Part shown: one piece after another, positions 1-64,000 of the stretch
Position numbering within the stretch: position 1 is the stretch's first letter
How the letters are laid out: each line of letters begins with the position of its first letter
Notes under the pieces: model-generated
The model's input: only the letters and a program-made list of their open reading frames with translations
Database searches by the model: none
What the model was told of the DNA's origin: nothing
Program-made: the position numbers and the translations under genes
Origin: Bryoerythrophyllum caledonicum
Taxonomy: Eukaryota > Streptophyta > Bryopsida > Pottiales > Pottiaceae
Direction: 5' to 3'
Assembly (NCBI GenBank): GCA_963971425.1
Contig: OZ020517.1
Span: 1,986,501 to 2,050,500 of the forward strand
DNA: 64,000 nt

Positions 1-1352
1 ACAACATTGATAATGAACTTTCTACAAACTTTTGAAAAAATCCAACATTTACAAACTCACAAAAAACACACCTTATCAAATTTCGTACTCAACAATATAT
101 GGGAAATGCCCACAAACAACTTTTCTTTGGAATAAGACAATTTCCATTCATAACATGCCCAATATGCACTTCCATAGACCCGGACACATGGCTACACGTA
201 CTCTCCAAATGCCAAAACCATCATATACCCTCTCTAATCGTCAAAAGGCACAACAAAGCGGTATGGAAAATCCATAAACTAGTAATATCCTCCAATAAAA
301 TACGGTGCAATATACTTATGAATGCCGGAACCTTTGACAACAAACCACAAGATAATACAATCTCTTCATGGCTACTTCCATGCAAATGTGGAACCCAAAA
401 ATGTCACTATAATGTCAGATTCAAACCAAACATACTAAGCACCAAATGACAACCATATAAAGACCCCCCACCGAACTAAATAAATACAAACCTTACTATC
501 CAATTTATTGAATTCAAATACTATAATGACAGATTTTCCTCATAAACGATTGAAAACAAAATTAATAAATACCAACCACTTATTAATGACATTGTAGCCC
601 TTGGATGGAAAGTTGACCCCCATATTGTCATTGCCGTTGGAGGTAGAGCCACTACCTTTATCCCCTCTATGAAAAGTCCCAAAAAAACATTCACTATTCC
701 CTTTAACCCAATTATAAAGACATTCACAAAAACCAACACCATCGCTATCCAACATGCAATGTCCATACTTCTACACAAGCGAAAACTCAAAAATAACCAA
801 CCTCTCCCAGAAATACATGATAGTACCCCGCAAAACCTATAAAAAAACACTCATCTAATATTTACAGATCACCTCTTGGAACTGAGCCCTGTGGCTTTGG
901 TTGGTCCTTTGTTTTTGGTTACTGGTTATGGGTTTCTAGTTCCCTGGTTACATAGTGTCTACCCTTGAGAGGGTGAAGTAGTTCCATACTACAAAACCTT
1001 TCTCCGGTGGACATGGATTTAGTGGAGGAACAAACAAACACTTTACTCACTTTGGCCCCTCCACTTGGAGCACTTGGAGGACTGGAGCTCTTCTTCTTCT
1101 AGATGGACTCACCCTCATTTGCTTTTGAAATTCTCTCTTTGAATAAGACCTTGTAAGACTATGCTCCGAACATCCTCCATACCTTTCAAATTGCCAACAA
1201 AAACTCCCAAAATCCACCCGCCGTCGTTGAGCAATGGATATGGCCATCATCATTATTTGGACATTTTGTTGAAATATTGTAAGTTTTTGCAATGCCAAAA
1301 TGCCCACTATAACATACTTCATTATAGTAAAAACCGAAAGTAGAACAAGAAT
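1..1352 (+). mobile_element. LINE retrotransposon, 3' part (copy 1, left piece)
   Basis: This is the 3' part of a non-LTR retrotransposon of the type with an RNase H domain. A frame from about 99 to 449 reads a zinc-knuckle region (CPICTS, then DTWLHVLSKC, then KRHNKAVWKI), the Cys/His pattern that follows the RT/RNase H part in such LINEs. A second frame segment at about 480-850 reads like the C-terminal region (IEFKYYNDRF, LGWKVDP). The same order recurs at 61795-63452, where the RNase H end is also present. The window starts inside the linker upstream of the zinc knuckle, so the 5' limit is unknown. The copy is interrupted at 1352 by the element 1353-7726 and resumes at 7727. Frames are not continuous, so it is dead. 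Confidence 0.8.
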
Positions 1353-1889
1353 AACACGCAATTAAGCAATTATGCACTTAGCCAAGTGCACTGATTGCTG
1401 GTAGAAAGCCGCAAGTTTTTTGCTCCTAACTTTAAAAAATTCAAAATTTGGCAAGAGTTTAGTTTGTTTTTTGTCACAAAATTTTGGTGTTTGTCGTGTC
1501 AAACATTGACATCTTCATGTTCATATAAGTGATATATTTTTATATTTGCTACCTTTTTTTAGAAAATATATGATTTCTAATCTAGTTTGCAAATCCTGCT
1601 ACAAAATAATAATCATGTGGCCAAAGAGATTATAAATGTGTTTTGAGTTATTATAGGATTTTAAAGTACTGCACTACAAATACAATGTGTAAGAGATACA
1701 AAAATATATATGCAATTTCCTAAGACAGTGTAAAGTACCTCACTGTATTTTATAATGCAAAAACATACATTATCAAGCAATTCCACACTATTGCAAAGGG
1801 ATTCTAAAATCAAACATATCATATGGACCAGCCAATTATATAAATATATACCACCCACCGAACGTGAATTGAGAATTTTTGAACCTCCA

Positions 1890-2230
1890 CTCATTGCACA
1901 ATTTTTTTGAATGTGCTACACTCTTCTTCTACCTCTAAAAATTGGTACACATGGAATTAACAGCGTGCTTAATATTATGGTAGTTATTTGAAACCTTTTA
2001 TAGTGCAAAAATTAGACACCAATTGAAGTTAAAGTCTGCCGATCCAGAAAACGCAGGGAAGAAAATGAGCCTTTTCTCTACTTCAAACATTATAATCTCT
2101 CAATCTGTGCGGTTAAACTTTATGAAATTTTGTGAGCATATTATTGAATAAGTCATTATTCAGATCCTACGGTTGGAACTACAAAAAAAACTTTACTCTT
2201 TCTTCTTTGCTAATTGCACAAAAACAAGCA
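1890..2230 (-). mobile_element. Diverged fragment of the ~945-bp TTAA element family
   Basis: The stretch matches, in reverse orientation, the left half of the element at 8382-10255. Shared landmarks are the block around GTCTGCCGATCC, the block around CGCAGGGAAGAAAATG, and the phrase meaning rc of 'accgcacggattgaaagatt'. It is strongly diverged and lacks recognisable ends. It lies inside the 6.4 kb TIR element. Confidence 0.6.
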
Positions 2231-2448
2231 TTTTTTATGATTTTTGGTTGAGATATTCTCAACATAATTCATGGACCAACGTACATTGGGTATCAATAAC
2301 AAGTGTATCACCAGCAGGATATGACTTCCTAGGCACCACTACCCGGTTATCAACCACGATATCAACTTAGGGTGTCATTTTGGGGTTTCAGATTAGGGTT
2401 TCGAAATGTGGGTATCAATCCATTGCACCGTTGGGTAGTCCTATGAGG

Positions 2449-3860
2449 GGTGTGCACGCGCACACCCCTGGCAGTAATTATGAGGGAGGCTGTGAGGGAG
2501 GACAATGGAGAGGAGTTGCAGAGGGGAGGGAAGATGTGGGCGGCTAGAGTTCGGGAGAGATGGATTTGGGAGAAGGGTTTGAGAGAGAGGGATTCTGCGC
2601 CGACCTCCGCCGACCTTCGCCTCTACGCCAACCTACGCCGACCCGAGTCCTGCGCCGACCTCCGCGTTTGCGCCGTTCCAAGTACCGATGACGACGAGGT
2701 CGGAAAACTTGCGCGCGGGTGAAGGCCGCACGTGGTACCTGTGAAGACGACGAGGTCGGGAAACCAGCAGACGTTGCACGAAGACGTCGCACGAAGAGCA
2801 TGTCTGCTGGTACCTGTGAAGACGTTGCTTGAAGAGCGCGTCTGCTAGAAGACGTTGCACAAGGTCGGGAAACCAACGTGTTGCGGTCCGAGCATGTGTT
2901 GTCGCCTGACCCGAGTCTGATTCCGCAGTCTTGGAGTTGGGCCGAGATCCGCCGACCTCAGGCACGACGTCGCCTGACCTCCGCACCTACCTCCGACCTG
3001 ACGACGTCACAGAACCTCCGACGACTTCAGCAGCAGCTCCGACCCGACGACTTCACCAACAGAGAAGACGACTTCACAAGTAGAGAAGACGACTTCACAG
3101 GACCAGTTCATGCTTCGTCGGGTCACAGGAGTTGCACCGACCACTGACCCGACGTCTTCACAGGAGTTGCGCCTCACCGACCGTCGCCTAGTTGGTGGAA
3201 GTATCTTCGAGCCTTCTTCTCTGCAGCTTCCTGTGAGTGCACGATGATCTGTAGGGAGTATACATTCTTGCACTTAAGTGCCTACGCTTCTTCTTTCTCG
3301 CGCGAGTCCAGTTCCTGCGCTCCGTTTCTAATTTAATCTCACCAAAATTATGCTCATAGAAGGAAAGTTGATCTTCACAGGGATGTTCTTCTCGTCTACT
3401 TCTCGCGCGAGTCCAGTTCATGCGCTCCGTTTCTAATCTAATCTCACCGAAATTATACTCACAGAAGGAAAGTTGATCTTCACAGGGATGTCCTTCTCAT
3501 CTACTTCTCGCGCGAGTGGAGTTCATACACTCCGTTTCTAATCTTATCTCACCGGAATTATGCTCACAGAAGGAAACCCAGCTTGTTGATCTTCATAGGG
3601 ATGTTCTTCTCGTCTACAGAGTCTACTTCTCGTTGCTGGCCTCCTCGTTGTCATACTTTGTAGATCCAACCATCCGCTCCAAGGACTCTACATCTGTTTG
3701 CTCCGATAGTGTGTCAATTCGAATCATTGATCCTCATGTAAGCGTGTTCATCTCTCAGAATTATCAGCTACTAACGCTCATAAATTTTTGTCCAAGATCT
3801 TGTCCAGATGTGCTGGATGGAGGAGCACCAGTAGCTGGGGGTGTGCGCGCGCACACCTCT
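2449..3860. mobile_element. GC-rich insert with palindromic ends
   Basis: A sharply GC-rich block sits in AT-rich DNA. It is bounded by near-palindromes GGGTGTGCACGCGCACACCC (from 2449) and GGTGTGCGCGCGCACACC (about 3838-3858), which are also inverted copies of each other. The interior contains short tandem motifs (GACGACTTCAC units near 3045-3105) and a three-copy 105-bp tandem repeat. Open frames occur on both strands but look like by-products of the repeats. It may be a Pack-type or Helitron-like element. No target duplication was recognised. Confidence 0.45.
3297..3627 (+). repeat. Three-copy 105-bp tandem repeat
   Basis: Copies begin at 3297, 3402 and 3507, each with CTCGCGCGAGT, so the period is exactly 105 bp. 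The third copy carries small insertions. Each unit contains the palindrome CTCGCGCGAG followed by CTCCGTTTCTAAT. Confidence 0.9.
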
Positions 3861-5084
3861 AGTCTACAGAATTACATGGGATCGTCTAGAATCTCATGGG
3901 AACGCGGTGGCTAGGGTTTTTTAGTTTAGGGTTTGTATTCCAAGTGGCGGCGTCTAGGGTTTTGATCTGTGGCGGCTAGGGTTTGAATTTGTGGGCTGAT
4001 TTGTGTAGCTACACATGGCTTCAGTTGTAGTGGTTTTGATGTCACTCAGTACACTAAAGATAATAATTAGTGTTAACCACACTAATTTGTTTAAAAGTGC
4101 TATAAGTGTTTAATTTTGACGAATATTTTTACCAACTATGTTAACAATGATAACTCTCTTTAAATAATATTGATAGTTGTGCCCTCGGTAAAAATCTTTT
4201 TCAAAAGAAAAAAGTTATTACATATCCAAAAACATTAGTGTGGTTCCACTAAATATCATCTTTAATGTAGTTGATGTTTTCCACCTTGTATAAACCTTCA
4301 ACTACTTCTAAATTTGATTTGAACGTATTATTTGGTGTCTTTTTTGTGTGCTTATAGATTGATTTTGCCTCACCTTACACTTCTGTAAGTTGTAACTATC
4401 ATTTAACTTTGAGTTGCCTATTTCTAATTCAGCAAATAAACAAAGTTAGGAAAACTTACCTTGTTCCCATAAGTTCCCTCTAAGCACAAATTTCCTCCTC
4501 CGGTCTGCACATCACATGCAAAGCCCACATAAATTAGTAAATTAAAATTAAAATTGACATGGCTTCAACATGATTGCAAGAGAGATCACCTTTGAAATTG
4601 GGAAGAGAAGAGACCTCTAGGGTTTGTAAGGAAACCTTAAGTGGAAGTTCAAACCTTGTGCCTCAAGCTGATTTGTCCAATTTTAACTTTTGACTTTCGA
4701 CTTTGTTTTTTCTATTGTATAATTTTTTTACATATTATATTAAACCTTTGGTCTAATAATATTTAAATAATAATACGAAGATACTTGTTAGTTTTTATCA
4801 TATGATTTTAACAAATCACCATAAAAATTTTATGCACATTTTGCAGGTTTCTTGGAAGAGTTGAAAACATGTCCAACAACAAGAACGGAATGGTGATTTA
4901 ATGTTGAACGCCATCAAACAATGATGTCTGTATAGCTAACACCTGCAACATACTTTGAGGTAATCAATTATTTCTATACATATTTCAGATTGATTCTTGA
5001 TCGATCTTCTATACTATGTTGTTTGTAGAATAACCTTTCTGTGGATATTCAATCCCTTTGTTTTTATTAGCGATTATATCAAGT
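3861..5084. other. AT-rich interior of the TIR element, no gene seen
   Basis: Low-complexity AT-rich sequence. An exon-like stretch flanked by TTTTGCAG (ending about 4846) and GTAATC (about 4961) is present but has no meaningful open frame. I see no gene here. Confidence 0.5.
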
Positions 5085-6660
5085 TCTAATGGTGTCAATA
5101 ATAATAAGTAATGTTATTTATTTTCGTATCGATAAAATACGTTTGTTGTCTTTAGTGAAATTTTCTACATTAACCTAAGTCAATTCCACATACACATGGT
5201 CACACATTGTTAGGCAAGGTACAAGCTAAACTTCTTCCTTTCCACATAAAGCTTGGAGATCTTTATATTATTTTCATTTTATTTTCTCTATAAAAAGATG
5301 TGGTGTAAACCTTCTTATTGAACATTTGAATTCTCATATTAAAACATGATGATGTCATCAAAAAATAAAGCACAATAGGATGGTAAATTTTGAATCTCTA
5401 GTCCTTATACAATTGTTTTGACTATGCTACACCCTTTGTCTACCTCTTAAAATTCGTGTAAAAAGAAATAACATCAAAATTAATAGGATGGTAATGAACT
5501 TTAACATTATGTATTCTGTACTTTGAACACTATAATCTTTCAATCCGTGCGGTGAAAATTTACGAAATTTTGTGAGGACGTGCTTAACTCCTAAGGTATT
5601 ATGACAGTTTGACATCATAAACACTTCAAACTGTTCGATTCTAGTGCAATGTATAAAGAAGGAAATAAAAATTGTTTATCTCTTCTTTTTGCCGTATGAT
5701 CTATATGAAGACGTGGTAAATTACATATTCAAATTTTTTTATAAAGTTTGATCGCACCAATCAGAAAATTATGGCATTTGAAGTCAAGCAAATGGTTCAT
5801 TTTCTTTCCTGCGTTTACCGAATCAATAGACTTTGACTTCACTTGGTATCAAATTATTGCACTACACAATATCTAAATCCAGTACCATCGTGTTAAACAT
5901 GATGTTAGTTCCTTATATACGAATTTTTAGATGTAGAAGAGTTTAGTAGCATATTCAAAACAACTATGCAAGAAGTCGAGGTTCAAAAATTCTCAATTAA
6001 CGTTTTATTTTTCTGTGAACTTAAGATATTTTAGATTGACAATCCAAATGGTCAATAGGAAGGTTCACACCACATATTGATGTGGAATAAATAAGGGCAA
6101 AAAAATACAAAGACCTCTAAGTTTTATGAGTAAAGGAAGAAGTTTTTTGGGACCTTGCCCGACAATGTGTTACCATGTGTGAGAATGTTTGACTTAGGCT
6201 AATATGCTATTTTTCACTAAGGATAATAAGTTTTAGTACAATATGAAAGGAAACAGTATTACTTGCTAGTATTAAAATTCTCACTTTCAATAGAATATCC
6301 TAGCAAATGTTTTTCAGGTGCCCGACGTGCCCGATTTTGCCAAATAAAATTCAAAACCCTAGAATTTTTTCATGAAAATTGGATGCGAGAAAAATTTCAT
6401 CTCCCATTAAGGTATTAGTAATGCCCATCTACAGTACATGTTTAATAGAAAAATGTTAGAAAATGACACCATAGGAGTCCGGCTGACCTTTCAAATTGTC
6501 AATTCCGGACACTTGGTCCTTTAATGGCTAATAAGTATGAATTGAAGTCATATAATTAGATGTGTCAAAAAATTATGTTTTTAATTCGTAGTCATTGTAC
6601 TAGAATGAGCAATTGTGAAGTATTTTGTTGTGAAAATGCCTTGTTTCTTCAAGGGTTTAG
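5085..6660 (-). mobile_element. TTAA-family element, reverse copy with a nested forward copy
   Basis: Sequence from 5085 to 5587 and from 6528 to 6660 together match the reverse complement of the 8382-10255 element, in the right order. The far end reads CTTCAAGGGTTTA, a degraded version of the terminal CTTTAGGGGTTAA. Between these halves sits a forward copy of the same family (5588-6527). The left end of the reverse copy is truncated. Confidence 0.65.
5588..6527 (+). mobile_element. TTAA-family (piggyBac-like) element, full-length but diverged
   Basis: The left end ACTCCTAAGGTATTATG follows TTAA at 5584-5587 and the right end reads CACTTGGTCCTTTAATGGC. Its length of about 940 bp matches the other family members (944-949 bp without nested inserts). 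It has internal landmarks shared with 8382-10255, including GGTGCCCGACGTGCCCG and TTGCCCGACAATG. No transposase frame was seen. It was inserted into another member of its own family. Confidence 0.7.
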
Positions 6661-6918
6661 TAACATACTCAGAAGCTTTCAAAAGATTTGACAATATGGA
6701 TTGAAGGATTAAAGTTTTTGTAATAGACAACATGGTTCATTTTCTTCCCTAGGCTGAGTCGATTACGAGAGTTCAGTTTATTTGGTTTCAAAAGTTTTCT
6801 ATACATGTGTTTAGAAACATATCTTTTATCAGATGAATGGTGCTTTGAAGGTTAACAATTAGTACATGTATTTTGACTAATGTGCAGCCATAATGTTCCT
6901 ATTTTTTCAATATTGATA

Positions 6919-7176
6919 ATGGAAAGCCGCACGATTCAGACTCCTTCGATACGGCCACACATCCAAAGGGACAATATGCTTTCATGGGTAGACACACCGA
7001 AAAGAACCATGTCTGGGGCCAGCGGGTGGAGAAAGCGCAATGTATTTGGAGTGCAAGTTGAAAGCAGAATTCGCATTCTTCAATCGGCAAAGGCTCACAT
7101 ACTACAATATATTGCAATGCAAACCCAAGGTATCGATGACGACCATTTGCAAGTAGCCCTAAATTCTATGAAGTAG
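6919..7176 (+). CDS. Short unassigned frame after an acceptor-like site
   Basis: An 85-residue frame starts at ATG 6919 (MESRTIQTPSIRPHIQ) and ends LQVALNSMK. It is preceded by a good 3' splice-site-like sequence (TTGACTAATGTGCAG, ending 6887), so it could be the last exon of a captured or decayed gene inside the TIR element. It is basic in the middle (GWRKRNVFG). I do not recognise the family, and no copy exists elsewhere in the window to test conservation. Confidence 0.3.
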   Translation: MESRTIQTPSIRPHIQRDNMLSWVDTPKRTMSGASGWRKRNVFGVQVESRIRILQSAKAHILQYIAMQTQGIDDDHLQVALNSMK

Positions 7177-7726
7177 ATAGTGTGCCTTTATGAGAGTATA
7201 CTAGTTGTGTATGGTAATTGATATATAGTGTATGTGTAAGAGTAGTATATTCTAAGGGTGATGTTAGACGTTATATCATTAATCCTATAGAGTAAAGGTG
7301 TTTTTACTATTGGTGCTAAGTCCATTTGTAGAAGCATCTATATTTAGTTTCCACCATTGTATGCATTATGTACCACGTAGAATATCTTTTAATCAACTTC
7401 CAACCCTTGCATAAAGTATGTTTTTTTGTGATTACGCCTGTTTATATACTACAATCCTTCAAATCTATCTTTGAAATATTGTAAAACTATATTAAATACA
7501 CATTTATCTAGTATTAACGGGGGCCCACCAAACATTAGTTGAAAATGCCAAAAAATTGCTTCCAATATTAACAACCATGATTGTACATAATATTGTTGCA
7601 AAAGCTCAATTTTTTTTCTTTGAAAAACTTTTTTTTTTCAATTTTGCCACTTTTGTTTGCAATGGCCGTTGTTGTACCCAAGTGCACTTTTAAATGGCCA
7701 AGTGCATAATTGCTTAATTGCGTGTT

Positions 7727-8377
7727 GAATACGTTCCCTTCTAGAATCCATGGTAAAAGAATAAGAGAGAGGAAAATTTCAAAGAATTGATCCATGATTC
7801 ATGTAGTAAGAAATGATTGGAATCTTTATAAATGGTACGGGGTTTGGCCTTTCGACTTGTCTTTGGGGCTTCACACCACGACCGGCCAAAGGCTTCAATA
7901 TGTATACTTTAATGTTTATTTTAGCAAAAAAGTTTGGGCCCTCGCCATTGTTTGGGCTGAAATTTTTGACGGACGGTCGCTCAACTTGGCCAAGTGTGAA
8001 GCGGCCCTCAAGGAAGGTGGGGGCCTTAAGGTAAGCCCCCCTATAACTAACAAAAACCCATAGCCAATGCCTGTAAATTAGGGTATATCCAACCTTCTTC
8101 CATCCCATTACCACCAACTGAGCTCCAAATGGAGGTTTGCTACTAGACAAGACCCTTACTTTTGGTCGTTGGTTATGAAGGGTATCTAGTGCTGGCCACC
8201 CACTAAACATGGCTGCACAGTTTGAAAATTCATAACTAATTTAGTTTTCATCCAAAACATCTGAAATCACTTGGGTTGGAAATAAATTATATTGGCTATC
8301 ACTGAAAAATAATAGTATAACAATCTCCTCTCTCCATATATGCACTCCTCAACTTGTCGGTTTTAGGGGGGATAACC
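7727..8377 (+). mobile_element. LINE copy 1, right piece, and unit-tail repeat
   Basis: Sequence resumes at GAATACGTTCCC exactly as in the uninterrupted copy at 63448. The same tail occurs at 43719-44136 and at 63448-64000. A frame on the minus strand (about 7779-8210) is open but not consistently so in the other copies. I cannot say whether all of this is LINE 3' sequence or a separate repeat. In all copies it lies directly upstream of the HET segment, or of the window end. Confidence 0.65.
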
Positions 8378-8381
8378 TTAA
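8378..8381. repeat. Left TTAA target duplication
   Basis: TTAA flanks the element here and at 10256-10259. The homologous position in unit B (44137-44140) has a single TTAA and no element, so this is a true empty/filled pair. Confidence 0.92.
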
Positions 8382-10255
8382 CCCCTAAGGTACCAAGGCA
8401 GTTTTACACCAAAAACACTTCAAAATCAGTGGATTCTAGTGCAATGAATAAAGAAGGTAACAAAAACTTTTATTTTTAGTTCTGGCCGTAGGATCTCAAT
8501 AAAGGCTTATTAAGTAATACATGTGTAAAATTTCATAAACTTTGACCGCACGGATTGAAAGATTATAGTGTTTGAAGTCAAGAAAATGGTTCATTTTCTT
8601 CCCTGCGTTTTGTGGATCAACAGACTTTGACTTCAGTAGGTGTCAAAAAATTTCGCTACACAAGGTCTAAATCTATTACCATCTTGTTAACCCCTAAAGG
8701 ACCACGACCTAATTCGCTCAAAAACCAGTCCAAAACTGCCACTGTCAAAAAGAGACATGAAAATCACATTTTAAAGTGAATTTCCAATTTTCAACCGTAA
8801 GATCTTAAAATAGACTTCCACATAAACATGCCATCAAATTTTGGTTGCGATCCACCGCACGGATTGATAGATTTTAGTGTTTAAAGTCAAAACACTGGTT
8901 CATTTTCATCCCTGTGTTGAGTAGATCAGCTGACTTTGACTTCATTTTGTATCAAATTTTTGCATTGTACAAGGTCTAAATCTTTTACCATTGTCTTAAG
9001 CATGATGTTATTTCCCAACACACCAATTTTTAGAGGTAAAAAAGGAGTGTAGCATATTCAAAACAAGTGTGCAAGGAGTGGAGGTTCAAAAATTGCCATT
9101 TCACGTTTTATTCTTTTGTGAACTACGTACGTAGTCAAATGATAATCCGAACGGTCAATTAAAAGGTTTTCACCATATATTGTTGTTGAAAAAAAAAAAG
9201 GTGAAAAATATGAAGATCTCTAGGTTTTATGTAGAAAAGATGAAGTTTTTTTCCCCCGTTGCCCGAGAATGAGTGAAAATGTTTGACTTGGAATAAAATG
9301 CCATTTTACACTAAAGACAAGATTTTTTTTTGAAAATTTTCAAATAAGGAAATACTCTTTACATGTGTGAAAAATCTCAATGTCAATAGAAACTTTTGTC
9401 AAAATTTTTGGAGGTGCCCGAAGTCCCACTTTTGGCTTTAAGTGGTACTAACTTTCAAACCACAAATCCAAAAAAAAATATATATATATCTCCACGAAGC
9501 TCTTATCAGATCCTATCTTGAAAAAAAAGTTGATTAAAAAAGGATTTTTTTTCGAATTGTAGGTACATGCCCAAAATCCAAAATGACCCCGGGGGGACTT
9601 TTGGTCCTTTAGGGGTTAAGCATGATGTTAGCTCCCTACACACCAATTTTTAGAGGTAGAGATAGGGTGTAGCATATTCAAAACAAGTGTGCAAGGAGTG
9701 GAGGCTCGAAATTTGTTAATTCACACTTTAATTTTTTTTGAACTTAATATGTTTTTGATTGATAATCCGAATGGTTAATAAGAAGGATTACATTACATAT
9801 TGTTGTGGAAAAAAAAAAAAGTGAAAAATATGAAGATCTCTAGGTTTTATGTGGAAAAGAAGAAGTTTTTTTGGTACCTTGCCCGACAATGAGTGACAAT
9901 GTGTGAAAATGTTTGACTCGGGTTGGTATGCTATTTTCCACTAAAGACAAGAACTTTTTTTTGACAACATGAAGGGAAATAATATTACTTGCGAGTGCTG
10001 AAAATCTCACTTTCAATAGAGCGTCCTATCAAAAGTTTTTGGAGGTGCCCGAGGTGCCCGCCCTCCCCATTTGAAATTAAAAACCCTATAACCTTTTCAT
10101 CAAATGTCCAATTTAGGAAAAAATTGTTTTCCCACTAAGGTCTTGGTAATGCCCTTCTATGGTAAGAATTTCAAAGATGAATGTTTGAAATTGACAGCAT
10201 AGGAACCTGACCGAATTTTCAAAAAGCCCGTTTTGGACACTTGGACCTTTAGGGG
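8382..10255 (+). mobile_element. piggyBac-like non-autonomous element in a TTAA site
   Basis: Ends are inverted repeats: left CCCCTAAGGTACCAAG, right CTTGGACCTTTAGGGG, flanked by TTAA on both sides. Unit B has the unoccupied site. TTAA duplication together with CCC-type ends is characteristic of the piggyBac superfamily (Kolobok and Sola3 also use TTAA). Without the nested insert at 8691-9615 it is about 945 bp and has no coding frame, so it must be mobilised in trans. Another copy lies at 37972-39574. Family landmarks are GGTGCCCGAGGTGCCCG and TTGCCCGACAATGAGTGAC. Confidence 0.88.
8691..9615 (+). mobile_element. Nested, diverged member of the TTAA family
   Basis: Starts CCCCTAAAGGACCACGACC after TTAA 8687-8690 and ends GGTCCTTTAGGGG before TTAA 9616-9619. 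The copy at 37972-39574 shows the uninterrupted site (TTAA at 38607-38610, reverse orientation). Internal sequence is related to its host element but clearly diverged, so it is a different subfamily about 925 bp long. Confidence 0.85.
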
Positions 10256-10259
10256 TTAA

Positions 10260-11661
10260 ATCACAGCCCAGAACTCCCAAAATGAAGACACTGGTCACCA
10301 ACTTCAGAGAATTGGAAGAGATGTAGCCACAGCAGCACGTCGTGAACCCGAAAAGCATGCACAGCATTCGAGGCTTCTTGTTGAAGTAGCGGTCTTCGCT
10401 CCTTCTGACGGAAGCACCCGGACGAGGTGGGAGCAGACAAGACTTCTAATGCACGGTGCAATAATGCTGGCAGTCTGTTTCCGATATGGGTGACCTAGTC
10501 GCCCTGAAAGTCATGCACGCTACAGTACCGTGAATGAGTATAAAAAATCGCACGTTGACTGAGAGTAGGGAAATCACCGGGCCCACATAGTGCCAAAACC
10601 AGCGTCGCCCAGACGCGCCGAACGTCATCTCTTCTTCCTTCTCTGTATGGACTCTGGAGGTCAGCCCGCTCCATAAGTTCCAGAGGAGCGCTTCGTGTGC
10701 CTACGCGCTCGGCTTGCCCTCTACCTTGCATCAGCTGCTCTTGCTGTCGGGTCGACCTTCTGTATCTTCGTCTTGGTGGTGCTGCTCGGAGGCAGGTTGG
10801 CAGTGGAGGTGCTGGACATCGGTCGCGTCCCTTTGTGGCACAAGTGAGTGTCTTCTGAATCGTGATGACATGTCGACAGCTTTGGGTGATGAGTGACCCT
10901 CTGATCTTTGTTGATTGAGGTATAATTGTAGTGAATTTTCACAGTGGGATTGTGTAGAACTCGGTGATTGTCATTGCGAGGAATGTCTCTTTTGCCTTGG
11001 AACAGTGAGCGCGGTGATTGTTTTAGGATTCGAATGGACGTTATTCTGCCATCTCAGTGAGGGTTGCTTGGATGGATCTGATATGCACGGCTCATATAGC
11101 AAGTCTTTGTATTTCAATACTTTGAATCTGCATACATGTTCGTTCTTAATGAGGGTTTGGACAAGTTCCGCATGTTCTTTGGCTGTTCTTTATCTCATCT
11201 TCCGAAATATCTTTGATAATATATTAATACCACTGAGCTGGGAATATGATCCTTCACTTATACGTGTTATCCAGATACAAGTGGCTAACTTGACTGTTAA
11301 GGCTGTGCGTGGTTTATCAGGAAGTCGTTCTAGAGCTTCAGGATACACTCCGTTTTGGACACACGAGGTTCTGCAGGACATTGCGAGCATTTCGCGCCAT
11401 TTTGAGGACTATCTGGGCCAGCTTTAGCTGCAGAGGATCTCCATCATGTACGAGATCTCAGTGTCAGTTTTCTGGTACGTCTGGCAGTTTCAATCCTATC
11501 TTTCAGCCGGAGGAAGCTGAGCACATGCATATATTCTTGTATGAACGTTTATTGGCATTGACCCTGGATAGGTCTGAAAGATCAGGGAAAGTGGAACAGG
11601 CGATCTTCGCTCTCACACCAAGCCTTCCACTGCTACTGTTGTTGCGCCTTTGACCGGCCAG
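10260..11661 (+). promoter_or_regulatory. 5' region of HET gene copy A
   Basis: Conserved with 44141-45432 in unit B but not as one open frame. A block at 10652-10846 keeps a hydrophobic frame (SAALAVGSTFCIFVLVVLLG) in both copies, ending at an AA/GTGAGT donor. The only upstream ATG in that frame (10648 area) meets the same TAA in both copies, so it is better read as a 5' leader exon than as a protein. The 170-residue frame at 10915-11427 is broken in unit B and is not annotated. Confidence 0.45.
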
Positions 11662-13890
11662 ATGTTCAGAGAGCCTGGAATACTGGAGATCCCAGCAGAA
11701 ACGGAAAGTAGTTTGGAATATATCTGCGAAGTATGCAGTCAGCTCGATTTCGATTCACTTGGCCTTAAACCTCGAGACTTTCCGTTGCCTCACCGTTCTT
11801 TGGAGAGTGTCGATTCGAAAATCTCGGAAATCAAAGGAAGGGCTGGGACATGTGTTATCTGTAAGGAGGTGTTCGGGTTTTATACTGAATGGATAACCCA
11901 AAACAAGGCTCTCTTAGGTTTCGAACGTTACCGGAAGGACGATATTGCTGAGTTTTGTATAGATATATTACAGTACAGACCGGATTCCTTTAAACGTAAC
12001 AAGTTGGTCCGAATGTTTGTTCAACTAGGAATAAAAATATCGCCTGATGTACGTGAAAATCATCGTCCTCTTTTTCAGTTTCACAAATGGATTCCACAGT
12101 CTGGAGAAGGGAATGGGAAAAGTGCAGTAGAGCAACCTTACAACGGTCGTGAGAGGGGGGTACTAGTAAACCAAACACAACTTCTCGATTGGAAGAAAGC
12201 TTGCGACAAAAACCATGGTAACTCCTGCAAGTCAAACTCTAATATCATGGATCACCTTGATTTCATTCGACTCATTGATGTACGGCCAAGGTGTGTTACA
12301 GTGAAAAAGGGTGTCGAGCTTGCGAACCTGGAGTATGCCGCCTTGAGCTATGTATGGGGTGGTAAGAACGCGCTGGGTCGGTGTAAAATGCCCAAGCTTA
12401 TGAGACGTGGAGTGAACCGTGAATGGGTCTTGCGGCAACCAGGGGCTCTGAAACCAGAGAAAGTACTTAGAACCATTGACGATGCCATGACGTTCGTAGG
12501 TGAAGGGCTTAAGTTAAAGTATCTTTGGGTTGATTGCCTCTGCATCTTGCAAGATACTAAAGCCGATCAAAAAATGTTCATTAATGCCATGGACTCCATT
12601 TATGCTTGTGCGTCGGTGACCATTGTTGCAGCAGCAGGAGACAATGCTAATGCAGGGCTTCCCGGTATCAACTCACTCTATGAAGGAGAACGCATGAAAC
12701 AGAACCCTCTTCAAATCCATAGAAAAGATAAGCCGACGGTATCAATAGTCCGAACACTTGACCTAGAGGGATCTGGTGAGATACTACCTTCTGATTATAA
12801 GTATGTTGGAGGATCTACATGGAACACAAGAGGTTGGACCTTCCAAGAGAAGATCTTTTCTCGAAGGACATTCATATTCACCAAGATGCAAGTATATTGG
12901 GAATGCCAAACAGCCACATGGTGTGAAGATAGCATGTGGGTGACCACGGAACCTTCATTTTATCGTCATTGCTTTAATGCAGATGTATTTCGCCTGCCCT
13001 GGAACAATTTAGATGAAGAAGAATTTGAGGATAGATATCGACAGCTGGTTGAGGAGTACACTGCGCGGAAGTTGACACAAGAGAGCGATGGTCTGGATGC
13101 ATTTACGGGTATTTTGAATGCCTTGGGAAGAGGTGATCCCGAACTAGAGTTCAAGTGGGGTCTACCGTTGTCTTTCCTAGCCAATGCTCTGAAGTGGCCC
13201 TGTCCTTTTCCTCTGGAAGCCAAAACCCTTGAGAGAAGAACGGAGAAACATCGCATTTCTAATGCCCGTAGTTGTCCATTTCCAAGCTGGTCATGGGTTG
13301 GATGGGTGGGGAAGGTACAAATGAATTCTTTAGTGAGAGGTCTAATGCTCGATTTGCATTTTTATTACCACGATGACATTGCGAAAAAACTTTTCAAGGT
13401 TGAGTGTAGTACAATGGGTCTTGATGGCATGATTCAACAAATTAGAAAAGACGGGATTGATGGGATCGATGTTCACATCAAACACAAAAAAGTTGAAAAA
13501 GCCTTGCGCAAGTCTGTTGCTTCAAATGTATTATTCTTTTGGAGCAGCGCCACAAGATTCCGAATCGAAGCTTCTCAACTTTTCGGCTACGTAGTTTGTC
13601 GTCGTGAATTGGCCAGGGGTGACCCCATTGAACTGTTCATTCAGAGTCCGTTGCATATGCCATTACTTCCTCCAGAGTCAACACATGTTGAATATGAGCT
13701 TGTTGTCATTGGGACAATTCGGGATAGGGTTACACCATTTAAAGAAGATGAAGATGAAGCTGAGTTAGCTGTGCTAGTATGCTCTGAAAATAAAAGTGAA
13801 GGCGTAGTATATCGGATGGGACTCGTCCCGATCCCTCTTAGAGAGTGGAAGAGATGTGAACCAGAATGGAAATTGATTTGTCTTGGCTGA
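11662..13890 (+). CDS. HET-domain (heterokaryon-incompatibility) protein, copy A
   Basis: A 742-residue intronless frame. The HET domain is recognised by its ordered motifs: YAALSYVWGG at about residues 225-235, YLWVDCLCILQ at about 286-297, a following IYACASVTIVAAAG block, and STWNTRGWTFQEK at about 386-398. The N-terminal part has CxxC-like pairs (ICEVC, CVICKE), as many fungal HET proteins do. In fungi HET domains trigger regulated cell death after non-self recognition. A plant role is inference. The start is the first ATG. The frame is open further upstream, but the codon homologous to copy B's start (45433) is AGG here. Neighbours are plant genes, so contamination is unlikely. HET genes have been reported in moss genomes as fungus-derived. 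Confidence 0.9.
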   Translation: MFREPGILEIPAETESSLEYICEVCSQLDFDSLGLKPRDFPLPHRSLESVDSKISEIKGRAGTCVICKEVFGFYTEWITQNKALLGFERYRKDDIAEFCIDILQYRPDSFKRNKLVRMFVQLGIKISPDVRENHRPLFQFHKWIPQSGEGNGKSAVEQPYNGRERGVLVNQTQLLDWKKACDKNHGNSCKSNSNIMDHLDFIRLIDVRPRCVTVKKGVELANLEYAALSYVWGGKNALGRCKMPKLMRRGVNREWVLRQPGALKPEKVLRTIDDAMTFVGEGLKLKYLWVDCLCILQDTKADQKMFINAMDSIYACASVTIVAAAGDNANAGLPGINSLYEGERMKQNPLQIHRKDKPTVSIVRTLDLEGSGEILPSDYKYVGGSTWNTRGWTFQEKIFSRRTFIFTKMQVYWECQTATWCEDSMWVTTEPSFYRHCFNADVFRLPWNNLDEEEFEDRYRQLVEEYTARKLTQESDGLDAFTGILNALGRGDPELEFKWGLPLSFLANALKWPCPFPLEAKTLERRTEKHRISNARSCPFPSWSWVGWVGKVQMNSLVRGLMLDLHFYYHDDIAKKLFKVECSTMGLDGMIQQIRKDGIDGIDVHIKHKKVEKALRKSVASNVLFFWSSATRFRIEASQLFGYVVCRRELARGDPIELFIQSPLHMPLLPPESTHVEYELVVIGTIRDRVTPFKEDEDEAELAVLVCSENKSEGVVYRMGLVPIPLREWKRCEPEWKLICLG

Positions 13891-14880
13891 CAAATACCCA
13901 ATTTAAGAAGTATCTATGCTTACGTGAGTTTTAGGGTTGCATGTGCTCCTACACTCATGTATTTTCCATAGTTTGTTGTGAATACATAGTTCAATTGTAC
14001 TTCTTTTGGCCTAGTTTGTTTCTTGAAAAATCAAGTGTCATCCTTGCAAGTATGATACTTCCCAACTAGCTTGTCCATTGTCAAAGGCTTGAATCTACAG
14101 GCTCTAACAAATGGCAAGTTGTGTAATAGTGAGGTACTAATGGATGAACATGAATGTTGTAGCAATTTGAGCAATCTAGAAGTGCAAGGAATCTTACATT
14201 GTTTTCAATAATAGAATTAGCTCCCAAATCTTCAATGTATATTCTATCCTTCATCTTCCAAAACGTCTTTGATATTTGAGGAATAGCATCGAGCTGGGGT
14301 CATGATTCCTCAGTTGTACCTTAACGAAATACAAGTGGGTATCTTGAAGGGTGGGATTGTGGGTGGAGAATTAGAAGGTTGTTTGGAGAGCTTTAAGTTA
14401 TTTTCATGTGCTTGACATGCGTAGATTTTGCAAGAAGTTGTCCTTTTGGGCCTCAAGGATGGTTTGTTTCAAGTTTCGCTGCAGAACACCCCTCGCATGC
14501 GTAGTTTACAAACTTCATGTAGAATTTGAAGTACCTTCACATGTAAATCCAAATCCTAAACTCTCTCTACACTACTTAGTAATTAATTAAACCACATTAC
14601 GCTACACACACTACAATACACTACACCAATGTACCTTAAACCCTTCTCCTCACCCTCACTCTCATCATGCAATAAATGCCACTCATCAATTCACATCATA
14701 CTCAAGCTTGACCTCTCTAGATGTTCTGGAGTTGCTGGATTAGTTGCATACATCTGTGGCCCGAGGATGGGCTGCTTTTGGAGGTTGATACCCATGGCAG
14801 AAGATACCCATGCGGAAGGTACAAATTAATGCCCGCTGGCCTGGCAGGATCGTGGAGATGAGTGCCGTGCGGAATTGGGC
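13891..14880. other. 3' flank of HET gene A with a diverged direct repeat of its 5' leader
   Basis: About 14240-14490 resembles 11188-11460 upstream of the gene (shared order: CTTCATCTTCC, GTCTTTGATA, GAGCTGGG, ATACAAGTGG, then a CGCTGCAGA block). Unit B holds an extra 380 bp here (about 47960-48345) which continues the same resemblance, so unit A has lost it. No gene is seen. Confidence 0.55.
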
Positions 14881-15149
14881 AGAATTAGGTCGCCCTCGCC
14901 ACTTAGGGCGGGTCAAAACCTGGAAGCGTCTATCTGCTCGCCCCACTCACCTGCCCGGCGCCCCTTTTCTGCTTGAGCCTCTCACCTCCGCCCAAACCCG
15001 CCTCTGCCCAATACCCTCATGACCGGCCGGGGCGAGCATTGGCGGTCGGAGGTGTAGAGTCGGGACGTCGACGTCGTCGGATTGGTTTGAACGGCCGTTG
15101 CAAAAAGTGTTGTGGAAAGGAGGCCACGCTCATCTGCTCGCAAGGGCGA

Positions 15150-15235
15150 CACCAGTCCTTGCCCTGACGCAAGGACACTTTTGCAACTACCCTGCATGTA
15201 GGGCAGGACACTTTTGCAACTACCCTGTATGTAGG
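15150..15235 (+). repeat. Short tandem duplication, unit A only
   Basis: The block AGGACACTTTTGCAACTACC is present twice about 34 bp apart. Unit B has the corresponding block once (about 49275). Confidence 0.7.
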
Positions 15236-16055
15236 TCGCCTTCCTTTGCATTCCTCATCCGTCTTCTCGTCCGCGCCGCCTTGCCTAAACCCGCCACCAT
15301 CTTCCACTCTTCTACATCCCGCAATCCCAGTCTAATCATGTCCTAAATAACTGCCCTTTCAGTTTTCGTGGTTTATGCATCCCAGCTGACCGCATTCTTG
15401 AAGAGGCCCAGAGGTCACATTCAAGCACATCACACAGTGACCCATCGACAAACCTGTAAGCTCTGCTCTCTATCATTGTGAGCAACCTCTCTACTGTACG
15501 TGAAGATCGTGTCATGTATGAGACTTCGATGTACTAAAGATATCTATATAGTTTGGCTACTGATTTCTGTTTGCTAATTGAAGTTTTTATTTGTGATTGG
15601 TGTCGAGCCTTTGCTGTAGGAGATTTATTGTGGTAGGATAACAACTATTTCCTGTGTCCATTACTCCGGTAGTTTTATAGGAATTTGAGGCTCAAACTAT
15701 ACTACATTTTCATGTTTACAAAGGACTGGATTGTCAAAGTTACAAGAAATTGCCAATTATGTGAACTGCTTCATGTGAATTTTAAGGCAGTTTCGATAAT
15801 ATCCCTGGTTTTCACGTATTTTCTAACCCAACCAACTTAACTATTAACGGTTATGGTGATGATGTCATCGGGTACATGTGTGAACGTAGCATTTTGCATC
15901 ACATTCATTTGTTGTTTGTATAATGACTTTGTATGAGTATGGTGTGGCTTTATGTTGGTTTGCTGTTACTCGTAAAGTGTGCGTTTTTGTTCCTCTTTCT
16001 GTTTCCATTTCCTCTCTGTGCAATAGCTTACATGTGATTGCACATCTTGTGATGC

Positions 16056-16860
16056 AGACGTGAATAGTATCGTGAAAGAGACAGCCAAAGGAAGGAGGAT
16101 TTGGATACAGAAGTGCCACGGCGGACCCTAAAATTCCATACCACAAGCTCTTCAAGCAGGGCGGGGTGTTCGGGAGGGCGTCCACAACGGACGAGAAGAT
16201 CACGGACGTAGATCCGGACTAGAGGGGTCACGTCACGTCACGGCAAGAGAAAGCCGTCGACAACAAGGCCAGGGTTTCCAAAGGCCACTCTGATCTCCCC
16301 GACGTCGACGACGCCAAATCGCAACCTGACACCTATGCCAAGGAAGCGAACAAGCGTTTGGATGCATTCGCCTCTGTCAAAGACAAAGAAGCAGACGACC
16401 TAGAAATAGCCATGGACAAGATGTCAGGATTGATTGATACCAAGAACTCATCCAGAGTAAGCTCACCTTGATCTCCCATCATGTCTCTTTGCATGTGACT
16501 GATCTCTGACATGTCAGACTACTTTGTTTTGCCAGAGTGTATTTTCACAGTAAACGCATGCGTAGTGGGAGAAGATAAGCACAATGAAACTCACAATTGG
16601 AGCGCAGCAACAGGAGAAGCCCAAAGTTGAGTGCACACTTAACGAATGTCGGAGATTTAAGAGAAAGGTCAGCACAACACAAACGTTGCCGCGGAGAAGG
16701 CGAAGGAGTCGATGCCCAATCTTCCGAATGTGGCGGAGAAGATCCTTATCTTGGATGCAGACAGGGATGACGACCTTAAGATTTTGGCGGATGGAGGGTC
16801 GACTTAGGGCGATCCTTTGAAGGCGAACATGAGAGTGATGACGGAAATGCTGGCGTAGAT
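16056..16860 (+). pseudogene. Decayed multi-exon gene, unrecognised (unit A)
   Basis: An exon-like stretch after TGATGCAG reads, in one frame, KIPYHKLFKQGGVFGRA, then KGHSDLPDVDDA, then KEANKRLDAFAS and MDKMSGLIDTKNSS, ending at a donor-like site near 16455. A second stretch at about 16690-16800 reads EKAKESMPNLPNVAEKILIL. The frame carries stops. The charged, Lys/Asp-rich composition looks like a real former plant protein, but I cannot name it. The unit B copy (50130-50935) differs in sequence and in which stops it has. Confidence 0.5.
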
Positions 16861-17302
16861 TTTCCGGATTGTATACAATCTCTTCTTAGTCAAAAAAAGT
16901 GAGAGTTTTGTATAGTTTTGGGGGCTTGTTCCATTGCAGGCTTGTTGAAAATTTTCATTTCATGAATATATTCATTACTTTGGCACTATTATGGAAGTCA
17001 AAATGAGATTTTTAAATGCAGTTTATGAAGAGCCTCCTGAATTAGAATTGCAAACTTGCTTGAAACTGCTACAATAATGAGAAACTCCATTTTGTTTTAA
17101 TGCACTCGTTTTGATTGACTGGTCGACATCCCGACTCTACACCTCCGACTCCCACTGCTCGCCCCAGCCAGGTTGGTATGGAGAAGAGGCGGGTATCAGG
17201 CGGAGGTGGGAGGTTCGAGTAGGAAAAGGGCGCCGAGCAAGTGAGTGGGGCGGGTAGACAAGCGCTCCCCCTGTTTCGACCCACCCTTAGTGGCGAGACC
17301 CA

Positions 17303-20300
17303 GCGAGGAGGGAGGCGCGGCTCATATATAGGAGGGAGGCCCGGCAATACATGTGATATATATATGTGATACCCATAGATACTTATGTGATACCCACAGA
17401 TACTTATGTGATGCCCGTGGATATCATTTGGCAAGGTGGCTAAATACTTATGATGCTAGTCAACATTCTTGCTAAATTTCATAATTCTTTTCAAATTTTC
17501 ACAATATACTGGTAGCAACCATGCTTTTCTTGTAGCTTTTCAACTAAATTTAGCCCATATTGGAAATGCTATTGGAGAGGCTTTACACTACACCCAATTT
17601 TTTTAATAGTATGCACTTACTATCTCTTTATGCAAGGTTATACAATGCTACATATCCTTTAAAGGACCAAGGCATTTTAGAAGAATCTCTACTCCATTGA
17701 TTAGAAATTGGCAAGATTATATATTTCATAATGTAATCTTAGGATCTTCTTATGAACTTATATGAGATGATCTTGTGAATATTTTGTACATTTTGACCAT
17801 ACATATTGAACAATGATTGCAGTTGAAAATATAAAATTGTCCCCCAAATGGGCACTTGGTCCTTTAGGGATTAAATAGCTTGCATTTACTGTCGGGTTAT
17901 GCAAGGTTATATAATGCTACTTGAATGGGGACTTTTTACCTTTAATATAATTAGAAATTAGAATTAGAAAATCACTTTGACAAATATGTTCAAGCTTTTG
18001 GTAGATAAAAAATAAACAAGAATTTGTGGTGTAGTCTCCACCAAGATTTATCCTTTAAATGTGCAATGTCACGCTATATTATTTGAAATGGCTATGATTT
18101 TTTTTACCTTTGAAGAGGATTTTATTGAGAGCACAACCATCTAAGCTATTCAAAAAGGTTGATTATTGTCAATATAGTTGCTAGATATATTCATCAAGAG
18201 TAAAAGCTCATGGCATTTATAAATCACATAAAATGTTTACACTAAACATCATATTCCATTTAGTTTAGTTCATTGAAGGATTCAAAAACAAGCTCTAGGT
18301 CAATGTGAAAGACACCAATCTCTAAGAATGTTTTTGATATATAATATATTAATAAATATTTATACCCAACGACTAGTTTTGGAATTTCAACTCTTGATAA
18401 AAAGTAGTAGTCCCGTACTACTCACTTAGTATGTCATTTGAGTACACTGAGTTGTGGGGTCATAGTACACAAAGGTTACTCACTTTTGGCAAAATCGAAG
18501 AATTCAATAAAAATCTGGAAAAAAATTCTTCTACATTTTGGTTGATTGGTGGAGGAAGTTAACTTGATTTACATGTGGGTCTAATTTTTTTGTCATTGAA
18601 TTAACTCCCTTCTACAAAGAAATTTTTAGGTACGCTAAATTTAAGCAGCGAGACATTGTGACACTAAAAATTTATAATTTTGAGTTCAAATTTATCTTAA
18701 AGATGAACTAATTTATCAAAAAAATTGTACACCTGTAGAACCTTGTTAGCTTCTTCTACCAATCAACAAAAGTGTAAAAAAATAAATTCAATTTTTTATT
18801 GAATTCCTTGTTTTTAGATATTATAGTGAATAAAACTAAATATTGATTACAAATGGGAAATTTCCCTCGGACCCTAGGGTCCATTAGTAATGTCAATCAT
18901 TACATCAAATTCAATAATGTAATTTTCCTCATTTATGTAGCCTTAAAACAAATTATTCCAAATATGGGACAATGTGACATCAAAAGTGGGGTACCTTAGT
19001 GTACTTATACCATGTGGTATACCAAACTAACACTTTATTCATGCCAAATTCCTTTGGAGACCAAAATCAATAGTAAATCTTCATTAACTCAATATTTATT
19101 GTTTGAATTAACACCAAAGTCACCATTTAACATCAACTTCATAGTAAAAAAATAGAGAAGGAACCAATAATAAAATTTCCATATTTTTTGGGAGAAATAC
19201 ATATCCATGAATTTCTTACATTTGACCAAACATTAACCCTTTTATATCCCCGTGGCCATACTAATATGGTTGTTAGGACATTAAAAAATGGGCTTTGATG
19301 AGGATTTGTAGCAAAGTAGATTTTGGAATCAGATGAAGTTTACATTTAAAGTAATCCCGTACTTATCTATTGCAACAATTGTCATTCTATGTGGACTTCA
19401 AAGACACCTATTTAAAAAGGAGAGCATATACAAAGCTCATATAAAAAATATCATATTCATGTAATACATAGTGTACAAAAAAATTGTAGAGAATTTGTTA
19501 CTTTGAGTTCGTGAAAGATGAAAAAAAATAATAGAGAGCCATGTCAAATTTTGAATCTCTTATAATGCCTGGAAAGCTTAGTTACATTTATTTATACTAA
19601 ATGTAAGAGATGTTGTCTTTTTTGTATCTGTGATTATATGAATATAGCAATATTCTGAAAATCTTTTGAATTTTGTTCTTCCTTATGATTATATGTTTTT
19701 CTATAGATGTATATTCTAAGGATGACAACATGTATAGATTTATCCTCTAAAGAATAATGCAGTAATTTCTTTTGTTATTATTAATCTCTATTACATCTAT
19801 GCGATGACTTGTTATGCAATGTCTTGTTAGAAGTGGAGATTTCGCAGCAAGGATTTGAAGCACGTATGGTAAGCTGCACTTCAGTCACAAATTGAACGTG
19901 ATGTGATACAAGCCTAAGTCATTGTTGTACCACAATGTTTTGTGCTCATCACATCACAACTCTCATGATCTAATACATGTTACACGAAACAGTCAATGAA
20001 GACCATTTCAATGTACGGAGGATGTTTCAAAGTTTCGGTATGTTCTTAAAAAATAAGCTGTAGTAAGAAGTTACTGAGAAAAGGCATTTTGAAAAGCATC
20101 ATACGTTTTACTGAATGACAGGTCCCTGCAATTTCTACTATGTTCAGGTATTTTTGAAGTGTTTTTAGAATATCCACACATGTTGGCATTGTAAGTATAA
20201 GATTTCGTCTCAATACTAACATACCGTACTTGACGTGATGTTCATTTGGAGCAAGTTTATGTGTCTATTACACAAAACTACAAGTGCTTGCAATGAAAAG

Positions 20301-21179
20301 TGTCTGCCAATCTAGAACATTTGATTGCTAATACACGAGCATTTGCTCTAGCACGTAGTTGATTTTCACATATAACCAGCTCATATAAACTACCATCATG
20401 TTTCACTCTTGCAGGACACAATAATCTCCGAATATTACCCTTGAATGTGGCGCTGCAGGAACAATCAGTAGACAGGGCAGGACTCTCCAAAACTTGGTTC
20501 CTTGCGCACGCATCCATGACCTTTACTGACAAAGAGACCACTTCAAGTCTCAGTCCCTTGGGCCTGCACGACCATTACTGACAAAGATAACTTTTCATTC
20601 ACGCGCCAACAGCAATGTCAGACGGTCAACAATGATCTCACTCATATTACACTCAACAGGATGGCAACCAGCTCAGAAAACACCCAAAGAAACTAAAGAA
20701 GAAAGCGATAACATAACAAGAAAAGAACTCACTTCTACAACTCATAACTTAAAAGTAACGTACAAGACAGGGTATGTATGACTTGACCCGATCATTAAAC
20801 CCAATCAGAAAACAAAGACCATGATAGGAATTATCCCAGACGTAGCAAGTGAAAGGAGAGAAAGGTGTGGTGACGAGGTTCGTTGACATACTATTACTAC
20901 GACTAAAGATTGTACACATCAAAAGACATATCTAGACTAAAAAGGATTCAGAACACGGTGCGTATGAATTAGTCCGATGAGCAAAAGGAGGCCATGATAT
21001 TGATAACGAAAACTCCCAGATAAACTTGTTTACGAAGCACGTGAAAGGAGTGATGGCATCGATACACAAGCTCTCAGACTACAGGCCTATAAGCTACCCA
21101 GGTCTGTCGCACTAGGCAAATTCTCAGAGAGATTTGCACGAGTGTGATGATGCTAGAAGTGCTCTAAACTCACAGGAAC
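17303..21179. other. Long AT-rich non-coding block (unit A)
   Basis: About 3.8 kb with no convincing gene, closely matched by 51358-55475 in unit B. It starts with short tandem phrases of the type GATACTTATGTGATACCCAC (17360-17415), and contains a small TTAA-type MITE (17660-17870) and several oligo-A/T tracts. The final part (20280-21179) is the 3' side of the eS25 gene, where weak frames on both strands are not conserved. Confidence 0.5.
17660..17870. mobile_element. Small TTAA-type MITE, left end damaged
   Basis: The right end is CACTTGGTCCTTTAGGGA followed by TTAA 17871-17874. The left end begins AAAGGACCAAGG, having lost the leading CCCC that unit B keeps at 51703. It is the same terminal family as the 945-bp elements but only about 210 bp long. 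Confidence 0.65.
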
Positions 21180-22283
21180 TTAAGATTTGGTGGCCCTGGT
21201 GTAAATCTGCTGGTTGGTGTGTGCGGCAACCAGTCTGATGGTACCCTTCGCCATCAATTCCTTGATGGCCTTCCTCGCCAAAGACCCGGTGATCTGCGTA
21301 TTCACACTCACTAATCAAACAAAAGTCTCGAAAAGTATATTATACCTCACCAAAGCTCTCAAGCAGTAACACAGTTTTTAGAAATGAGAAACGGAAATCA
21401 AAATAAAAAGAGTGGGAGCTATTCAAAAAATATCTGCCCATAGTTTTCAGCATCAATTTATGCTCAAGAGAAATAAAAAATCCATTTGGAAGTTAGATTA
21501 GGGCATCCAACAACACAGAAATTTAACCAAAATACTTACACGCAGACGGTCGGACAACACGGACGGAGTCACCAACTTGAACTTGGGCACCTCCGACAGC
21601 AACTTGTCATAAGTCGCCTGGTCGAACAGGACCATGTTGTTCACCTTCTCCTTTTGCTTTCCCTTGCTCCATGCATTCAAATCTAACCACATTCAAATCC
21701 CATATTCGACCCAACCAAAAAAAAAAAAAAACAGACCCCGGGAACTCTAACCCTTAAACGTCAGGAGGTCACATTATTCTACATATGTAGTGTCTTATTT
21801 CAACATGATAAGGTTCACATATTGAAACGACCTTCAAATGAAAGATGTTACTTGAACAATCTTCAATCCAAAGGAATACGTCTTGCTAAGCTTTCTCGCA
21901 TTTTTTGTATTCTACAGAGTTCAAAAGTGCCTGCATATTCAGTTCCCGACTAAAACCACATCCCAATCCCCGTCTTCCACTTCCACAAACCAAATCAAAC
22001 CACAGGACAGAGAAGACATTAACGAACTCGACTACTTGCCAAAACCCTAAAACCATTCAAACCCCGTCTCTCACACCAGACCAAACCCTAACGACGTCCA
22101 AAACCCCGACTCCGACACCAGGCCAAACCACAGAAACAGAGAGGATCCGCCACACGAACTCACCTTCTTCTTCTGCTTGCCACCGCCGCCGCTCTTGGCG
22201 GGCTTGGTCGAAGCTGGCGGCAACGCAGTTGATGTGGTCGAAGCTGGCGGCAACGCGGACTTCTCCCGCGTTGCCGTCTGCAT
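21180..22283 (-). CDS. RPS25: Ribosomal protein eS25 (RPS25), copy A, three exons
   Basis: Encodes the small cytosolic ribosomal subunit protein eS25. Exon 1 is 22164-22283 (40 codons, Ala/Pro/Ser-rich lead then [14 protein letters not shown], donor GTGAGT). Exon 2 ends at 21540 and reads [18 protein letters not shown] and [20 protein letters not shown], donor GTAAGT. Exon 3 is 21180-21293 ([20 protein letters not shown], then [10 protein letters not shown], stop), acceptor TACGCAG. The acceptor of exon 2 is the weak point: next to TGG (21671) there is no AG where unit B has TTTGCAG, because about 80 bp was replaced. A shifted donor/acceptor pair could keep frame, but this is uncertain, so the copy may or may not be functional. 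Intron 1 holds a TTAA-type MITE. Confidence 0.85.
21750..21955. mobile_element. TTAA-type MITE relic in eS25 intron 1 (unit A)
   Basis: Begins AACCCTTAAACGTCAGGAGG and runs to CAGTTCCCGAC. It matches the complete element at 29325-29539 except that the terminal GACATTTAAGGGTTAA is missing. The same relic is in unit B at 56094-56297, so insertion and end loss predate the duplication. Confidence 0.7.
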
Positions 22284-22358
22284 CGGCGGACAGTCGGGCG
22301 CCAAAGTTTTGGCGGCCAGTCGGGCGCCCGCCCCAGCGTTGGTGGACTGTCGGGCGAG
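22284..22358. promoter_or_regulatory. Head-to-head promoter between eS25 and nucleoside hydrolase (unit A)
   Basis: The start codons of eS25 (minus) and of the upstream frame of the hydrolase (plus) are only about 75 bp apart. The gap consists of tandem units of 26-29 bp with the core AGTCGGGCGCC and a GTTTTGG or GCGTTGG tail. Unit A has about two units plus a partial one. Unit B (56621-56723) has about one more. Confidence 0.6.
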
Positions 22359-22499
22359 ATGGAGATGAAGTGGACTACTGTACTGTGGTTGTTTTTGTTT
22401 GCCTTATTAATTGTCGCGACCTGGAAAGTGAGGGAAGGAACTGCTGTGAGCTCCAATCTGAGTCTTGACTTTAGCTTGTGTGAGGAAAGAGAATGTTAA
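22359..22499 (+). CDS. Conserved upstream frame with a membrane/signal segment (unit A)
   Basis: A 46-residue frame begins MEMKWTTVLWLFLF and is hydrophobic for about 20 residues, like a signal peptide or single anchor. Its last codons overlap the ATG of the hydrolase gene (22493). The same length is kept in unit B (56724-56864) despite replacements. It may be a regulatory upstream ORF, or part of an alternative hydrolase N-terminus. Translation is unproven. Confidence 0.4.
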   Translation: MEMKWTTVLWLFLFALLIVATWKVREGTAVSSNLSLDFSLCEEREC

Positions 22500-23776
22500 G
22501 GACTGTTGAGAGGGAGTTCGTTCTTTGGATTACGGGGTTTCTCATGTCGGCTGCGCATTTAGAAGCGAGCAGCGCTATGCTCTCGATACCTCCGAAACTC
22601 TCACCGTCTGAACAGGGGGTTTATCAGAAGCTCGTTGATATTGCCGAAGAGCGCAAGAAGGCAGGGCAGCACCCTCGACCGATCGTGGTTATCACGGACG
22701 TGGGGAAAGACTACGACGATCTCGCTGCATTGGTTGTTCTCACGGAACTTCATCGCATCGGGCTTGTTACACTACACGCCGTGGTGGCCAATCTGATGCC
22801 AGCAGAGAGGAGAGCGCACCTCGCCAAGGCCGCGCTTCACTCCCTGAATGTGCGAGATGTTCCAGTAGCATGCGGCACGCGAGGGTCGCCCGAGGATTTT
22901 GAAGTATTTGACCACGAATTTGACAGAGCGGAGTTTAGCAGGGGTGAGTTTGAGGCGCTAGAGGATGGGCAAGATCTTCTACTTCGGATCTATCAAAACG
23001 CCAAGGAAAAAGGTGAGAAGTTGCACTTGCTTTGCTTGTCATCTCTGCAGGACATAGACGAATTCGCATCCAGGCACGAGCTTCTGGTCGCGGAATGGAC
23101 AGCAGATGTTTACATGCAGGGTGGCAATCGTTTGTCAGAAAAGCACAAACTAGTGCCTGACATAAATGCTGCCAACAACCGCTTCAATATCGAAGCTGCT
23201 AAGCGATGGCATTCGTTCATACAAAAGCACAATATCCCAAGCCACACCTACACCAAGAGTGCTGCTTTTTTTGTGCCCCTTACCTCCGAAGTGTTCAAGG
23301 AGCTGGAGGCGACGGGCCACTCCATCGGTGCGTATCTGCGGAGGGTTCAGGTTGAGCAGGATCTCGCATTTTACAAGCGGGCCTGCGAAAAAAACCCAAC
23401 GAAGCGGTTTGCACCCTACATGGACCAGAAATGGTTCCTCGCCAACAAGACCAATTATCATGTGTCTGAAGGAGACAATCCTCCCACAGGCGAGGAAATC
23501 ATTCCATATCTCACAAAGACCGTGCTCTACGATGTGCATGCGGCTTTGGGCATTGCTGGCGATGATGTTGTGAGTAAGCTGGGTATGTTGTTGGAGAGGA
23601 AGGATCAAGCTACTGAAGAAGAGCCGAAATCGCAAGGCGAGGGGGCTATGGTGCATCATTATATCTATGACAATGGTTTGAGCCAAGCAGTTGCGGACGA
23701 TATATCCCTGGCTATATCGTCTCTCCTTAAAGGTGCCCTTCTAAGAGGTTCACGTCAGTCGGCTCTTAGGATGTGA
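22493..23776 (+). CDS. Inosine/uridine nucleoside hydrolase-like protein, copy A
   Basis: A 427-residue intronless frame of the N-ribohydrolase fold. The Asp-rich N-terminal motif is VVITDVGKDYDDLAAL (Asp 69, 73, 75, 76), corresponding to the calcium- and ribose-binding DxDxxxDD of nucleoside hydrolases. Next is VVANLMPAERRAHLAKAAL, then DVPVACGTRGSP, as in the family's 'N..L..LG..DIPV..G' segment. QGGNRLSEKH and AANNRFNIEAAKRW (226-239) match the GG...AEFN...DPEAA block. The exact substrate cannot be told: several canonical residues differ, and the region after 240 is unusual. The first 30 residues are mildly hydrophobic. It is head to head with eS25 and follows the HET gene in both units. 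Fungal origin is plausible from its intronless state and linkage, but not shown. Confidence 0.75.
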   Translation: MLRTVEREFVLWITGFLMSAAHLEASSAMLSIPPKLSPSEQGVYQKLVDIAEERKKAGQHPRPIVVITDVGKDYDDLAALVVLTELHRIGLVTLHAVVANLMPAERRAHLAKAALHSLNVRDVPVACGTRGSPEDFEVFDHEFDRAEFSRGEFEALEDGQDLLLRIYQNAKEKGEKLHLLCLSSLQDIDEFASRHELLVAEWTADVYMQGGNRLSEKHKLVPDINAANNRFNIEAAKRWHSFIQKHNIPSHTYTKSAAFFVPLTSEVFKELEATGHSIGAYLRRVQVEQDLAFYKRACEKNPTKRFAPYMDQKWFLANKTNYHVSEGDNPPTGEEIIPYLTKTVLYDVHAALGIAGDDVVSKLGMLLERKDQATEEEPKSQGEGAMVHHYIYDNGLSQAVADDISLAISSLLKGALLRGSRQSALRM

Positions 23777-23919
23777 GCAACTCGATGGGGAGGGCTTTGT
23801 GCGACGAGGAGGGTTTACTCTCATTTCGGGAGATTCGTTTACAAGAGTAAGTCTCTCCTGGCGTCACACTTGGAGGAGCTTCACACGCAAAAATCTTTGG
23901 GGAAGAAAAAATGTGAGAT

Positions 23920-24100
23920 CTTTTGTGGGAAGGGCCTGGAGGCGCGAGATGAGGGGCGAAACGCTGCCTGTGAGGGCGTTGTCGTTGACGTAGAAGCTCT
24001 GGAGTCCCGTGAGCTTGTAGAGAGATGGCGGGATGGTGCCGGTGAGGCGGTTGTCTCCCAAGCTAATGTTGATGGAATCGCATTTGAGAATCTGCATCAG
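23920..24100 (-). pseudogene. Leucine-rich-repeat fragment (unit A)
   Basis: The minus strand reads LGDNRLTGTIPPSLYKLTGL, QSFYVNDNALTGSVSPLI, two plant-type extracellular LRRs (LxxNxLxGxIP). Compared with unit B about 33 bp are missing upstream. No kinase, start or further repeats are seen, so it is a gene fragment, probably of an LRR receptor-like protein. Confidence 0.75.
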
Positions 24101-24950
24101 GGTTAGGGTTCGTTAGGGTTTCCCAATGAAGAGAAACGAGGCTAATATTGAGTGCCGTTTGTGCTATCTGTTTGTGATACCAACAAGCGTGTGAGGTTGA
24201 AATGTACGTCGACTTTGCATCTAGAGCTCGTGCTAAAACATCGAATGCAGAAGGAACGAGCTTGGAGCATTTGGAGCGACTGGGACGGCAACTTGAGTGG
24301 GTTGCATATTCATCTTTGATTATTTTTGAAAATGCTAGATTTGTAAGTTTTGAGCTGCAATGAGACATCCTTCTTTTTTGAGTTCTCGTTATGAGTTTCA
24401 TTCTTTAGGATGTAGATATAGGGTTAGCCTTGTCGGTTCTGACTTCGTCTCTTTTCTTGAAACAGCAAGAACGATTTGTCACTGGACGATTTGGCCTCTG
24501 CTACGTCACGAAGTAAGTTCTGTCCGATCTTTACTTCAGGCTGTCATTAGAATATTTTTTTTCTTCAACGGCTCTCTGCTGAGGACACGACTTCTCGTTT
24601 GTTTTTAGAAGCATGTTGTGGTGTTACCAGGAGCAATTCTGGTGTTTGTTGGCGATTTTAGTGTTCGTCTCTAATTTATTCAGCTGTATTAATATTTTAT
24701 TGAGAATTGCAAGTACATAGAATTGGTGGAACTCTTTTATCAGTAAGCAAGGGTGTTGTGAGAGGAATTGAAATCGCTGGAACAGTATATGAACCTCTGT
24801 CTTACGGTTCCTGAGTCTGCCAGGTCATTTAGGCTGTCTATACCTGGAATTGCAATGTGCTTACTACATTCCAGGAGACAAAGGCAAGTCAGCGGCTACA
24901 TGCAAACATAGTTACCCGGGCTTGAATCCGGGATCCCAGGGACCAGATGG
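24101..24950. other. Right end of unit A, no gene seen
   Basis: Matches 58485-60390 of unit B, but unit B holds about 1.07 kb more (59150-60218). Similarity stops near 24930, shortly before the Copia fossil. Confidence 0.6.
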
Positions 24951-25950
24951 GGGTTGCATGTGCGCGTGCTTAATGTCTACTTCGTTGTTGGGAAACGTCC
25001 CGCCGGAAACTCCACCTCAGAATCAAAATTCTCCTCATATCGAGATGTAAGCCGCAAGTTGATTTTCATCAATCTAGTGTTTTTCCACATACTCAATCGC
25101 CCAGACATCAGCTTTGCCATGAACACAGTTCTCATCGAACCCTCAGCAAGCCCACTATCAAGCTGTTCGGAGAATCTTCCCGATACGTTGCCAGCACTCT
25201 CAATCTAGTTCTTTGCTACGATGGCAACACCAACACCGTGACCTTGTTAGAAGCATATGCCGATGCTGATTACGCAAATCCCGCACGAGCACTTTACTTC
25301 ATCGAGTACCCGTTGCCTGGGTCAGTCAGATGCAAGCATGTGTTGCTACTTCAACCATTGGATTTGAATATATCGCAGCCAACTCTACTTCAAAGGACGT
25401 TATATAGTTGCAGAGGCTCCTTGCGAATCCTAGATTCCACCAGCCTACCAGGTTGGTCTCTGACAACCAAACGAAGTGCAAATTCACCTTGTTCATGACC
25501 CTGAGCTCCGCCGAAGAACCAAGCATATTGATGTCAATGTGTATCACCCCATACGTGAACATCAACACATAACCGACATCAATGTTTCTTACATTCTCAC
25601 TGTTGATCAATCGGTTGATCTTTTTGCAAAGACTAAATTTCCAAGAGTCCCGCGAGGGAACTCTCATAGTCTTGTGACAATATCTGTGAATTGCTTGTAT
25701 ATTTCAAAAGGTTATGGGCCCATGATACAAATGGTAGTATTTGCAGGATAGCTGATGAGTATTGTGGATAGTATTGTTCTTGTTTCCTCGTCCCAACTCC
25801 AAGGATAGCTGATGAGTATTGTGGATAGTATTGTACTTCTTTCTCTCGTCTTTCGCATACATATTTTGTTTTCCATACTCTACACCCATGGCCACTTCTA
25901 CATTACAAGATCTCCTACATCTACCCAATATCTGGAAGGTAATCAACTCA
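24950..25950 (+). mobile_element. Fossil LTR retrotransposon, Ty1/Copia type
   Basis: Pieces in several frames resemble the 3' end of a Copia polyprotein (end of the reverse transcriptase and RNase H region, with the RTKHID-type motif near 25510). They are followed by a possible LTR remnant with a 59-bp tandem phrase (copies at about 25746 and 25805). It is a partial, broken old copy with several breaks and no intact coding part. It abuts the right end of unit A. Confidence 0.7.
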
Positions 25951-26566
25951 AAATTCCATGTGAGTTCAAGCTCTCACTTCACAACATAAACACAATTGAC
26001 AACTTGAAACTCACTCATTGCATGTACAATATTGAGGATATAAAGGTGGCAATGGTCTCATTTTATTTACCTCTTGACATGTAAAGCCCACACTCTCAAA
26101 AAAACAATTTAGTAAGTAGTTACATATTTTCAAATTCATGATAAACAAACCGCTTGGAGTTGGAGGATGGGATCAGCACAATAGCAAAGGTATGTAGTAG
26201 CAGTACAAGATAGGGTCATGTTTTTTACCAAACCCGGTGCATTTCTGCTCGCGGCACACAAGCACTCATATCAAAGGCGAAGAAAGAAATGATTACAAAT
26301 GTGGCACAGCAGGCAGTGTGTTAAATCACCAATTAGACTTCCACTAAAGAGGACCTTCCTTTGAGAAGATGTCCAATTTGACTACTTGGTTCTTTACCGC
26401 AATGAATTTACATAATCAGACAACTCGCCAATTCACTTTAATGACTTCTACTGACAGTGTGACACAGAGGGGAAGAAGGCCTACTGAATAGTGTCGAGAA
26501 GTCCAGTGCAGCACCCTGTTTGGTGACTCTCATACTGCGCCCATTGCCCTGCACTTAATCTGCAAT
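25951..26566. other. 3' flank of TAF5, no gene seen
   Basis: AT-rich, presumably holding the TAF5 3' untranslated region on the minus strand. No other feature is recognised. Confidence 0.5.
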
Positions 26567-28564
26567 TCAGGACACTCCTTTTGATGCTTGCGAAGGACTG
26601 AAAGCTCCTGCAGCGAGCAATAAATTCGTCCTGGAAAACTTGAGTGCATAGACTGGCGTCGATTTAGTTGGAAGAGTTCTCAGGAGCCGAAGATGCCTGG
26701 CAGTGCTCGACTTGTCTTCAGAGCGAGAACCCTTGCTGCTGGCGTTCACATCCCATAACCGGACTGTGTTGTCTGCAGAGCCGGAAGCCAGTAATGAACC
26801 CTCGCCACTGAAGGCCAAGGTCCAGACACAGCTCGTGTGGCCCATCAAGGGTGCCACGCACTGCCCAGATCCAAGATCCCACATGAATATTGCACCACGG
26901 TCATCTCCCGAGGCCATGTAGCGACCATCACTGGACATCGCCAAAGAAAGAACCGTGCCACAATGGCCATTAAACACACGCAAACACTCTCCAGTCTGGA
27001 CATCCCACAGCCGCACTGTGTTGTCCGTGCCTCCAGTCGCGATGTAGTTGCAGTTGACATGCCATTGCAAGCAATCCACATCGGACATGTGACCAACCAA
27101 TATCCGCAGTGGCTGCATCCGCTCCATACACCAGACTCGCGCTGTCCGATCATGTGACGCGGTTGCGAAATAGTGACCCACAGGACTATACTGCACGTCC
27201 CAAACCGGGAAGTTGTGGCCCTTGTATCCCATCAAGTTCGTCTTCAGCTTCATGCTCCAGAGCCTCACGGTGCAATCGGCAGAGGATGTGAGCAGAAAAT
27301 CACTGTCTGGACTGAAGCTCGCAGCGTATACAGGTCCTGCATGACCTTGCAGGAGATCATACGACGATTTGGGACCCTCCTCTATGGTCTCTGTGAAGCC
27401 ATTACTGGAAGGCTTGTCCTGCGCACCACTCTGCTCCCCGAGCTTCGCCATGTCCCACACCTTGACCGACGAATCAGAGAACCCTCCAGCAACTAACGCA
27501 CCGTCGCCAGATATCGCCGCGCAGTTCAGACTGTTCTGCGTGTTGATGAAGCTGTAAAAGCTGACAGACGGCAGAGAATTGCTCCCCAGACGAGCACGTT
27601 TGCGAAAATCCTCCAGAACTTGCTTCTCCACCTCCTCTGAGATGGTGGGCAAGGGCAGCTCAGCTTTCACACGAGGCGCAGTGCCAGGGCCGGCCGACTT
27701 CACAGTCGCTCCAGGGCCAGCTGCGCTTGCTTTGTCCTTCTTCGTCTTCTTATTGCTAGCTCCTCCAGCCTTCCCATCTGCTTTCGCCTTCCCATCCTCT
27801 CCCTCGCCATCCTTCTTCCCCGCAAAATCCTTCTCTAGAAGCGCAGCAGCCGTCTCCTTCTCAAACTTATCCTCCAACGAATCCTCAAGCGCGCCCCACC
27901 GAATTTCCTTCTGGTTCATGTAATCCAAAGTGCCCTGCGCAATGACCTCATCTTCCTTGGGCAGAGCCGAAGGCGGACCAGGCAACACATGGATGTTCAA
28001 ATGCTCGTTCACAATGCCCAGCATGAGCATGCTGTCCGTGCCATGCAGGTACTGCAGCAGCAACTCAAACGAATACTGACACATCTTCACGCTGATCTTG
28101 TTCTTCCGCAGAGTCTGCACAAGCTCCGATTCATGCAGATGCTGAGGGGTCAGCACGCCCTCCAGTTTCTGAATATCACGAACATGAGCCGCTTCATGAT
28201 CCTCCCTAAGCTTCTGCAAAAAGTCTCGCGCTTCCTGCGTAAACCCCTTCCCCACCAGGTCTATGTAGCAATGCGCAAACACGGGGTACAATATCCGCAA
28301 CAGCTCGTTCTTGTAGCTATCCAAGGATTGATAGACCCACGACCTAAGCTTGCTGTAGCCCTCCTTGTACCTGTTAGGATCATTTTCGGACTTGGCGTAA
28401 AAGAGGATAGGGTTTGCAATGCTGGGGTCCACGACGGTGTCCGCAGCGTGCGAATTGCTGTCCCGCAGCCGCTGCTGCTCATCGTGAAACGCAAGCTCCG
28501 CCTGGCGGTAGCCTTTGCTCTTCAAGTACGCCAACACAGCCTGCTCCACTTTCTCCTCTTCCAT
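26567..28564 (-). CDS. TAF5: Transcription initiation factor TFIID subunit 5
   Basis: A 665-residue protein, close to the usual plant TAF5 length. It is a scaffold of the TFIID complex in the nucleus. Domains in order: LisH (about residues 5-35, VEQAVLAYLKSKGYRQAE), the TAF5 NTD2 domain (about 55-190, FYAKSENDPNRYKEGYSKLR; VFAHCYIDLV; FLQKLREDHE), a Lys/Ala-rich linker (about 255-310), then six or more WD40 repeats (about 340-640), for example GHAGPVYAASFSPDSDFLLT and LWDVQTGECLRVFNGHCGTV. The start chosen is the ATG directly before GAAGAGGAG. The whole gene is one exon. The frame on the opposite strand (27989-28816) is a shadow. Confidence 0.96.
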   Translation of the reverse strand: MEEEKVEQAVLAYLKSKGYRQAELAFHDEQQRLRDSNSHAADTVVDPSIANPILFYAKSENDPNRYKEGYSKLRSWVYQSLDSYKNELLRILYPVFAHCYIDLVGKGFTQEARDFLQKLREDHEAAHVRDIQKLEGVLTPQHLHESELVQTLRKNKISVKMCQYSFELLLQYLHGTDSMLMLGIVNEHLNIHVLPGPPSALPKEDEVIAQGTLDYMNQKEIRWGALEDSLEDKFEKETAAALLEKDFAGKKDGEGEDGKAKADGKAGGASNKKTKKDKASAAGPGATVKSAGPGTAPRVKAELPLPTISEEVEKQVLEDFRKRARLGSNSLPSVSFYSFINTQNSLNCAAISGDGALVAGGFSDSSVKVWDMAKLGEQSGAQDKPSSNGFTETIEEGPKSSYDLLQGHAGPVYAASFSPDSDFLLTSSADCTVRLWSMKLKTNLMGYKGHNFPVWDVQYSPVGHYFATASHDRTARVWCMERMQPLRILVGHMSDVDCLQWHVNCNYIATGGTDNTVRLWDVQTGECLRVFNGHCGTVLSLAMSSDGRYMASGDDRGAIFMWDLGSGQCVAPLMGHTSCVWTLAFSGEGSLLASGSADNTVRLWDVNASSKGSRSEDKSSTARHLRLLRTLPTKSTPVYALKFSRTNLLLAAGAFSPSQASKGVS

Positions 28565-29240
28565 CCTAACCAAACCCTAATACTTCTCCCCTCCGGACTT
28601 GTGAAACCTCAGCTTCTGCAGAAAGAGCACATCACGTCCCTGCATGCGGGCAGCTTGCGGCGCGACGTTGGCCCACGACAAGCGCCGCCTGGCCTCAAAA
28701 CAAGCCACCGCCCCGAGAGCCAAGAGTGCCGCGCCCGCCAGTGCAGAGAAGTCCGCGGACAGCAGTTCACCATGATTCGATGGAGCGACCTACCTAAAAC
28801 ACACACAAACGGATAAACACGGTGCACAGGCATGGACGTGGCAAGAGCGAAACGAGGAATAGAAACATGGCACTAACAATGTGGGAGGATCGGGAAAAAG
28901 AGGGGCAAAAGGGAGAGACGCACCGGAAGCGCATGGCGACACAATCTATGGGCGCATGCACGTCACTTGGTGATGGACTCCATGTGATTGTCAAACCCTA
29001 AACCCTGTCATCCCGATTCCCAAAACCTCTCTCTTCGTCTCTCTCTCTCTCCCTCTCCCTCTTCTTCTCTAGCTCTTTCTCTCTCGGTCTCCTGGCGCTC
29101 TACTTGCCTCTCTGCCTGACGCTCTGATTTTCCCTCTCCTCGACCTTGTCATCTCTCTATGTGTCTCGCATGCTCTCTTTTTCTCTCCGAGTGTCTCTCT
29201 CCTCTCGTCGGACCAAGGCCCGAACTCCATCGACAACCAA
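28565..29240. promoter_or_regulatory. TAF5 upstream region, first copy of a duplicated promoter block
   Basis: About 28735-29175 is repeated at 33020-33450 directly upstream of the RINT1-like gene. Shared landmarks: AACACGGTGCACAGGCATGG, GGATCGGGAAAAAGAGGGGC, GCACCGGAAGCGCATGGC, ACACAATCTATGGG, AAACCCTAAACCCTGTCATC. A CT-rich leader tract (29035-29180) precedes CTCTCTATGTGTC, the same context that forms the RINT1-like start codon at 33444. Here the frame that follows is not RINT1. Confidence 0.75.
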
Positions 29241-29324
29241 ACTGTGGCTTCGAGCTTAGGAGCTTAGGAGGGACAGTCACCCATATCATTTGACAACTTC
29301 TAAGTTAATTCTTTTCTTTCTTAA

Positions 29325-29539
29325 CCCTTAAACGTCATAAGGTGCCACTGGTGGCCATAGTATTCTACATGTATGGTGATGTTTTTGAACATGATAATGA
29401 AACGACCTCCAAATGAAAGATGTTAGTTGACAAGTCTTCAATCTACAGGTGTAAGTCTTGCTAAATTGTAGTATATTTATGGTATTCTAAAGAGTAAAAT
29501 ACGTGTCTATATATACGGTTCCCGATTGACATTTAAGGG
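29325..29539. mobile_element. TTAA-type MITE, 215 bp, complete
   Basis: Inverted ends CCCTTAAACGTCA and TGACATTTAAGGG are flanked by TTAA at 29321-29324 and 29540-29543. No coding capacity. Confidence 0.85.
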
Positions 29540-29543
29540 TTAA

Positions 29544-29700
29544 TCGTCATAACGGCCTATTGGTGGCCACCATATTCTACATGTATGGTATTGTGTTTGA
29601 ACATGATAAGGTTCACATATTGAAATGGCATTCAAATGAAAAATTGTTAGATGAAGAATTTTCAATCAATAGGTTTAAGTCTTGCTAAACTACAAGAATG
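29544..29700. mobile_element. Second MITE copy abutting the first, truncated
   Basis: Starts TCGTCATAACGGCCTATTGG directly after the shared TTAA and repeats the interior of the preceding element (ATTCTACATGTATGG, TTTGAACATGATAAGG, AAGTCTTGCTAAA). The right end is lost. Confidence 0.7.
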
Positions 29701-29739
29701 TGGATAGGCTCTTGGGCTACGAATTTTCAACAATTCTCT

Positions 29740-30200
29740 TTGAGGATCTTACCATAGATAGACATTTCCAAAATCTTTGTGGAAGTGTACTTCTTTTTTA
29801 TCAAACACATGATGAAAAGGTTATGCTACCCAAAGCAATTTTTGTGGGAGGATGAGCACTTTGGTCAATTTACAAAGTTACTCAAAAAAATTGAGATTTT
29901 GTATACAACCAACCAACATCACTTCCTTAGAGATTTTACCAAAAAAAAGACTTTTCACAATGCAATAATTTCCCATCCAGAGGAGTCAAAGTTTTTGGGT
30001 AGCATGCAAAACATTTCATTTTTTTACATACTGAGGCACAAAATTTTGAGATCTTACATATTTTTTCCTACTTCAAGAAAAAGTAATAATCCTTATGTTC
30101 ACCTTGTGAATTAAGATTTTAACAAAAATAAGATTGCAAAAAACAAATGTAGATAGTGTGACTTAGAATGAAATCGAGGAGTGTAATGGATACCATGAAT
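29740..30200 (-). mobile_element. Diverged relic of the 945-bp TTAA family
   Basis: The block around CATAGATAGACATTTCCAAAA and GATGAAAAGGTTATG resembles the right-end region of 37972-39574. Ends are not recognised. Confidence 0.4.
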
Positions 30201-30256
30201 TATACATAAAGTTGGTTTTCTAGCACTAATTATTGGTTATTTTTATATCACTTAGG

Positions 30257-30859
30257 GCCACTTTAGACTACAGTGGAGAAGTTCACTGGTCAAGAATTCT
30301 AGGGAAATGGAACAATATGATTGGAGTAAAATTTGTTCTTCACTGGATTGGATTTAGACTATAGCCAAAACTTGTCCGGTGGAGATCTTCAAGCGTGGAT
30401 GAAAAAATGATATGGACGCCTCCGTGGCATTAATTTTTATAAGAGTTCTTCTCCGGTGGTATAGTTTCCTGTTTGGCCTCAACCCCGAACAAGAAACTAG
30501 CCACCGGAAAAGAGCAACTTTATTTTTTTGTGTTTACATCTTGTCCAACATCCCATCGGTTGCCTCAAATAACCATATCTTGACCAAAACTTCTTGACCG
30601 ACCGGTGCACTTCTCCACCGTACCGTACGCTACAGTCAGTTTTGGCAGACAACTACCGAAGCATTTTTTCTTTTCTGTCACATTGATTCGACACATAGGT
30701 ATTGCATGAGTATCACCTAGATCTTGCATGGGTGTCACCTTGGTATTACATAGGTATCGCCTAGCCAAATCTCTTAAAATTTCCAAAATTTTGGACAAGT
30801 CCCCATTTTGAATTAATTATGTACGAAACTGACCATAGCGTAGGGTAGTCTAAAGCGGC
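30257..30859. mobile_element. 603-bp TIR element, possible non-autonomous DNA transposon
   Basis: Ends GCCACTTTAGACTAC and GTAGTCTAAAGCGGC are inverted with one mismatch over 15 bp, and AGG occurs directly outside both ends (30254-30256 and 30860-30862). An internal inverted pair also exists (CAGTGGAGAAGTTCACTGGTC against GACCGACCGGTGCACTTCTCC). Superfamily is not assigned. Confidence 0.45.
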
Positions 30860-31108
30860 AGGATATACTAAAAGTAACACGGACTGGCAGAGGTTTATAT
30901 GCATCTAGTGTGCACTTTTTCCAAAAAGAATTGTCATCATTTGAATATCTTCTGAGATTACATTCTTCGAAGACACCCTTGGGCATCTTTCCCAAAAATT
31001 GTGTGAGATACTGTATATGCAAAGGAGTTGCAACTAATAATAACAGGGGAGTCAATGGATGGTAGTTGTATGCGTCTTGCTTCACTACTACATACTTCTG
31101 TCTTATAG

Positions 31109-31264
31109 ATGCAGAAGATAAGAACTCCCGTTGAGAAATGTTATGTGAAGCCCAAAGAATGTCAAGTGAAGTCTAAAGAATGTAATGTGAAGTCTGAAGA
31201 TTGCTATTCTAACTATGAAATGGATGAAATCAAGAGTTTTAAAAACGCTGCCTCACGTGAGTGA
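31109..31264 (+). CDS. Small frame with three Cys heptapeptide repeats
   Basis: A 51-residue frame MQKIRTPVEKCY is followed by VKPKECQ, VKSKECN, VKSEDCY, encoded by three 21-bp direct repeats, then SNYEMDEIKSFKNAASRE. It could be a short basic Cys-rich peptide gene, or a chance frame over a minisatellite. It lies 3' of the fibrillin gene on the other strand. There is no signal peptide and no copy for comparison. Confidence 0.25.
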   Translation: MQKIRTPVEKCYVKPKECQVKSKECNVKSEDCYSNYEMDEIKSFKNAASRE

Positions 31265-31639
31265 CTGGCACCGCAATCAACACTGCACCTTTCAGTTCTT
31301 GAGCTCAAGGCACGTCAGAATATCTATGATGTTTACAGGAGGAGATCAAAGAAAAGAGAAAGGAACTTAGGTGAAGTCACTGATGATCAAATCACTCATG
31401 CCACACAGAAATCACAAGCTGTCTAAGACATCATACATCATCCCAATCAAGTGCGGAGCATAACAGAGCAGACACAGAAGCATTCACAATGACCGAACAT
31501 CAGGTCAAAGAAAACTCATCAAAACAATGGAAAGACAACTTGTTGCAACGTCCACGGCTGCCTCAATCAGGCCACGGGACATGATCAATCAACAAAGTGG
31601 GAATGTACAAGCGGAAGAAGAGAATGGAACCTGGTTTGA

Positions 31640-32539
31640 TCAGGTAGGGATGACTGGCCCCGGGAGACGACGCAGGACGAAGATGTTCTTGAACGAGCCT
31701 TGCACGATGCGAAGATCGTCGTCAACATACAAGTGATCCAAATCGCCGTCAGACTCAGGCAGCTTCGCGCTCATCCACCCGCGCTCGTCCATACAGGGAT
31801 TCTCCTCCTGGAACAAACGCTTCCAGCTCTGGAGCTCCTCCGCTCCCATGCCCTCCGCCGGGCGCAACAAACTCGACATGAACGTCACCGTCATCTTCTG
31901 GGAGTCCGCAAACCTGCACTTGGCCTGGTTCAGCAAGTATCCGCGCAGAAACTCGGGCGACTCGCCCTCGCGATTCTTGAGAGAAATATCAAACGCAAGC
32001 ACATACTCGCCCTCGTGGATGTGGTTGTAGCCTTCCTCGATGATCACGTCCTGCTCCAGCGGCTTGAACACGCCGAACGCCGCGCGCGCCAGCGTGAAGA
32101 TCGACGCGAACACGCCCGCGTTCGCCGCCGCGCGCCCTTTCAGCGTCACGCGCACCACCTGGAAGCACCCGTTCACGAGCTCCGGCACCTCGCTGGCCCT
32201 GGGGTTCGGGTTCAGTTTCTGCAGCGCCGCGATCACCTCCATCCCCTCCGGCGTGATCGCCCCGTCCGTCTGCTCCAGCAGGCTCAGCAGCTCCTGCTTC
32301 ACCCTCGCCCTCTCCGCGGCTGTGTCCGTCGAGGCCGTATCCTGCACAGCACACGCTGTCCGCGCTCCTGTTCTCAATCTCCTCTCCGGCCAGCTCCGTG
32401 TCAACCTCACTGCGCCTCTAAAGTAGGACGACGACGCAGACGCGCTACAGGAACACGCCATGACGCGGACGGCGGCCTCTGATCGTGAAGACAGATTGAC
32501 CAGCACAGAAGTGGATTGCAGCATTGACACCGTCGTCAT
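31640..32539 (-). CDS. Plastid-lipid-associated protein / fibrillin family
   Basis: A 299-residue single-exon protein. Residues 1 to about 65 are rich in Ser, Ala and Arg with few acidic residues, a typical chloroplast transit peptide. From about 75 to the end the PAP/fibrillin domain is recognisable: KQELLSLLEQTDGAITPEGM, IAALQKLNPNPRASEVPELV, then the closing strand DHLYVDDDLRIVQGSFKNIF VLRR. Fibrillins bind plastoglobule or thylakoid lipids. The subgroup is not determined. The ATG at 32539 is the first in frame. GC content is high, as in the neighbouring host genes. The 260-residue frame on the plus strand is a shadow. Confidence 0.85.
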   Translation of the reverse strand: MTTVSMLQSTSVLVNLSSRSEAAVRVMACSCSASASSSYFRGAVRLTRSWPERRLRTGARTACAVQDTASTDTAAERARVKQELLSLLEQTDGAITPEGMEVIAALQKLNPNPRASEVPELVNGCFQVVRVTLKGRAAANAGVFASIFTLARAAFGVFKPLEQDVIIEEGYNHIHEGEYVLAFDISLKNREGESPEFLRGYLLNQAKCRFADSQKMTVTFMSSLLRPAEGMGAEELQSWKRLFQEENPCMDERGWMSAKLPESDGDLDHLYVDDDLRIVQGSFKNIFVLRRLPGPVIPT

Positions 32540-32965
32540 GGTGGCAAAAACCCTGGATGCAACCCTAATCAGTGCTCTCTAATCAATTGCAGCAAGCTTG
32601 CATCAGTACCCACAGCAAGTTACAGTTGATGCGGAGTGACTTAAGTCTATGAGCTTGCGCGTCTGACTTGAGGTTGCAGAATTCAGTGTGGGTACGTGCT
32701 CCGGAGCTCCTCTTCAAGCTGCAAAACCAGAAGCAAATGCAGCAGTAGAACCTGCAACGCAGGTTTGAAGCTGAAAAGTGGCCTTACACTTCATCCACAT
32801 GTTGTCCCACCCACGACTCCGTGCGAGGAAGCGGACCAGAAACCGGAATAGACGGATCTACGACAAGGCGACACTCCACAATCCAAATCAATAGAAAGTG
32901 TAGATGAGATTTCTAGCAACTTCTAGTCTCCAGTTGCCTCCTGGTTCCCTACTTACATGTATTCA
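32540..32965. promoter_or_regulatory. Upstream region of the fibrillin gene
   Basis: No gene seen. It contains the presumed promoter and leader for the minus-strand fibrillin gene. No clear motif was recognised. Confidence 0.4.
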
Positions 32966-32969
32966 GGGA

Positions 32970-33443
32970 CTGTGCCAAAAACAGGTAGGGTTTGCAGTGC
33001 TGGAGTCCACAGCGGTGAACTCAGCCTGCGCTGAAATGCAAGGTCACCAGTGCAAGAGGAGTCCGCGGATTGCACCACGATTTGATGGAGTGCCCCACCT
33101 AAAACACACAAACAGATGAACACGGTGCACAGGCATGGGCGTGGCAAGAGCGAAAGGAGGAATGGAAGCATGGCAGTAACAATTTGGATGGATCGGGAAA
33201 AAGAGGGGCAAAAGGACGGGACGCACCGGAAGCGCATGGCAACACAATCTATGGGTGCATGCGCGTCACTTGGTGATGGACTCCACGTGATGGTGAAACC
33301 CTAAACCCTGTCATCTCGATTCCCTAAACGGAGGGATCTCTCTCTCTCTCCCTCGCGCTCTTCTCCTCTCGGTCTCCTGGCGCTCTACCATTCTCTCTGC
33401 CTGGGGCTCTTATCTTCTCTCTGCTCAACCTTGTCTTCTCTCT
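32970..33443 (+). promoter_or_regulatory. Second copy of the TAF5 promoter block, now upstream of RINT1-like
   Basis: 32970-33025 resembles antisense TAF5 codons near residue 40-50 (GGGTTTGCAGTGCTGGAGTC against 28411-28430). About 275 bp of the source are then missing, and 33030-33443 matches 28740-29175. It ends in the CT-rich leader and CTCTCTATGTGTC that gives the RINT1-like ATG. So a decayed piece of TAF5 remains attached to the RINT1-like promoter. Confidence 0.75.
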
Positions 33444-36400
33444 ATGTGTCCTGCGGCGATGTTGGACCGAGTCCGGCGCCCGGCGCACCTCCCGCCCGCG
33501 ACCTGCGACCTCTTAGCCGCGCACTTCCGCACCGCGACGGACTTAGACCGCGCATCGCTGCTGCTCCCCGCCGTGCACCGCGACTACCACGACGCGCTCC
33601 TCAAGCCGCGCGAGCTCCGCGCTCAGGCGCTCGATCGCATCGCGCATGGCGCCGCGGATGCGGGTCGCTTCGTGGCCTGGCTCGGCGACCTGGCTGTCGA
33701 GGCCGAGGCCGCGGCGGCGTCGCCGACTGACGTAGAGGCCGTGCAAGGGATCACTGCGCTGGTGGACGAGCTTGGGAAAGTAGAGCGCTGCCGGGGTTAT
33801 GTGAAGCGCCTCTTGCAGCTTGAGATGCAAGTCGGGGACCTTGAAGATGCCGTGGCCGGGATCGCGGTCGGATTCGCGGAGCGGCGGTTTAAGGTGGGCG
33901 CGGCTGTGCGCGACAGTGGAGAGGATTTGGTCGCGGCTCTGAACCGGCTGCAATCTGTGGAGGAGACGGTGTCGTCGATCTCGCAGGCCGCGCAGCTCGT
34001 GCGCGCTGTGGAGTTGCGGGTGGATCGCGCTGCGTCCACGATTCGTTCAGCTACTGTTGATGAATTCGGTTCGTTTCTGCAGTCCATGGGATGGCCTCCA
34101 GCGCTCACTGCGGGCGACCGTGAGGGCCGTGACGATTCTCAGCGGGCGAATCCGCTTCTGGAGGCCTCTGATTCCTCTTTGTCCAGGTATCTCTTCTTCT
34201 AACTCCCGTACGGTCTCTGAATTGCTGAAGACCTCGAGAGTTCATGATCCACTGCGTAGTTTCGAAAACGATTCAGTAGTCACACTGCTTAGATACAAGA
34301 TACTGAAATCGTAATAAGTAGTGAATCGTAGTCCTGCACAGTTCACTACATAGTTTCATCGAGTTATCTTGGTTCTTATGGCTGTGTCTTTCGCAGATTG
34401 AGACTTTACTTTCGAGTCTTGTCAGTGTTGCAAGCGCTGCAGCAGAAACGAGCACATGAACGGATTAAGACAGATTTTATGAAGAGGCAAGAAAATTCTC
34501 GTGGTTCTTCTGGCTTTGGTGCAGAGAAATCTCTTACTTATGAGCCTCTGTGGGCAATGGAAGAGCTTGTTAGCCCGTTAGCGACACAGGCCATGTATCA
34601 CTTCAAGAAATGGGTTCAGAAGCCTGAGCTTGTTTGTCAACTTGCGCACACCATGTGTCAAGGCTATGTGGATACAGTTGATGTGTTGCTGCAGCCGGTC
34701 ATTAGTGATGCTGGTCTTACGGGCTACAACGCAAGAGAGGAGTGGGTTCTATGCTTCTCATTGATGGTTCAGAACTTCTTCAAATCCTCTGTGTTTCCTG
34801 GTTTAGCTGAGGATGTGGAAGAACGGTCTGAGGCTTCACGACCTGCCACTTCTCTATGGTTGCACATCGTTGATCAAATCCTGGCATTTGACACGAAGAT
34901 GAGTTCTTTATTAGTGCAGAATGCTGGCATTGTTCAGTTTCGATCCGGTAGCGATTCAATCATACAACATGGAATCATAGAGAAGTCGAAGAAAGGACTT
35001 GGAGTTGTCCACCTGTTTGCCGAACGACCTCATTGGCTTGATGTGTGGGCTCACATCGAGTATGCAGATGCATGGGAGAAGCTGATGCTATCTTTAAATA
35101 GCGAAGATTCCTGGGTTGTGAAGAGAAGCAATCGAACAGTTCTTGAGAAGGGGATCCCTTCTGGTGCAACTGCGGTATTGGCAGCTATGTGGTCTGTCAT
35201 TGATAGGTGTCGTACTCTCCCTGAAGTCAAGCTCCGACTGGCCTTCGTCAGAAAGGGAGCTGTTCCCATTGCTGACAAGTATCATGATGAACTCCTCTGG
35301 AGATGCGACCATGTTGGGGGCTTTGCGGGTCGCGCCGCAGATTTGGATGTTCGTAAAGTTGCACTATGTATAATCGCTGCTCGCCATTGCGAACACAAAT
35401 TACAGGTACTACCTTCAGATCTGAATGTGCTTTTTGAGTAAATATCTAGGATGGCTTCCATGTATAAATTTGGACTTGGTACAGTTTCGACCACACTGAA
35501 ACCGGTGTCTCTTTCCCGTTTCATTCTTGAGAGACGCGATTCTGAAATTACATGACCCCTGCCAGGTTATGAGCTGCAATAACGGAGTCCCAAAATGGTT
35601 ATATCTGCTCCTGTGGCAGGTTGGAATATCGAAAGTGCTGTATTAAACAACGTACCTGGTTTTGATATGTGTTGCAGGAATGGTCAGAAGATTACTTCTT
35701 TCTGGAGCTTCGTTTGGAAGAGATTTGCCAAAACATCGAAGACGATCTTGAGGTTGATGAAAACTCGAAAGACGTTGGGATTTCTGGTCTTGAGGGCACC
35801 ATTTTTGACGACGTCATCAACCTCTATGCCGGCTTCAGTAAAGAACAGATCACCAAGCTGCTCTCCTTCATTTCTGAGAAGTTTGAAAGGTGTTGCAAGA
35901 ATTATACCAGCAGCCTGACATCTTGGCTTGTTGATAGATTCGATTCTGTTAATGGTAAGCCCTGCATTTCTATTTTCCGCCTCTTTCTTCTTCCTCTATC
36001 CTGGAAAGAACACGCTATGTTTTGGGCTTGAGAGATGCAGACTCTTTGATATCACTCCCAACATGTTTAATTGGAAGTGATAAGTTCAGTCTGTAATGTG
36101 ACCCTTTGATGTCTCAGTGCATCTGCAACAAGGGTGGACGTGATATTTAATTAGATGAAGTGAGCTAGAGTATCGCATTTCACCTTTCAAAGCGGCTGCT
36201 AATGTGAACTCTCTGTGCTGCAGGCGCTTCCGAGAGCCACCCCTTCCACGAAAGTTCCACGAAACCAAGCAGCGTGTCCAGTACTTTGGTGGAGGCACTC
36301 TTCATGCTTCAGCAGGAGTTGAAGGTACTAAACGATTCCTTGCAGGATGACGACTTTACAGAATTTTGTTGGAACCTGATGATGAGGTTGGATGAGGTGT

Positions 36401-36573
36401 TTGTTACCGCGGTGCTCCCGTCGAGCGGACGATTCTCCAGAAGTGGGACGCAGCAGTTGATGGTCGATGCAACGGGCCTCTTCCAAGTCTTCCAGCCTTA
36501 TTGTGTGCGCCCTGCAAGTATATTCAAGAGGTTGACAGCTGCGATCAAAGAGGCTCGTCGCACTGTAAAGTAA
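33444..36573 (+). CDS. RINT1/TIP20 (MAG2-type) vesicle-tethering protein, four exons
   Basis: Exons read as 33444-34186, 34397-35405, 35678-35954 and 36224-36573. All junctions have GT/AG, phases agree, and the sum is 2379 nt, coding 792 residues, the usual length of plant MAG2 or MAG2-like proteins. RINT1/TIP1 proteins are part of the Dsl1/NRZ tethering complex for Golgi-to-ER transport. Recognisable segments are the N-terminal coiled coil (LDRASLLLPAVHRDYHDALL), LRLYFRVLSVLQALQQKRAH, PLATQAMYHFKKWVQKPELV, FAERPHWLDVWAHIEYADAW and RFDSVNGASE onward. Exon 1 is much more GC-rich than exons 2-4. Whether it is MAG2 or its MAG2L paralogue is not decided. A donor-like GTAAGT overlaps the stop, so a different 3' end is possible but not needed. 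Confidence 0.88.
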
Positions 36574-37120
36574 GTTCCGCGTCGCGCTTTGTTTTTGGTC
36601 ACAGTTTGTTGTATAGACTGAATGTATAGTACTTTCCCCAGCTACTGCCAACGTTATTTTCTCTGAAAAAATAGTGGTAATGCCTCCATCTGGAGTTGAA
36701 GGTGCATAGTTTGTGAATAATTGTGAGGATCCACTGTATGCTTTCTCAGAAAATGTCTGGTAACATGACATGGTAAGAGGTACCAAGCACATGTCCCATG
36801 ACTTTGTAGTCTTGAGATTTTATTTTTAAAGGTAAGGGTGTACTCAACTCATTTGTCCAATTAACTATTAGAACTATGTCCTTAATTACATTTAATATCT
36901 GACAATTGCATTAAGAAACACATCCTTTGCAAGATTCATGCTGATGTTGTGGTGTTGCCATTTCACATGGAGAATATATTGGAAGCCACTCTCACAAGAA
37001 ATTTGATCCATGCTAATGAGTTATCAGATCTATTCAAATAAGTGATTGGACCCATCTCTACAAAATTATTGGTACTTTTTCAACAAGTACTTAACTAATA
37101 CAACTATGTCCTTGATCATC
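36574..37120. other. 3' flank of the RINT1-like gene, no gene seen
   Basis: AT-rich. Its right part (about 36950-37120) may still belong to the mariner remnant that follows. Confidence 0.5.
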
Positions 37121-37440
37121 CCCTGACTAATCTGTCTACTTAATGATTAGCCTAACAATCATTAATATGCTTCCATGATTCCAATATTCTTCTTTGGGGA
37201 CTTTTATACTTGTTAAGATGTCTTTTAAGTATTCTCCACAAATGCTCAATTGGATTTAGGTCATGGGAGTGTGCTTCCCATTAAAGAGGATCAAAATTCC
37301 TTACCTTCACCATTGGAATGTTCTTTTTGCATTCTCTACAATTGTATTCCCTTGTTTAAAAATCATAAATGTTGAATTGATATTATTCCTCTTCACCATT
37401 CCATGAAATTTTTTTGCAGTACGATACATGATTTTCTAAT
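37121..37440 (-). mobile_element. Tc1/mariner transposase remnant
   Basis: On the minus strand a frame reads WEAHSHDLNPIEHLWRILKR, then HLNKYKSPQRRILESWKHIN, the conserved C-terminal core of Tc1/mariner DDE/D transposases (WPPQSPDLNPIEHLW..LK). Upstream in a broken frame is a stretch like GNTIVENAKRTFQW, the 'DN.. H.A' region, separated from the core by stops and a shift. It is therefore a dead DNA transposon relic. No terminal repeats were identified. Confidence 0.75.
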
Positions 37441-37680
37441 TTAACATCAAATTTTAGAAGTAGAAGAGGGGAAGAAGATGTTCTTAAAAATCCTGCAATG
37501 CAACTATGTGCTTAGAATCAATAATACATTCCAATTTAGAGTTAATTAAAGTATTGCTGCAGTATTTGTTATATGTCACACCAAACCACCGCACTATTTG
37601 TATATTTTACAAAAAAAATTGTAACTTTTGAACCATTAGTTGGATTGATATTATTCCTCTTCACCATTCCATGAAAATCC
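37377..37680 (+). repeat. Direct repeat pair, 31-32 bp
   Basis: TTGATATTATTCCTCTTCACC with the following CATTCCATGAAA occurs at about 37377 and 37648. It brackets about 270 bp of AT-rich sequence with no coding content. Confidence 0.7.
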
Positions 37681-37894
37681 ATGAAAGCTGTTTAGTATGA
37701 ACTCAAGAAGAGTTTATGTCTCACTTCAAAGGCTAATATTTTTCAATATGTGATGTCAAACTAAACAAAACTTCTACGACATACACTTGTACAATCTTAG
37801 TACAAGATCCTATAGTTAGATATGTAAAAACTGGGTTTGTTTGCATTTTGTGTTGAATGCATTGAAACTAGCAATTTTTTGCAAATTTGCGTAC

Positions 37895-37920
37895 TTAAAT
37901 GCCTTGGTCCTTCAGGGGTT
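37895..37920. mobile_element. Degraded TTAA-family terminus
   Basis: CCTTGGTCCTTCAGGGGTTGA is a right end of the family with two changes. Its partner end was not found. It sits 50 bp before the next family member. Confidence 0.45.
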
Positions 37921-37971
37921 GAATATGTCTTAAATCACAAGGTTGTCCATCACAAATTCAACATTGTTTAA

Positions 37972-39574
37972 CCCCTAAAGGACCAAGTGTCCAAAAAGGG
38001 TTTTTTGAAAGTTTGGTCAAGTTCCTATGGTGTCAATTTCCAACATTCTTTTTTGAAGTTTTACTATAGAAAGACATTACCAAGATCTTAGTAGAAAAAC
38101 AATTTTTTCCTAAATTGGACATTTGATGAAAAAGTTATAGGGTTTTGAATTTCAAATGGGGAGGGCGGGCACCTCGGGCACCTCCAAAAACTTTTGATAG
38201 GACACTCTATTGAAAGTGAGATTTTCAGTACTCGCAAGTAATATTATTTCCCTTCATATTGTCAAAAAAAAACTTTTGTCTTTAGTGAAAAATAGCATAC
38301 CAACCCAAGTCAAACATTTTCACACATTGTCACTCATTGTCGGGCAAGGTACCAAAAAAACTTCTTCTTTTCCACATAAAACCTAGGTATCTTTATATTT
38401 TTCACTTTTTATTTTCTCCACAACAATATGTAATGTAAACCTTCTTATTAACCATTCGGATTACCAATCCAAACCATATTAAGTTCAAAAAAAAATAAAG
38501 TGTGAATTAACAAATTTCGAGCCTCCACTCCTTGCACACTTGTTTTGAACATGCTACACCCCGTCTCTACCTCTAAAAATTGGTGTGTAAGGAGCTAACA
38601 TCATGCTTAACAAAATGGTAATGGATTTAGACCTTGTGTAGTGAAATTTTTTGACACCAAGTGAAGTCAAAGTCTGCTGATCCACTAAACGCAGGGAAGA
38701 AAATGTACCATTTGCTTAACTTCAAACACTATAATCTTTCAATCCGTGCGGTCAAAGTTTATGAAATTTTGTACATGTATTACTTAATAAGCCTTTATTG
38801 AGATCCTACGGTCAGAACTAAAAATCAAAGTTTTTGTTTCCTTCTTTGTTCATTGCACTGGAATCCAACAATTTTGAAGTGTTTTTGGTGTAAAACTGTC
38901 TTGGTACCTTAGAGCATCTCCACCCCTTGCAGGGAAACGCCCACGGCAAAGGGTGGAGATGCTGTGAGTGGTTGCAAATGGGAAGGGGGTTGCCGTCTCC
39001 CCCCGCTCCCGTCCCTGTCCGGCCTGACAGGCAGGCCCGACAATAAAAAAAAAATTATTACAAAAAATTATATTTTAAAAAAATTAAAATTAAAAAAAAT
39101 TAAAATAAAAATAAAAACATAAGTGCACTGAAGTGCACTTCGAACTGTCAATATAAATAAAATTATTATAAAAATAAAATTAAAAATTAAAAATTAAAAA
39201 AAATTAAAAAATAAGTGCATTGCGAACTGCACTGACGTGCAGTTCGCTGCAGGGGAAATCAAATTCAGCCACTGGCCGATATTGGCCGCAGCCACTCACG
39301 GCATGCCACCTGGCATGCTGTGAGTGGTTGTCGTGCAATTGTGTGAAGACAGGGCCCCGAGGAACTGCCAAAGTTCCCCGTCGACAGGACCCTGTCACGG
39401 GGAAACCCCGCCCCGAGGAACTGCCGAAGTTCCCCGTCGACAGGACCCTGTCACGAGGAAACCCCGCCCCGTGACACCGTTCTCGCGCATGCGGTGTGGC
39501 GGCCGTCCACCCCGCCACAGCATCTCCACCCCATTTGCCGGGTTGTTGTGGCGAGGTGGAGATGCTCTTAGGGG
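37972..39574 (-). mobile_element. piggyBac-like TTAA element, second copy, with a MITE inside
   Basis: Flanked by TTAA at 37968-37971 and 39575-39578, with ends CCCCTAAAGGACCAAG and (after the MITE) TTAGGGG. It is the reverse complement of 8382-10255 without that copy's nested insert. Subtracting the 659 bp of MITE plus target duplication leaves 944 bp, matching the 949 bp of the first copy. No transposase frame. Confidence 0.87.
38912..39567. mobile_element. Tourist-like (PIF/Harbinger) element, 656 bp
   Basis: Inverted ends GAGCATCTCCACC and GGTGGAGATGCTC are flanked by TTA on both sides (38909-38911 and 39568-39570). The uninterrupted host sequence would read GGTACCTTAGGGG. A 3-bp TTA duplication with short TIRs fits Tourist/Harbinger. 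Each end is itself a small hairpin (38912-38963 and 39513-39567). The middle contains an AT-rich part, a GC-rich part and a 56-bp tandem repeat (copies at 39355 and 39411). Confidence 0.8.
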
Positions 39575-39639
39575 TTAACTTAAGTGCATATAGGAAGTTC
39601 CTATTTCTATTTGTAAAGGTTGAAAATAATTTTTCATTT

Positions 39640-41400
39640 TTAAGCAAAAAAAACTAGGAATCTATAGTACCATTAAATCATTCAAACCAAATAAAGTTTG
39701 TAAAAAAATTGTTTATTTTCGATGTCAGTAGTATTCTTTCTTATTGTATTCTATCACTACACCGTTCACTAAATATAGTGTGGAAGTATAATTAATGAGG
39801 ATGAAAATTGAGGTGGGCCACATCAATTTTGGTTATTATATAATATTAATATGTTATTATTATATATGTTATTATTGTATATAGTATTAATATTATAATA
39901 TATGTTATTATGTTATTATTATATGTTATTATTATGTTATTATGTTAATATGTTATTATTATGTTATTATTATATTATTATGTTATATTCTTATGTTAAA
40001 ATTATATTATAATATTATGTTAATATTCTTATGTTAAAATTATATTATAATATTATGTTAATATTCTTATGTTATAAAATAATATTATTATGTTATATTA
40101 TAGTATTATATTATTATTATAATATGTTATATTATTTTATTATGTTATTATATTATTATGTTACTAGAGTGTTACCCGTGTCCTCCGGACACAACATTTT
40201 TTTGTATTGAGTCCCCACCTCCCCGTCCCCTAGCCCTTTCCCTCCAATCCATCGTCCCCCCGTCTTTGTCCCCTTTTCCCCCATCCCCGATCCCCCATCC
40301 CCCGTCCCCGTCCCCGTCCGCGTCCGCGTCCACGTCCCCGTCCCCGTCCCCCGTCCCCCGTCCACGTCCCCGTCCCCGTCCCCCGTCCCCCGTCCATATA
40401 ATCCAAAACCCTAACTTTTAGCTTTTCATTTAATCCCTTTACCTAACTTTTAGCTTTTCATTTTATCCAAAACCCTAACTTTAAGCTTTTCATTTTATCC
40501 AAAACCCTAACTTTTAGCTTTTACTTTCGCACCACTTTTCATCCAAGCTTTTACTTTCGCACCACTTTTCATCTACGTGTTCATCCACCTGACGGATTTC
40601 TCATCCAAGATTCTTTTATAGATATAGAGTATTTTATTATGTTATTGTGTTATTACTATGTTATTATGTTATTATTATGTTATTATATTATAATTTTGGT
40701 TTTGAGTACAACTTGTAAAAACTCATCCACATCAATTCCCGTGTCTTTTATTTTGTAACAAGCCACACTTTTCTAATGGACATGATTTGATGTGGATGGA
40801 AAATTCAAGTAGACCACTTTAATTTGCGTTTAATGAAATTACTGTAGGAAATTTCAAATAGTCTAGTCTACACTATATTCAGGGAACGGTGTAGCTTCCT
40901 CTCAAATCCCACTACTGTACCTCCCTTCCCAATCTTCATGTGCTACAATCTATACGTGCAAACGAGTAGCTTTTGTTGAGGGTATGCTGGGATATCTGCC
41001 ACATAGTTTCACAGGGTTTTGACAGAATCTTATAATATATACAGATATACGACAATAAATGCTACATGTCGCCGCATCCTACGGTGTGATACCCAGGTGA
41101 AACCCGTGGGCCTTTTATTACATAATGAGAAGTGATTTACACAAATCCTAAACCCTGAACCCTGAAGAACGCTGGCAAGAAAGTGGTGAATCTGTCACGT
41201 CGGCGTGTCGTGTGAAAAGGACATCGGGTCGGCCGACGGAGCTGCAGACAGTTCCAAGGATGCTCACACGATGGAGCTGAATTGGATTGAAGAGTAGAGG
41301 AGAGGAGAGGAGAGGCGTCGCATCGACGGAGACTCACATCTAGTATGTGTGTAGAGAAAGTGCACCGTGAGGGCTGCCAATTGCATCTGTTCGTCGTGGA
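39640..41400. repeat. Microsatellite and low-complexity region
   Basis: 39840-40160 and 40620-40690 are runs of TTA/TTATG units. 40210-40400 is a CCCCGT/CCGTCC-rich tract. 40406-40590 repeats AAAACCCTAACTTTTAGC and TTTTACTTTCGCACCACTT phrases. The insert 40167-40620, starting GTGTTACCCGTGTCC with the hairpin GTGTCCTCCGGACAC and ending TTATAGATATAGAG, interrupts the TTA-rich repeat and may be a small element. 40690-41400 has no recognised gene. Confidence 0.7.
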
Positions 41401-41409
41401 ATTGCATGC

Positions 41410-43695
41410 ATGGCCATAGCCAGGGCCGCTCTGCTGCTCCTCCCTCTGCTGCTTGTGGGTTGCACTCCTCTCGACGACTACGTCCACAAGCCTGACGCCC
41501 ACTACAGGCCTGTCACACCCTCCGAACCACGTCTTCTTGCCTGGATGCTTGGTTTGGGAGTGAGAGCGAGTGGGTTGGTTTCTGCAGATGGCGCGACACT
41601 GGGGCTCGATTGCGGGGGAGCTTTGGGAGGTGGGAGGGCGCGGTGCTCAACATGACCAGTCAAGCGTGGCTCTCCTCGGCGGATGTGGATCGCCCCGTCT
41701 GGACTCACCATCTCGTCATTGTGGTGAGCCTCGCTGTGGTTGTAGGGTGATGAGAGACCCATTTTTTTTTATCGTCCTTTTCCGCTCCTGGTGTGACTTT
41801 ACAAACAGGAGTGAAAGCGGTGATCATGTTGCAGACGCCCAGGAAAATGGACTACGACTCTGAGACAGCTTTTCTTCTCATCGGCGGAGGCAGCAACACA
41901 GGCGAACCGCCGTCCGCTACAAACGAGCTTCTGTTGCTGGCTGCTGCGTAGGTCCAAAACTGTTCGATTCGTGCAAAACAGAAGAACAGGATAAACTGTG
42001 TAGAAATAGTAGTGTGTTGCGTGAGCTTGTGAGCGCGGTTCCCTTCATTGATTGTTTCTCAGTTTGGCAGTGAAGACGAGGACTCTGGCAGCTGTTCTGT
42101 ATCAGGTTCCCAATCAGCCCTTGCACTTCTCAGGTGACAAGCTTCATGCCTCGAGGTCCGAAGACGACATTATTGCATGTAAGGAATGTTCACATCCTTC
42201 GGTTAGTTAGTTATCAATCTATTTATCGTTTCTTCGATGGTGCCAGAATGGCTACACAAGTTTCTTCTATTCCTACATGCATCCACATTTTTCTTTCATC
42301 CACATGTAAACACAACTGGCGTTTTGATCCACGATTTTGGCTGCTCAGTTTTGCATTTTATTAATTAAATAAAAAGATATTGTTGTTTGTTTTTCTACAG
42401 ATACTTGGGCACAGTTTTTTGAGGATACCAGGAGGACGGAATGGCCGGCCCATATTCCAATGACCAAAGCAACCATTCGTGCTTTAGATACGGTGCAAGC
42501 TTATGCTTCTGGTCACCTGAAGCTGCAGGTTGGCCGTCTTTCAACTTAACTAGAGTTATTTTTACGGTCACCCAAAGTTTCAATAAGATTCTGTTTCCTC
42601 CCTCTTAGCACCCATTAGATGAAGAACGGAAGAGTTTGGTGGTCTCTAAACTCCAGTTTGAAGTAGTTTTACCAAGATGTACGATGAATCTTGGCCTCCT
42701 TTTTCCTCTTTGAGTGGATTACAGATATTTAGAGCTATTTGGGGCTGATATTGATAGTTCTAAATGAGAAAAGGGGTAAAACAATCTTGGTATCATCGGG
42801 TCTCACTTACAATCAACAGTTTTGAAGTAACTGTGCTTACTGTCGGGTCATTTGAATGTATATTGTCAGATACAATCGTTTGTTGCCGGAGTGCCAGTAA
42901 GCTGGGCTGGACAACATGGTTAACAGGTGCTGTAGACAAGGTGTGATCATACTGCCTGCTAATTGGTGTTTTTGTGGTCCTCAAGTAGTCATAGCTATAT
43001 GACGATCGAGGTTATTTAGTTTCTGATCAATCTATCTTCGATATATATTTGTTTTGGTTGTTCGGATAGGCATGATGGTTACTTTTAAAAAGAGATGCGG
43101 TTGTATTGACTGATCTGAGATCTGAGCTGATGTACAGCGTGTGGTGGGAGTAGTGCCTGTGGTCATGGACCTGCTCAACTCCGTGAAGAATCTGCACCAC
43201 TATTACCGCTCACTAGGAGGCTGGCCTCCCTTCGAGCCTTATTATTTGATGAATGTAACTGCAAAACTGGACTCAACTGAGTTCGACAAACCTATGGTAT
43301 GTGGTGTGGTTTGCCCTGTTTGAATTCACAAGGTGAGAATTCTTATCCAGGGTCTATTTTGGATGCAGCCAGATTGGCGATATGGAATATTATATTGTAG
43401 CCAATTTAATGAACATTCATCTGAATGTCGCCAAAGCTTTGTAAAAGAGGCAAATCATTTGGTGAAGAAATGTTTAGTGATGTAGCCAGATTTGTGGTTC
43501 TCATGTTTAGAAATACACCCTGTGGTCTTTTCTTGTTGGTCACCTACATGCCGTATGATTTGACGTGGTTTACCTGTGAAGGACAGGCAATTGTGGACCC
43601 TTATGTTTACAACCATCGCCTCACGATGCCGAAGCTTATTGTCACGTCTTCAAACGATGAGTTTTTCCTGATTGACGACAGGTCCCTTCGAAATC
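41410..43695 (+). pseudogene. AprA/PhoPQ-activated-type alpha/beta hydrolase gene, 3'-truncated
   Basis: Exons fit the PF10142 family in order. 41410-41507: hydrophobic signal peptide then DDYVHKPDAHYR. 41588-41723: WRDTGARLRG, VLNMTSQAWLSSADVDRPVW. 41835-41947: KMDYDSETAFLLIGGGSNTG. 42063-42178: VLYQVPNQPLHFSGD, SEDDIIA. 42401-42528: YTWAQFFEDTRRTEWP. About 42870-42941: FVAG and SKLGWTTWLTGAVDK. 43138-43296: RVVGVVPVVMDLLNSVKNLH. About 43585: VDPYVYNHRLTMPKLIVTSS, NDEFFLIDD. The first intron would be GC-AG (41508-41587). The frame does not carry through FVAG to SKLG, and the family's last part is absent because unit B begins at 43719, so this copy is probably dead. AprA is a secreted proliferation repressor in Dictyostelium. 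The plant role is unknown. Confidence 0.75.
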
Positions 43696-43718
43696 CATAG
43701 TCTTCTTAAATTCGCAGC

Positions 43719-44136
43719 TTCTTTGACGGACGGTCGCTCAACTTGGCCAAGTGTGAAGCGGCCCTCAAGGAAGGTGGGGGCCTTAAGGTAAGCCCCATGT
43801 AACCAACAAAATCCCATAGCCAACGCCTATGAAATTGGAGTGTATCCAACCTTCTTCCATCCCATTACCACCAACTGAGCTCCAAATGGAGGTTTGCTAC
43901 TAGACAAGACCCTTACTTTTGGTCGTTGGTAATGGGGGGTACCTACTGCTAGCGACCCACTAAACACGGATGCACTGTTTGAAAATTCATAACTAATTCA
44001 ATTTTCATCGAAAATATATGAAATCACTTGGGATGGAATTAAATTATATTTGCTATCACTGAAAAGTAATAGTATAACGATCTCCTCTCTCCATATATGC
44101 ACATTCCTCAACTTGTCAGTTATAGGGGGGATAACC
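43719..44136 (+). mobile_element. Unit-tail repeat, left edge of unit B
   Basis: Starts TTTGACGGACGGTCGCTCAA, matching 7960-8377 but without the LINE piece found there. The junction with the hydrolase gene at about 43700-43719 is the breakpoint of the duplication. Confidence 0.8.
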
Positions 44137-44140
44137 TTAA
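44137..44140. other. Empty TTAA site of the element 8382-10255
   Basis: ATAACCTTAAATCAC here against ATAACCTTAA-element-TTAAATCAC in unit A. It shows the pre-insertion state. Confidence 0.92.
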
Positions 44141-45432
44141 ATCACGTCTAAACAAAGCCCAGAACTCCCAAAATGAAGACACATTAGCCACAGTAGCATG
44201 TCGTGAACCCGAAAATCATGCACGGCATTCGAGGCTTCTTGTTGAAGTAGCGGTCTTCGCTCCTTCTGACGGAAGCACCCGGACGAGGTGGGAGCAGACA
44301 AGACTTGTAATGGACTTTGCAATAATGCGACGCTGTTTCGGATGTGGGTGACCCACTCGCCCTGAAAGTCATGCACGCTACCGTGAATGAGTATAATAAA
44401 TCGCACGTTGACTGAGAGGAGGGAAATCACCGGGCCCACATAGCGCCAAGCAGCGTCGCCCAGAGGCGCCGAACGTCATCTCTTCTTCCTTCTCTGTATG
44501 GACTCTGGAGGTCAGCCCGCTCCATAAGTATTAGAGGAGCGCTTCGTGTGCCTACGCGCTCGGCTTGCCCTCTACCTTGCATCCGCTGCTCTTGCTGTCG
44601 GGTCGACCTTCTGTATTTTCGTCTTGGTGGCGCTGTTCGGAGGCAGGTTGGCAGTGGAGATGCTGGACATCGGTCGCGTCTCTTTGTGGCACAAGTGAGT
44701 GTCTTCTGAATCGTGATGAAATGTCGACAGTTTTTGGTGATGAGTGACCCTCTGATCTTTGTTGATTTAGGTATAACTGTAGTGAATTTTCACAGTGGGA
44801 TTGTGTAGAAGTCGGTGATTGTCATTGCGAGGAATGTCTCTTTTGCCTAGGAACTGTGAGCACGGTGATTGTTTTAGGATTCGAATGGACGTTATTCTGC
44901 CACCTCAGTGAGGGTTGCTTGGATGGATCTGATATGCACGGCTCATATAGCAAGTCTTTGTATCTCAATACTTTGAATCTGCATACATGTTCATTCTTAA
45001 TGAGGGTTTGGACAAGTTCCGCATGTTCTTTGGCTGTTCTTTATCATCTTCCGAAATATCTTTGATAACAAATTAATACCACTGAGCTGGGAATATGATC
45101 CATCAGTTATACGTGTTATCCAGATACAAGTGGCTAACTTGACTGTTAAGGCTGTGCGTGGTGGATCAGGAAGTCGTTCTAGAGCGTCAGGATGCACTCC
45201 GTTTTTGACACACGAGGTTCTGCAGGACATTCCGAGCATTTCGCGCCATTTTGAGGACTATCTGGGCCAGCTTTAGCTGCAGAGGATCTCCATCATGTAC
45301 GAGATCTCAGTATCAGTTTTCTGGTACGTCTGGCAGTTTCAATCCTATCTTTCAACCGGAGGAAGCTGAGCACATGGATATATTCTTGTATGAACGTTTA
45401 TTGGCATTGACCCTGGATAGGTCTGAAAGATC
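44141..45432 (+). promoter_or_regulatory. 5' region of HET gene copy B
   Basis: Counterpart of 10260-11661, without the roughly 32 bp near 10296 and with scattered substitutions. The hydrophobic frame and its upstream TAA are conserved. Confidence 0.45.
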
Positions 45433-47670
45433 ATGGAAAGTGGAACAGACGATCTTCGCTCTCGCACCAAGCCTTCCACTGCTACTGTTGTTGCGCCATT
45501 GACCGGCCAGATGTTAAGAGAGCCTGGAATACTGGAGATCCCAGCAGAAATGGAACGTAGTTTGGAAAATATCTGCGAATTCTGCAGTCAGTTCGATTTC
45601 GATTCGCTAGGCCTTAAACCTTGGGAGTTTCCGTTGACCCACCGTACTTGGAGATATCGTCACATGCCGAATATCTCGGAAATCGAAGGAAGGGCTGGGA
45701 TATGTGTTATGTGTAAGGAGGTGTTAGGGTTTTATACTCAATGGATAACCCAAAACGAGGCTCTCTTAGATCCCGAACGTGACAGGAAGCACGATTATGC
45801 TAAGTTTTCGATAGATGAATTACAGTGCTCCTCTAATCGAAACAGATTGGTCCGAATGTTTGTTGAACTGCATATACGAGCATCGCCTTGTGAACGTAGA
45901 AGTCATTATCCTCTTTTTCAGTTTCACAAATGGACTCCACAGTCTAGAGAAAGGAATGGGAATAGTGCAGTAGAGCAACTTTTCAACGGTCGTGAGAGGG
46001 GGGTACTAGTAAACCAAACGCAACTTCTTGATTGGAAGATAGATTGCGACACTTATCATGGTGACTCCTGCAAGTCAAACTCCAATATCATGGATCACCT
46101 TGATTTCATTCGACTCATTGATGTACAGCGAAGGTGTGTTACAGTGAAAAAGGGTGCCGAGCTTGCGAACCTGGAGTATGCCGCCTTGAGCTATGTATGG
46201 GGTGGTAAGAAAGCGCTTGGTCGGTGTAAAATGCCCAAGCTTATGAGACGTGGAGTGAACCGTGTAGGGGTCTTGCGGCAACCAGGGGCTCTGACACCAG
46301 AGAAAGTACTTAGAACCATTGACGATGCCATGACGTTCGTAGGTGAAGGGCTTAAGTTAAAGTATCTTTGGGTTGATTGCCTCTGCATCTTGCAAGCTGG
46401 TGATGACAATAATGGCGACAAAGATACTGAAGCCGATCAAAAAAAGTTTATTAATGCCATGGACTCCATTTATGCTTGTGCGTCGGTGACCATTGTTGCA
46501 GCAGCAGGAGACAATGCTAATGCAGGGCTTCCCGGTATCAACTCACGCTATGAAGGAGAACGCATGAAACAGAACCCTCTTCAAATCCGTAAAAGAGAGA
46601 AGCCGACGGTATCAATAGTCCGAACACTTGACCTAGAGGGATCCAGTGAGTCACCAATTTCTGATAAAAAGTATTTTGAAGGATCTACATGGAGCACAAG
46701 AGGTTGGACCTTCCAAGAGAAGATCTTTTCTCGAAGAACGTTCATATTCACCAAGATGCAAGTATATTGGGAATGCCAAGCAGCCACATGGTGTGAAGAT
46801 AGCATGTGGGAGACCACAAAACCTTCATTGTATCGTTATTGCTTTAATACAAATGAATTTCGCCTGCCCTGGAACAATTTAGATGAAGAAGAATTTGAAG
46901 ATAAATATCGAACGCTGGTTGAGGAGTACACTGAGCGGAAGTTGTCACGACAGAGCGATGGTCTGGATGCATTTACGGGTATTTTGAACGCCTTAGGAAG
47001 AGGAACAGGTGATCTCAAGCAAGAGTTCAAGTGGGGTCTACCGTTGTCTTTCCTACCCAGTGCTCTGAAGTGGCGTTGTGATAATTATGATCCGGATAAA
47101 AATATCCTTGAGAGAAGAACCGAGAACCATCGCATTTCTAATGCCCGTAGTTGTCCATTTCCAAGCTGGTCATGGGTTGGATGGGTGGGGAAAGTACGAA
47201 TGAGCTGTACTAAAGTACCAATGCTCGGTTTGCAGTTTTATTACCACGATGACATTGCGAAAAAACTTGTGAAGGTTGAGTGTAGTACAATGGGTCTTGA
47301 TGGCATGATTCATCAAATCAGAAAACCTGATGACAGGTTAAACGTTCACATCAAAAACAAAAAAGTTAAAAAGGCCTTGCGCAAGTCTGTTGCTTCAAAT
47401 ATATTATTCTTTTGGAGCAGTGCCACAAGATTCCAAATCAGAGTTTTTCAAACTCCTGACCGTGTTGTTTGTCGTCGTGAAGTCGCCATGGGTGACCCCA
47501 TTGAACTGTTCATTGATGAGCCGTTGCACATGCCATTACTTCCTCCAGAGTCAACACATGTTGAATATGAGCTTGTTGTCATTGGGACAGTTGACGGTAT
47601 TTTTCCAATAGGGAATGGAGATGAAGCTGAGTTAGCTGTGCTAGCTCTGAAAATAAAACTGAAGGCGTAG
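45433..47670 (+). CDS. HET-domain protein, copy B
   Basis: A 745-residue intronless frame from a true ATG. The HET motifs are identical to copy A (YAALSYVWGG, YLWVDCLCILQ, RGWTFQEK), but copy B has a 10-residue Asp/Asn/Gly-rich insertion after LCILQ (AGDDNNGDKD) and many replacements in the first 200 residues and in patches after residue 370. Compared with copy A the C-terminus is about 30 residues shorter because the reading frame differs after AELAVL. The nucleotide sequence for the copy A tail is still present downstream. It may therefore be slightly shortened yet functional, since the HET domain and most of the C-terminal region are intact. Confidence 0.88.
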   Translation: MESGTDDLRSRTKPSTATVVAPLTGQMLREPGILEIPAEMERSLENICEFCSQFDFDSLGLKPWEFPLTHRTWRYRHMPNISEIEGRAGICVMCKEVLGFYTQWITQNEALLDPERDRKHDYAKFSIDELQCSSNRNRLVRMFVELHIRASPCERRSHYPLFQFHKWTPQSRERNGNSAVEQLFNGRERGVLVNQTQLLDWKIDCDTYHGDSCKSNSNIMDHLDFIRLIDVQRRCVTVKKGAELANLEYAALSYVWGGKKALGRCKMPKLMRRGVNRVGVLRQPGALTPEKVLRTIDDAMTFVGEGLKLKYLWVDCLCILQAGDDNNGDKDTEADQKKFINAMDSIYACASVTIVAAAGDNANAGLPGINSRYEGERMKQNPLQIRKREKPTVSIVRTLDLEGSSESPISDKKYFEGSTWSTRGWTFQEKIFSRRTFIFTKMQVYWECQAATWCEDSMWETTKPSLYRYCFNTNEFRLPWNNLDEEEFEDKYRTLVEEYTERKLSRQSDGLDAFTGILNALGRGTGDLKQEFKWGLPLSFLPSALKWRCDNYDPDKNILERRTENHRISNARSCPFPSWSWVGWVGKVRMSCTKVPMLGLQFYYHDDIAKKLVKVECSTMGLDGMIHQIRKPDDRLNVHIKNKKVKKALRKSVASNILFFWSSATRFQIRVFQTPDRVVCRREVAMGDPIELFIDEPLHMPLLPPESTHVEYELVVIGTVDGIFPIGNGDEAELAVLALKIKLKA

Positions 47671-48970
47671 TATATCGGATGGGACTCGTCCAGATCCCTC
47701 TTAGAGAGTGGAAGAGATGTGAACCAGAATGGAAATTGATTTGTCTTGGCTGAAAAATACCCAATCTGAGAAGTATGATACTTCTCAACGATCTTGTCCA
47801 TTGTCAAAGGCTTGAATCTACAGGCTCTAACAAATGGCAAGTTATGTGATAGTGAGATTTTGATGGATGAACATGAATGTTGTAACAATTTGAGCAATCT
47901 AGAAGTGTAACGAATCTTACATTGTTTTCAATGATAGAATTAGCTCCCAAATCTTCAATGTATATTTTCAATTTTGCATGTAATTACTTATGTTGTCACA
48001 AATAAGATATGTCAACATTTGAAACGTTGCTAATTGTTCAAGACATGTACTTATCTACAAAAGACATTATGTTGATTGTATCTTCTGTAAAATCTTTGTT
48101 GTAGCATGCAATTCAATTCTAACAACTTTGATAGTTGATGAGTGATGCTTTGACCTTTGTTTCAGGTGTTGTTTCTTAATCTCTAGGCATGATAGTGAAG
48201 TGTTGTGGGATTGTATGGAATATTATTTTTGAAAATGTGGTGCTAATTGTGAATATTGTAGTCCATGTCCCTTGGTGTGGAGCTGAAAGCATCTTCATTG
48301 TTTTGAGTTCAAATTAGTGTTATTAGGGTTGGGTCTTTGTCTATTCTATCCTTCATCTTGCAAAACGTCTTTGATATATGAAGAATAGCATCGAGTTGGG
48401 GTCATGATTCCTCAACTATACCTTAACCAAATACAAGTCGGTATCTTGAAGGGTGGGATTGTAGGTGGAGTATTAAAAGCTTGTTTGGAAAGCTTTAAGT
48501 AATTTTCAATTGTTTAAAATGTGTAGATTTTGCAAGAAATGGTCCTCAAGGATGGTTTGTTATAAGTTTCGCTGCAGAATACCCCCTCCATGCGTAGTTT
48601 ACAAACTTCTTGTAGAATTTAAAGTAGCTTCACATGTAAACCCTAATCCTAAACTCTTCCTACACTACTTAGTAATTAATTAAACCACATTACGCTACAC
48701 ACAATACAATACACTAATGTACCCTAAACCCTTCTCCTCACCTTCACTTTCATCACGCAATAAATGCCACCTATCTATTCACATCATACTCAAGTCTGAC
48801 CTCTCTAGATGTTCCCGAGTTGCTGGACTAGTTGTAGACATCTATGGCCCGAGGATGGGCTGCTTGCGGGGGCTGATACCCATGGGAGAGGATACCCAAG
48901 CGGAGGGTACGAGTTAATGCCCGTTGGACTGTCGGGCCCGCGGAGATGAGTGCACTGCGGAATTGGGCAG
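47671..48970. other. 3' flank of HET gene B with a direct repeat of its leader
   Basis: Counterpart of 13891-14880. About 48140-48560 resembles the 5' leader region (44740-45290) in the same orientation, and is more complete than in unit A. No gene seen. Confidence 0.55.
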
Positions 48971-48972
48971 AA

Positions 48973-51357
48973 TTAGGTCGCCCTTGCCACTAACGGCCGG
49001 TCAAAACAGGGGAGCGCCTCTCTGCCCACCCCACTCACTTGTCCGGTGCCCCTTTTCTGCTCGAGCCTCTCACCTCCACCCAAACCCGCCTCCGCCCAAT
49101 TCTCTCTTCACCGGCCGGGGCGAGCACTCAAGGTCGGAGGTGTAGAGTCGGGACGTCGACGTCGTCGGATTGGTGTGAACGGCCGTTGCAAAATCTGTCG
49201 TGGGAAGGAGGCCACGCTCACCTGCTCGCAAGGGCGACACCAGTCGTCGCCCTGACACAGCAGCTTGTCGCGGGCAAGAAACTTTTGCAACTACCCTACA
49301 CGTGGGTCGCCTTCCTTTGCATTCCTCATCTGTCCTCTCATCCGCGCCGCCTTGCCCAAACCCGCCTCCACCTTCCACTCTTCTACATCCTGCAATCCCA
49401 ATCTAATTATGTCCTAGATGACTGCCATGTCAGTTTTCGTGGTTAATGCATTCCAGTTGTCCGCATTCTTGAAGAGGCCTAGAGGTCACATTAAAGCACA
49501 TGACATCACACAGCGACCCATCGATAGACTTGTAAGCTCTGCTCTCTATCAATGTGAGTAACTTCTCTGCTCTACGTGAAGATCGTATGATGTATGAGAC
49601 TTTGATGTATTAGGGATATTTGTGTAGTTTGGCTGCTGATTTATAATTGCTCAGTGAATTTTTTGCTTGTGATTGGTGTGGAGCCTTTGCTATAGGAGGT
49701 TTATTGTGGTAGGTTAACAATTATTTCCTATGTCTATTACTCCGGTAGTTTTATGGGAGTTAGTGGCTCAAACTATACTACATTTTCATATTTACAGAGG
49801 ATTGGATTGTCAAAGTTACAAGAAATTGCCAATTATGTGAACTGCTTCATGTCAGTTTTAAGGCAGTTTCAATAATACCCCTGGTTTTCACGTATTTTCT
49901 AATCCAACCAACTTAACTGGTAACGGTTTTGGTAATGATATCATTGGGTACATGAGTGAACGTAGCATTTCCCATCACATTCATTTGTTGTTTGTATAAT
50001 GAGCTTGTATGATTATGGTGTGGCTTTATGTTGGTTTGCTATTGCTCGTAAAGTGTGCATTTTTGTACCTATTTCCATTTCCTCTTTGTGCAATAGCTTA
50101 CATGTAATAGCACATCTTGGGATGCAGACGTAAATAGTATCGTGAAAGAGACAGCCAAAGGAAGGAGGATTTGGATACATAAGTGCCACGGCGGACCCTA
50201 AAATTCCATACCACAAGCTCTTCAGGCAGGGCGAGGTATTCGGGAGGTCGTCCACAACGGACGAGAAGATCACGGACATAGCTCCGGACTATAGGGGCCA
50301 CGTCATCATGCCGCAAGAGAAAGCCGACAACAACAAGGCCTCGATTTCCAAAGGCCACTCTGATCTCCCCGACGTCGACGATGCCAAACCCCAACCTGAC
50401 ACCTACGTCGAGGAAGTGAACAAGCGTTTGGGTGCATTCGCCTGTGTCAAAGACAAGGAAGCAGATGGCCTGGAAACAACCATGGACAAGATGTCAGGAT
50501 TGATTGATACCAAGAACTCATCCAGAGTAAGCTCACCTTGATCTCCCATCATGTCTCTTTGCATGTGACGGATCTCTGACATGTCAGACTACTTTGTCTT
50601 GCCAGAGTGTATTTTCGCAGTACACGCATGCGTAGTGGGAGAAGATAGGCAGAATGAAACCCACAATTGGAGCACAGCAGCAGGAGAAGCCCAAAGTTGA
50701 GTGCACACTTAACGAGTGTCTGAGATTTAAGAGAAAGGTGAACACGACACGAACGTTGCCGCGGAGAAGGCGAAGGAGTCGATGCCCAATCTGCCGAATG
50801 TGGCGGGGAAGGTCCACATCTTGGATGCAGACAAGGATGACGTCCTGAAGATTTTGGCCGATGGAGGGTTGAATTAGGGCAATTCTTTGAAGGCGAACAT
50901 GAGATTGACGACGGAAATGCTGGCGTAGATTTTCCGAATTGTGTACAATCTCTTCTTAGTCAAAAAATGTGAGAGTTTTGTATCGTTTCGGGGGCTTGTT
51001 CCATTGCAAGCTTGTTGAAAATTTTCATTTCATGATTATATTCATTACTTTGGCACTGTTATGGAAGTCATAATGAGATTTTTAAATGCACTTTATGAAG
51101 AGCCTCCTGAATTAGAATTGCAAACTTGCTTGAAACTACTACAATAATGAGAAACTCCATTTTGATTTAATGCAGCCGTGTTGATTGACTCGTCGACATC
51201 CCGACTCTACACCTCCGACCCCCAGTGCTCGCCCGGCCAAGCTGGTATCGGGCAGAGGCGGATATCAAGCGGAGGTGGGAGGTTCGAGCAGGACAGGGGC
51301 GCCGGGCAAGTGAGTGGGGCGGGCAGACAGACGCTCCCCCTGTTTCGACCCGAGGCC
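48973..51357. mobile_element. Inverted-repeat-flanked element (unit B)
   Basis: Left arm 48973-49165 and right arm about 51187-51357 are inverted copies, as in unit A. The right arm is shorter than in A (about 25 bp missing next to CGACCC). Confidence 0.5.
50130..50935 (+). pseudogene. Decayed multi-exon gene, unrecognised (unit B)
   Basis: Same gene as 16056-16860. Here the frame is open from about 50180 through YRGHVIMPQEKADNNKASIS, KGHSDLPDVDDAKPQPD and MDKMSGLIDTKNSS to the donor-like site near 50526, longer than in unit A. The later piece EKAKESMPNLPNVAGKVHIL still ends in a stop. No start exon is recognised. Confidence 0.5.
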
Positions 51358-54300
51358 CGGCTCATATATAGGAGGAAGGCCCGGCAAAACATGTAACATA
51401 CATATGTGATACCCATAGATACTTATGTGATACCCACAGATACTTATGTGATGCCCGTGGATATCATTTGACAAGGTCGCTAAATACTTATGATGCTAGT
51501 CAACATTCTTGCTAAATTTCATAATTCTTTTCAATTTTTCACAATATACTGGTAGCAACCATGCTTTTCTTGTAGCTTTTCAACTAAATTTAGCCGACAT
51601 TGGAAATGCTGTTGGAGAGGCTTTTCACTCCACCCAATTTTTTTAATAGTATGCACTTACTATCTCTTTATGCAAGGTTATACAATGCTACATATCCTTT
51701 AACCCCTAAAGGACAAATCTTTCTACAGAAACTTTATAGAATCTTTGAATTTTAACACCCATATTTAGCTACCATTTACATTCTAATTATATCACATGAT
51801 TTTTATTATACATTCAAAGAATTTTGAAAAAGAAAAATCATTTAAATGAATATCCATCATTAGAAAATCATGGTCAAAGTGAGTTGAAAAACAAAAAAAC
51901 CAAGCCCCTCGGGCTGGGGTTGACGTTTATAGGTTGAAGGACCAAGGCGTTTTAGAAGAATCTCTACTCCATTGATTAGAAATTGGCAAGATTATATTTT
52001 TGAGAATGCAATCGTAGGATCTTCTTATGAACTTATATGAGATGATCTTGGGAATAGTTTTTACATTTTGACCATACATATTGAACAATGATTGCAGTTG
52101 AAAATATAAAATTGTCCTCCAAATGGACACTTGGTCCTTTAGGGATTAAATAGCTTGCATTTACTGTCTAGTTATGCAAGGTTATATAATGCTACTTGAA
52201 TGGGGACTTTTTACCTTTAATATATTTAGAAATTAGAATTAGAAAATCACTTTGACAAATATGCTCAAGCTTTTGGTAGATAAAAAATAAAGAAGAATTT
52301 GTGGTGTAGTCTCCACCAAGATTTATCCTTTAAATGTGCAATGTCACGCTATATTATTTGAAATGGCTTTGAATTTTTTTACCTTTGAAGAGGATTTTAT
52401 TGAGAGCACAACCATCTAAGCTATTCAAAAAGGTTGATCATTGTCAATATAGCTGCTAAATATATTCATCAAGAGTAAAAGCTCATGGCATTTATAAATC
52501 ACATAGAATGTTTACACTAAACATCATATTCCATTTAGTTTAGTTCATTGAAGGAGTCAAAAACAAGCTCTAGGTCAATGTGAAAGACACCAATCTCTAA
52601 GAATGTTTTTGATATATAATATATTAATAAATATTTATACCCAATGACTAGTTTTGGAATTTCAACTCTTGATAAAAACTAGTAGTCCCGTACTGCTCTC
52701 TTAGTATGTCATTTGAGTTTATTGGGTTGTGGAGTCATAGTACACAAAGGTTACTCACTTTTGGGCAAAATCGAAGAATTCAATAAAAACCTCAAAAAAA
52801 ATTCTTCTACATTTTGGTTGATTGGAAAAAGTTAACTTGATTTACATGTGGGCCTAATTATTTTGTCATTGAATGAACTCCCTTCTACAAGGAAATTTTT
52901 AGGTACGCTAAATTTAAGCAGAGTGACATTGTGACACTTAAAATTTATAATTTTGAGTTCAAATATATCTTAAAGATGAACTAATTCATCAAAAAAATTG
53001 TACACCTGTAGAACCTTGTTAGCTTCTTCTACCAATCAACAAAATTGTAAAATAATTAATTCAATTTTTTATTGAACTCCTTGTTTTTAGAAATTATAGT
53101 GAATAGAACTAAATATTGATTACAAATGGGAAATTCCCCTTGGACCCTAGGATCTATTAGTAATGTCAATCATTACACCAAATTCAATAATGTAATTTTC
53201 CTTATTTATGTAGACTTAAAACAAATTTATTTGAAATATGGGACAATGTGACATCAAAAGTGGGGTACCTTAGTGTACTTATACCATGTTGTATACCAAA
53301 CTAACACTTTATTCATGCCAAATTCCTTTGGAGACCAAAATCAACAGTAAATCTTCATTAACTCAATGTTTATTGTTTTAATTAACACCAAAGTCACCAT
53401 TTAACATCAACTTCATAGTAAAACAATAGAGAAGAAGGAACCAATAATAAAATTTCCATATTTTCTGGGAGAAATACATATCCATGAATTTCTTACATTT
53501 GACCAAACATTAACCCTTTTATATCCACGTGGCCATACTAATATGGTTGTTAGGACATAAAAAATGGGCTTTGATGAGGATTTGTAGCAAAGTAGATTTT
53601 GGAATTAGATGAAGTTTACATTTAAAGTAATCCCGTACTTATCTATTGCAACAATTGTCATTCAATGCGGACTTCAAAGACACCTATTTAAAAAGGAGAG
53701 CATATACAAAGCTCATATAAAAAATATCATATTCATGTAATACATAGTGTACAAAAAAATTGTAGAGAATTTCTTACTTTGAGTTCGTGAAAGATGAAAA
53801 AAAATAATAGAAAGCCATGTCAAATTTTGAATCTCTTATAATGCTTGGAAAGCTTAGTTACATTTATTTATACTAAATGTAAGAGATGTTGTCTTTTTTG
53901 TATCTGTGATTATATGAATATAGCAATATTTTGAAAATCTTTTGAAGTTTGTTCTTCCTTTTGTTTATATGTTTTTCTATAGATGTATATTCTAAGGATG
54001 GCAACATGTATAGATTTATCCTCTAAAGAATAATGCAGTAATTTCTTTTGTTATTATAAATCTCTGTTACAACTATGCGATGTCTTGTTATGCAATGTCT
54101 TGTTAGAAGTGGAGATTTCGCAGCAAGGATTAGAAGCACATATGGTAAGTTGCATTTCAGTCACAAATTGAACGTGATGTGATACAAGCCTAAGTCATTG
54201 TTGTACCACAATGTTTTGTGCTCATCACATCACAACTCTCATGATCTAATACATGTTACACGAAACAATCAATGAAGACCATTTCAATGTATGGAGGATG

Positions 54301-55475
54301 TTTCAAAGTTTCAGTATGATCTTAAAAAATAAGCTGAAGTAAGAAGTTACTGAGAAAAGGCATTTTGAAAAGCTTCATACGTTTTACTGAATGACAGGTC
54401 CCTGCAATTTCAACTATATTCAGGTATTTTTGAAGTGATTTAAGAATATCCACACATGCTGACATTGTAAGTATAAGATTTCGTCTCAATACTAACATAC
54501 GGTACTTGACGTGATGTTAATTTCGAGCAAGTTTATGTGCCTATTACACAAAACTACAAGTGCTTGCAATAAAAAGGGTCCGCGGATCTAGAACATTTGA
54601 TTGCAAAATACATGAGCATTTGCTCCAATGTGTAGTTGATTTTCACATATAACCAGCTCATATAAAATACCATCATGTTTCACTCCTGCAGGACACAATG
54701 AACTCCGAATATTACCCTTGAATGTGGCGCTGCAGGAACAATCAGCAGACAGACTCTTCAAAACTTGATTTTTTGCGCACGCATCCATGACCTTTTACTG
54801 ACAAAGAGACCACTTCAAGTCTCAGTCCCTTGGGCCTGCACGACCATTATTGACAAAGATAACTTTTCATTCACGCGCCAACAGCAATGTCAGACGGTCA
54901 ACAATGATCTCACTCATATTACACTCAACAGGATGGCAACCAGCTCAGAAAACACCCAAAGAAACTAAAGAAGAAAGCGACAACATAACAAGAAAAGAAC
55001 TCACTGCTACAACTCATAACTTAAAAGTAACGCACAAGACAGGGTATGTATGACTTGACCCGATCATTAAACCCAATCAGAAAACGAAGACCATGATAGG
55101 AATTATCCCAGACGCAGCAAGTGAAAGGAGTAGGTACACAAGCATACAAAGGAGAGAAAGGTGTGGTGACCAGGTTCGTTGACATACTGCTACTACGACT
55201 AAAGATTGTACACATCAAAAGACATATCTAGACTAAAAAGGATTCAGAACACGGTGCGTATGAATTAGTCCGATGAGCAAAAGAAGGCCATGATATTGGT
55301 AACGAAAAATCCCAGATAAACTTGTTTACGAAGCACGTGAAAGGAGTGATGGCATCGATACACAAGCTCTCAGACTACAGGCCTATAAGCTACCCACGTC
55401 TGTCGCACTAGGCAAATTCTCAGAGAGATTTGCACGAGTGTGATGATGCTAGAAGTGCTCTAAAATCACATGAAC
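51358..55475. other. Long AT-rich non-coding block (unit B)
   Basis: Counterpart of 17303-21179, with no convincing gene. Differences from unit A are mostly point changes and small indels, plus the larger MITE at 51703 and a short extra phrase near 55129 (GTAGGTACACAAGCATACAA). Confidence 0.5.
51703..52145. mobile_element. TTAA-type MITE with intact left end (unit B)
   Basis: CCCCTAAAGGAC follows TTAA 51699-51702 and GGTCCTTTAGGGA precedes TTAA 52146-52149. About 230 bp next to the left end are absent from unit A, where the sequence jumps straight to AAAGGACCAAGG. Confidence 0.7.
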
Positions 55476-56620
55476 TTAAGTGTTGGTTGCCCTGGTGTAA
55501 ATCTGCTGGTTGGCGTGTGCAGCAACCAGTCTGATGGTACCCTTCGCCATCAATTCCTTGATGGCCTTCCTTGCCAAAGACCCGGTAATCTGCGTATTCA
55601 CACTCACCAATCAAACAAAAGTCTCAAAAAATATATTATACCTCACCAAAGCTCTCAAGCAGTCACACAGATTTTAGGAATGAGAAACGGAAATCAAAAT
55701 AAAAAGAGTGGGAGCTATCCAAAAATATCTACCCGCAGTTTTCAACATCAAGAGAAATAAAAAATCCATTTGGAAGTTAGATAAGGGCATCCAACAACAG
55801 AGAAATTTAACCAAAATACTTACACGCAGACGGTCCGACAACACGGACGAAGTCACCAACTTGAACTTGGGCACCTCTGACAGCAACTTGTCATAAGTCG
55901 CCTGGTCGAACATGACCATGTTCTTCACCTTCTCCTTTTGCTTTCCCTTGCTTCACTTCTGCAAACCCCATAACCATACCAACATTCAAAAACCCGTCTC
56001 CCAAACCAAAACAAAGCCCCGAAAACCAAACCACATTCAAATCCCATATTCGACCCAACCAAAAAAAAAACAAACAGACCCCGGGAACTCTAACCCTTAA
56101 ACGTCAGGAGGTCACATTATTCTACATATACAGTGTCTTATTTCAACATGATAAGGTTCACATATTGAAACGACCTTCAAATGCAAGATGTTACTTGAAC
56201 AATCTTCAATCCAAAGGAATACGTCTTGCTAAGCTTTCTCGCATTTTTTGTATTCTACAGAGTACGAAAGTGCCTGTATATTCAGTTCCCGACTAAAACC
56301 ACATCCCAAACCCCGTCTTCCACTTCCACAAACCAAATCAAACCACAGGACAGAGAAGACATTAACGAACTCGACTACTTGCCAAAACCCTAAAAACATT
56401 CAAACCCCGTCTCTCACACCAGACCAAACCCTAACGACGTCCAAAACCCCGACTCCGACACCAGGCCAAACCACAGAAACACATAGGATCCGCCACACGA
56501 ACTCACTTTCTTTTTCTGCTTGCCACCGCCGCCGCTCTTGGCGGGCTTGGTCGAAGCTGGCGGCAACGCAGTTGATGTGGTCGAAGCTGGCGGCAACGCG
56601 GACTTCTCCCACGTTGCCAT
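55476..56620 (-). pseudogene. RPS25: Ribosomal protein eS25, copy B, damaged
   Basis: Exon 1 is 56507-56620 ([13 protein letters not shown] to [11 protein letters not shown]), exon 2 is 55824-55958 with a proper TTTGCAG acceptor, exon 3 is 55476-55589 ending [10 protein letters not shown], the canonical eS25 C-terminus. The second codon of exon 2, Trp in eS25 proteins (KWSKGKQ) and in copy A, is TGA here, so the frame is stopped unless read through. Replacements KNMVMFD for NNMVLFD also occur. Exon 3 looks more ancestral than copy A's RATKS ending. Confidence 0.8.
56094..56297. mobile_element. TTAA-type MITE relic in eS25 intron 1 (unit B)
   Basis: Same truncated element as 21750-21955. Confidence 0.7.
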
Positions 56621-56723
56621 CTGCGTCGGCGGACTCTGGGGCGCCCGAGTGTTGGCAGACAGTCGGGCGCCCCAGTTTTGGCGGATAGTCGGGCGCCCCA
56701 ACGTTGGTGGACTGTCGGGCGAG
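56621..56723. promoter_or_regulatory. Head-to-head promoter between eS25 and hydrolase (unit B)
   Basis: Tandem 26-29 bp units with AGTCGGGCGCCCCA cores. There is about one unit more than in unit A. Confidence 0.6.
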
Positions 56724-56864
56724 ATGGAGATGAAGTGGACTACTGTACTGTGGTTGTTTCTGTTTGCCTTCTTAATTGTCGCGACCTGGAAAGTGACGGA
56801 TGGAACTGATGTGAGCTCCAATCTGAGTCTTGACTTTAGCTTGTGTGAGGAAAGGGAATGTTAA
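56724..56864 (+). CDS. Conserved upstream frame with a membrane/signal segment (unit B)
   Basis: Same 46-residue frame as 22359-22499 (MEMKWTTVLWLFLFAFLIVA), overlapping the hydrolase ATG at 56858. In this unit the frame is also open further upstream through the promoter repeats to about 56520. Confidence 0.4.
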   Translation: MEMKWTTVLWLFLFAFLIVATWKVTDGTDVSSNLSLDFSLCEEREC

Positions 56865-58140
56865 GGACTGTTGAGAGGGAGTTCGTTCTTTGGATTACGG
56901 GGTTTCTCATGTCGGCTGCGCATTTAGAAGCGAGCAGCGCTATGCTCTCGATACCTCCGAAACTCTCACCGTCTGAACAGGGGATTTATCAGAAGCTCGT
57001 TGATATTGCCGAAGAGCGCAAGAAGGCAGGGCAGCACCCTCGACCGATCGTGGTTATCACGGACGTGGGGAAAGACTACGACGATCTGGCTGCATTGGTT
57101 GTTCTCACGGAACTTCATCGCATCGGGCTTGTTACACTACACGCCGTAGTGGCCAATCTGATGCCAGCAGAGAGGAGGGCGCACCTCGCCAAGGCTGCGC
57201 TTCACTCCCTGGATGTGTGAGATGTTCCAGTAGCACGCGGCACGCCAGGGTCGCCCAAGGATTTTGAAGTATTTGACCACGAATTTGACAGAGCGGAGTT
57301 TAGCAGGGGTGAGTTTGAGGCGCTAGAGGATGGGCAAGATCTTCTACTTCGGATCTATCAAAACGCCAAGAAAAAAGGTGAGAAGTTGCACTTGCTTTGC
57401 TTGTCATCTCTGCAGGACATAGACGAATTTGCATCCAGGCACGAGCGTCTGGTCGCGGAATGGACAGCAGATGTTTACATGCAGGGTGGCAATCGTTTGT
57501 CAGAAAAGCACGAACTAGTGCCTGACATAAATGCTGCCAACTACCGCTTCGATATCGAAGCTGCTAAGCGATGGCATTCGTTCATACAAAAGCACAATAT
57601 CCCAAGCCACACCTACACCAAGAGTGCTGCTTTTTTTGTGCCCCTGACCTCCGAAGTGTTCAAGGAGCTGGAGGCGACGGGCCACTCCATCGGTGCGTAT
57701 CTGCGGAGGGTTCAGGTTGCGGAGGATCTCGCATTTTACGAGCGGGCCTGCGAAAGTGACCCAACGAAGCGGTTTGCACCCTTATGGACCAGAAATGGTT
57801 CCTCGCCAACAAGACCAATTATCATGTGTCTGAAGGAGACAATCCTCCCACAGGCGAGGAAATCATTCCATATCTCACAAAGACCGTGCTCTACGATGTG
57901 CATGCGGCTTTGGGCATTGCTGGCGATGATGTTGTGAGTAAGCTGGGTATGTTGTTGGAGAGGAAGGATCAAGCTACTGAAGAAGAGCCGAAATCGCAAG
58001 GCGAGGGGGCTATGGTGCATCATTATATCTATGACAATGGTTTGAGCCAAGCGGTTGCGGACGATATATCCCTGGCTATATCGTCTCTCCTTAAAGGTGC
58101 CCTTCTAAGAGGTTCACGTCAGTCGGCTCTTAGGATGTGA
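56858..58140 (+). pseudogene. Nucleoside hydrolase-like gene, copy B, broken
   Basis: Nearly the same as 22493-23776 and keeps the Asp motif and the GGNRLSEKH block. The frame is broken twice relative to copy A: a CGA to TGA change after HSLDV (about 57220) and a small deletion near 57780 that shifts the frame before the last 118 codons, which are otherwise intact. It is likely non-functional. Its close match to A outside these sites points to recent loss. Confidence 0.85.
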
Positions 58141-58299
58141 GCAACTCGATGGGGAGGGCTCTGTGCGACGAGGAGGGTTTGCTCTCATTTCGGGAGATTC
58201 GTTTACAAGAGTAAGTTTCTCCTGGCGTCACACTTGAAGGACCTTCACACGCAAAAATCTTTGGGGAAGAAAAAATGTGAGATCTTTTGTGGGAAGGGC

Positions 58300-58483
58300 C
58301 TGGAGGCGCGAGATGAGGGGCGAAACGCTGCCTGTGAGGGCGTTGTCGTTGACGTAGAAGCTTTGGAGTCCCGTGAGCTTGTAGAGAGATGGCGGGATGG
58401 TGCCGGTGAGGCGGTTGTCTCCCAAGTATATGTACAATAGCTGGTGCCCGATGTCGCCTAATGTTGATGGAATCGCATTTGAG
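58300..58483 (-). pseudogene. Leucine-rich-repeat fragment (unit B)
   Basis: The minus strand reads RFSNAIPSTLGDIGHQLLYI, YLGDNRLTGTIPPSLYKLTG, LQSFYVNDNALTGSVSPLIS: nearly three LRRs in one frame, longer than in unit A. No start or other domain is seen. Confidence 0.78.
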
Positions 58484-59149
58484 AATCTGCATCAGGGTTA
58501 GGGTTCGTTAGGGTTTTCCAATGAAGAGAAACGAGGCTAATATTGAGTGCCGTTTGTGCTATCTGTTTGTGCTATCTGTTTGTGATATCAACAAGCGTGT
58601 GAGGTTGAAATGTACGTCGACTTTGCATCTCGAGCTCGTGCTAAAACAACGAATGCAGAAGGAATGAGCTTGGAGCATTTGGAGCGACTGGGAGGGAAAC
58701 TTGAGTGGGTTGCATATTCATCCTTGATTATTTTTGAAAATGCTAAATTTGTAAGTTTTGAGCTGCAATGAGACATCCTTCTTTTTTGAGTTCTCGTTAT
58801 AAGGTTCTCAGGTTCATTCTTTAGGATGTAGATATAGGGTTAGCTTTGTCGGTTCTGACTTCGTCTCTTTTCTTGAAACAGCAAGAACGATTTATCACTG
58901 GACGATTTGGCCTCAGCTACACGTCACGAAGTAAGTTCTGTCCAATCTTTACTTCAAGTTGTCATTAGAATATTTTTTTCTTCAACGGCTCTCTGCTCAG
59001 GACACGACTTCTCGTTTGTTTATTGAAGCATGTTGTGGTGTTACCAGGAGCAATTCTGGTGTTTGTTGGCGATTTTAGTGTTCGTCTCTAATTTATTCAG
59101 CTATATTAATATTTTATTGAGAATTGCAAGTACATAGAATTGGTGGAAC

Positions 59150-60218
59150 TCTTTAAAGCAGACTGACCCTAAGTTTTTAAATGTCTCGAATTGTGCAGGA
59201 AAGCGACATCATATGAGTTCGGACAAAAAGAGACCCCCTCCTACTCACAACCTTGAAGGAGAGATTTTTGGAATTTGACAGGTTCTAGGGTCGTGCCATC
59301 TCACGGCACTGGTTCTCCTGTAACCCTGTTCTGGTCCATAGTTCCGTGACCAGAGAGGCAAACTGGCAAGCCGAGACATGGACGCAGCCGGGATGGATAC
59401 GTTGTGATCCGAGGGGTTCGGGCTGTGATTTGGTTGCTATTTTTTATGTTGCGGCTGCCTACGCAAGGTGCGAATTTCGGAGGTTGATTTATGCTTGATG
59501 TTTGTCAATGCATGTCGCATTTGTTATAAAATGTGGAGCTACTTCCCAGGTGTGGTGTTTGTTATGATGTATTGACGAGAGGCTTGTTTCAGAGGAAGTT
59601 GTTAAGCGGGATGGTTAGGGAGTATGAGATTGGAGAGAGCCGGGATGCTTGGAGGATCAGATATAAGATTGGCTCTGCAAGCGCATGCATTTGACAGACA
59701 GGTTGGTAAGGCGCGGATTACAGGTTTCAAGCTCCGACTTTGGCATTTCTGAATTGTGATCTTTGCGTGCTTAAATTCTATAAGATTTAAGGGTTTGAGT
59801 CTGTGATTGTATTCAACCTTTTAGTCTGTTCTTGTTGTTGTGCAATTGGCTTATAGCTAGGGCGTTATCTCCTTTGGAATATTGCAAAATCGACCTCCCG
59901 AGCCTCTTTTGCACAAGCCAAAGACCTCTTATTTTGGAAACAGTTGTAACGCATTACTTTCACGTGAAAGAGAAGCTTGCTCTTGAGGTTCCTGTGAAGA
60001 AGGTAAGCCTTTTTCAAGTCGTACGTTATTTTGGCAACTTCGGGCCTCCCCTGTTTGTGTATAATGGATTCAAATAGTAATATGTTACGTTGTGTTTCGA
60101 GGCAATCTAGAAAGGCTCCCTTTGGCATTTCTCTTGATTTTATGCATCTGGCCTTAAGAATAGTACACCAGATCTTGTATTTTGTTTCCTTTGACATGTA
60201 AAGGTATAGAGAGCCTCA
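59150..60218. other. Block present in unit B only
   Basis: Unit A passes directly from GGTGGAACTCTTTTA to TCAGTAAGCAAGGG, while unit B has about 1.07 kb between. No terminal repeats, target duplication or gene are recognised. A deletion in A is as likely as an insertion in B. Confidence 0.5.
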
Positions 60219-60390
60219 TCAGTAAGCAAGGGTGTTGTTAGAGGAATTGAAATCCCTGGAACAGTATATGAACCTCTGTCTTACGGTTCCTAAGTCTGCC
60301 AGGTCATTTAGGTTGTTTATACCTGGAATTGCAATGTGCTTACTACATTCCAGGAGACAAAGGCGGTCAGCGGCTAAATGCAAACATACT

Positions 60391-61794
60391 GATCATGGGA
60401 GAACGTTATTTGTTATGAAACAATGGTGGGCCCCCGTTGCACTAGCGTTGGTCTCCACAGGACCCGGAGCCCCATTGGTCTGGTTTCACCCGGGCGGGGT
60501 AACTCTAGCATGGGAACAATGCTCCTAGGTGATCGGGTTGCGAAACACGGGTCAAGGTCCTATTGTGGCCCGGGACCCGATCGAGGCACTATTGGTTCAT
60601 TTCATCTGCCCAATGTTCCACCATGCCAATGCTGGCATGTACATGCCTGCCACGGCCCCATGTACCTTTGGCAACGTCCAACATGCATCCCTGTATCATG
60701 TATAGAGATTAGGGTTCAAGGAATTGGATGTGGCGTAAGTAGGGTTTGTCTGCTGTCGTTTCGAAAACATACAATGTTTCAATTGTCGGGATTAGGGTTA
60801 GGGTTGGGGACAACAATTTTACATTGAAAGTGCGACCAACCAGTGTTTCAAGTCTAGGGTTTACAGCCATTATGGTTTTTGAAGCATGATAAAGCAATTG
60901 TACTATGAAATTTTGGGACTTCTCTTCTCTACCCGTAAGCCGAACTACAGTTTCATAAGTTTTGATTCAATGTTTTAAATCTAGGGCTCGGGTTGCTTTC
61001 GTCACACTCTTATACATGCGCACTACAATTTATCCAACTTCTTAGGCATAGAATTCATTTTCCTACATAGGGGTCTTCTATGTTAATCTTCTTCGGAATA
61101 TTGAACATTTTCTATTTCTCATAAAGGTCATGGATAAACGACAAAGATTTTGCTATGTTACGATTTAGGATCTGATTTTGCGGTTTATGTGTCAATTGTC
61201 CAATTTCTATTGTATAGGTCGCACTGTTGCACTTGCTTGAATCATGATATATGGCAATGACCTCTATGCTATGTACAATACACGGCGGTTTGGTTCGGGG
61301 GAGTCGTATACTGTTCTAGATCTAGGGTTCATAGTTTAGGGATTTGCGGTGCTATTGTATTTGGCAGTGTTGTATGGGCTTTGCTTGTCAAGTCAGAGTC
61401 ATTTCATTGCACCTTATTATTGTGCATTACACTCTCGTGTGCATGTGCATTGCGTTGCCTACCGTCCGTGCTGCAATTATTCCGAATCGAACTCGATGTG
61501 TTTCACGAATGATTGACAAAAGATGGCCATGTAGCAACATATCTATTTTGTGATTATTGTTGACTCAATGGGTACAATAGAGCCACCGCCAGCTAACTAA
61601 TGCACTCGTACGCTAGAAGGGCAGCTGAATCTGTTGGCAATTGTAGCATAGTCCAACAATAATCACATGGCCCCCTTTATAAATGCATTGCATCTCGTGT
61701 GTAGTACTTCCAAATGGTTCCTTAGTTCCAAATGTGAGTGGGCTTGTTGATTATTGACAAGGCCGCAGAGGTTTTTATCGAATTTTTGTGGAGA
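60391..61794. other. Region right of unit B, no gene seen
   Basis: Unique sequence with several GGGTTAGGG-like phrases (60710-60860). Frames such as 60423-60827 are weak and show no family resemblance. Confidence 0.45.
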
Positions 61795-63447
61795 TTTGTA
61801 GTGCTCATATAGAAAATCGCACGAAAATCACAACCCTAGATAAAGTTAGAGCACATGTCAACATTGAAGGAAACAAACAAGCAAATAAACTAACTAAATA
61901 AGGACTAAGTATATCCCATAGAAATGTCAAACACCCACATGATCATGCCCACACCACTCCATACTACCTCCAAAGAGAAAGTTGGTCCACTATAGAAGAC
62001 ACCCCTGACATAGGTCCCAATAGATTTTTGGATATATATCTCAAGAATCAAGAGTTAATTAACAACTTTGATCTAATCTCAAAAAATTCGCCTAATATAG
62101 ACAAATGGACCGGTAACAACGACATTGATAATGAACTTTCTACGATTTTTTAGAAAAATCCAACAATTACAAACTCACCAAAAACAAGTACACAACAATA
62201 TATGGGAAATGCCCGCAAACAACTTTTCTTAGGAATAAGACAACTTCCATTCACAACATGCCCAATATGCACTTCCACAAACCCGGACACATGGCTACAC
62301 GAACTCTCCAAATGCCAAAACCATCATATACCCTCTCTACTTGTCAAAAGGCACAACAAAGCGGTATGGAAAATCCGTAAACTAGTAATATCCTCCAATA
62401 AAATACGGTGCTTTATATTTAAGAATGCCAGAACCTTAGACAACAAACCACAAGATAATACAATCTCTTCATGGCTACTTCGATGCAAATGTGAAACCCA
62501 AAGATGTCACTATAATGTCAGATTTAAACCAAACATACTAAGCGTCAAATGACTACCATATAAAGACCCCCCACCGAACTACATAAATAAAAACCTTACT
62601 ATCCGATTTATTGAATTCAAATACTTTAATGACAGATTTTCCTCAGAAACAATTGAAAACAAAATTAATAAATACCAACCACTTATTAATGACATTGCAG
62701 CCCTTGGATGGAAAGTTGACCCCCTTATTGTCATTGCCGTTGATGGTAGAGCCACTACCTTTATCCCCTCTATGAAAAGTCTCAAAAAAACAATCACTAT
62801 TTCCTTTAACCCAATTAAAAGACATTCACAAAAACCAACACCATCACTATCCAACATGCAATGTCCATACTTCTCCACAAGCGAAAACTCCAAAATAACC
62901 AACCTCTCCCAGAAATACATGATAGTATCTCGTAAAACCTATCAAAAACACTCATATAATATTTATAGATCACCTCTTGGAACTGAGCCCTCTGGCTTTG
63001 GTTGATCCTTTGTTCTCGGCTACTGGTTATTGGTTATTGGTTTCTAGTTCCTTGGTTACATAGTGTCTACCCTTGAGAGGGTGAAATAGTTCCATACTAC
63101 AAAACCTTTCTCCGGTTGACATGGATTTAGTGGTGGAACAAACAAACACTTTACTCACTTTGGCCCCTCCACTTTGAGGACTGGAGCTCTTCTCCTTCTA
63201 GATGGACTCACCCTCATTTGCTTTTGAAATTCTCTCTTTGAATAAGATCCTATAAGACTATGCTCCAAAAATCCTCCATACCTTTCAAATTGCCAACAAG
63301 AACTCCCAAAATCCACCCGCCATCCTTGAGCAATGGATATGGCCATCATCATCATTTGGACATTTTGTTGAAATATTGTAAGTTTTTGCAATGCCAAAAT
63401 GCCCATTGTAACATACTTCATTATAGTGAAAGCCGAAAGTACAACAA
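61795..63447 (+). mobile_element. LINE retrotransposon, 5'-truncated copy (uninterrupted)
   Basis: Starts within an RNase H domain (KVRAHVNIEGNKQANKLTK), then a linker (HTTPYYLQRESWSTIEDTPD), the zinc knuckle CPICTSTNPDTWLHELSKC with KRHNKAVWKI (frame 62202-62552) and the C-terminal region (IEFKYFNDRFSSETIENKIN, ALGWKVDPLIVIAVDGRATT, about 62600-62900). Several stops and shifts are present. It shows the empty site (63448-63451) of the 6.4 kb TIR element found in copy 1. Confidence 0.82.
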
Positions 63448-64000
63448 GAATACGTTCCCTTCTAGAATCCATGGTAAAAGAATAAGAGAGAGGAAATTTT
63501 CAAAGAATTGATCCATGATTCATGTAGTAAGAAATGATTGGAATCTTTACAAATGGTACGGGGTTTGGCCTTTCGACTTGTCTTTGGGGCTTCACACCAC
63601 GACCGGCCAAAGGCTTCAATATATATACTTTAATGTTTTTTTTTTAGCAAAAAAGTTTGGGCCCTCGCCATTGTTTGGGCTGAAATTTTTGACAGGCAAT
63701 CGCTCAACTTGGCCAAGTGTGAAGCGGCCCTCAAGGAAGGTGGGGGCCTTAAGGTAAGCCCCCCCATAACCAAGAAAAACCCATAGCCAACGCTTATAAA
63801 ATTGGGGTATATCCAACCTTCTTCCATCCCATTACCACCAACTGAGTTCCAAATGGAGGTTTGCTACTGGACAAGACCCTTACTTTTGGTCGTTGGTTAT
63901 GGGGGGTACCTATTGGTGGCCACCCAATAAACATGGCTGCAGAGTTTGAAAATTTATAACTAATTTAGTTTTCATGGAAAAAATATGAAATCACTTAGGT
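63448..64000 (+). mobile_element. Unit-tail repeat, third copy, cut by window end
   Basis: Matches 7727 to about 8276. In units A and B this repeat leads directly into the HET segment about 105 bp later. Confidence 0.75.

What the first reader, a model, noticed from the sequence alone, without database searches (positions are those of the whole stretch)
7960..60390. Amplified segment carrying HET, eS25 and nucleoside hydrolase genes
7960-24930 and 43719-60390 are two same-orientation copies of one segment of about 16 kb. They hold in the same order the HET leader and gene, an inverted-repeat element, a long AT-rich block, eS25, a head-to-head nucleoside hydrolase and an LRR fragment. Indels are reciprocal, and each copy has its own broken parts. 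The copies are separated by unrelated host genes, so this is dispersed segmental duplication of a fungal-like cargo together with a host ribosomal gene.
Basis: partly seen in the sequence, partly recalled or inferred. Interest (0 to 1): 0.85.

Follow-up and report, generated by a model that had tools for sequence, protein, structure and literature searches.

The report
Moss HET gene cluster with passengers
A moss-like plant chromosome carries a cluster of repeatedly copied fungal-type recognition genes that stay open and vary, while neighbouring pieces copied along with them, including a beheaded ribosomal gene, decay.

Summary
Window 7965-24910 and 43722-60388 are collinear, same-orientation copies. 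The reading "one dispersed cargo segment" holds only in part. The window lies on a 32-Mb contig of a 437-Mb plant genome. The nine long HET copies found all sit within 0.5 Mb of that contig, so this is a local cluster. Three copies found carry the eS25 and nucleoside hydrolase block. A and B are mosaics: dS is 0.139 in HET but 0.024 in the hydrolase. The eS25 block matches a gene on contig C7 but lacks that gene's 5' end, and each cluster copy has a further lesion, so they look like pseudogenes. The hydrolase is HopQ1/XopQ-like; copy A is the only intact one found. HET frames are open in nine of nine long copies, with dN/dS near or above 1 in variable regions and signs of gene conversion. Moss regions with HET plus HopQ1-like genes are already described in Physcomitrium patens (PMC7911284 passage, citing Sun et al. 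2020, not seen). I file this as a new member of a known kind.

The parts
7965..24910 (+). Copy A of the long segment
   Evidence: self-BLAST
43722..60388 (+). Copy B of the long segment
62119..64000 (+). Start of the next HET unit (C), matching 1-1353 and 7727-8276; it continues beyond the window
11578..13890 (+). HET gene of copy A, open frame 770 aa including the HET domain (first in-frame Met is residue 29 of the frame)
45427..47670 (+). HET gene of copy B, open frame 747 aa, C-terminal end differs from the other copies
14895..17298 (.). Inverted-repeat transposon-like element in A (arms about 165-180 bp); related elements on several other contigs
48983..51352 (.). Same inverted-repeat element in B
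17660..22219 (.). Block in A matching C7:8340527-8344742 (AT-rich stretch plus eS25); left edge approximate, matches tested from 17700
51934..56562. Same block in B (right edge projected)
21192..22219 (-). eS25 pseudogene of A: exon matches 21192-21314 and 21531-21674 and part of an exon at 22158-22219; start-codon exon of the C7 gene not carried over, one splice acceptor lost
55488..56562 (-). eS25 pseudogene of B: same 5' truncation plus an in-frame TGA
22493..23776 (+). HopQ1/XopQ-like nucleoside hydrolase of A, 427 aa, the only intact copy found in the genome
56858..58137 (+). Same gene in B, broken (in A's frame one TGA and one 1-bp deletion)
23867..24112 (-). LRR fragment
   Evidence: PF00560
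24247..24736 (.). Stretch matching C10:23824816-23825304 (86%); neighbouring 23931-24248 matches C6:13888572-13888920 (88%)
26567..28573 (-). Host TAF5-type gene (TFIID_NTD2 plus WD40), with a second uninterrupted copy at C6:32008289-32010292
31640..32539 (-). Host PAP_fibrillin gene (plastid family)
   Evidence: 23.5 bits, cut-off 22
34398..35441 (+). Part of a host RINT1/TIP1 gene; open frames 33444-34202 (no Pfam match) and 36208-36570 (not searched) may belong to it; 34606-36800 has a 99% copy at C4:2091196-2093391
41157..43724 (+). PhoPQ_related (PF10142) multi-exon gene; matches stop at profile position 280 of 367, just where the HET unit begins; four copies found genome-wide, all in this cluster
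1354..7726 (.). 6.4-kb insertion in unit A with terminal inverted repeats of about 30 bp, absent from unit C

Best explanation
This is part of a local birth-and-death gene cluster of about 0.5 Mb on one chromosome of a plant, most likely a moss. Its core is a HET-domain gene of fungal type. Units grew by repeated local duplication, probably unequal crossing-over between HET units, and were reshuffled by gene conversion and deletions (duplication and exchange shown by sequence; crossing-over inferred). HET genes are kept open and vary most on both sides of a conserved HET core, as expected of recognition proteins in immunity or non-self recognition (selection shown in part; role inferred). The rest looks like passenger DNA: a transposon-like element, a stretch shared with contig C7 that brought a 5'-truncated eS25, a truncated PhoPQ_related gene and bits matching C6 and C10. 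Passengers were multiplied with the HET units and decay. One of them, the HopQ1/XopQ-like hydrolase, was found intact only in copy A.
For: Locality: 9 of 9 long HET matches found (82% identity or more) lie in C4:1.757-2.261 Mb, seven on the plus strand and two on the minus strand. Open frames of 746-793 aa in 9 of 9; 8 of the 9 were read as letters. Without selection a tree of 0.693 substitutions per site over about 2,310 bases with a stop-gain fraction of 0.0445 would give roughly 71 stops (my arithmetic). dN/dS 1.44 (95% 1.05-2.00) for residues 41-200 and 0.79 for the core in six close copies; upstream noncoding DNA of five units differs by 3.7% on average. Exchange: A and E are 100% identical over 11401-12200 where the other units are 77-95%. 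Mosaic: HET dS(A,B) 0.139 against hydrolase 0.024. Passengers: the C7 eS25 gene has a start-codon exon, cluster copies A and B match it only from inside the next exon; further lesions are acceptor loss in A, TGA in B, TAA in the third copy. Hydrolase intact in 1 of 3 long copies. Tandem logic: units C and E carry HET followed by the 36818/PhoPQ block that in the window lies beyond the host genes, and a 99% copy of window 34606-36800 lies between units D and E.
Against: Pairwise dN/dS is below 1 for older pairs (A-G 0.82), and over all eight copies no region is clearly above 1 (residues 41-200: 1.21, 95% 0.94-1.54). Region borders were chosen after seeing the profile. Synonymous divergence is also raised in the variable regions, so old retained alleles or conversion from distant paralogues could explain part of it. 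No expression data. Unit A's HET frame has no early Met, so its first exon is unknown. About 0.2 Mb of the cluster could not be read. A surviving intact hydrolase may mean that it is not a mere passenger.
Confidence: 0.68

Rival explanations
1. One reading: one 16-kb unit of fungal-like cargo plus a host gene was copied as a whole to dispersed places, as a mobile element would do.
For: Two collinear copies in the window with shared order; a third copy at about 2062.5-2086.6 kb with an 8.1-kb insertion.
Against: No long HET copy at 80% or more was found outside C4:1.757-2.261 Mb; the only other long match to the eS25 part is the C7 locus, where the hydrolase query found nothing. Divergence is uneven along the segment. 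Outer ends, read by eye, show no shared terminal repeats or target-site duplications.
Confidence: 0.1
2. The HET copies are neutral relics multiplied by recombination, with no function.
For: dN/dS close to 1 overall (pooled 1.15 in six copies); transposons and pseudogenes all around.
Against: Open frames in 9 of 9 long copies despite roughly 71 stops expected on the tree of eight; coding parts diverge more than upstream noncoding DNA (3.7%); a conserved HET core. The frames were picked as the longest ones, so openness counts only because they span nearly the whole homologous length.
Confidence: 0.15
3. Assembly artefact: haplotypes or repeats wrongly placed in series, or fungal contamination.
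For: One stretch, 34606-36800, is 99% identical to a second place in the cluster; 200 N lie somewhere in the stretch read at 1740-1940 kb.
Against: Copies differ by dS 0.02 to 0.14 with private lesions, there are no N in the window, plant genes lie between them on the same 32-Mb contig, and eS25 copies keep introns shared with C7.
Confidence: 0.05

Closest known systems
Fungi-derived genomic regions FR1 and FR2 of Physcomitrium patens (Sun et al. 2020, New Phytol. 228:1169-1175; not held, not seen; known to me from one passage of the review PMC7911284)
   Same: A moss nuclear region with HET-domain genes, a HopQ1-like protein gene and mobile elements together.
   Different: Here a cluster of about nine HET units with variable flanks, a ribosomal pseudogene matching another contig, and a PhoPQ_related gene. 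Whether their third family (CF) has a counterpart here, whether their HET genes vary in the same way, and whether the regions are orthologous could not be tested.
Moss HopQ1-like proteins, HLP (PMC6019455, abstract and passages seen)
   Same: Plant-encoded relative of HopQ1/XopQ, far from classical nucleoside hydrolases: NCBIfam XopQ 94.8 bits against Pfam IU_nuc_hydro 18.5 bits.
   Different: One intact and two broken long copies plus fragments in one cluster; the passages I saw do not speak of copy number.
Fungal HET-domain incompatibility genes (PF06985); HET is described as TIR-like in PMC4986451 and PMC9153377 (passages)
   Same: Full HET domain, profile 1-146.
   Different: In a plant chromosome; the Pfam scan at E 0.001 found no other domain in the two window proteins.
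Plant immune-receptor (NLR) clusters (recalled)
   Same: Local duplication, gene conversion, intact and decayed members, hypervariable recognition parts.
   Different: The amplified gene is HET, not NLR.

Membership tests
Moss fungi-derived region (FR1/FR2 type) | HET-domain genes present | tested here: met
   11 of 74 PF06985 matches genome-wide lie in C4:1.757-2.261 Mb
Moss fungi-derived region (FR1/FR2 type) | HopQ1-like gene in the same region | tested here: met
   for the family; all 8 genome matches lie on C4 between 1.96 and 2.09 Mb
Moss fungi-derived region (FR1/FR2 type) | Conserved fungal gene CF | not testable with these tools
   Sequence of CF not available; paper not held
Moss fungi-derived region (FR1/FR2 type) | Mobile elements in the region | tested here: met
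Moss fungi-derived region (FR1/FR2 type) | Fungal origin by phylogeny | not testable with these tools
   No fungal or plant protein collection here; origin rests on literature
HopQ1-like protein (HLP) | Closer to XopQ/HopQ1 than to classical nucleoside hydrolases | tested here: met
   XopQ model E 4.7e-27 (94.8 bits); three PDB chains below 1e-10: 7jlu, named XopQ, and 4kl0 and 4p5f, which I recall as XopQ but which the file names otherwise; IU_nuc_hydro 18.5 bits, under the 34.2 cut-off
HopQ1-like protein (HLP) | Modified calcium-binding aspartate motif | tested here: inconclusive
   one search aligns the query's aspartate stretch with that of 4kl0; the classical motif was recalled, not compared
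XopQ equivalog (NF041355) | Score above the curated cut-off of 500 bits | tested here: not met
   94.8 bits, so it is a relative, not XopQ itself
HET family PF06985 | Score above gathering cut-off over the whole profile | tested here: met
   97.6 and 88.2 bits against 22.5, profile 1-146
Transposon-borne gene cargo | Common ends with terminal repeats or target-site duplication around the whole segment | tested here: not met
   read by eye: outer ends at 7965 and 24910 show none; B and C' share a left flank because the PhoPQ block was duplicated too
Birth-and-death tandem cluster | Local copies, intact and decayed members, exchange between copies | tested here: met
Birth-and-death tandem cluster | Diversifying selection | tested here: inconclusive
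   residues 41-200 1.44 (1.05-2.00) in six copies, 1.21 (0.94-1.54) in eight

The most novel reading that the evidence does not exclude
HET (a TIR-like domain that may make a nucleotide signal) and the HopQ1-like hydrolase (which may destroy such signals) form a linked signal-maker and signal-eraser pair that mosses took over from fungi as one non-self recognition module, kept together in at least two mosses.
Probability: 0.1. Interest if true: 0.85.

Novelty: new member of a known kind. Interest (0 to 1): 0.45.

Why it matters
It shows in one place how a plant keeps and multiplies genes of fungal type: the recognition-type gene stays open and varies while most of what was copied with it dies. 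It gives a resolved case of a ribosomal gene stretch shared between contigs as DNA, introns included, with its start left behind. The single intact HopQ1-like gene beside a HET array makes the idea of a joint HET and hydrolase function directly testable in mosses.

Tried and rejected
Transposon capture of the whole segment: I looked by eye for shared ends, terminal repeats and target-site duplications at 7965 and 24910 and saw none. The inverted-repeat element is a separate insertion shared by the units A, B, D, I and in part E, with relatives on other contigs.

Working eS25 gene driven head-to-head with the hydrolase: rejected, since homology to the C7 gene ends inside its second exon and A lost the next splice acceptor. 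This is read from sequence only; no transcripts.

Empty site for the C7 block: C4:1979.2-1980.6 kb has the end of the inverted-repeat element about 550 bp from the hydrolase's upstream DNA without the C7 block, but part of that gap matches a repeat also present at 7831-7955, so the arrangement may come from deletion as well. Inconclusive.

Structure prediction of HET (mean pLDDT 25.9, two aligned sequences) and of the hydrolase (37.9, single sequence) gave no usable model; no fold search was run.

One search did not list the window's own match, so absences in that call mean nothing; only its positive matches are used. Genome searches score only the best candidates (40 of more than 2,600), so copy numbers are numbers found.

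Literature: the listings of searches showed no paper on a HET cluster with hypervariable regions in a moss; the library lacks most subscription papers, among them Sun et al. 2020. A look into the Sphagnum genome paper PMC9946827 failed through a query error and was not repeated.
Full report
What is there. Self-comparison of the window gives two collinear same-strand copies, A 7965-24910 and B 43722-60388, in pieces of 89-96% identity, and the beginning of a further unit at 62119. The window is C4:1986501-2050500 of a 437.4-Mb genome in 894 contigs, and C4 is 32.35 Mb long. A PAP_fibrillin gene, eS25 genes with introns and the pair HET plus HopQ1-like gene (compare PMC7911284, passage) point to a moss; this is inference.

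How many copies. A 2.9-kb HET query finds nine long copies at 82% identity or more, all in C4:1.757-2.261 Mb, seven plus and two minus, one of them in two pieces. Shorter or weaker matches lie on C2, C8, C10 and C15 and in other places on C4. By contrast three copies were found of the eS25 and hydrolase block: A, B and one at about 2081-2087 kb (D), the last with insertions; fragments of the hydrolase lie at 1961.6 and 1980.5 kb. Searches score only the best candidates, so these are numbers found. I read as letters the window, 1740-1940, 2050-2080 and 2105-2125 kb, 5.9 kb around unit H at 2228.6-2234.5 kb and 0.6 kb at 1979.5 kb; the rest of the cluster, about 0.2 Mb, only through searches.

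How the units are built. Names: F 1758 kb, G 1773, A, B, C 2051, D 2062, E 2107, H 2230 (minus), I 2257 (minus). C and E run from HET into the block at 36818-37416 and the PhoPQ_related gene, which in the window lie beyond the host genes and before HET of B. C' is a cut unit between C and D. E holds 14236-15391 and then jumps to 36864. A 99% copy of window 34606-36800 lies between D and E. The simplest account is a tandem unit that once ran HET, inverted-repeat element, eS25/hydrolase block, host genes, PhoPQ_related, next HET, with later deletions; this is inference, and the reverse (compact units into which the rest was inserted) is not excluded.

Mosaic history. In 400-bp steps, A against B is 91-96% upstream of the HET frame, 85-96% within it, 85-92% in the inverted-repeat element and 90-99% from 17.4 to 24 kb. 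HET dS(A,B) is 0.139, dS(A,E) 0.047; hydrolase dS(A,B) is 0.024 and dN 0.016 on 427 codons. A and E are identical over 11401-12200. So HET parts have been exchanged between units independently of the rest.

HET genes. All nine long copies have open frames of 746-793 aa around the domain. For eight read as letters, a nucleotide tree has length 0.693 and the stop-gain fraction is 0.0445, hence roughly 71 stops expected without selection. The frames were chosen as the longest, so this counts only because they span nearly the whole homologous length; B's end is altered. The pooled dN/dS of six close copies is 1.15; single pairs reach 1.52 (C-H and E-H, bootstrap share at or below 1: 0.005 and 0.004), others are lower, A-G 0.82. 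By region in six copies: residues 1-40 1.24 (0.52-12.65), 41-200 1.44 (1.05-2.00), core 201-452 0.79 (0.48-1.40), 453-745 1.24 (0.94-1.65), last 25 residues 0.33; in eight copies 1.77, 1.21, 0.78, 0.95 and 0.52, none with a 95% interval wholly above 1. Borders were set after seeing the profile. Upstream noncoding DNA of five units differs by 3.7% on average. I read this as a recognition-type protein with a conserved domain and variable flanks; the role is inferred.

The ribosomal gene. PF03297 finds six loci: C2, C10, C7 and three in the cluster. C7:8340527-8344742 matches window 17700-22219 at 87-95% in pieces, introns included, so the two share DNA, not a spliced copy. Read from sequence, the C7 gene has a start-codon exon, an intron, and an exon that begins the body of the protein. 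Cluster copies A and B match C7 only from inside that exon; the start-codon exon and the first intron were not carried over, nor presumably the promoter. Further lesions: A lost the acceptor of the next exon with a deletion of about 60 bp, B has a TGA and D a TAA. That C7 is the source and the cluster the target is inferred from this truncation. The hydrolase is beside eS25 because the fragment lies there: the hydrolase's own upstream DNA (from about 22259) recurs at 1980.1 kb, where the eS25 searches found nothing.

The hydrolase. It scores 94.8 bits with NCBIfam XopQ (cut-off 500). In the PDB file three chains lie below 1e-10: 7jlu, named XopQ, and 4kl0 and 4p5f, which I recall as XopQ. Pfam IU_nuc_hydro gives 18.5 bits, under its cut-off. 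PMC6019455 (abstract and passages) reports such proteins in the mosses Physcomitrella, Pohlia and Ceratodon, inside a fungal clade, and calls the evidence for transfer insufficient for a definite conclusion. PMC9963460 (passages) states that HopQ1 alters purine metabolism and that the Xanthomonas relative hydrolyses 2',3'-cAMP. PMC4986451 (passages) relates HET to TIR domains and reports HET in bryophytes. From these follows my boldest reading, a signal-making and signal-destroying pair; nothing here tests it, and decay of 2 of 3 long hydrolase copies speaks against a need for one hydrolase per HET unit.

Known or new. The review PMC7911284 (passage) says that Sun et al. 2020 found two fungi-derived regions in Physcomitrium patens with HET genes, a HopQ1-like gene and a conserved fungal gene, plus mobile elements. 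PMC11228847 (one passage) mentions a truncated HET in P. patens, citing the same work. So the kind is known. The contigs here (C1 reaches past 60 Mb) do not fit P. patens as I recall it. As far as the passages I saw tell, the size and variation of the HET cluster, the mosaic history and the beheaded ribosomal passenger are not in them; the original paper was not seen.

Limits.

Noticed in passing
Genome C1:6.96-7.53 Mb and C2:38.27-38.40 Mb: Two more HET clusters: 25 and 5 of the 74 PF06985 matches in the genome; the hydrolase and PhoPQ_related searches gave no match there.
   Followed up: partly
41157-43724; C4:2057.9-2059.5, 2115.4-2117.0, 2237.8-2239.4 kb: PhoPQ_related gene in four copies, all within the cluster, none of 19 matches going beyond profile position 280 of 367, one with a TGA: perhaps one truncated ancestor, with no full copy found elsewhere.
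   Followed up: partly
26567-28573: TAF5-type gene has a second uninterrupted copy on C6, 95% identical as protein and 90% as DNA over 2.6 kb: another copy between contigs, like eS25.
   Followed up: partly
34606-36800 and C4:2091196-2093391: Part of the RINT1 gene and its 3' flank is 99% identical between the two places, closer than the other compared parts of the cluster: a recent copy or conversion.
   Followed up: no
C4:2073356 onward (L031): Third long copy (D) holds an insertion of about 8.1 kb inside the eS25 flank with a 9-bp overlap of the two ends (GGTATGTAT), which looks like a target-site duplication; only its left end was read.
   Followed up: partly
1354-7726: 6.4-kb insertion with terminal inverted repeats of about 30 bp; flanks suggest a 4-bp duplication (GAAT).
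   Followed up: partly
39354-39471 and 40279-40573: Tandem repeats of 56, 6, 32 and 30 bp close together upstream of the PhoPQ_related gene.
   Followed up: no
16223-16468: The inverted-repeat element carries an open stretch that looks like an exon ending at a splice donor; origin unknown.
   Followed up: no
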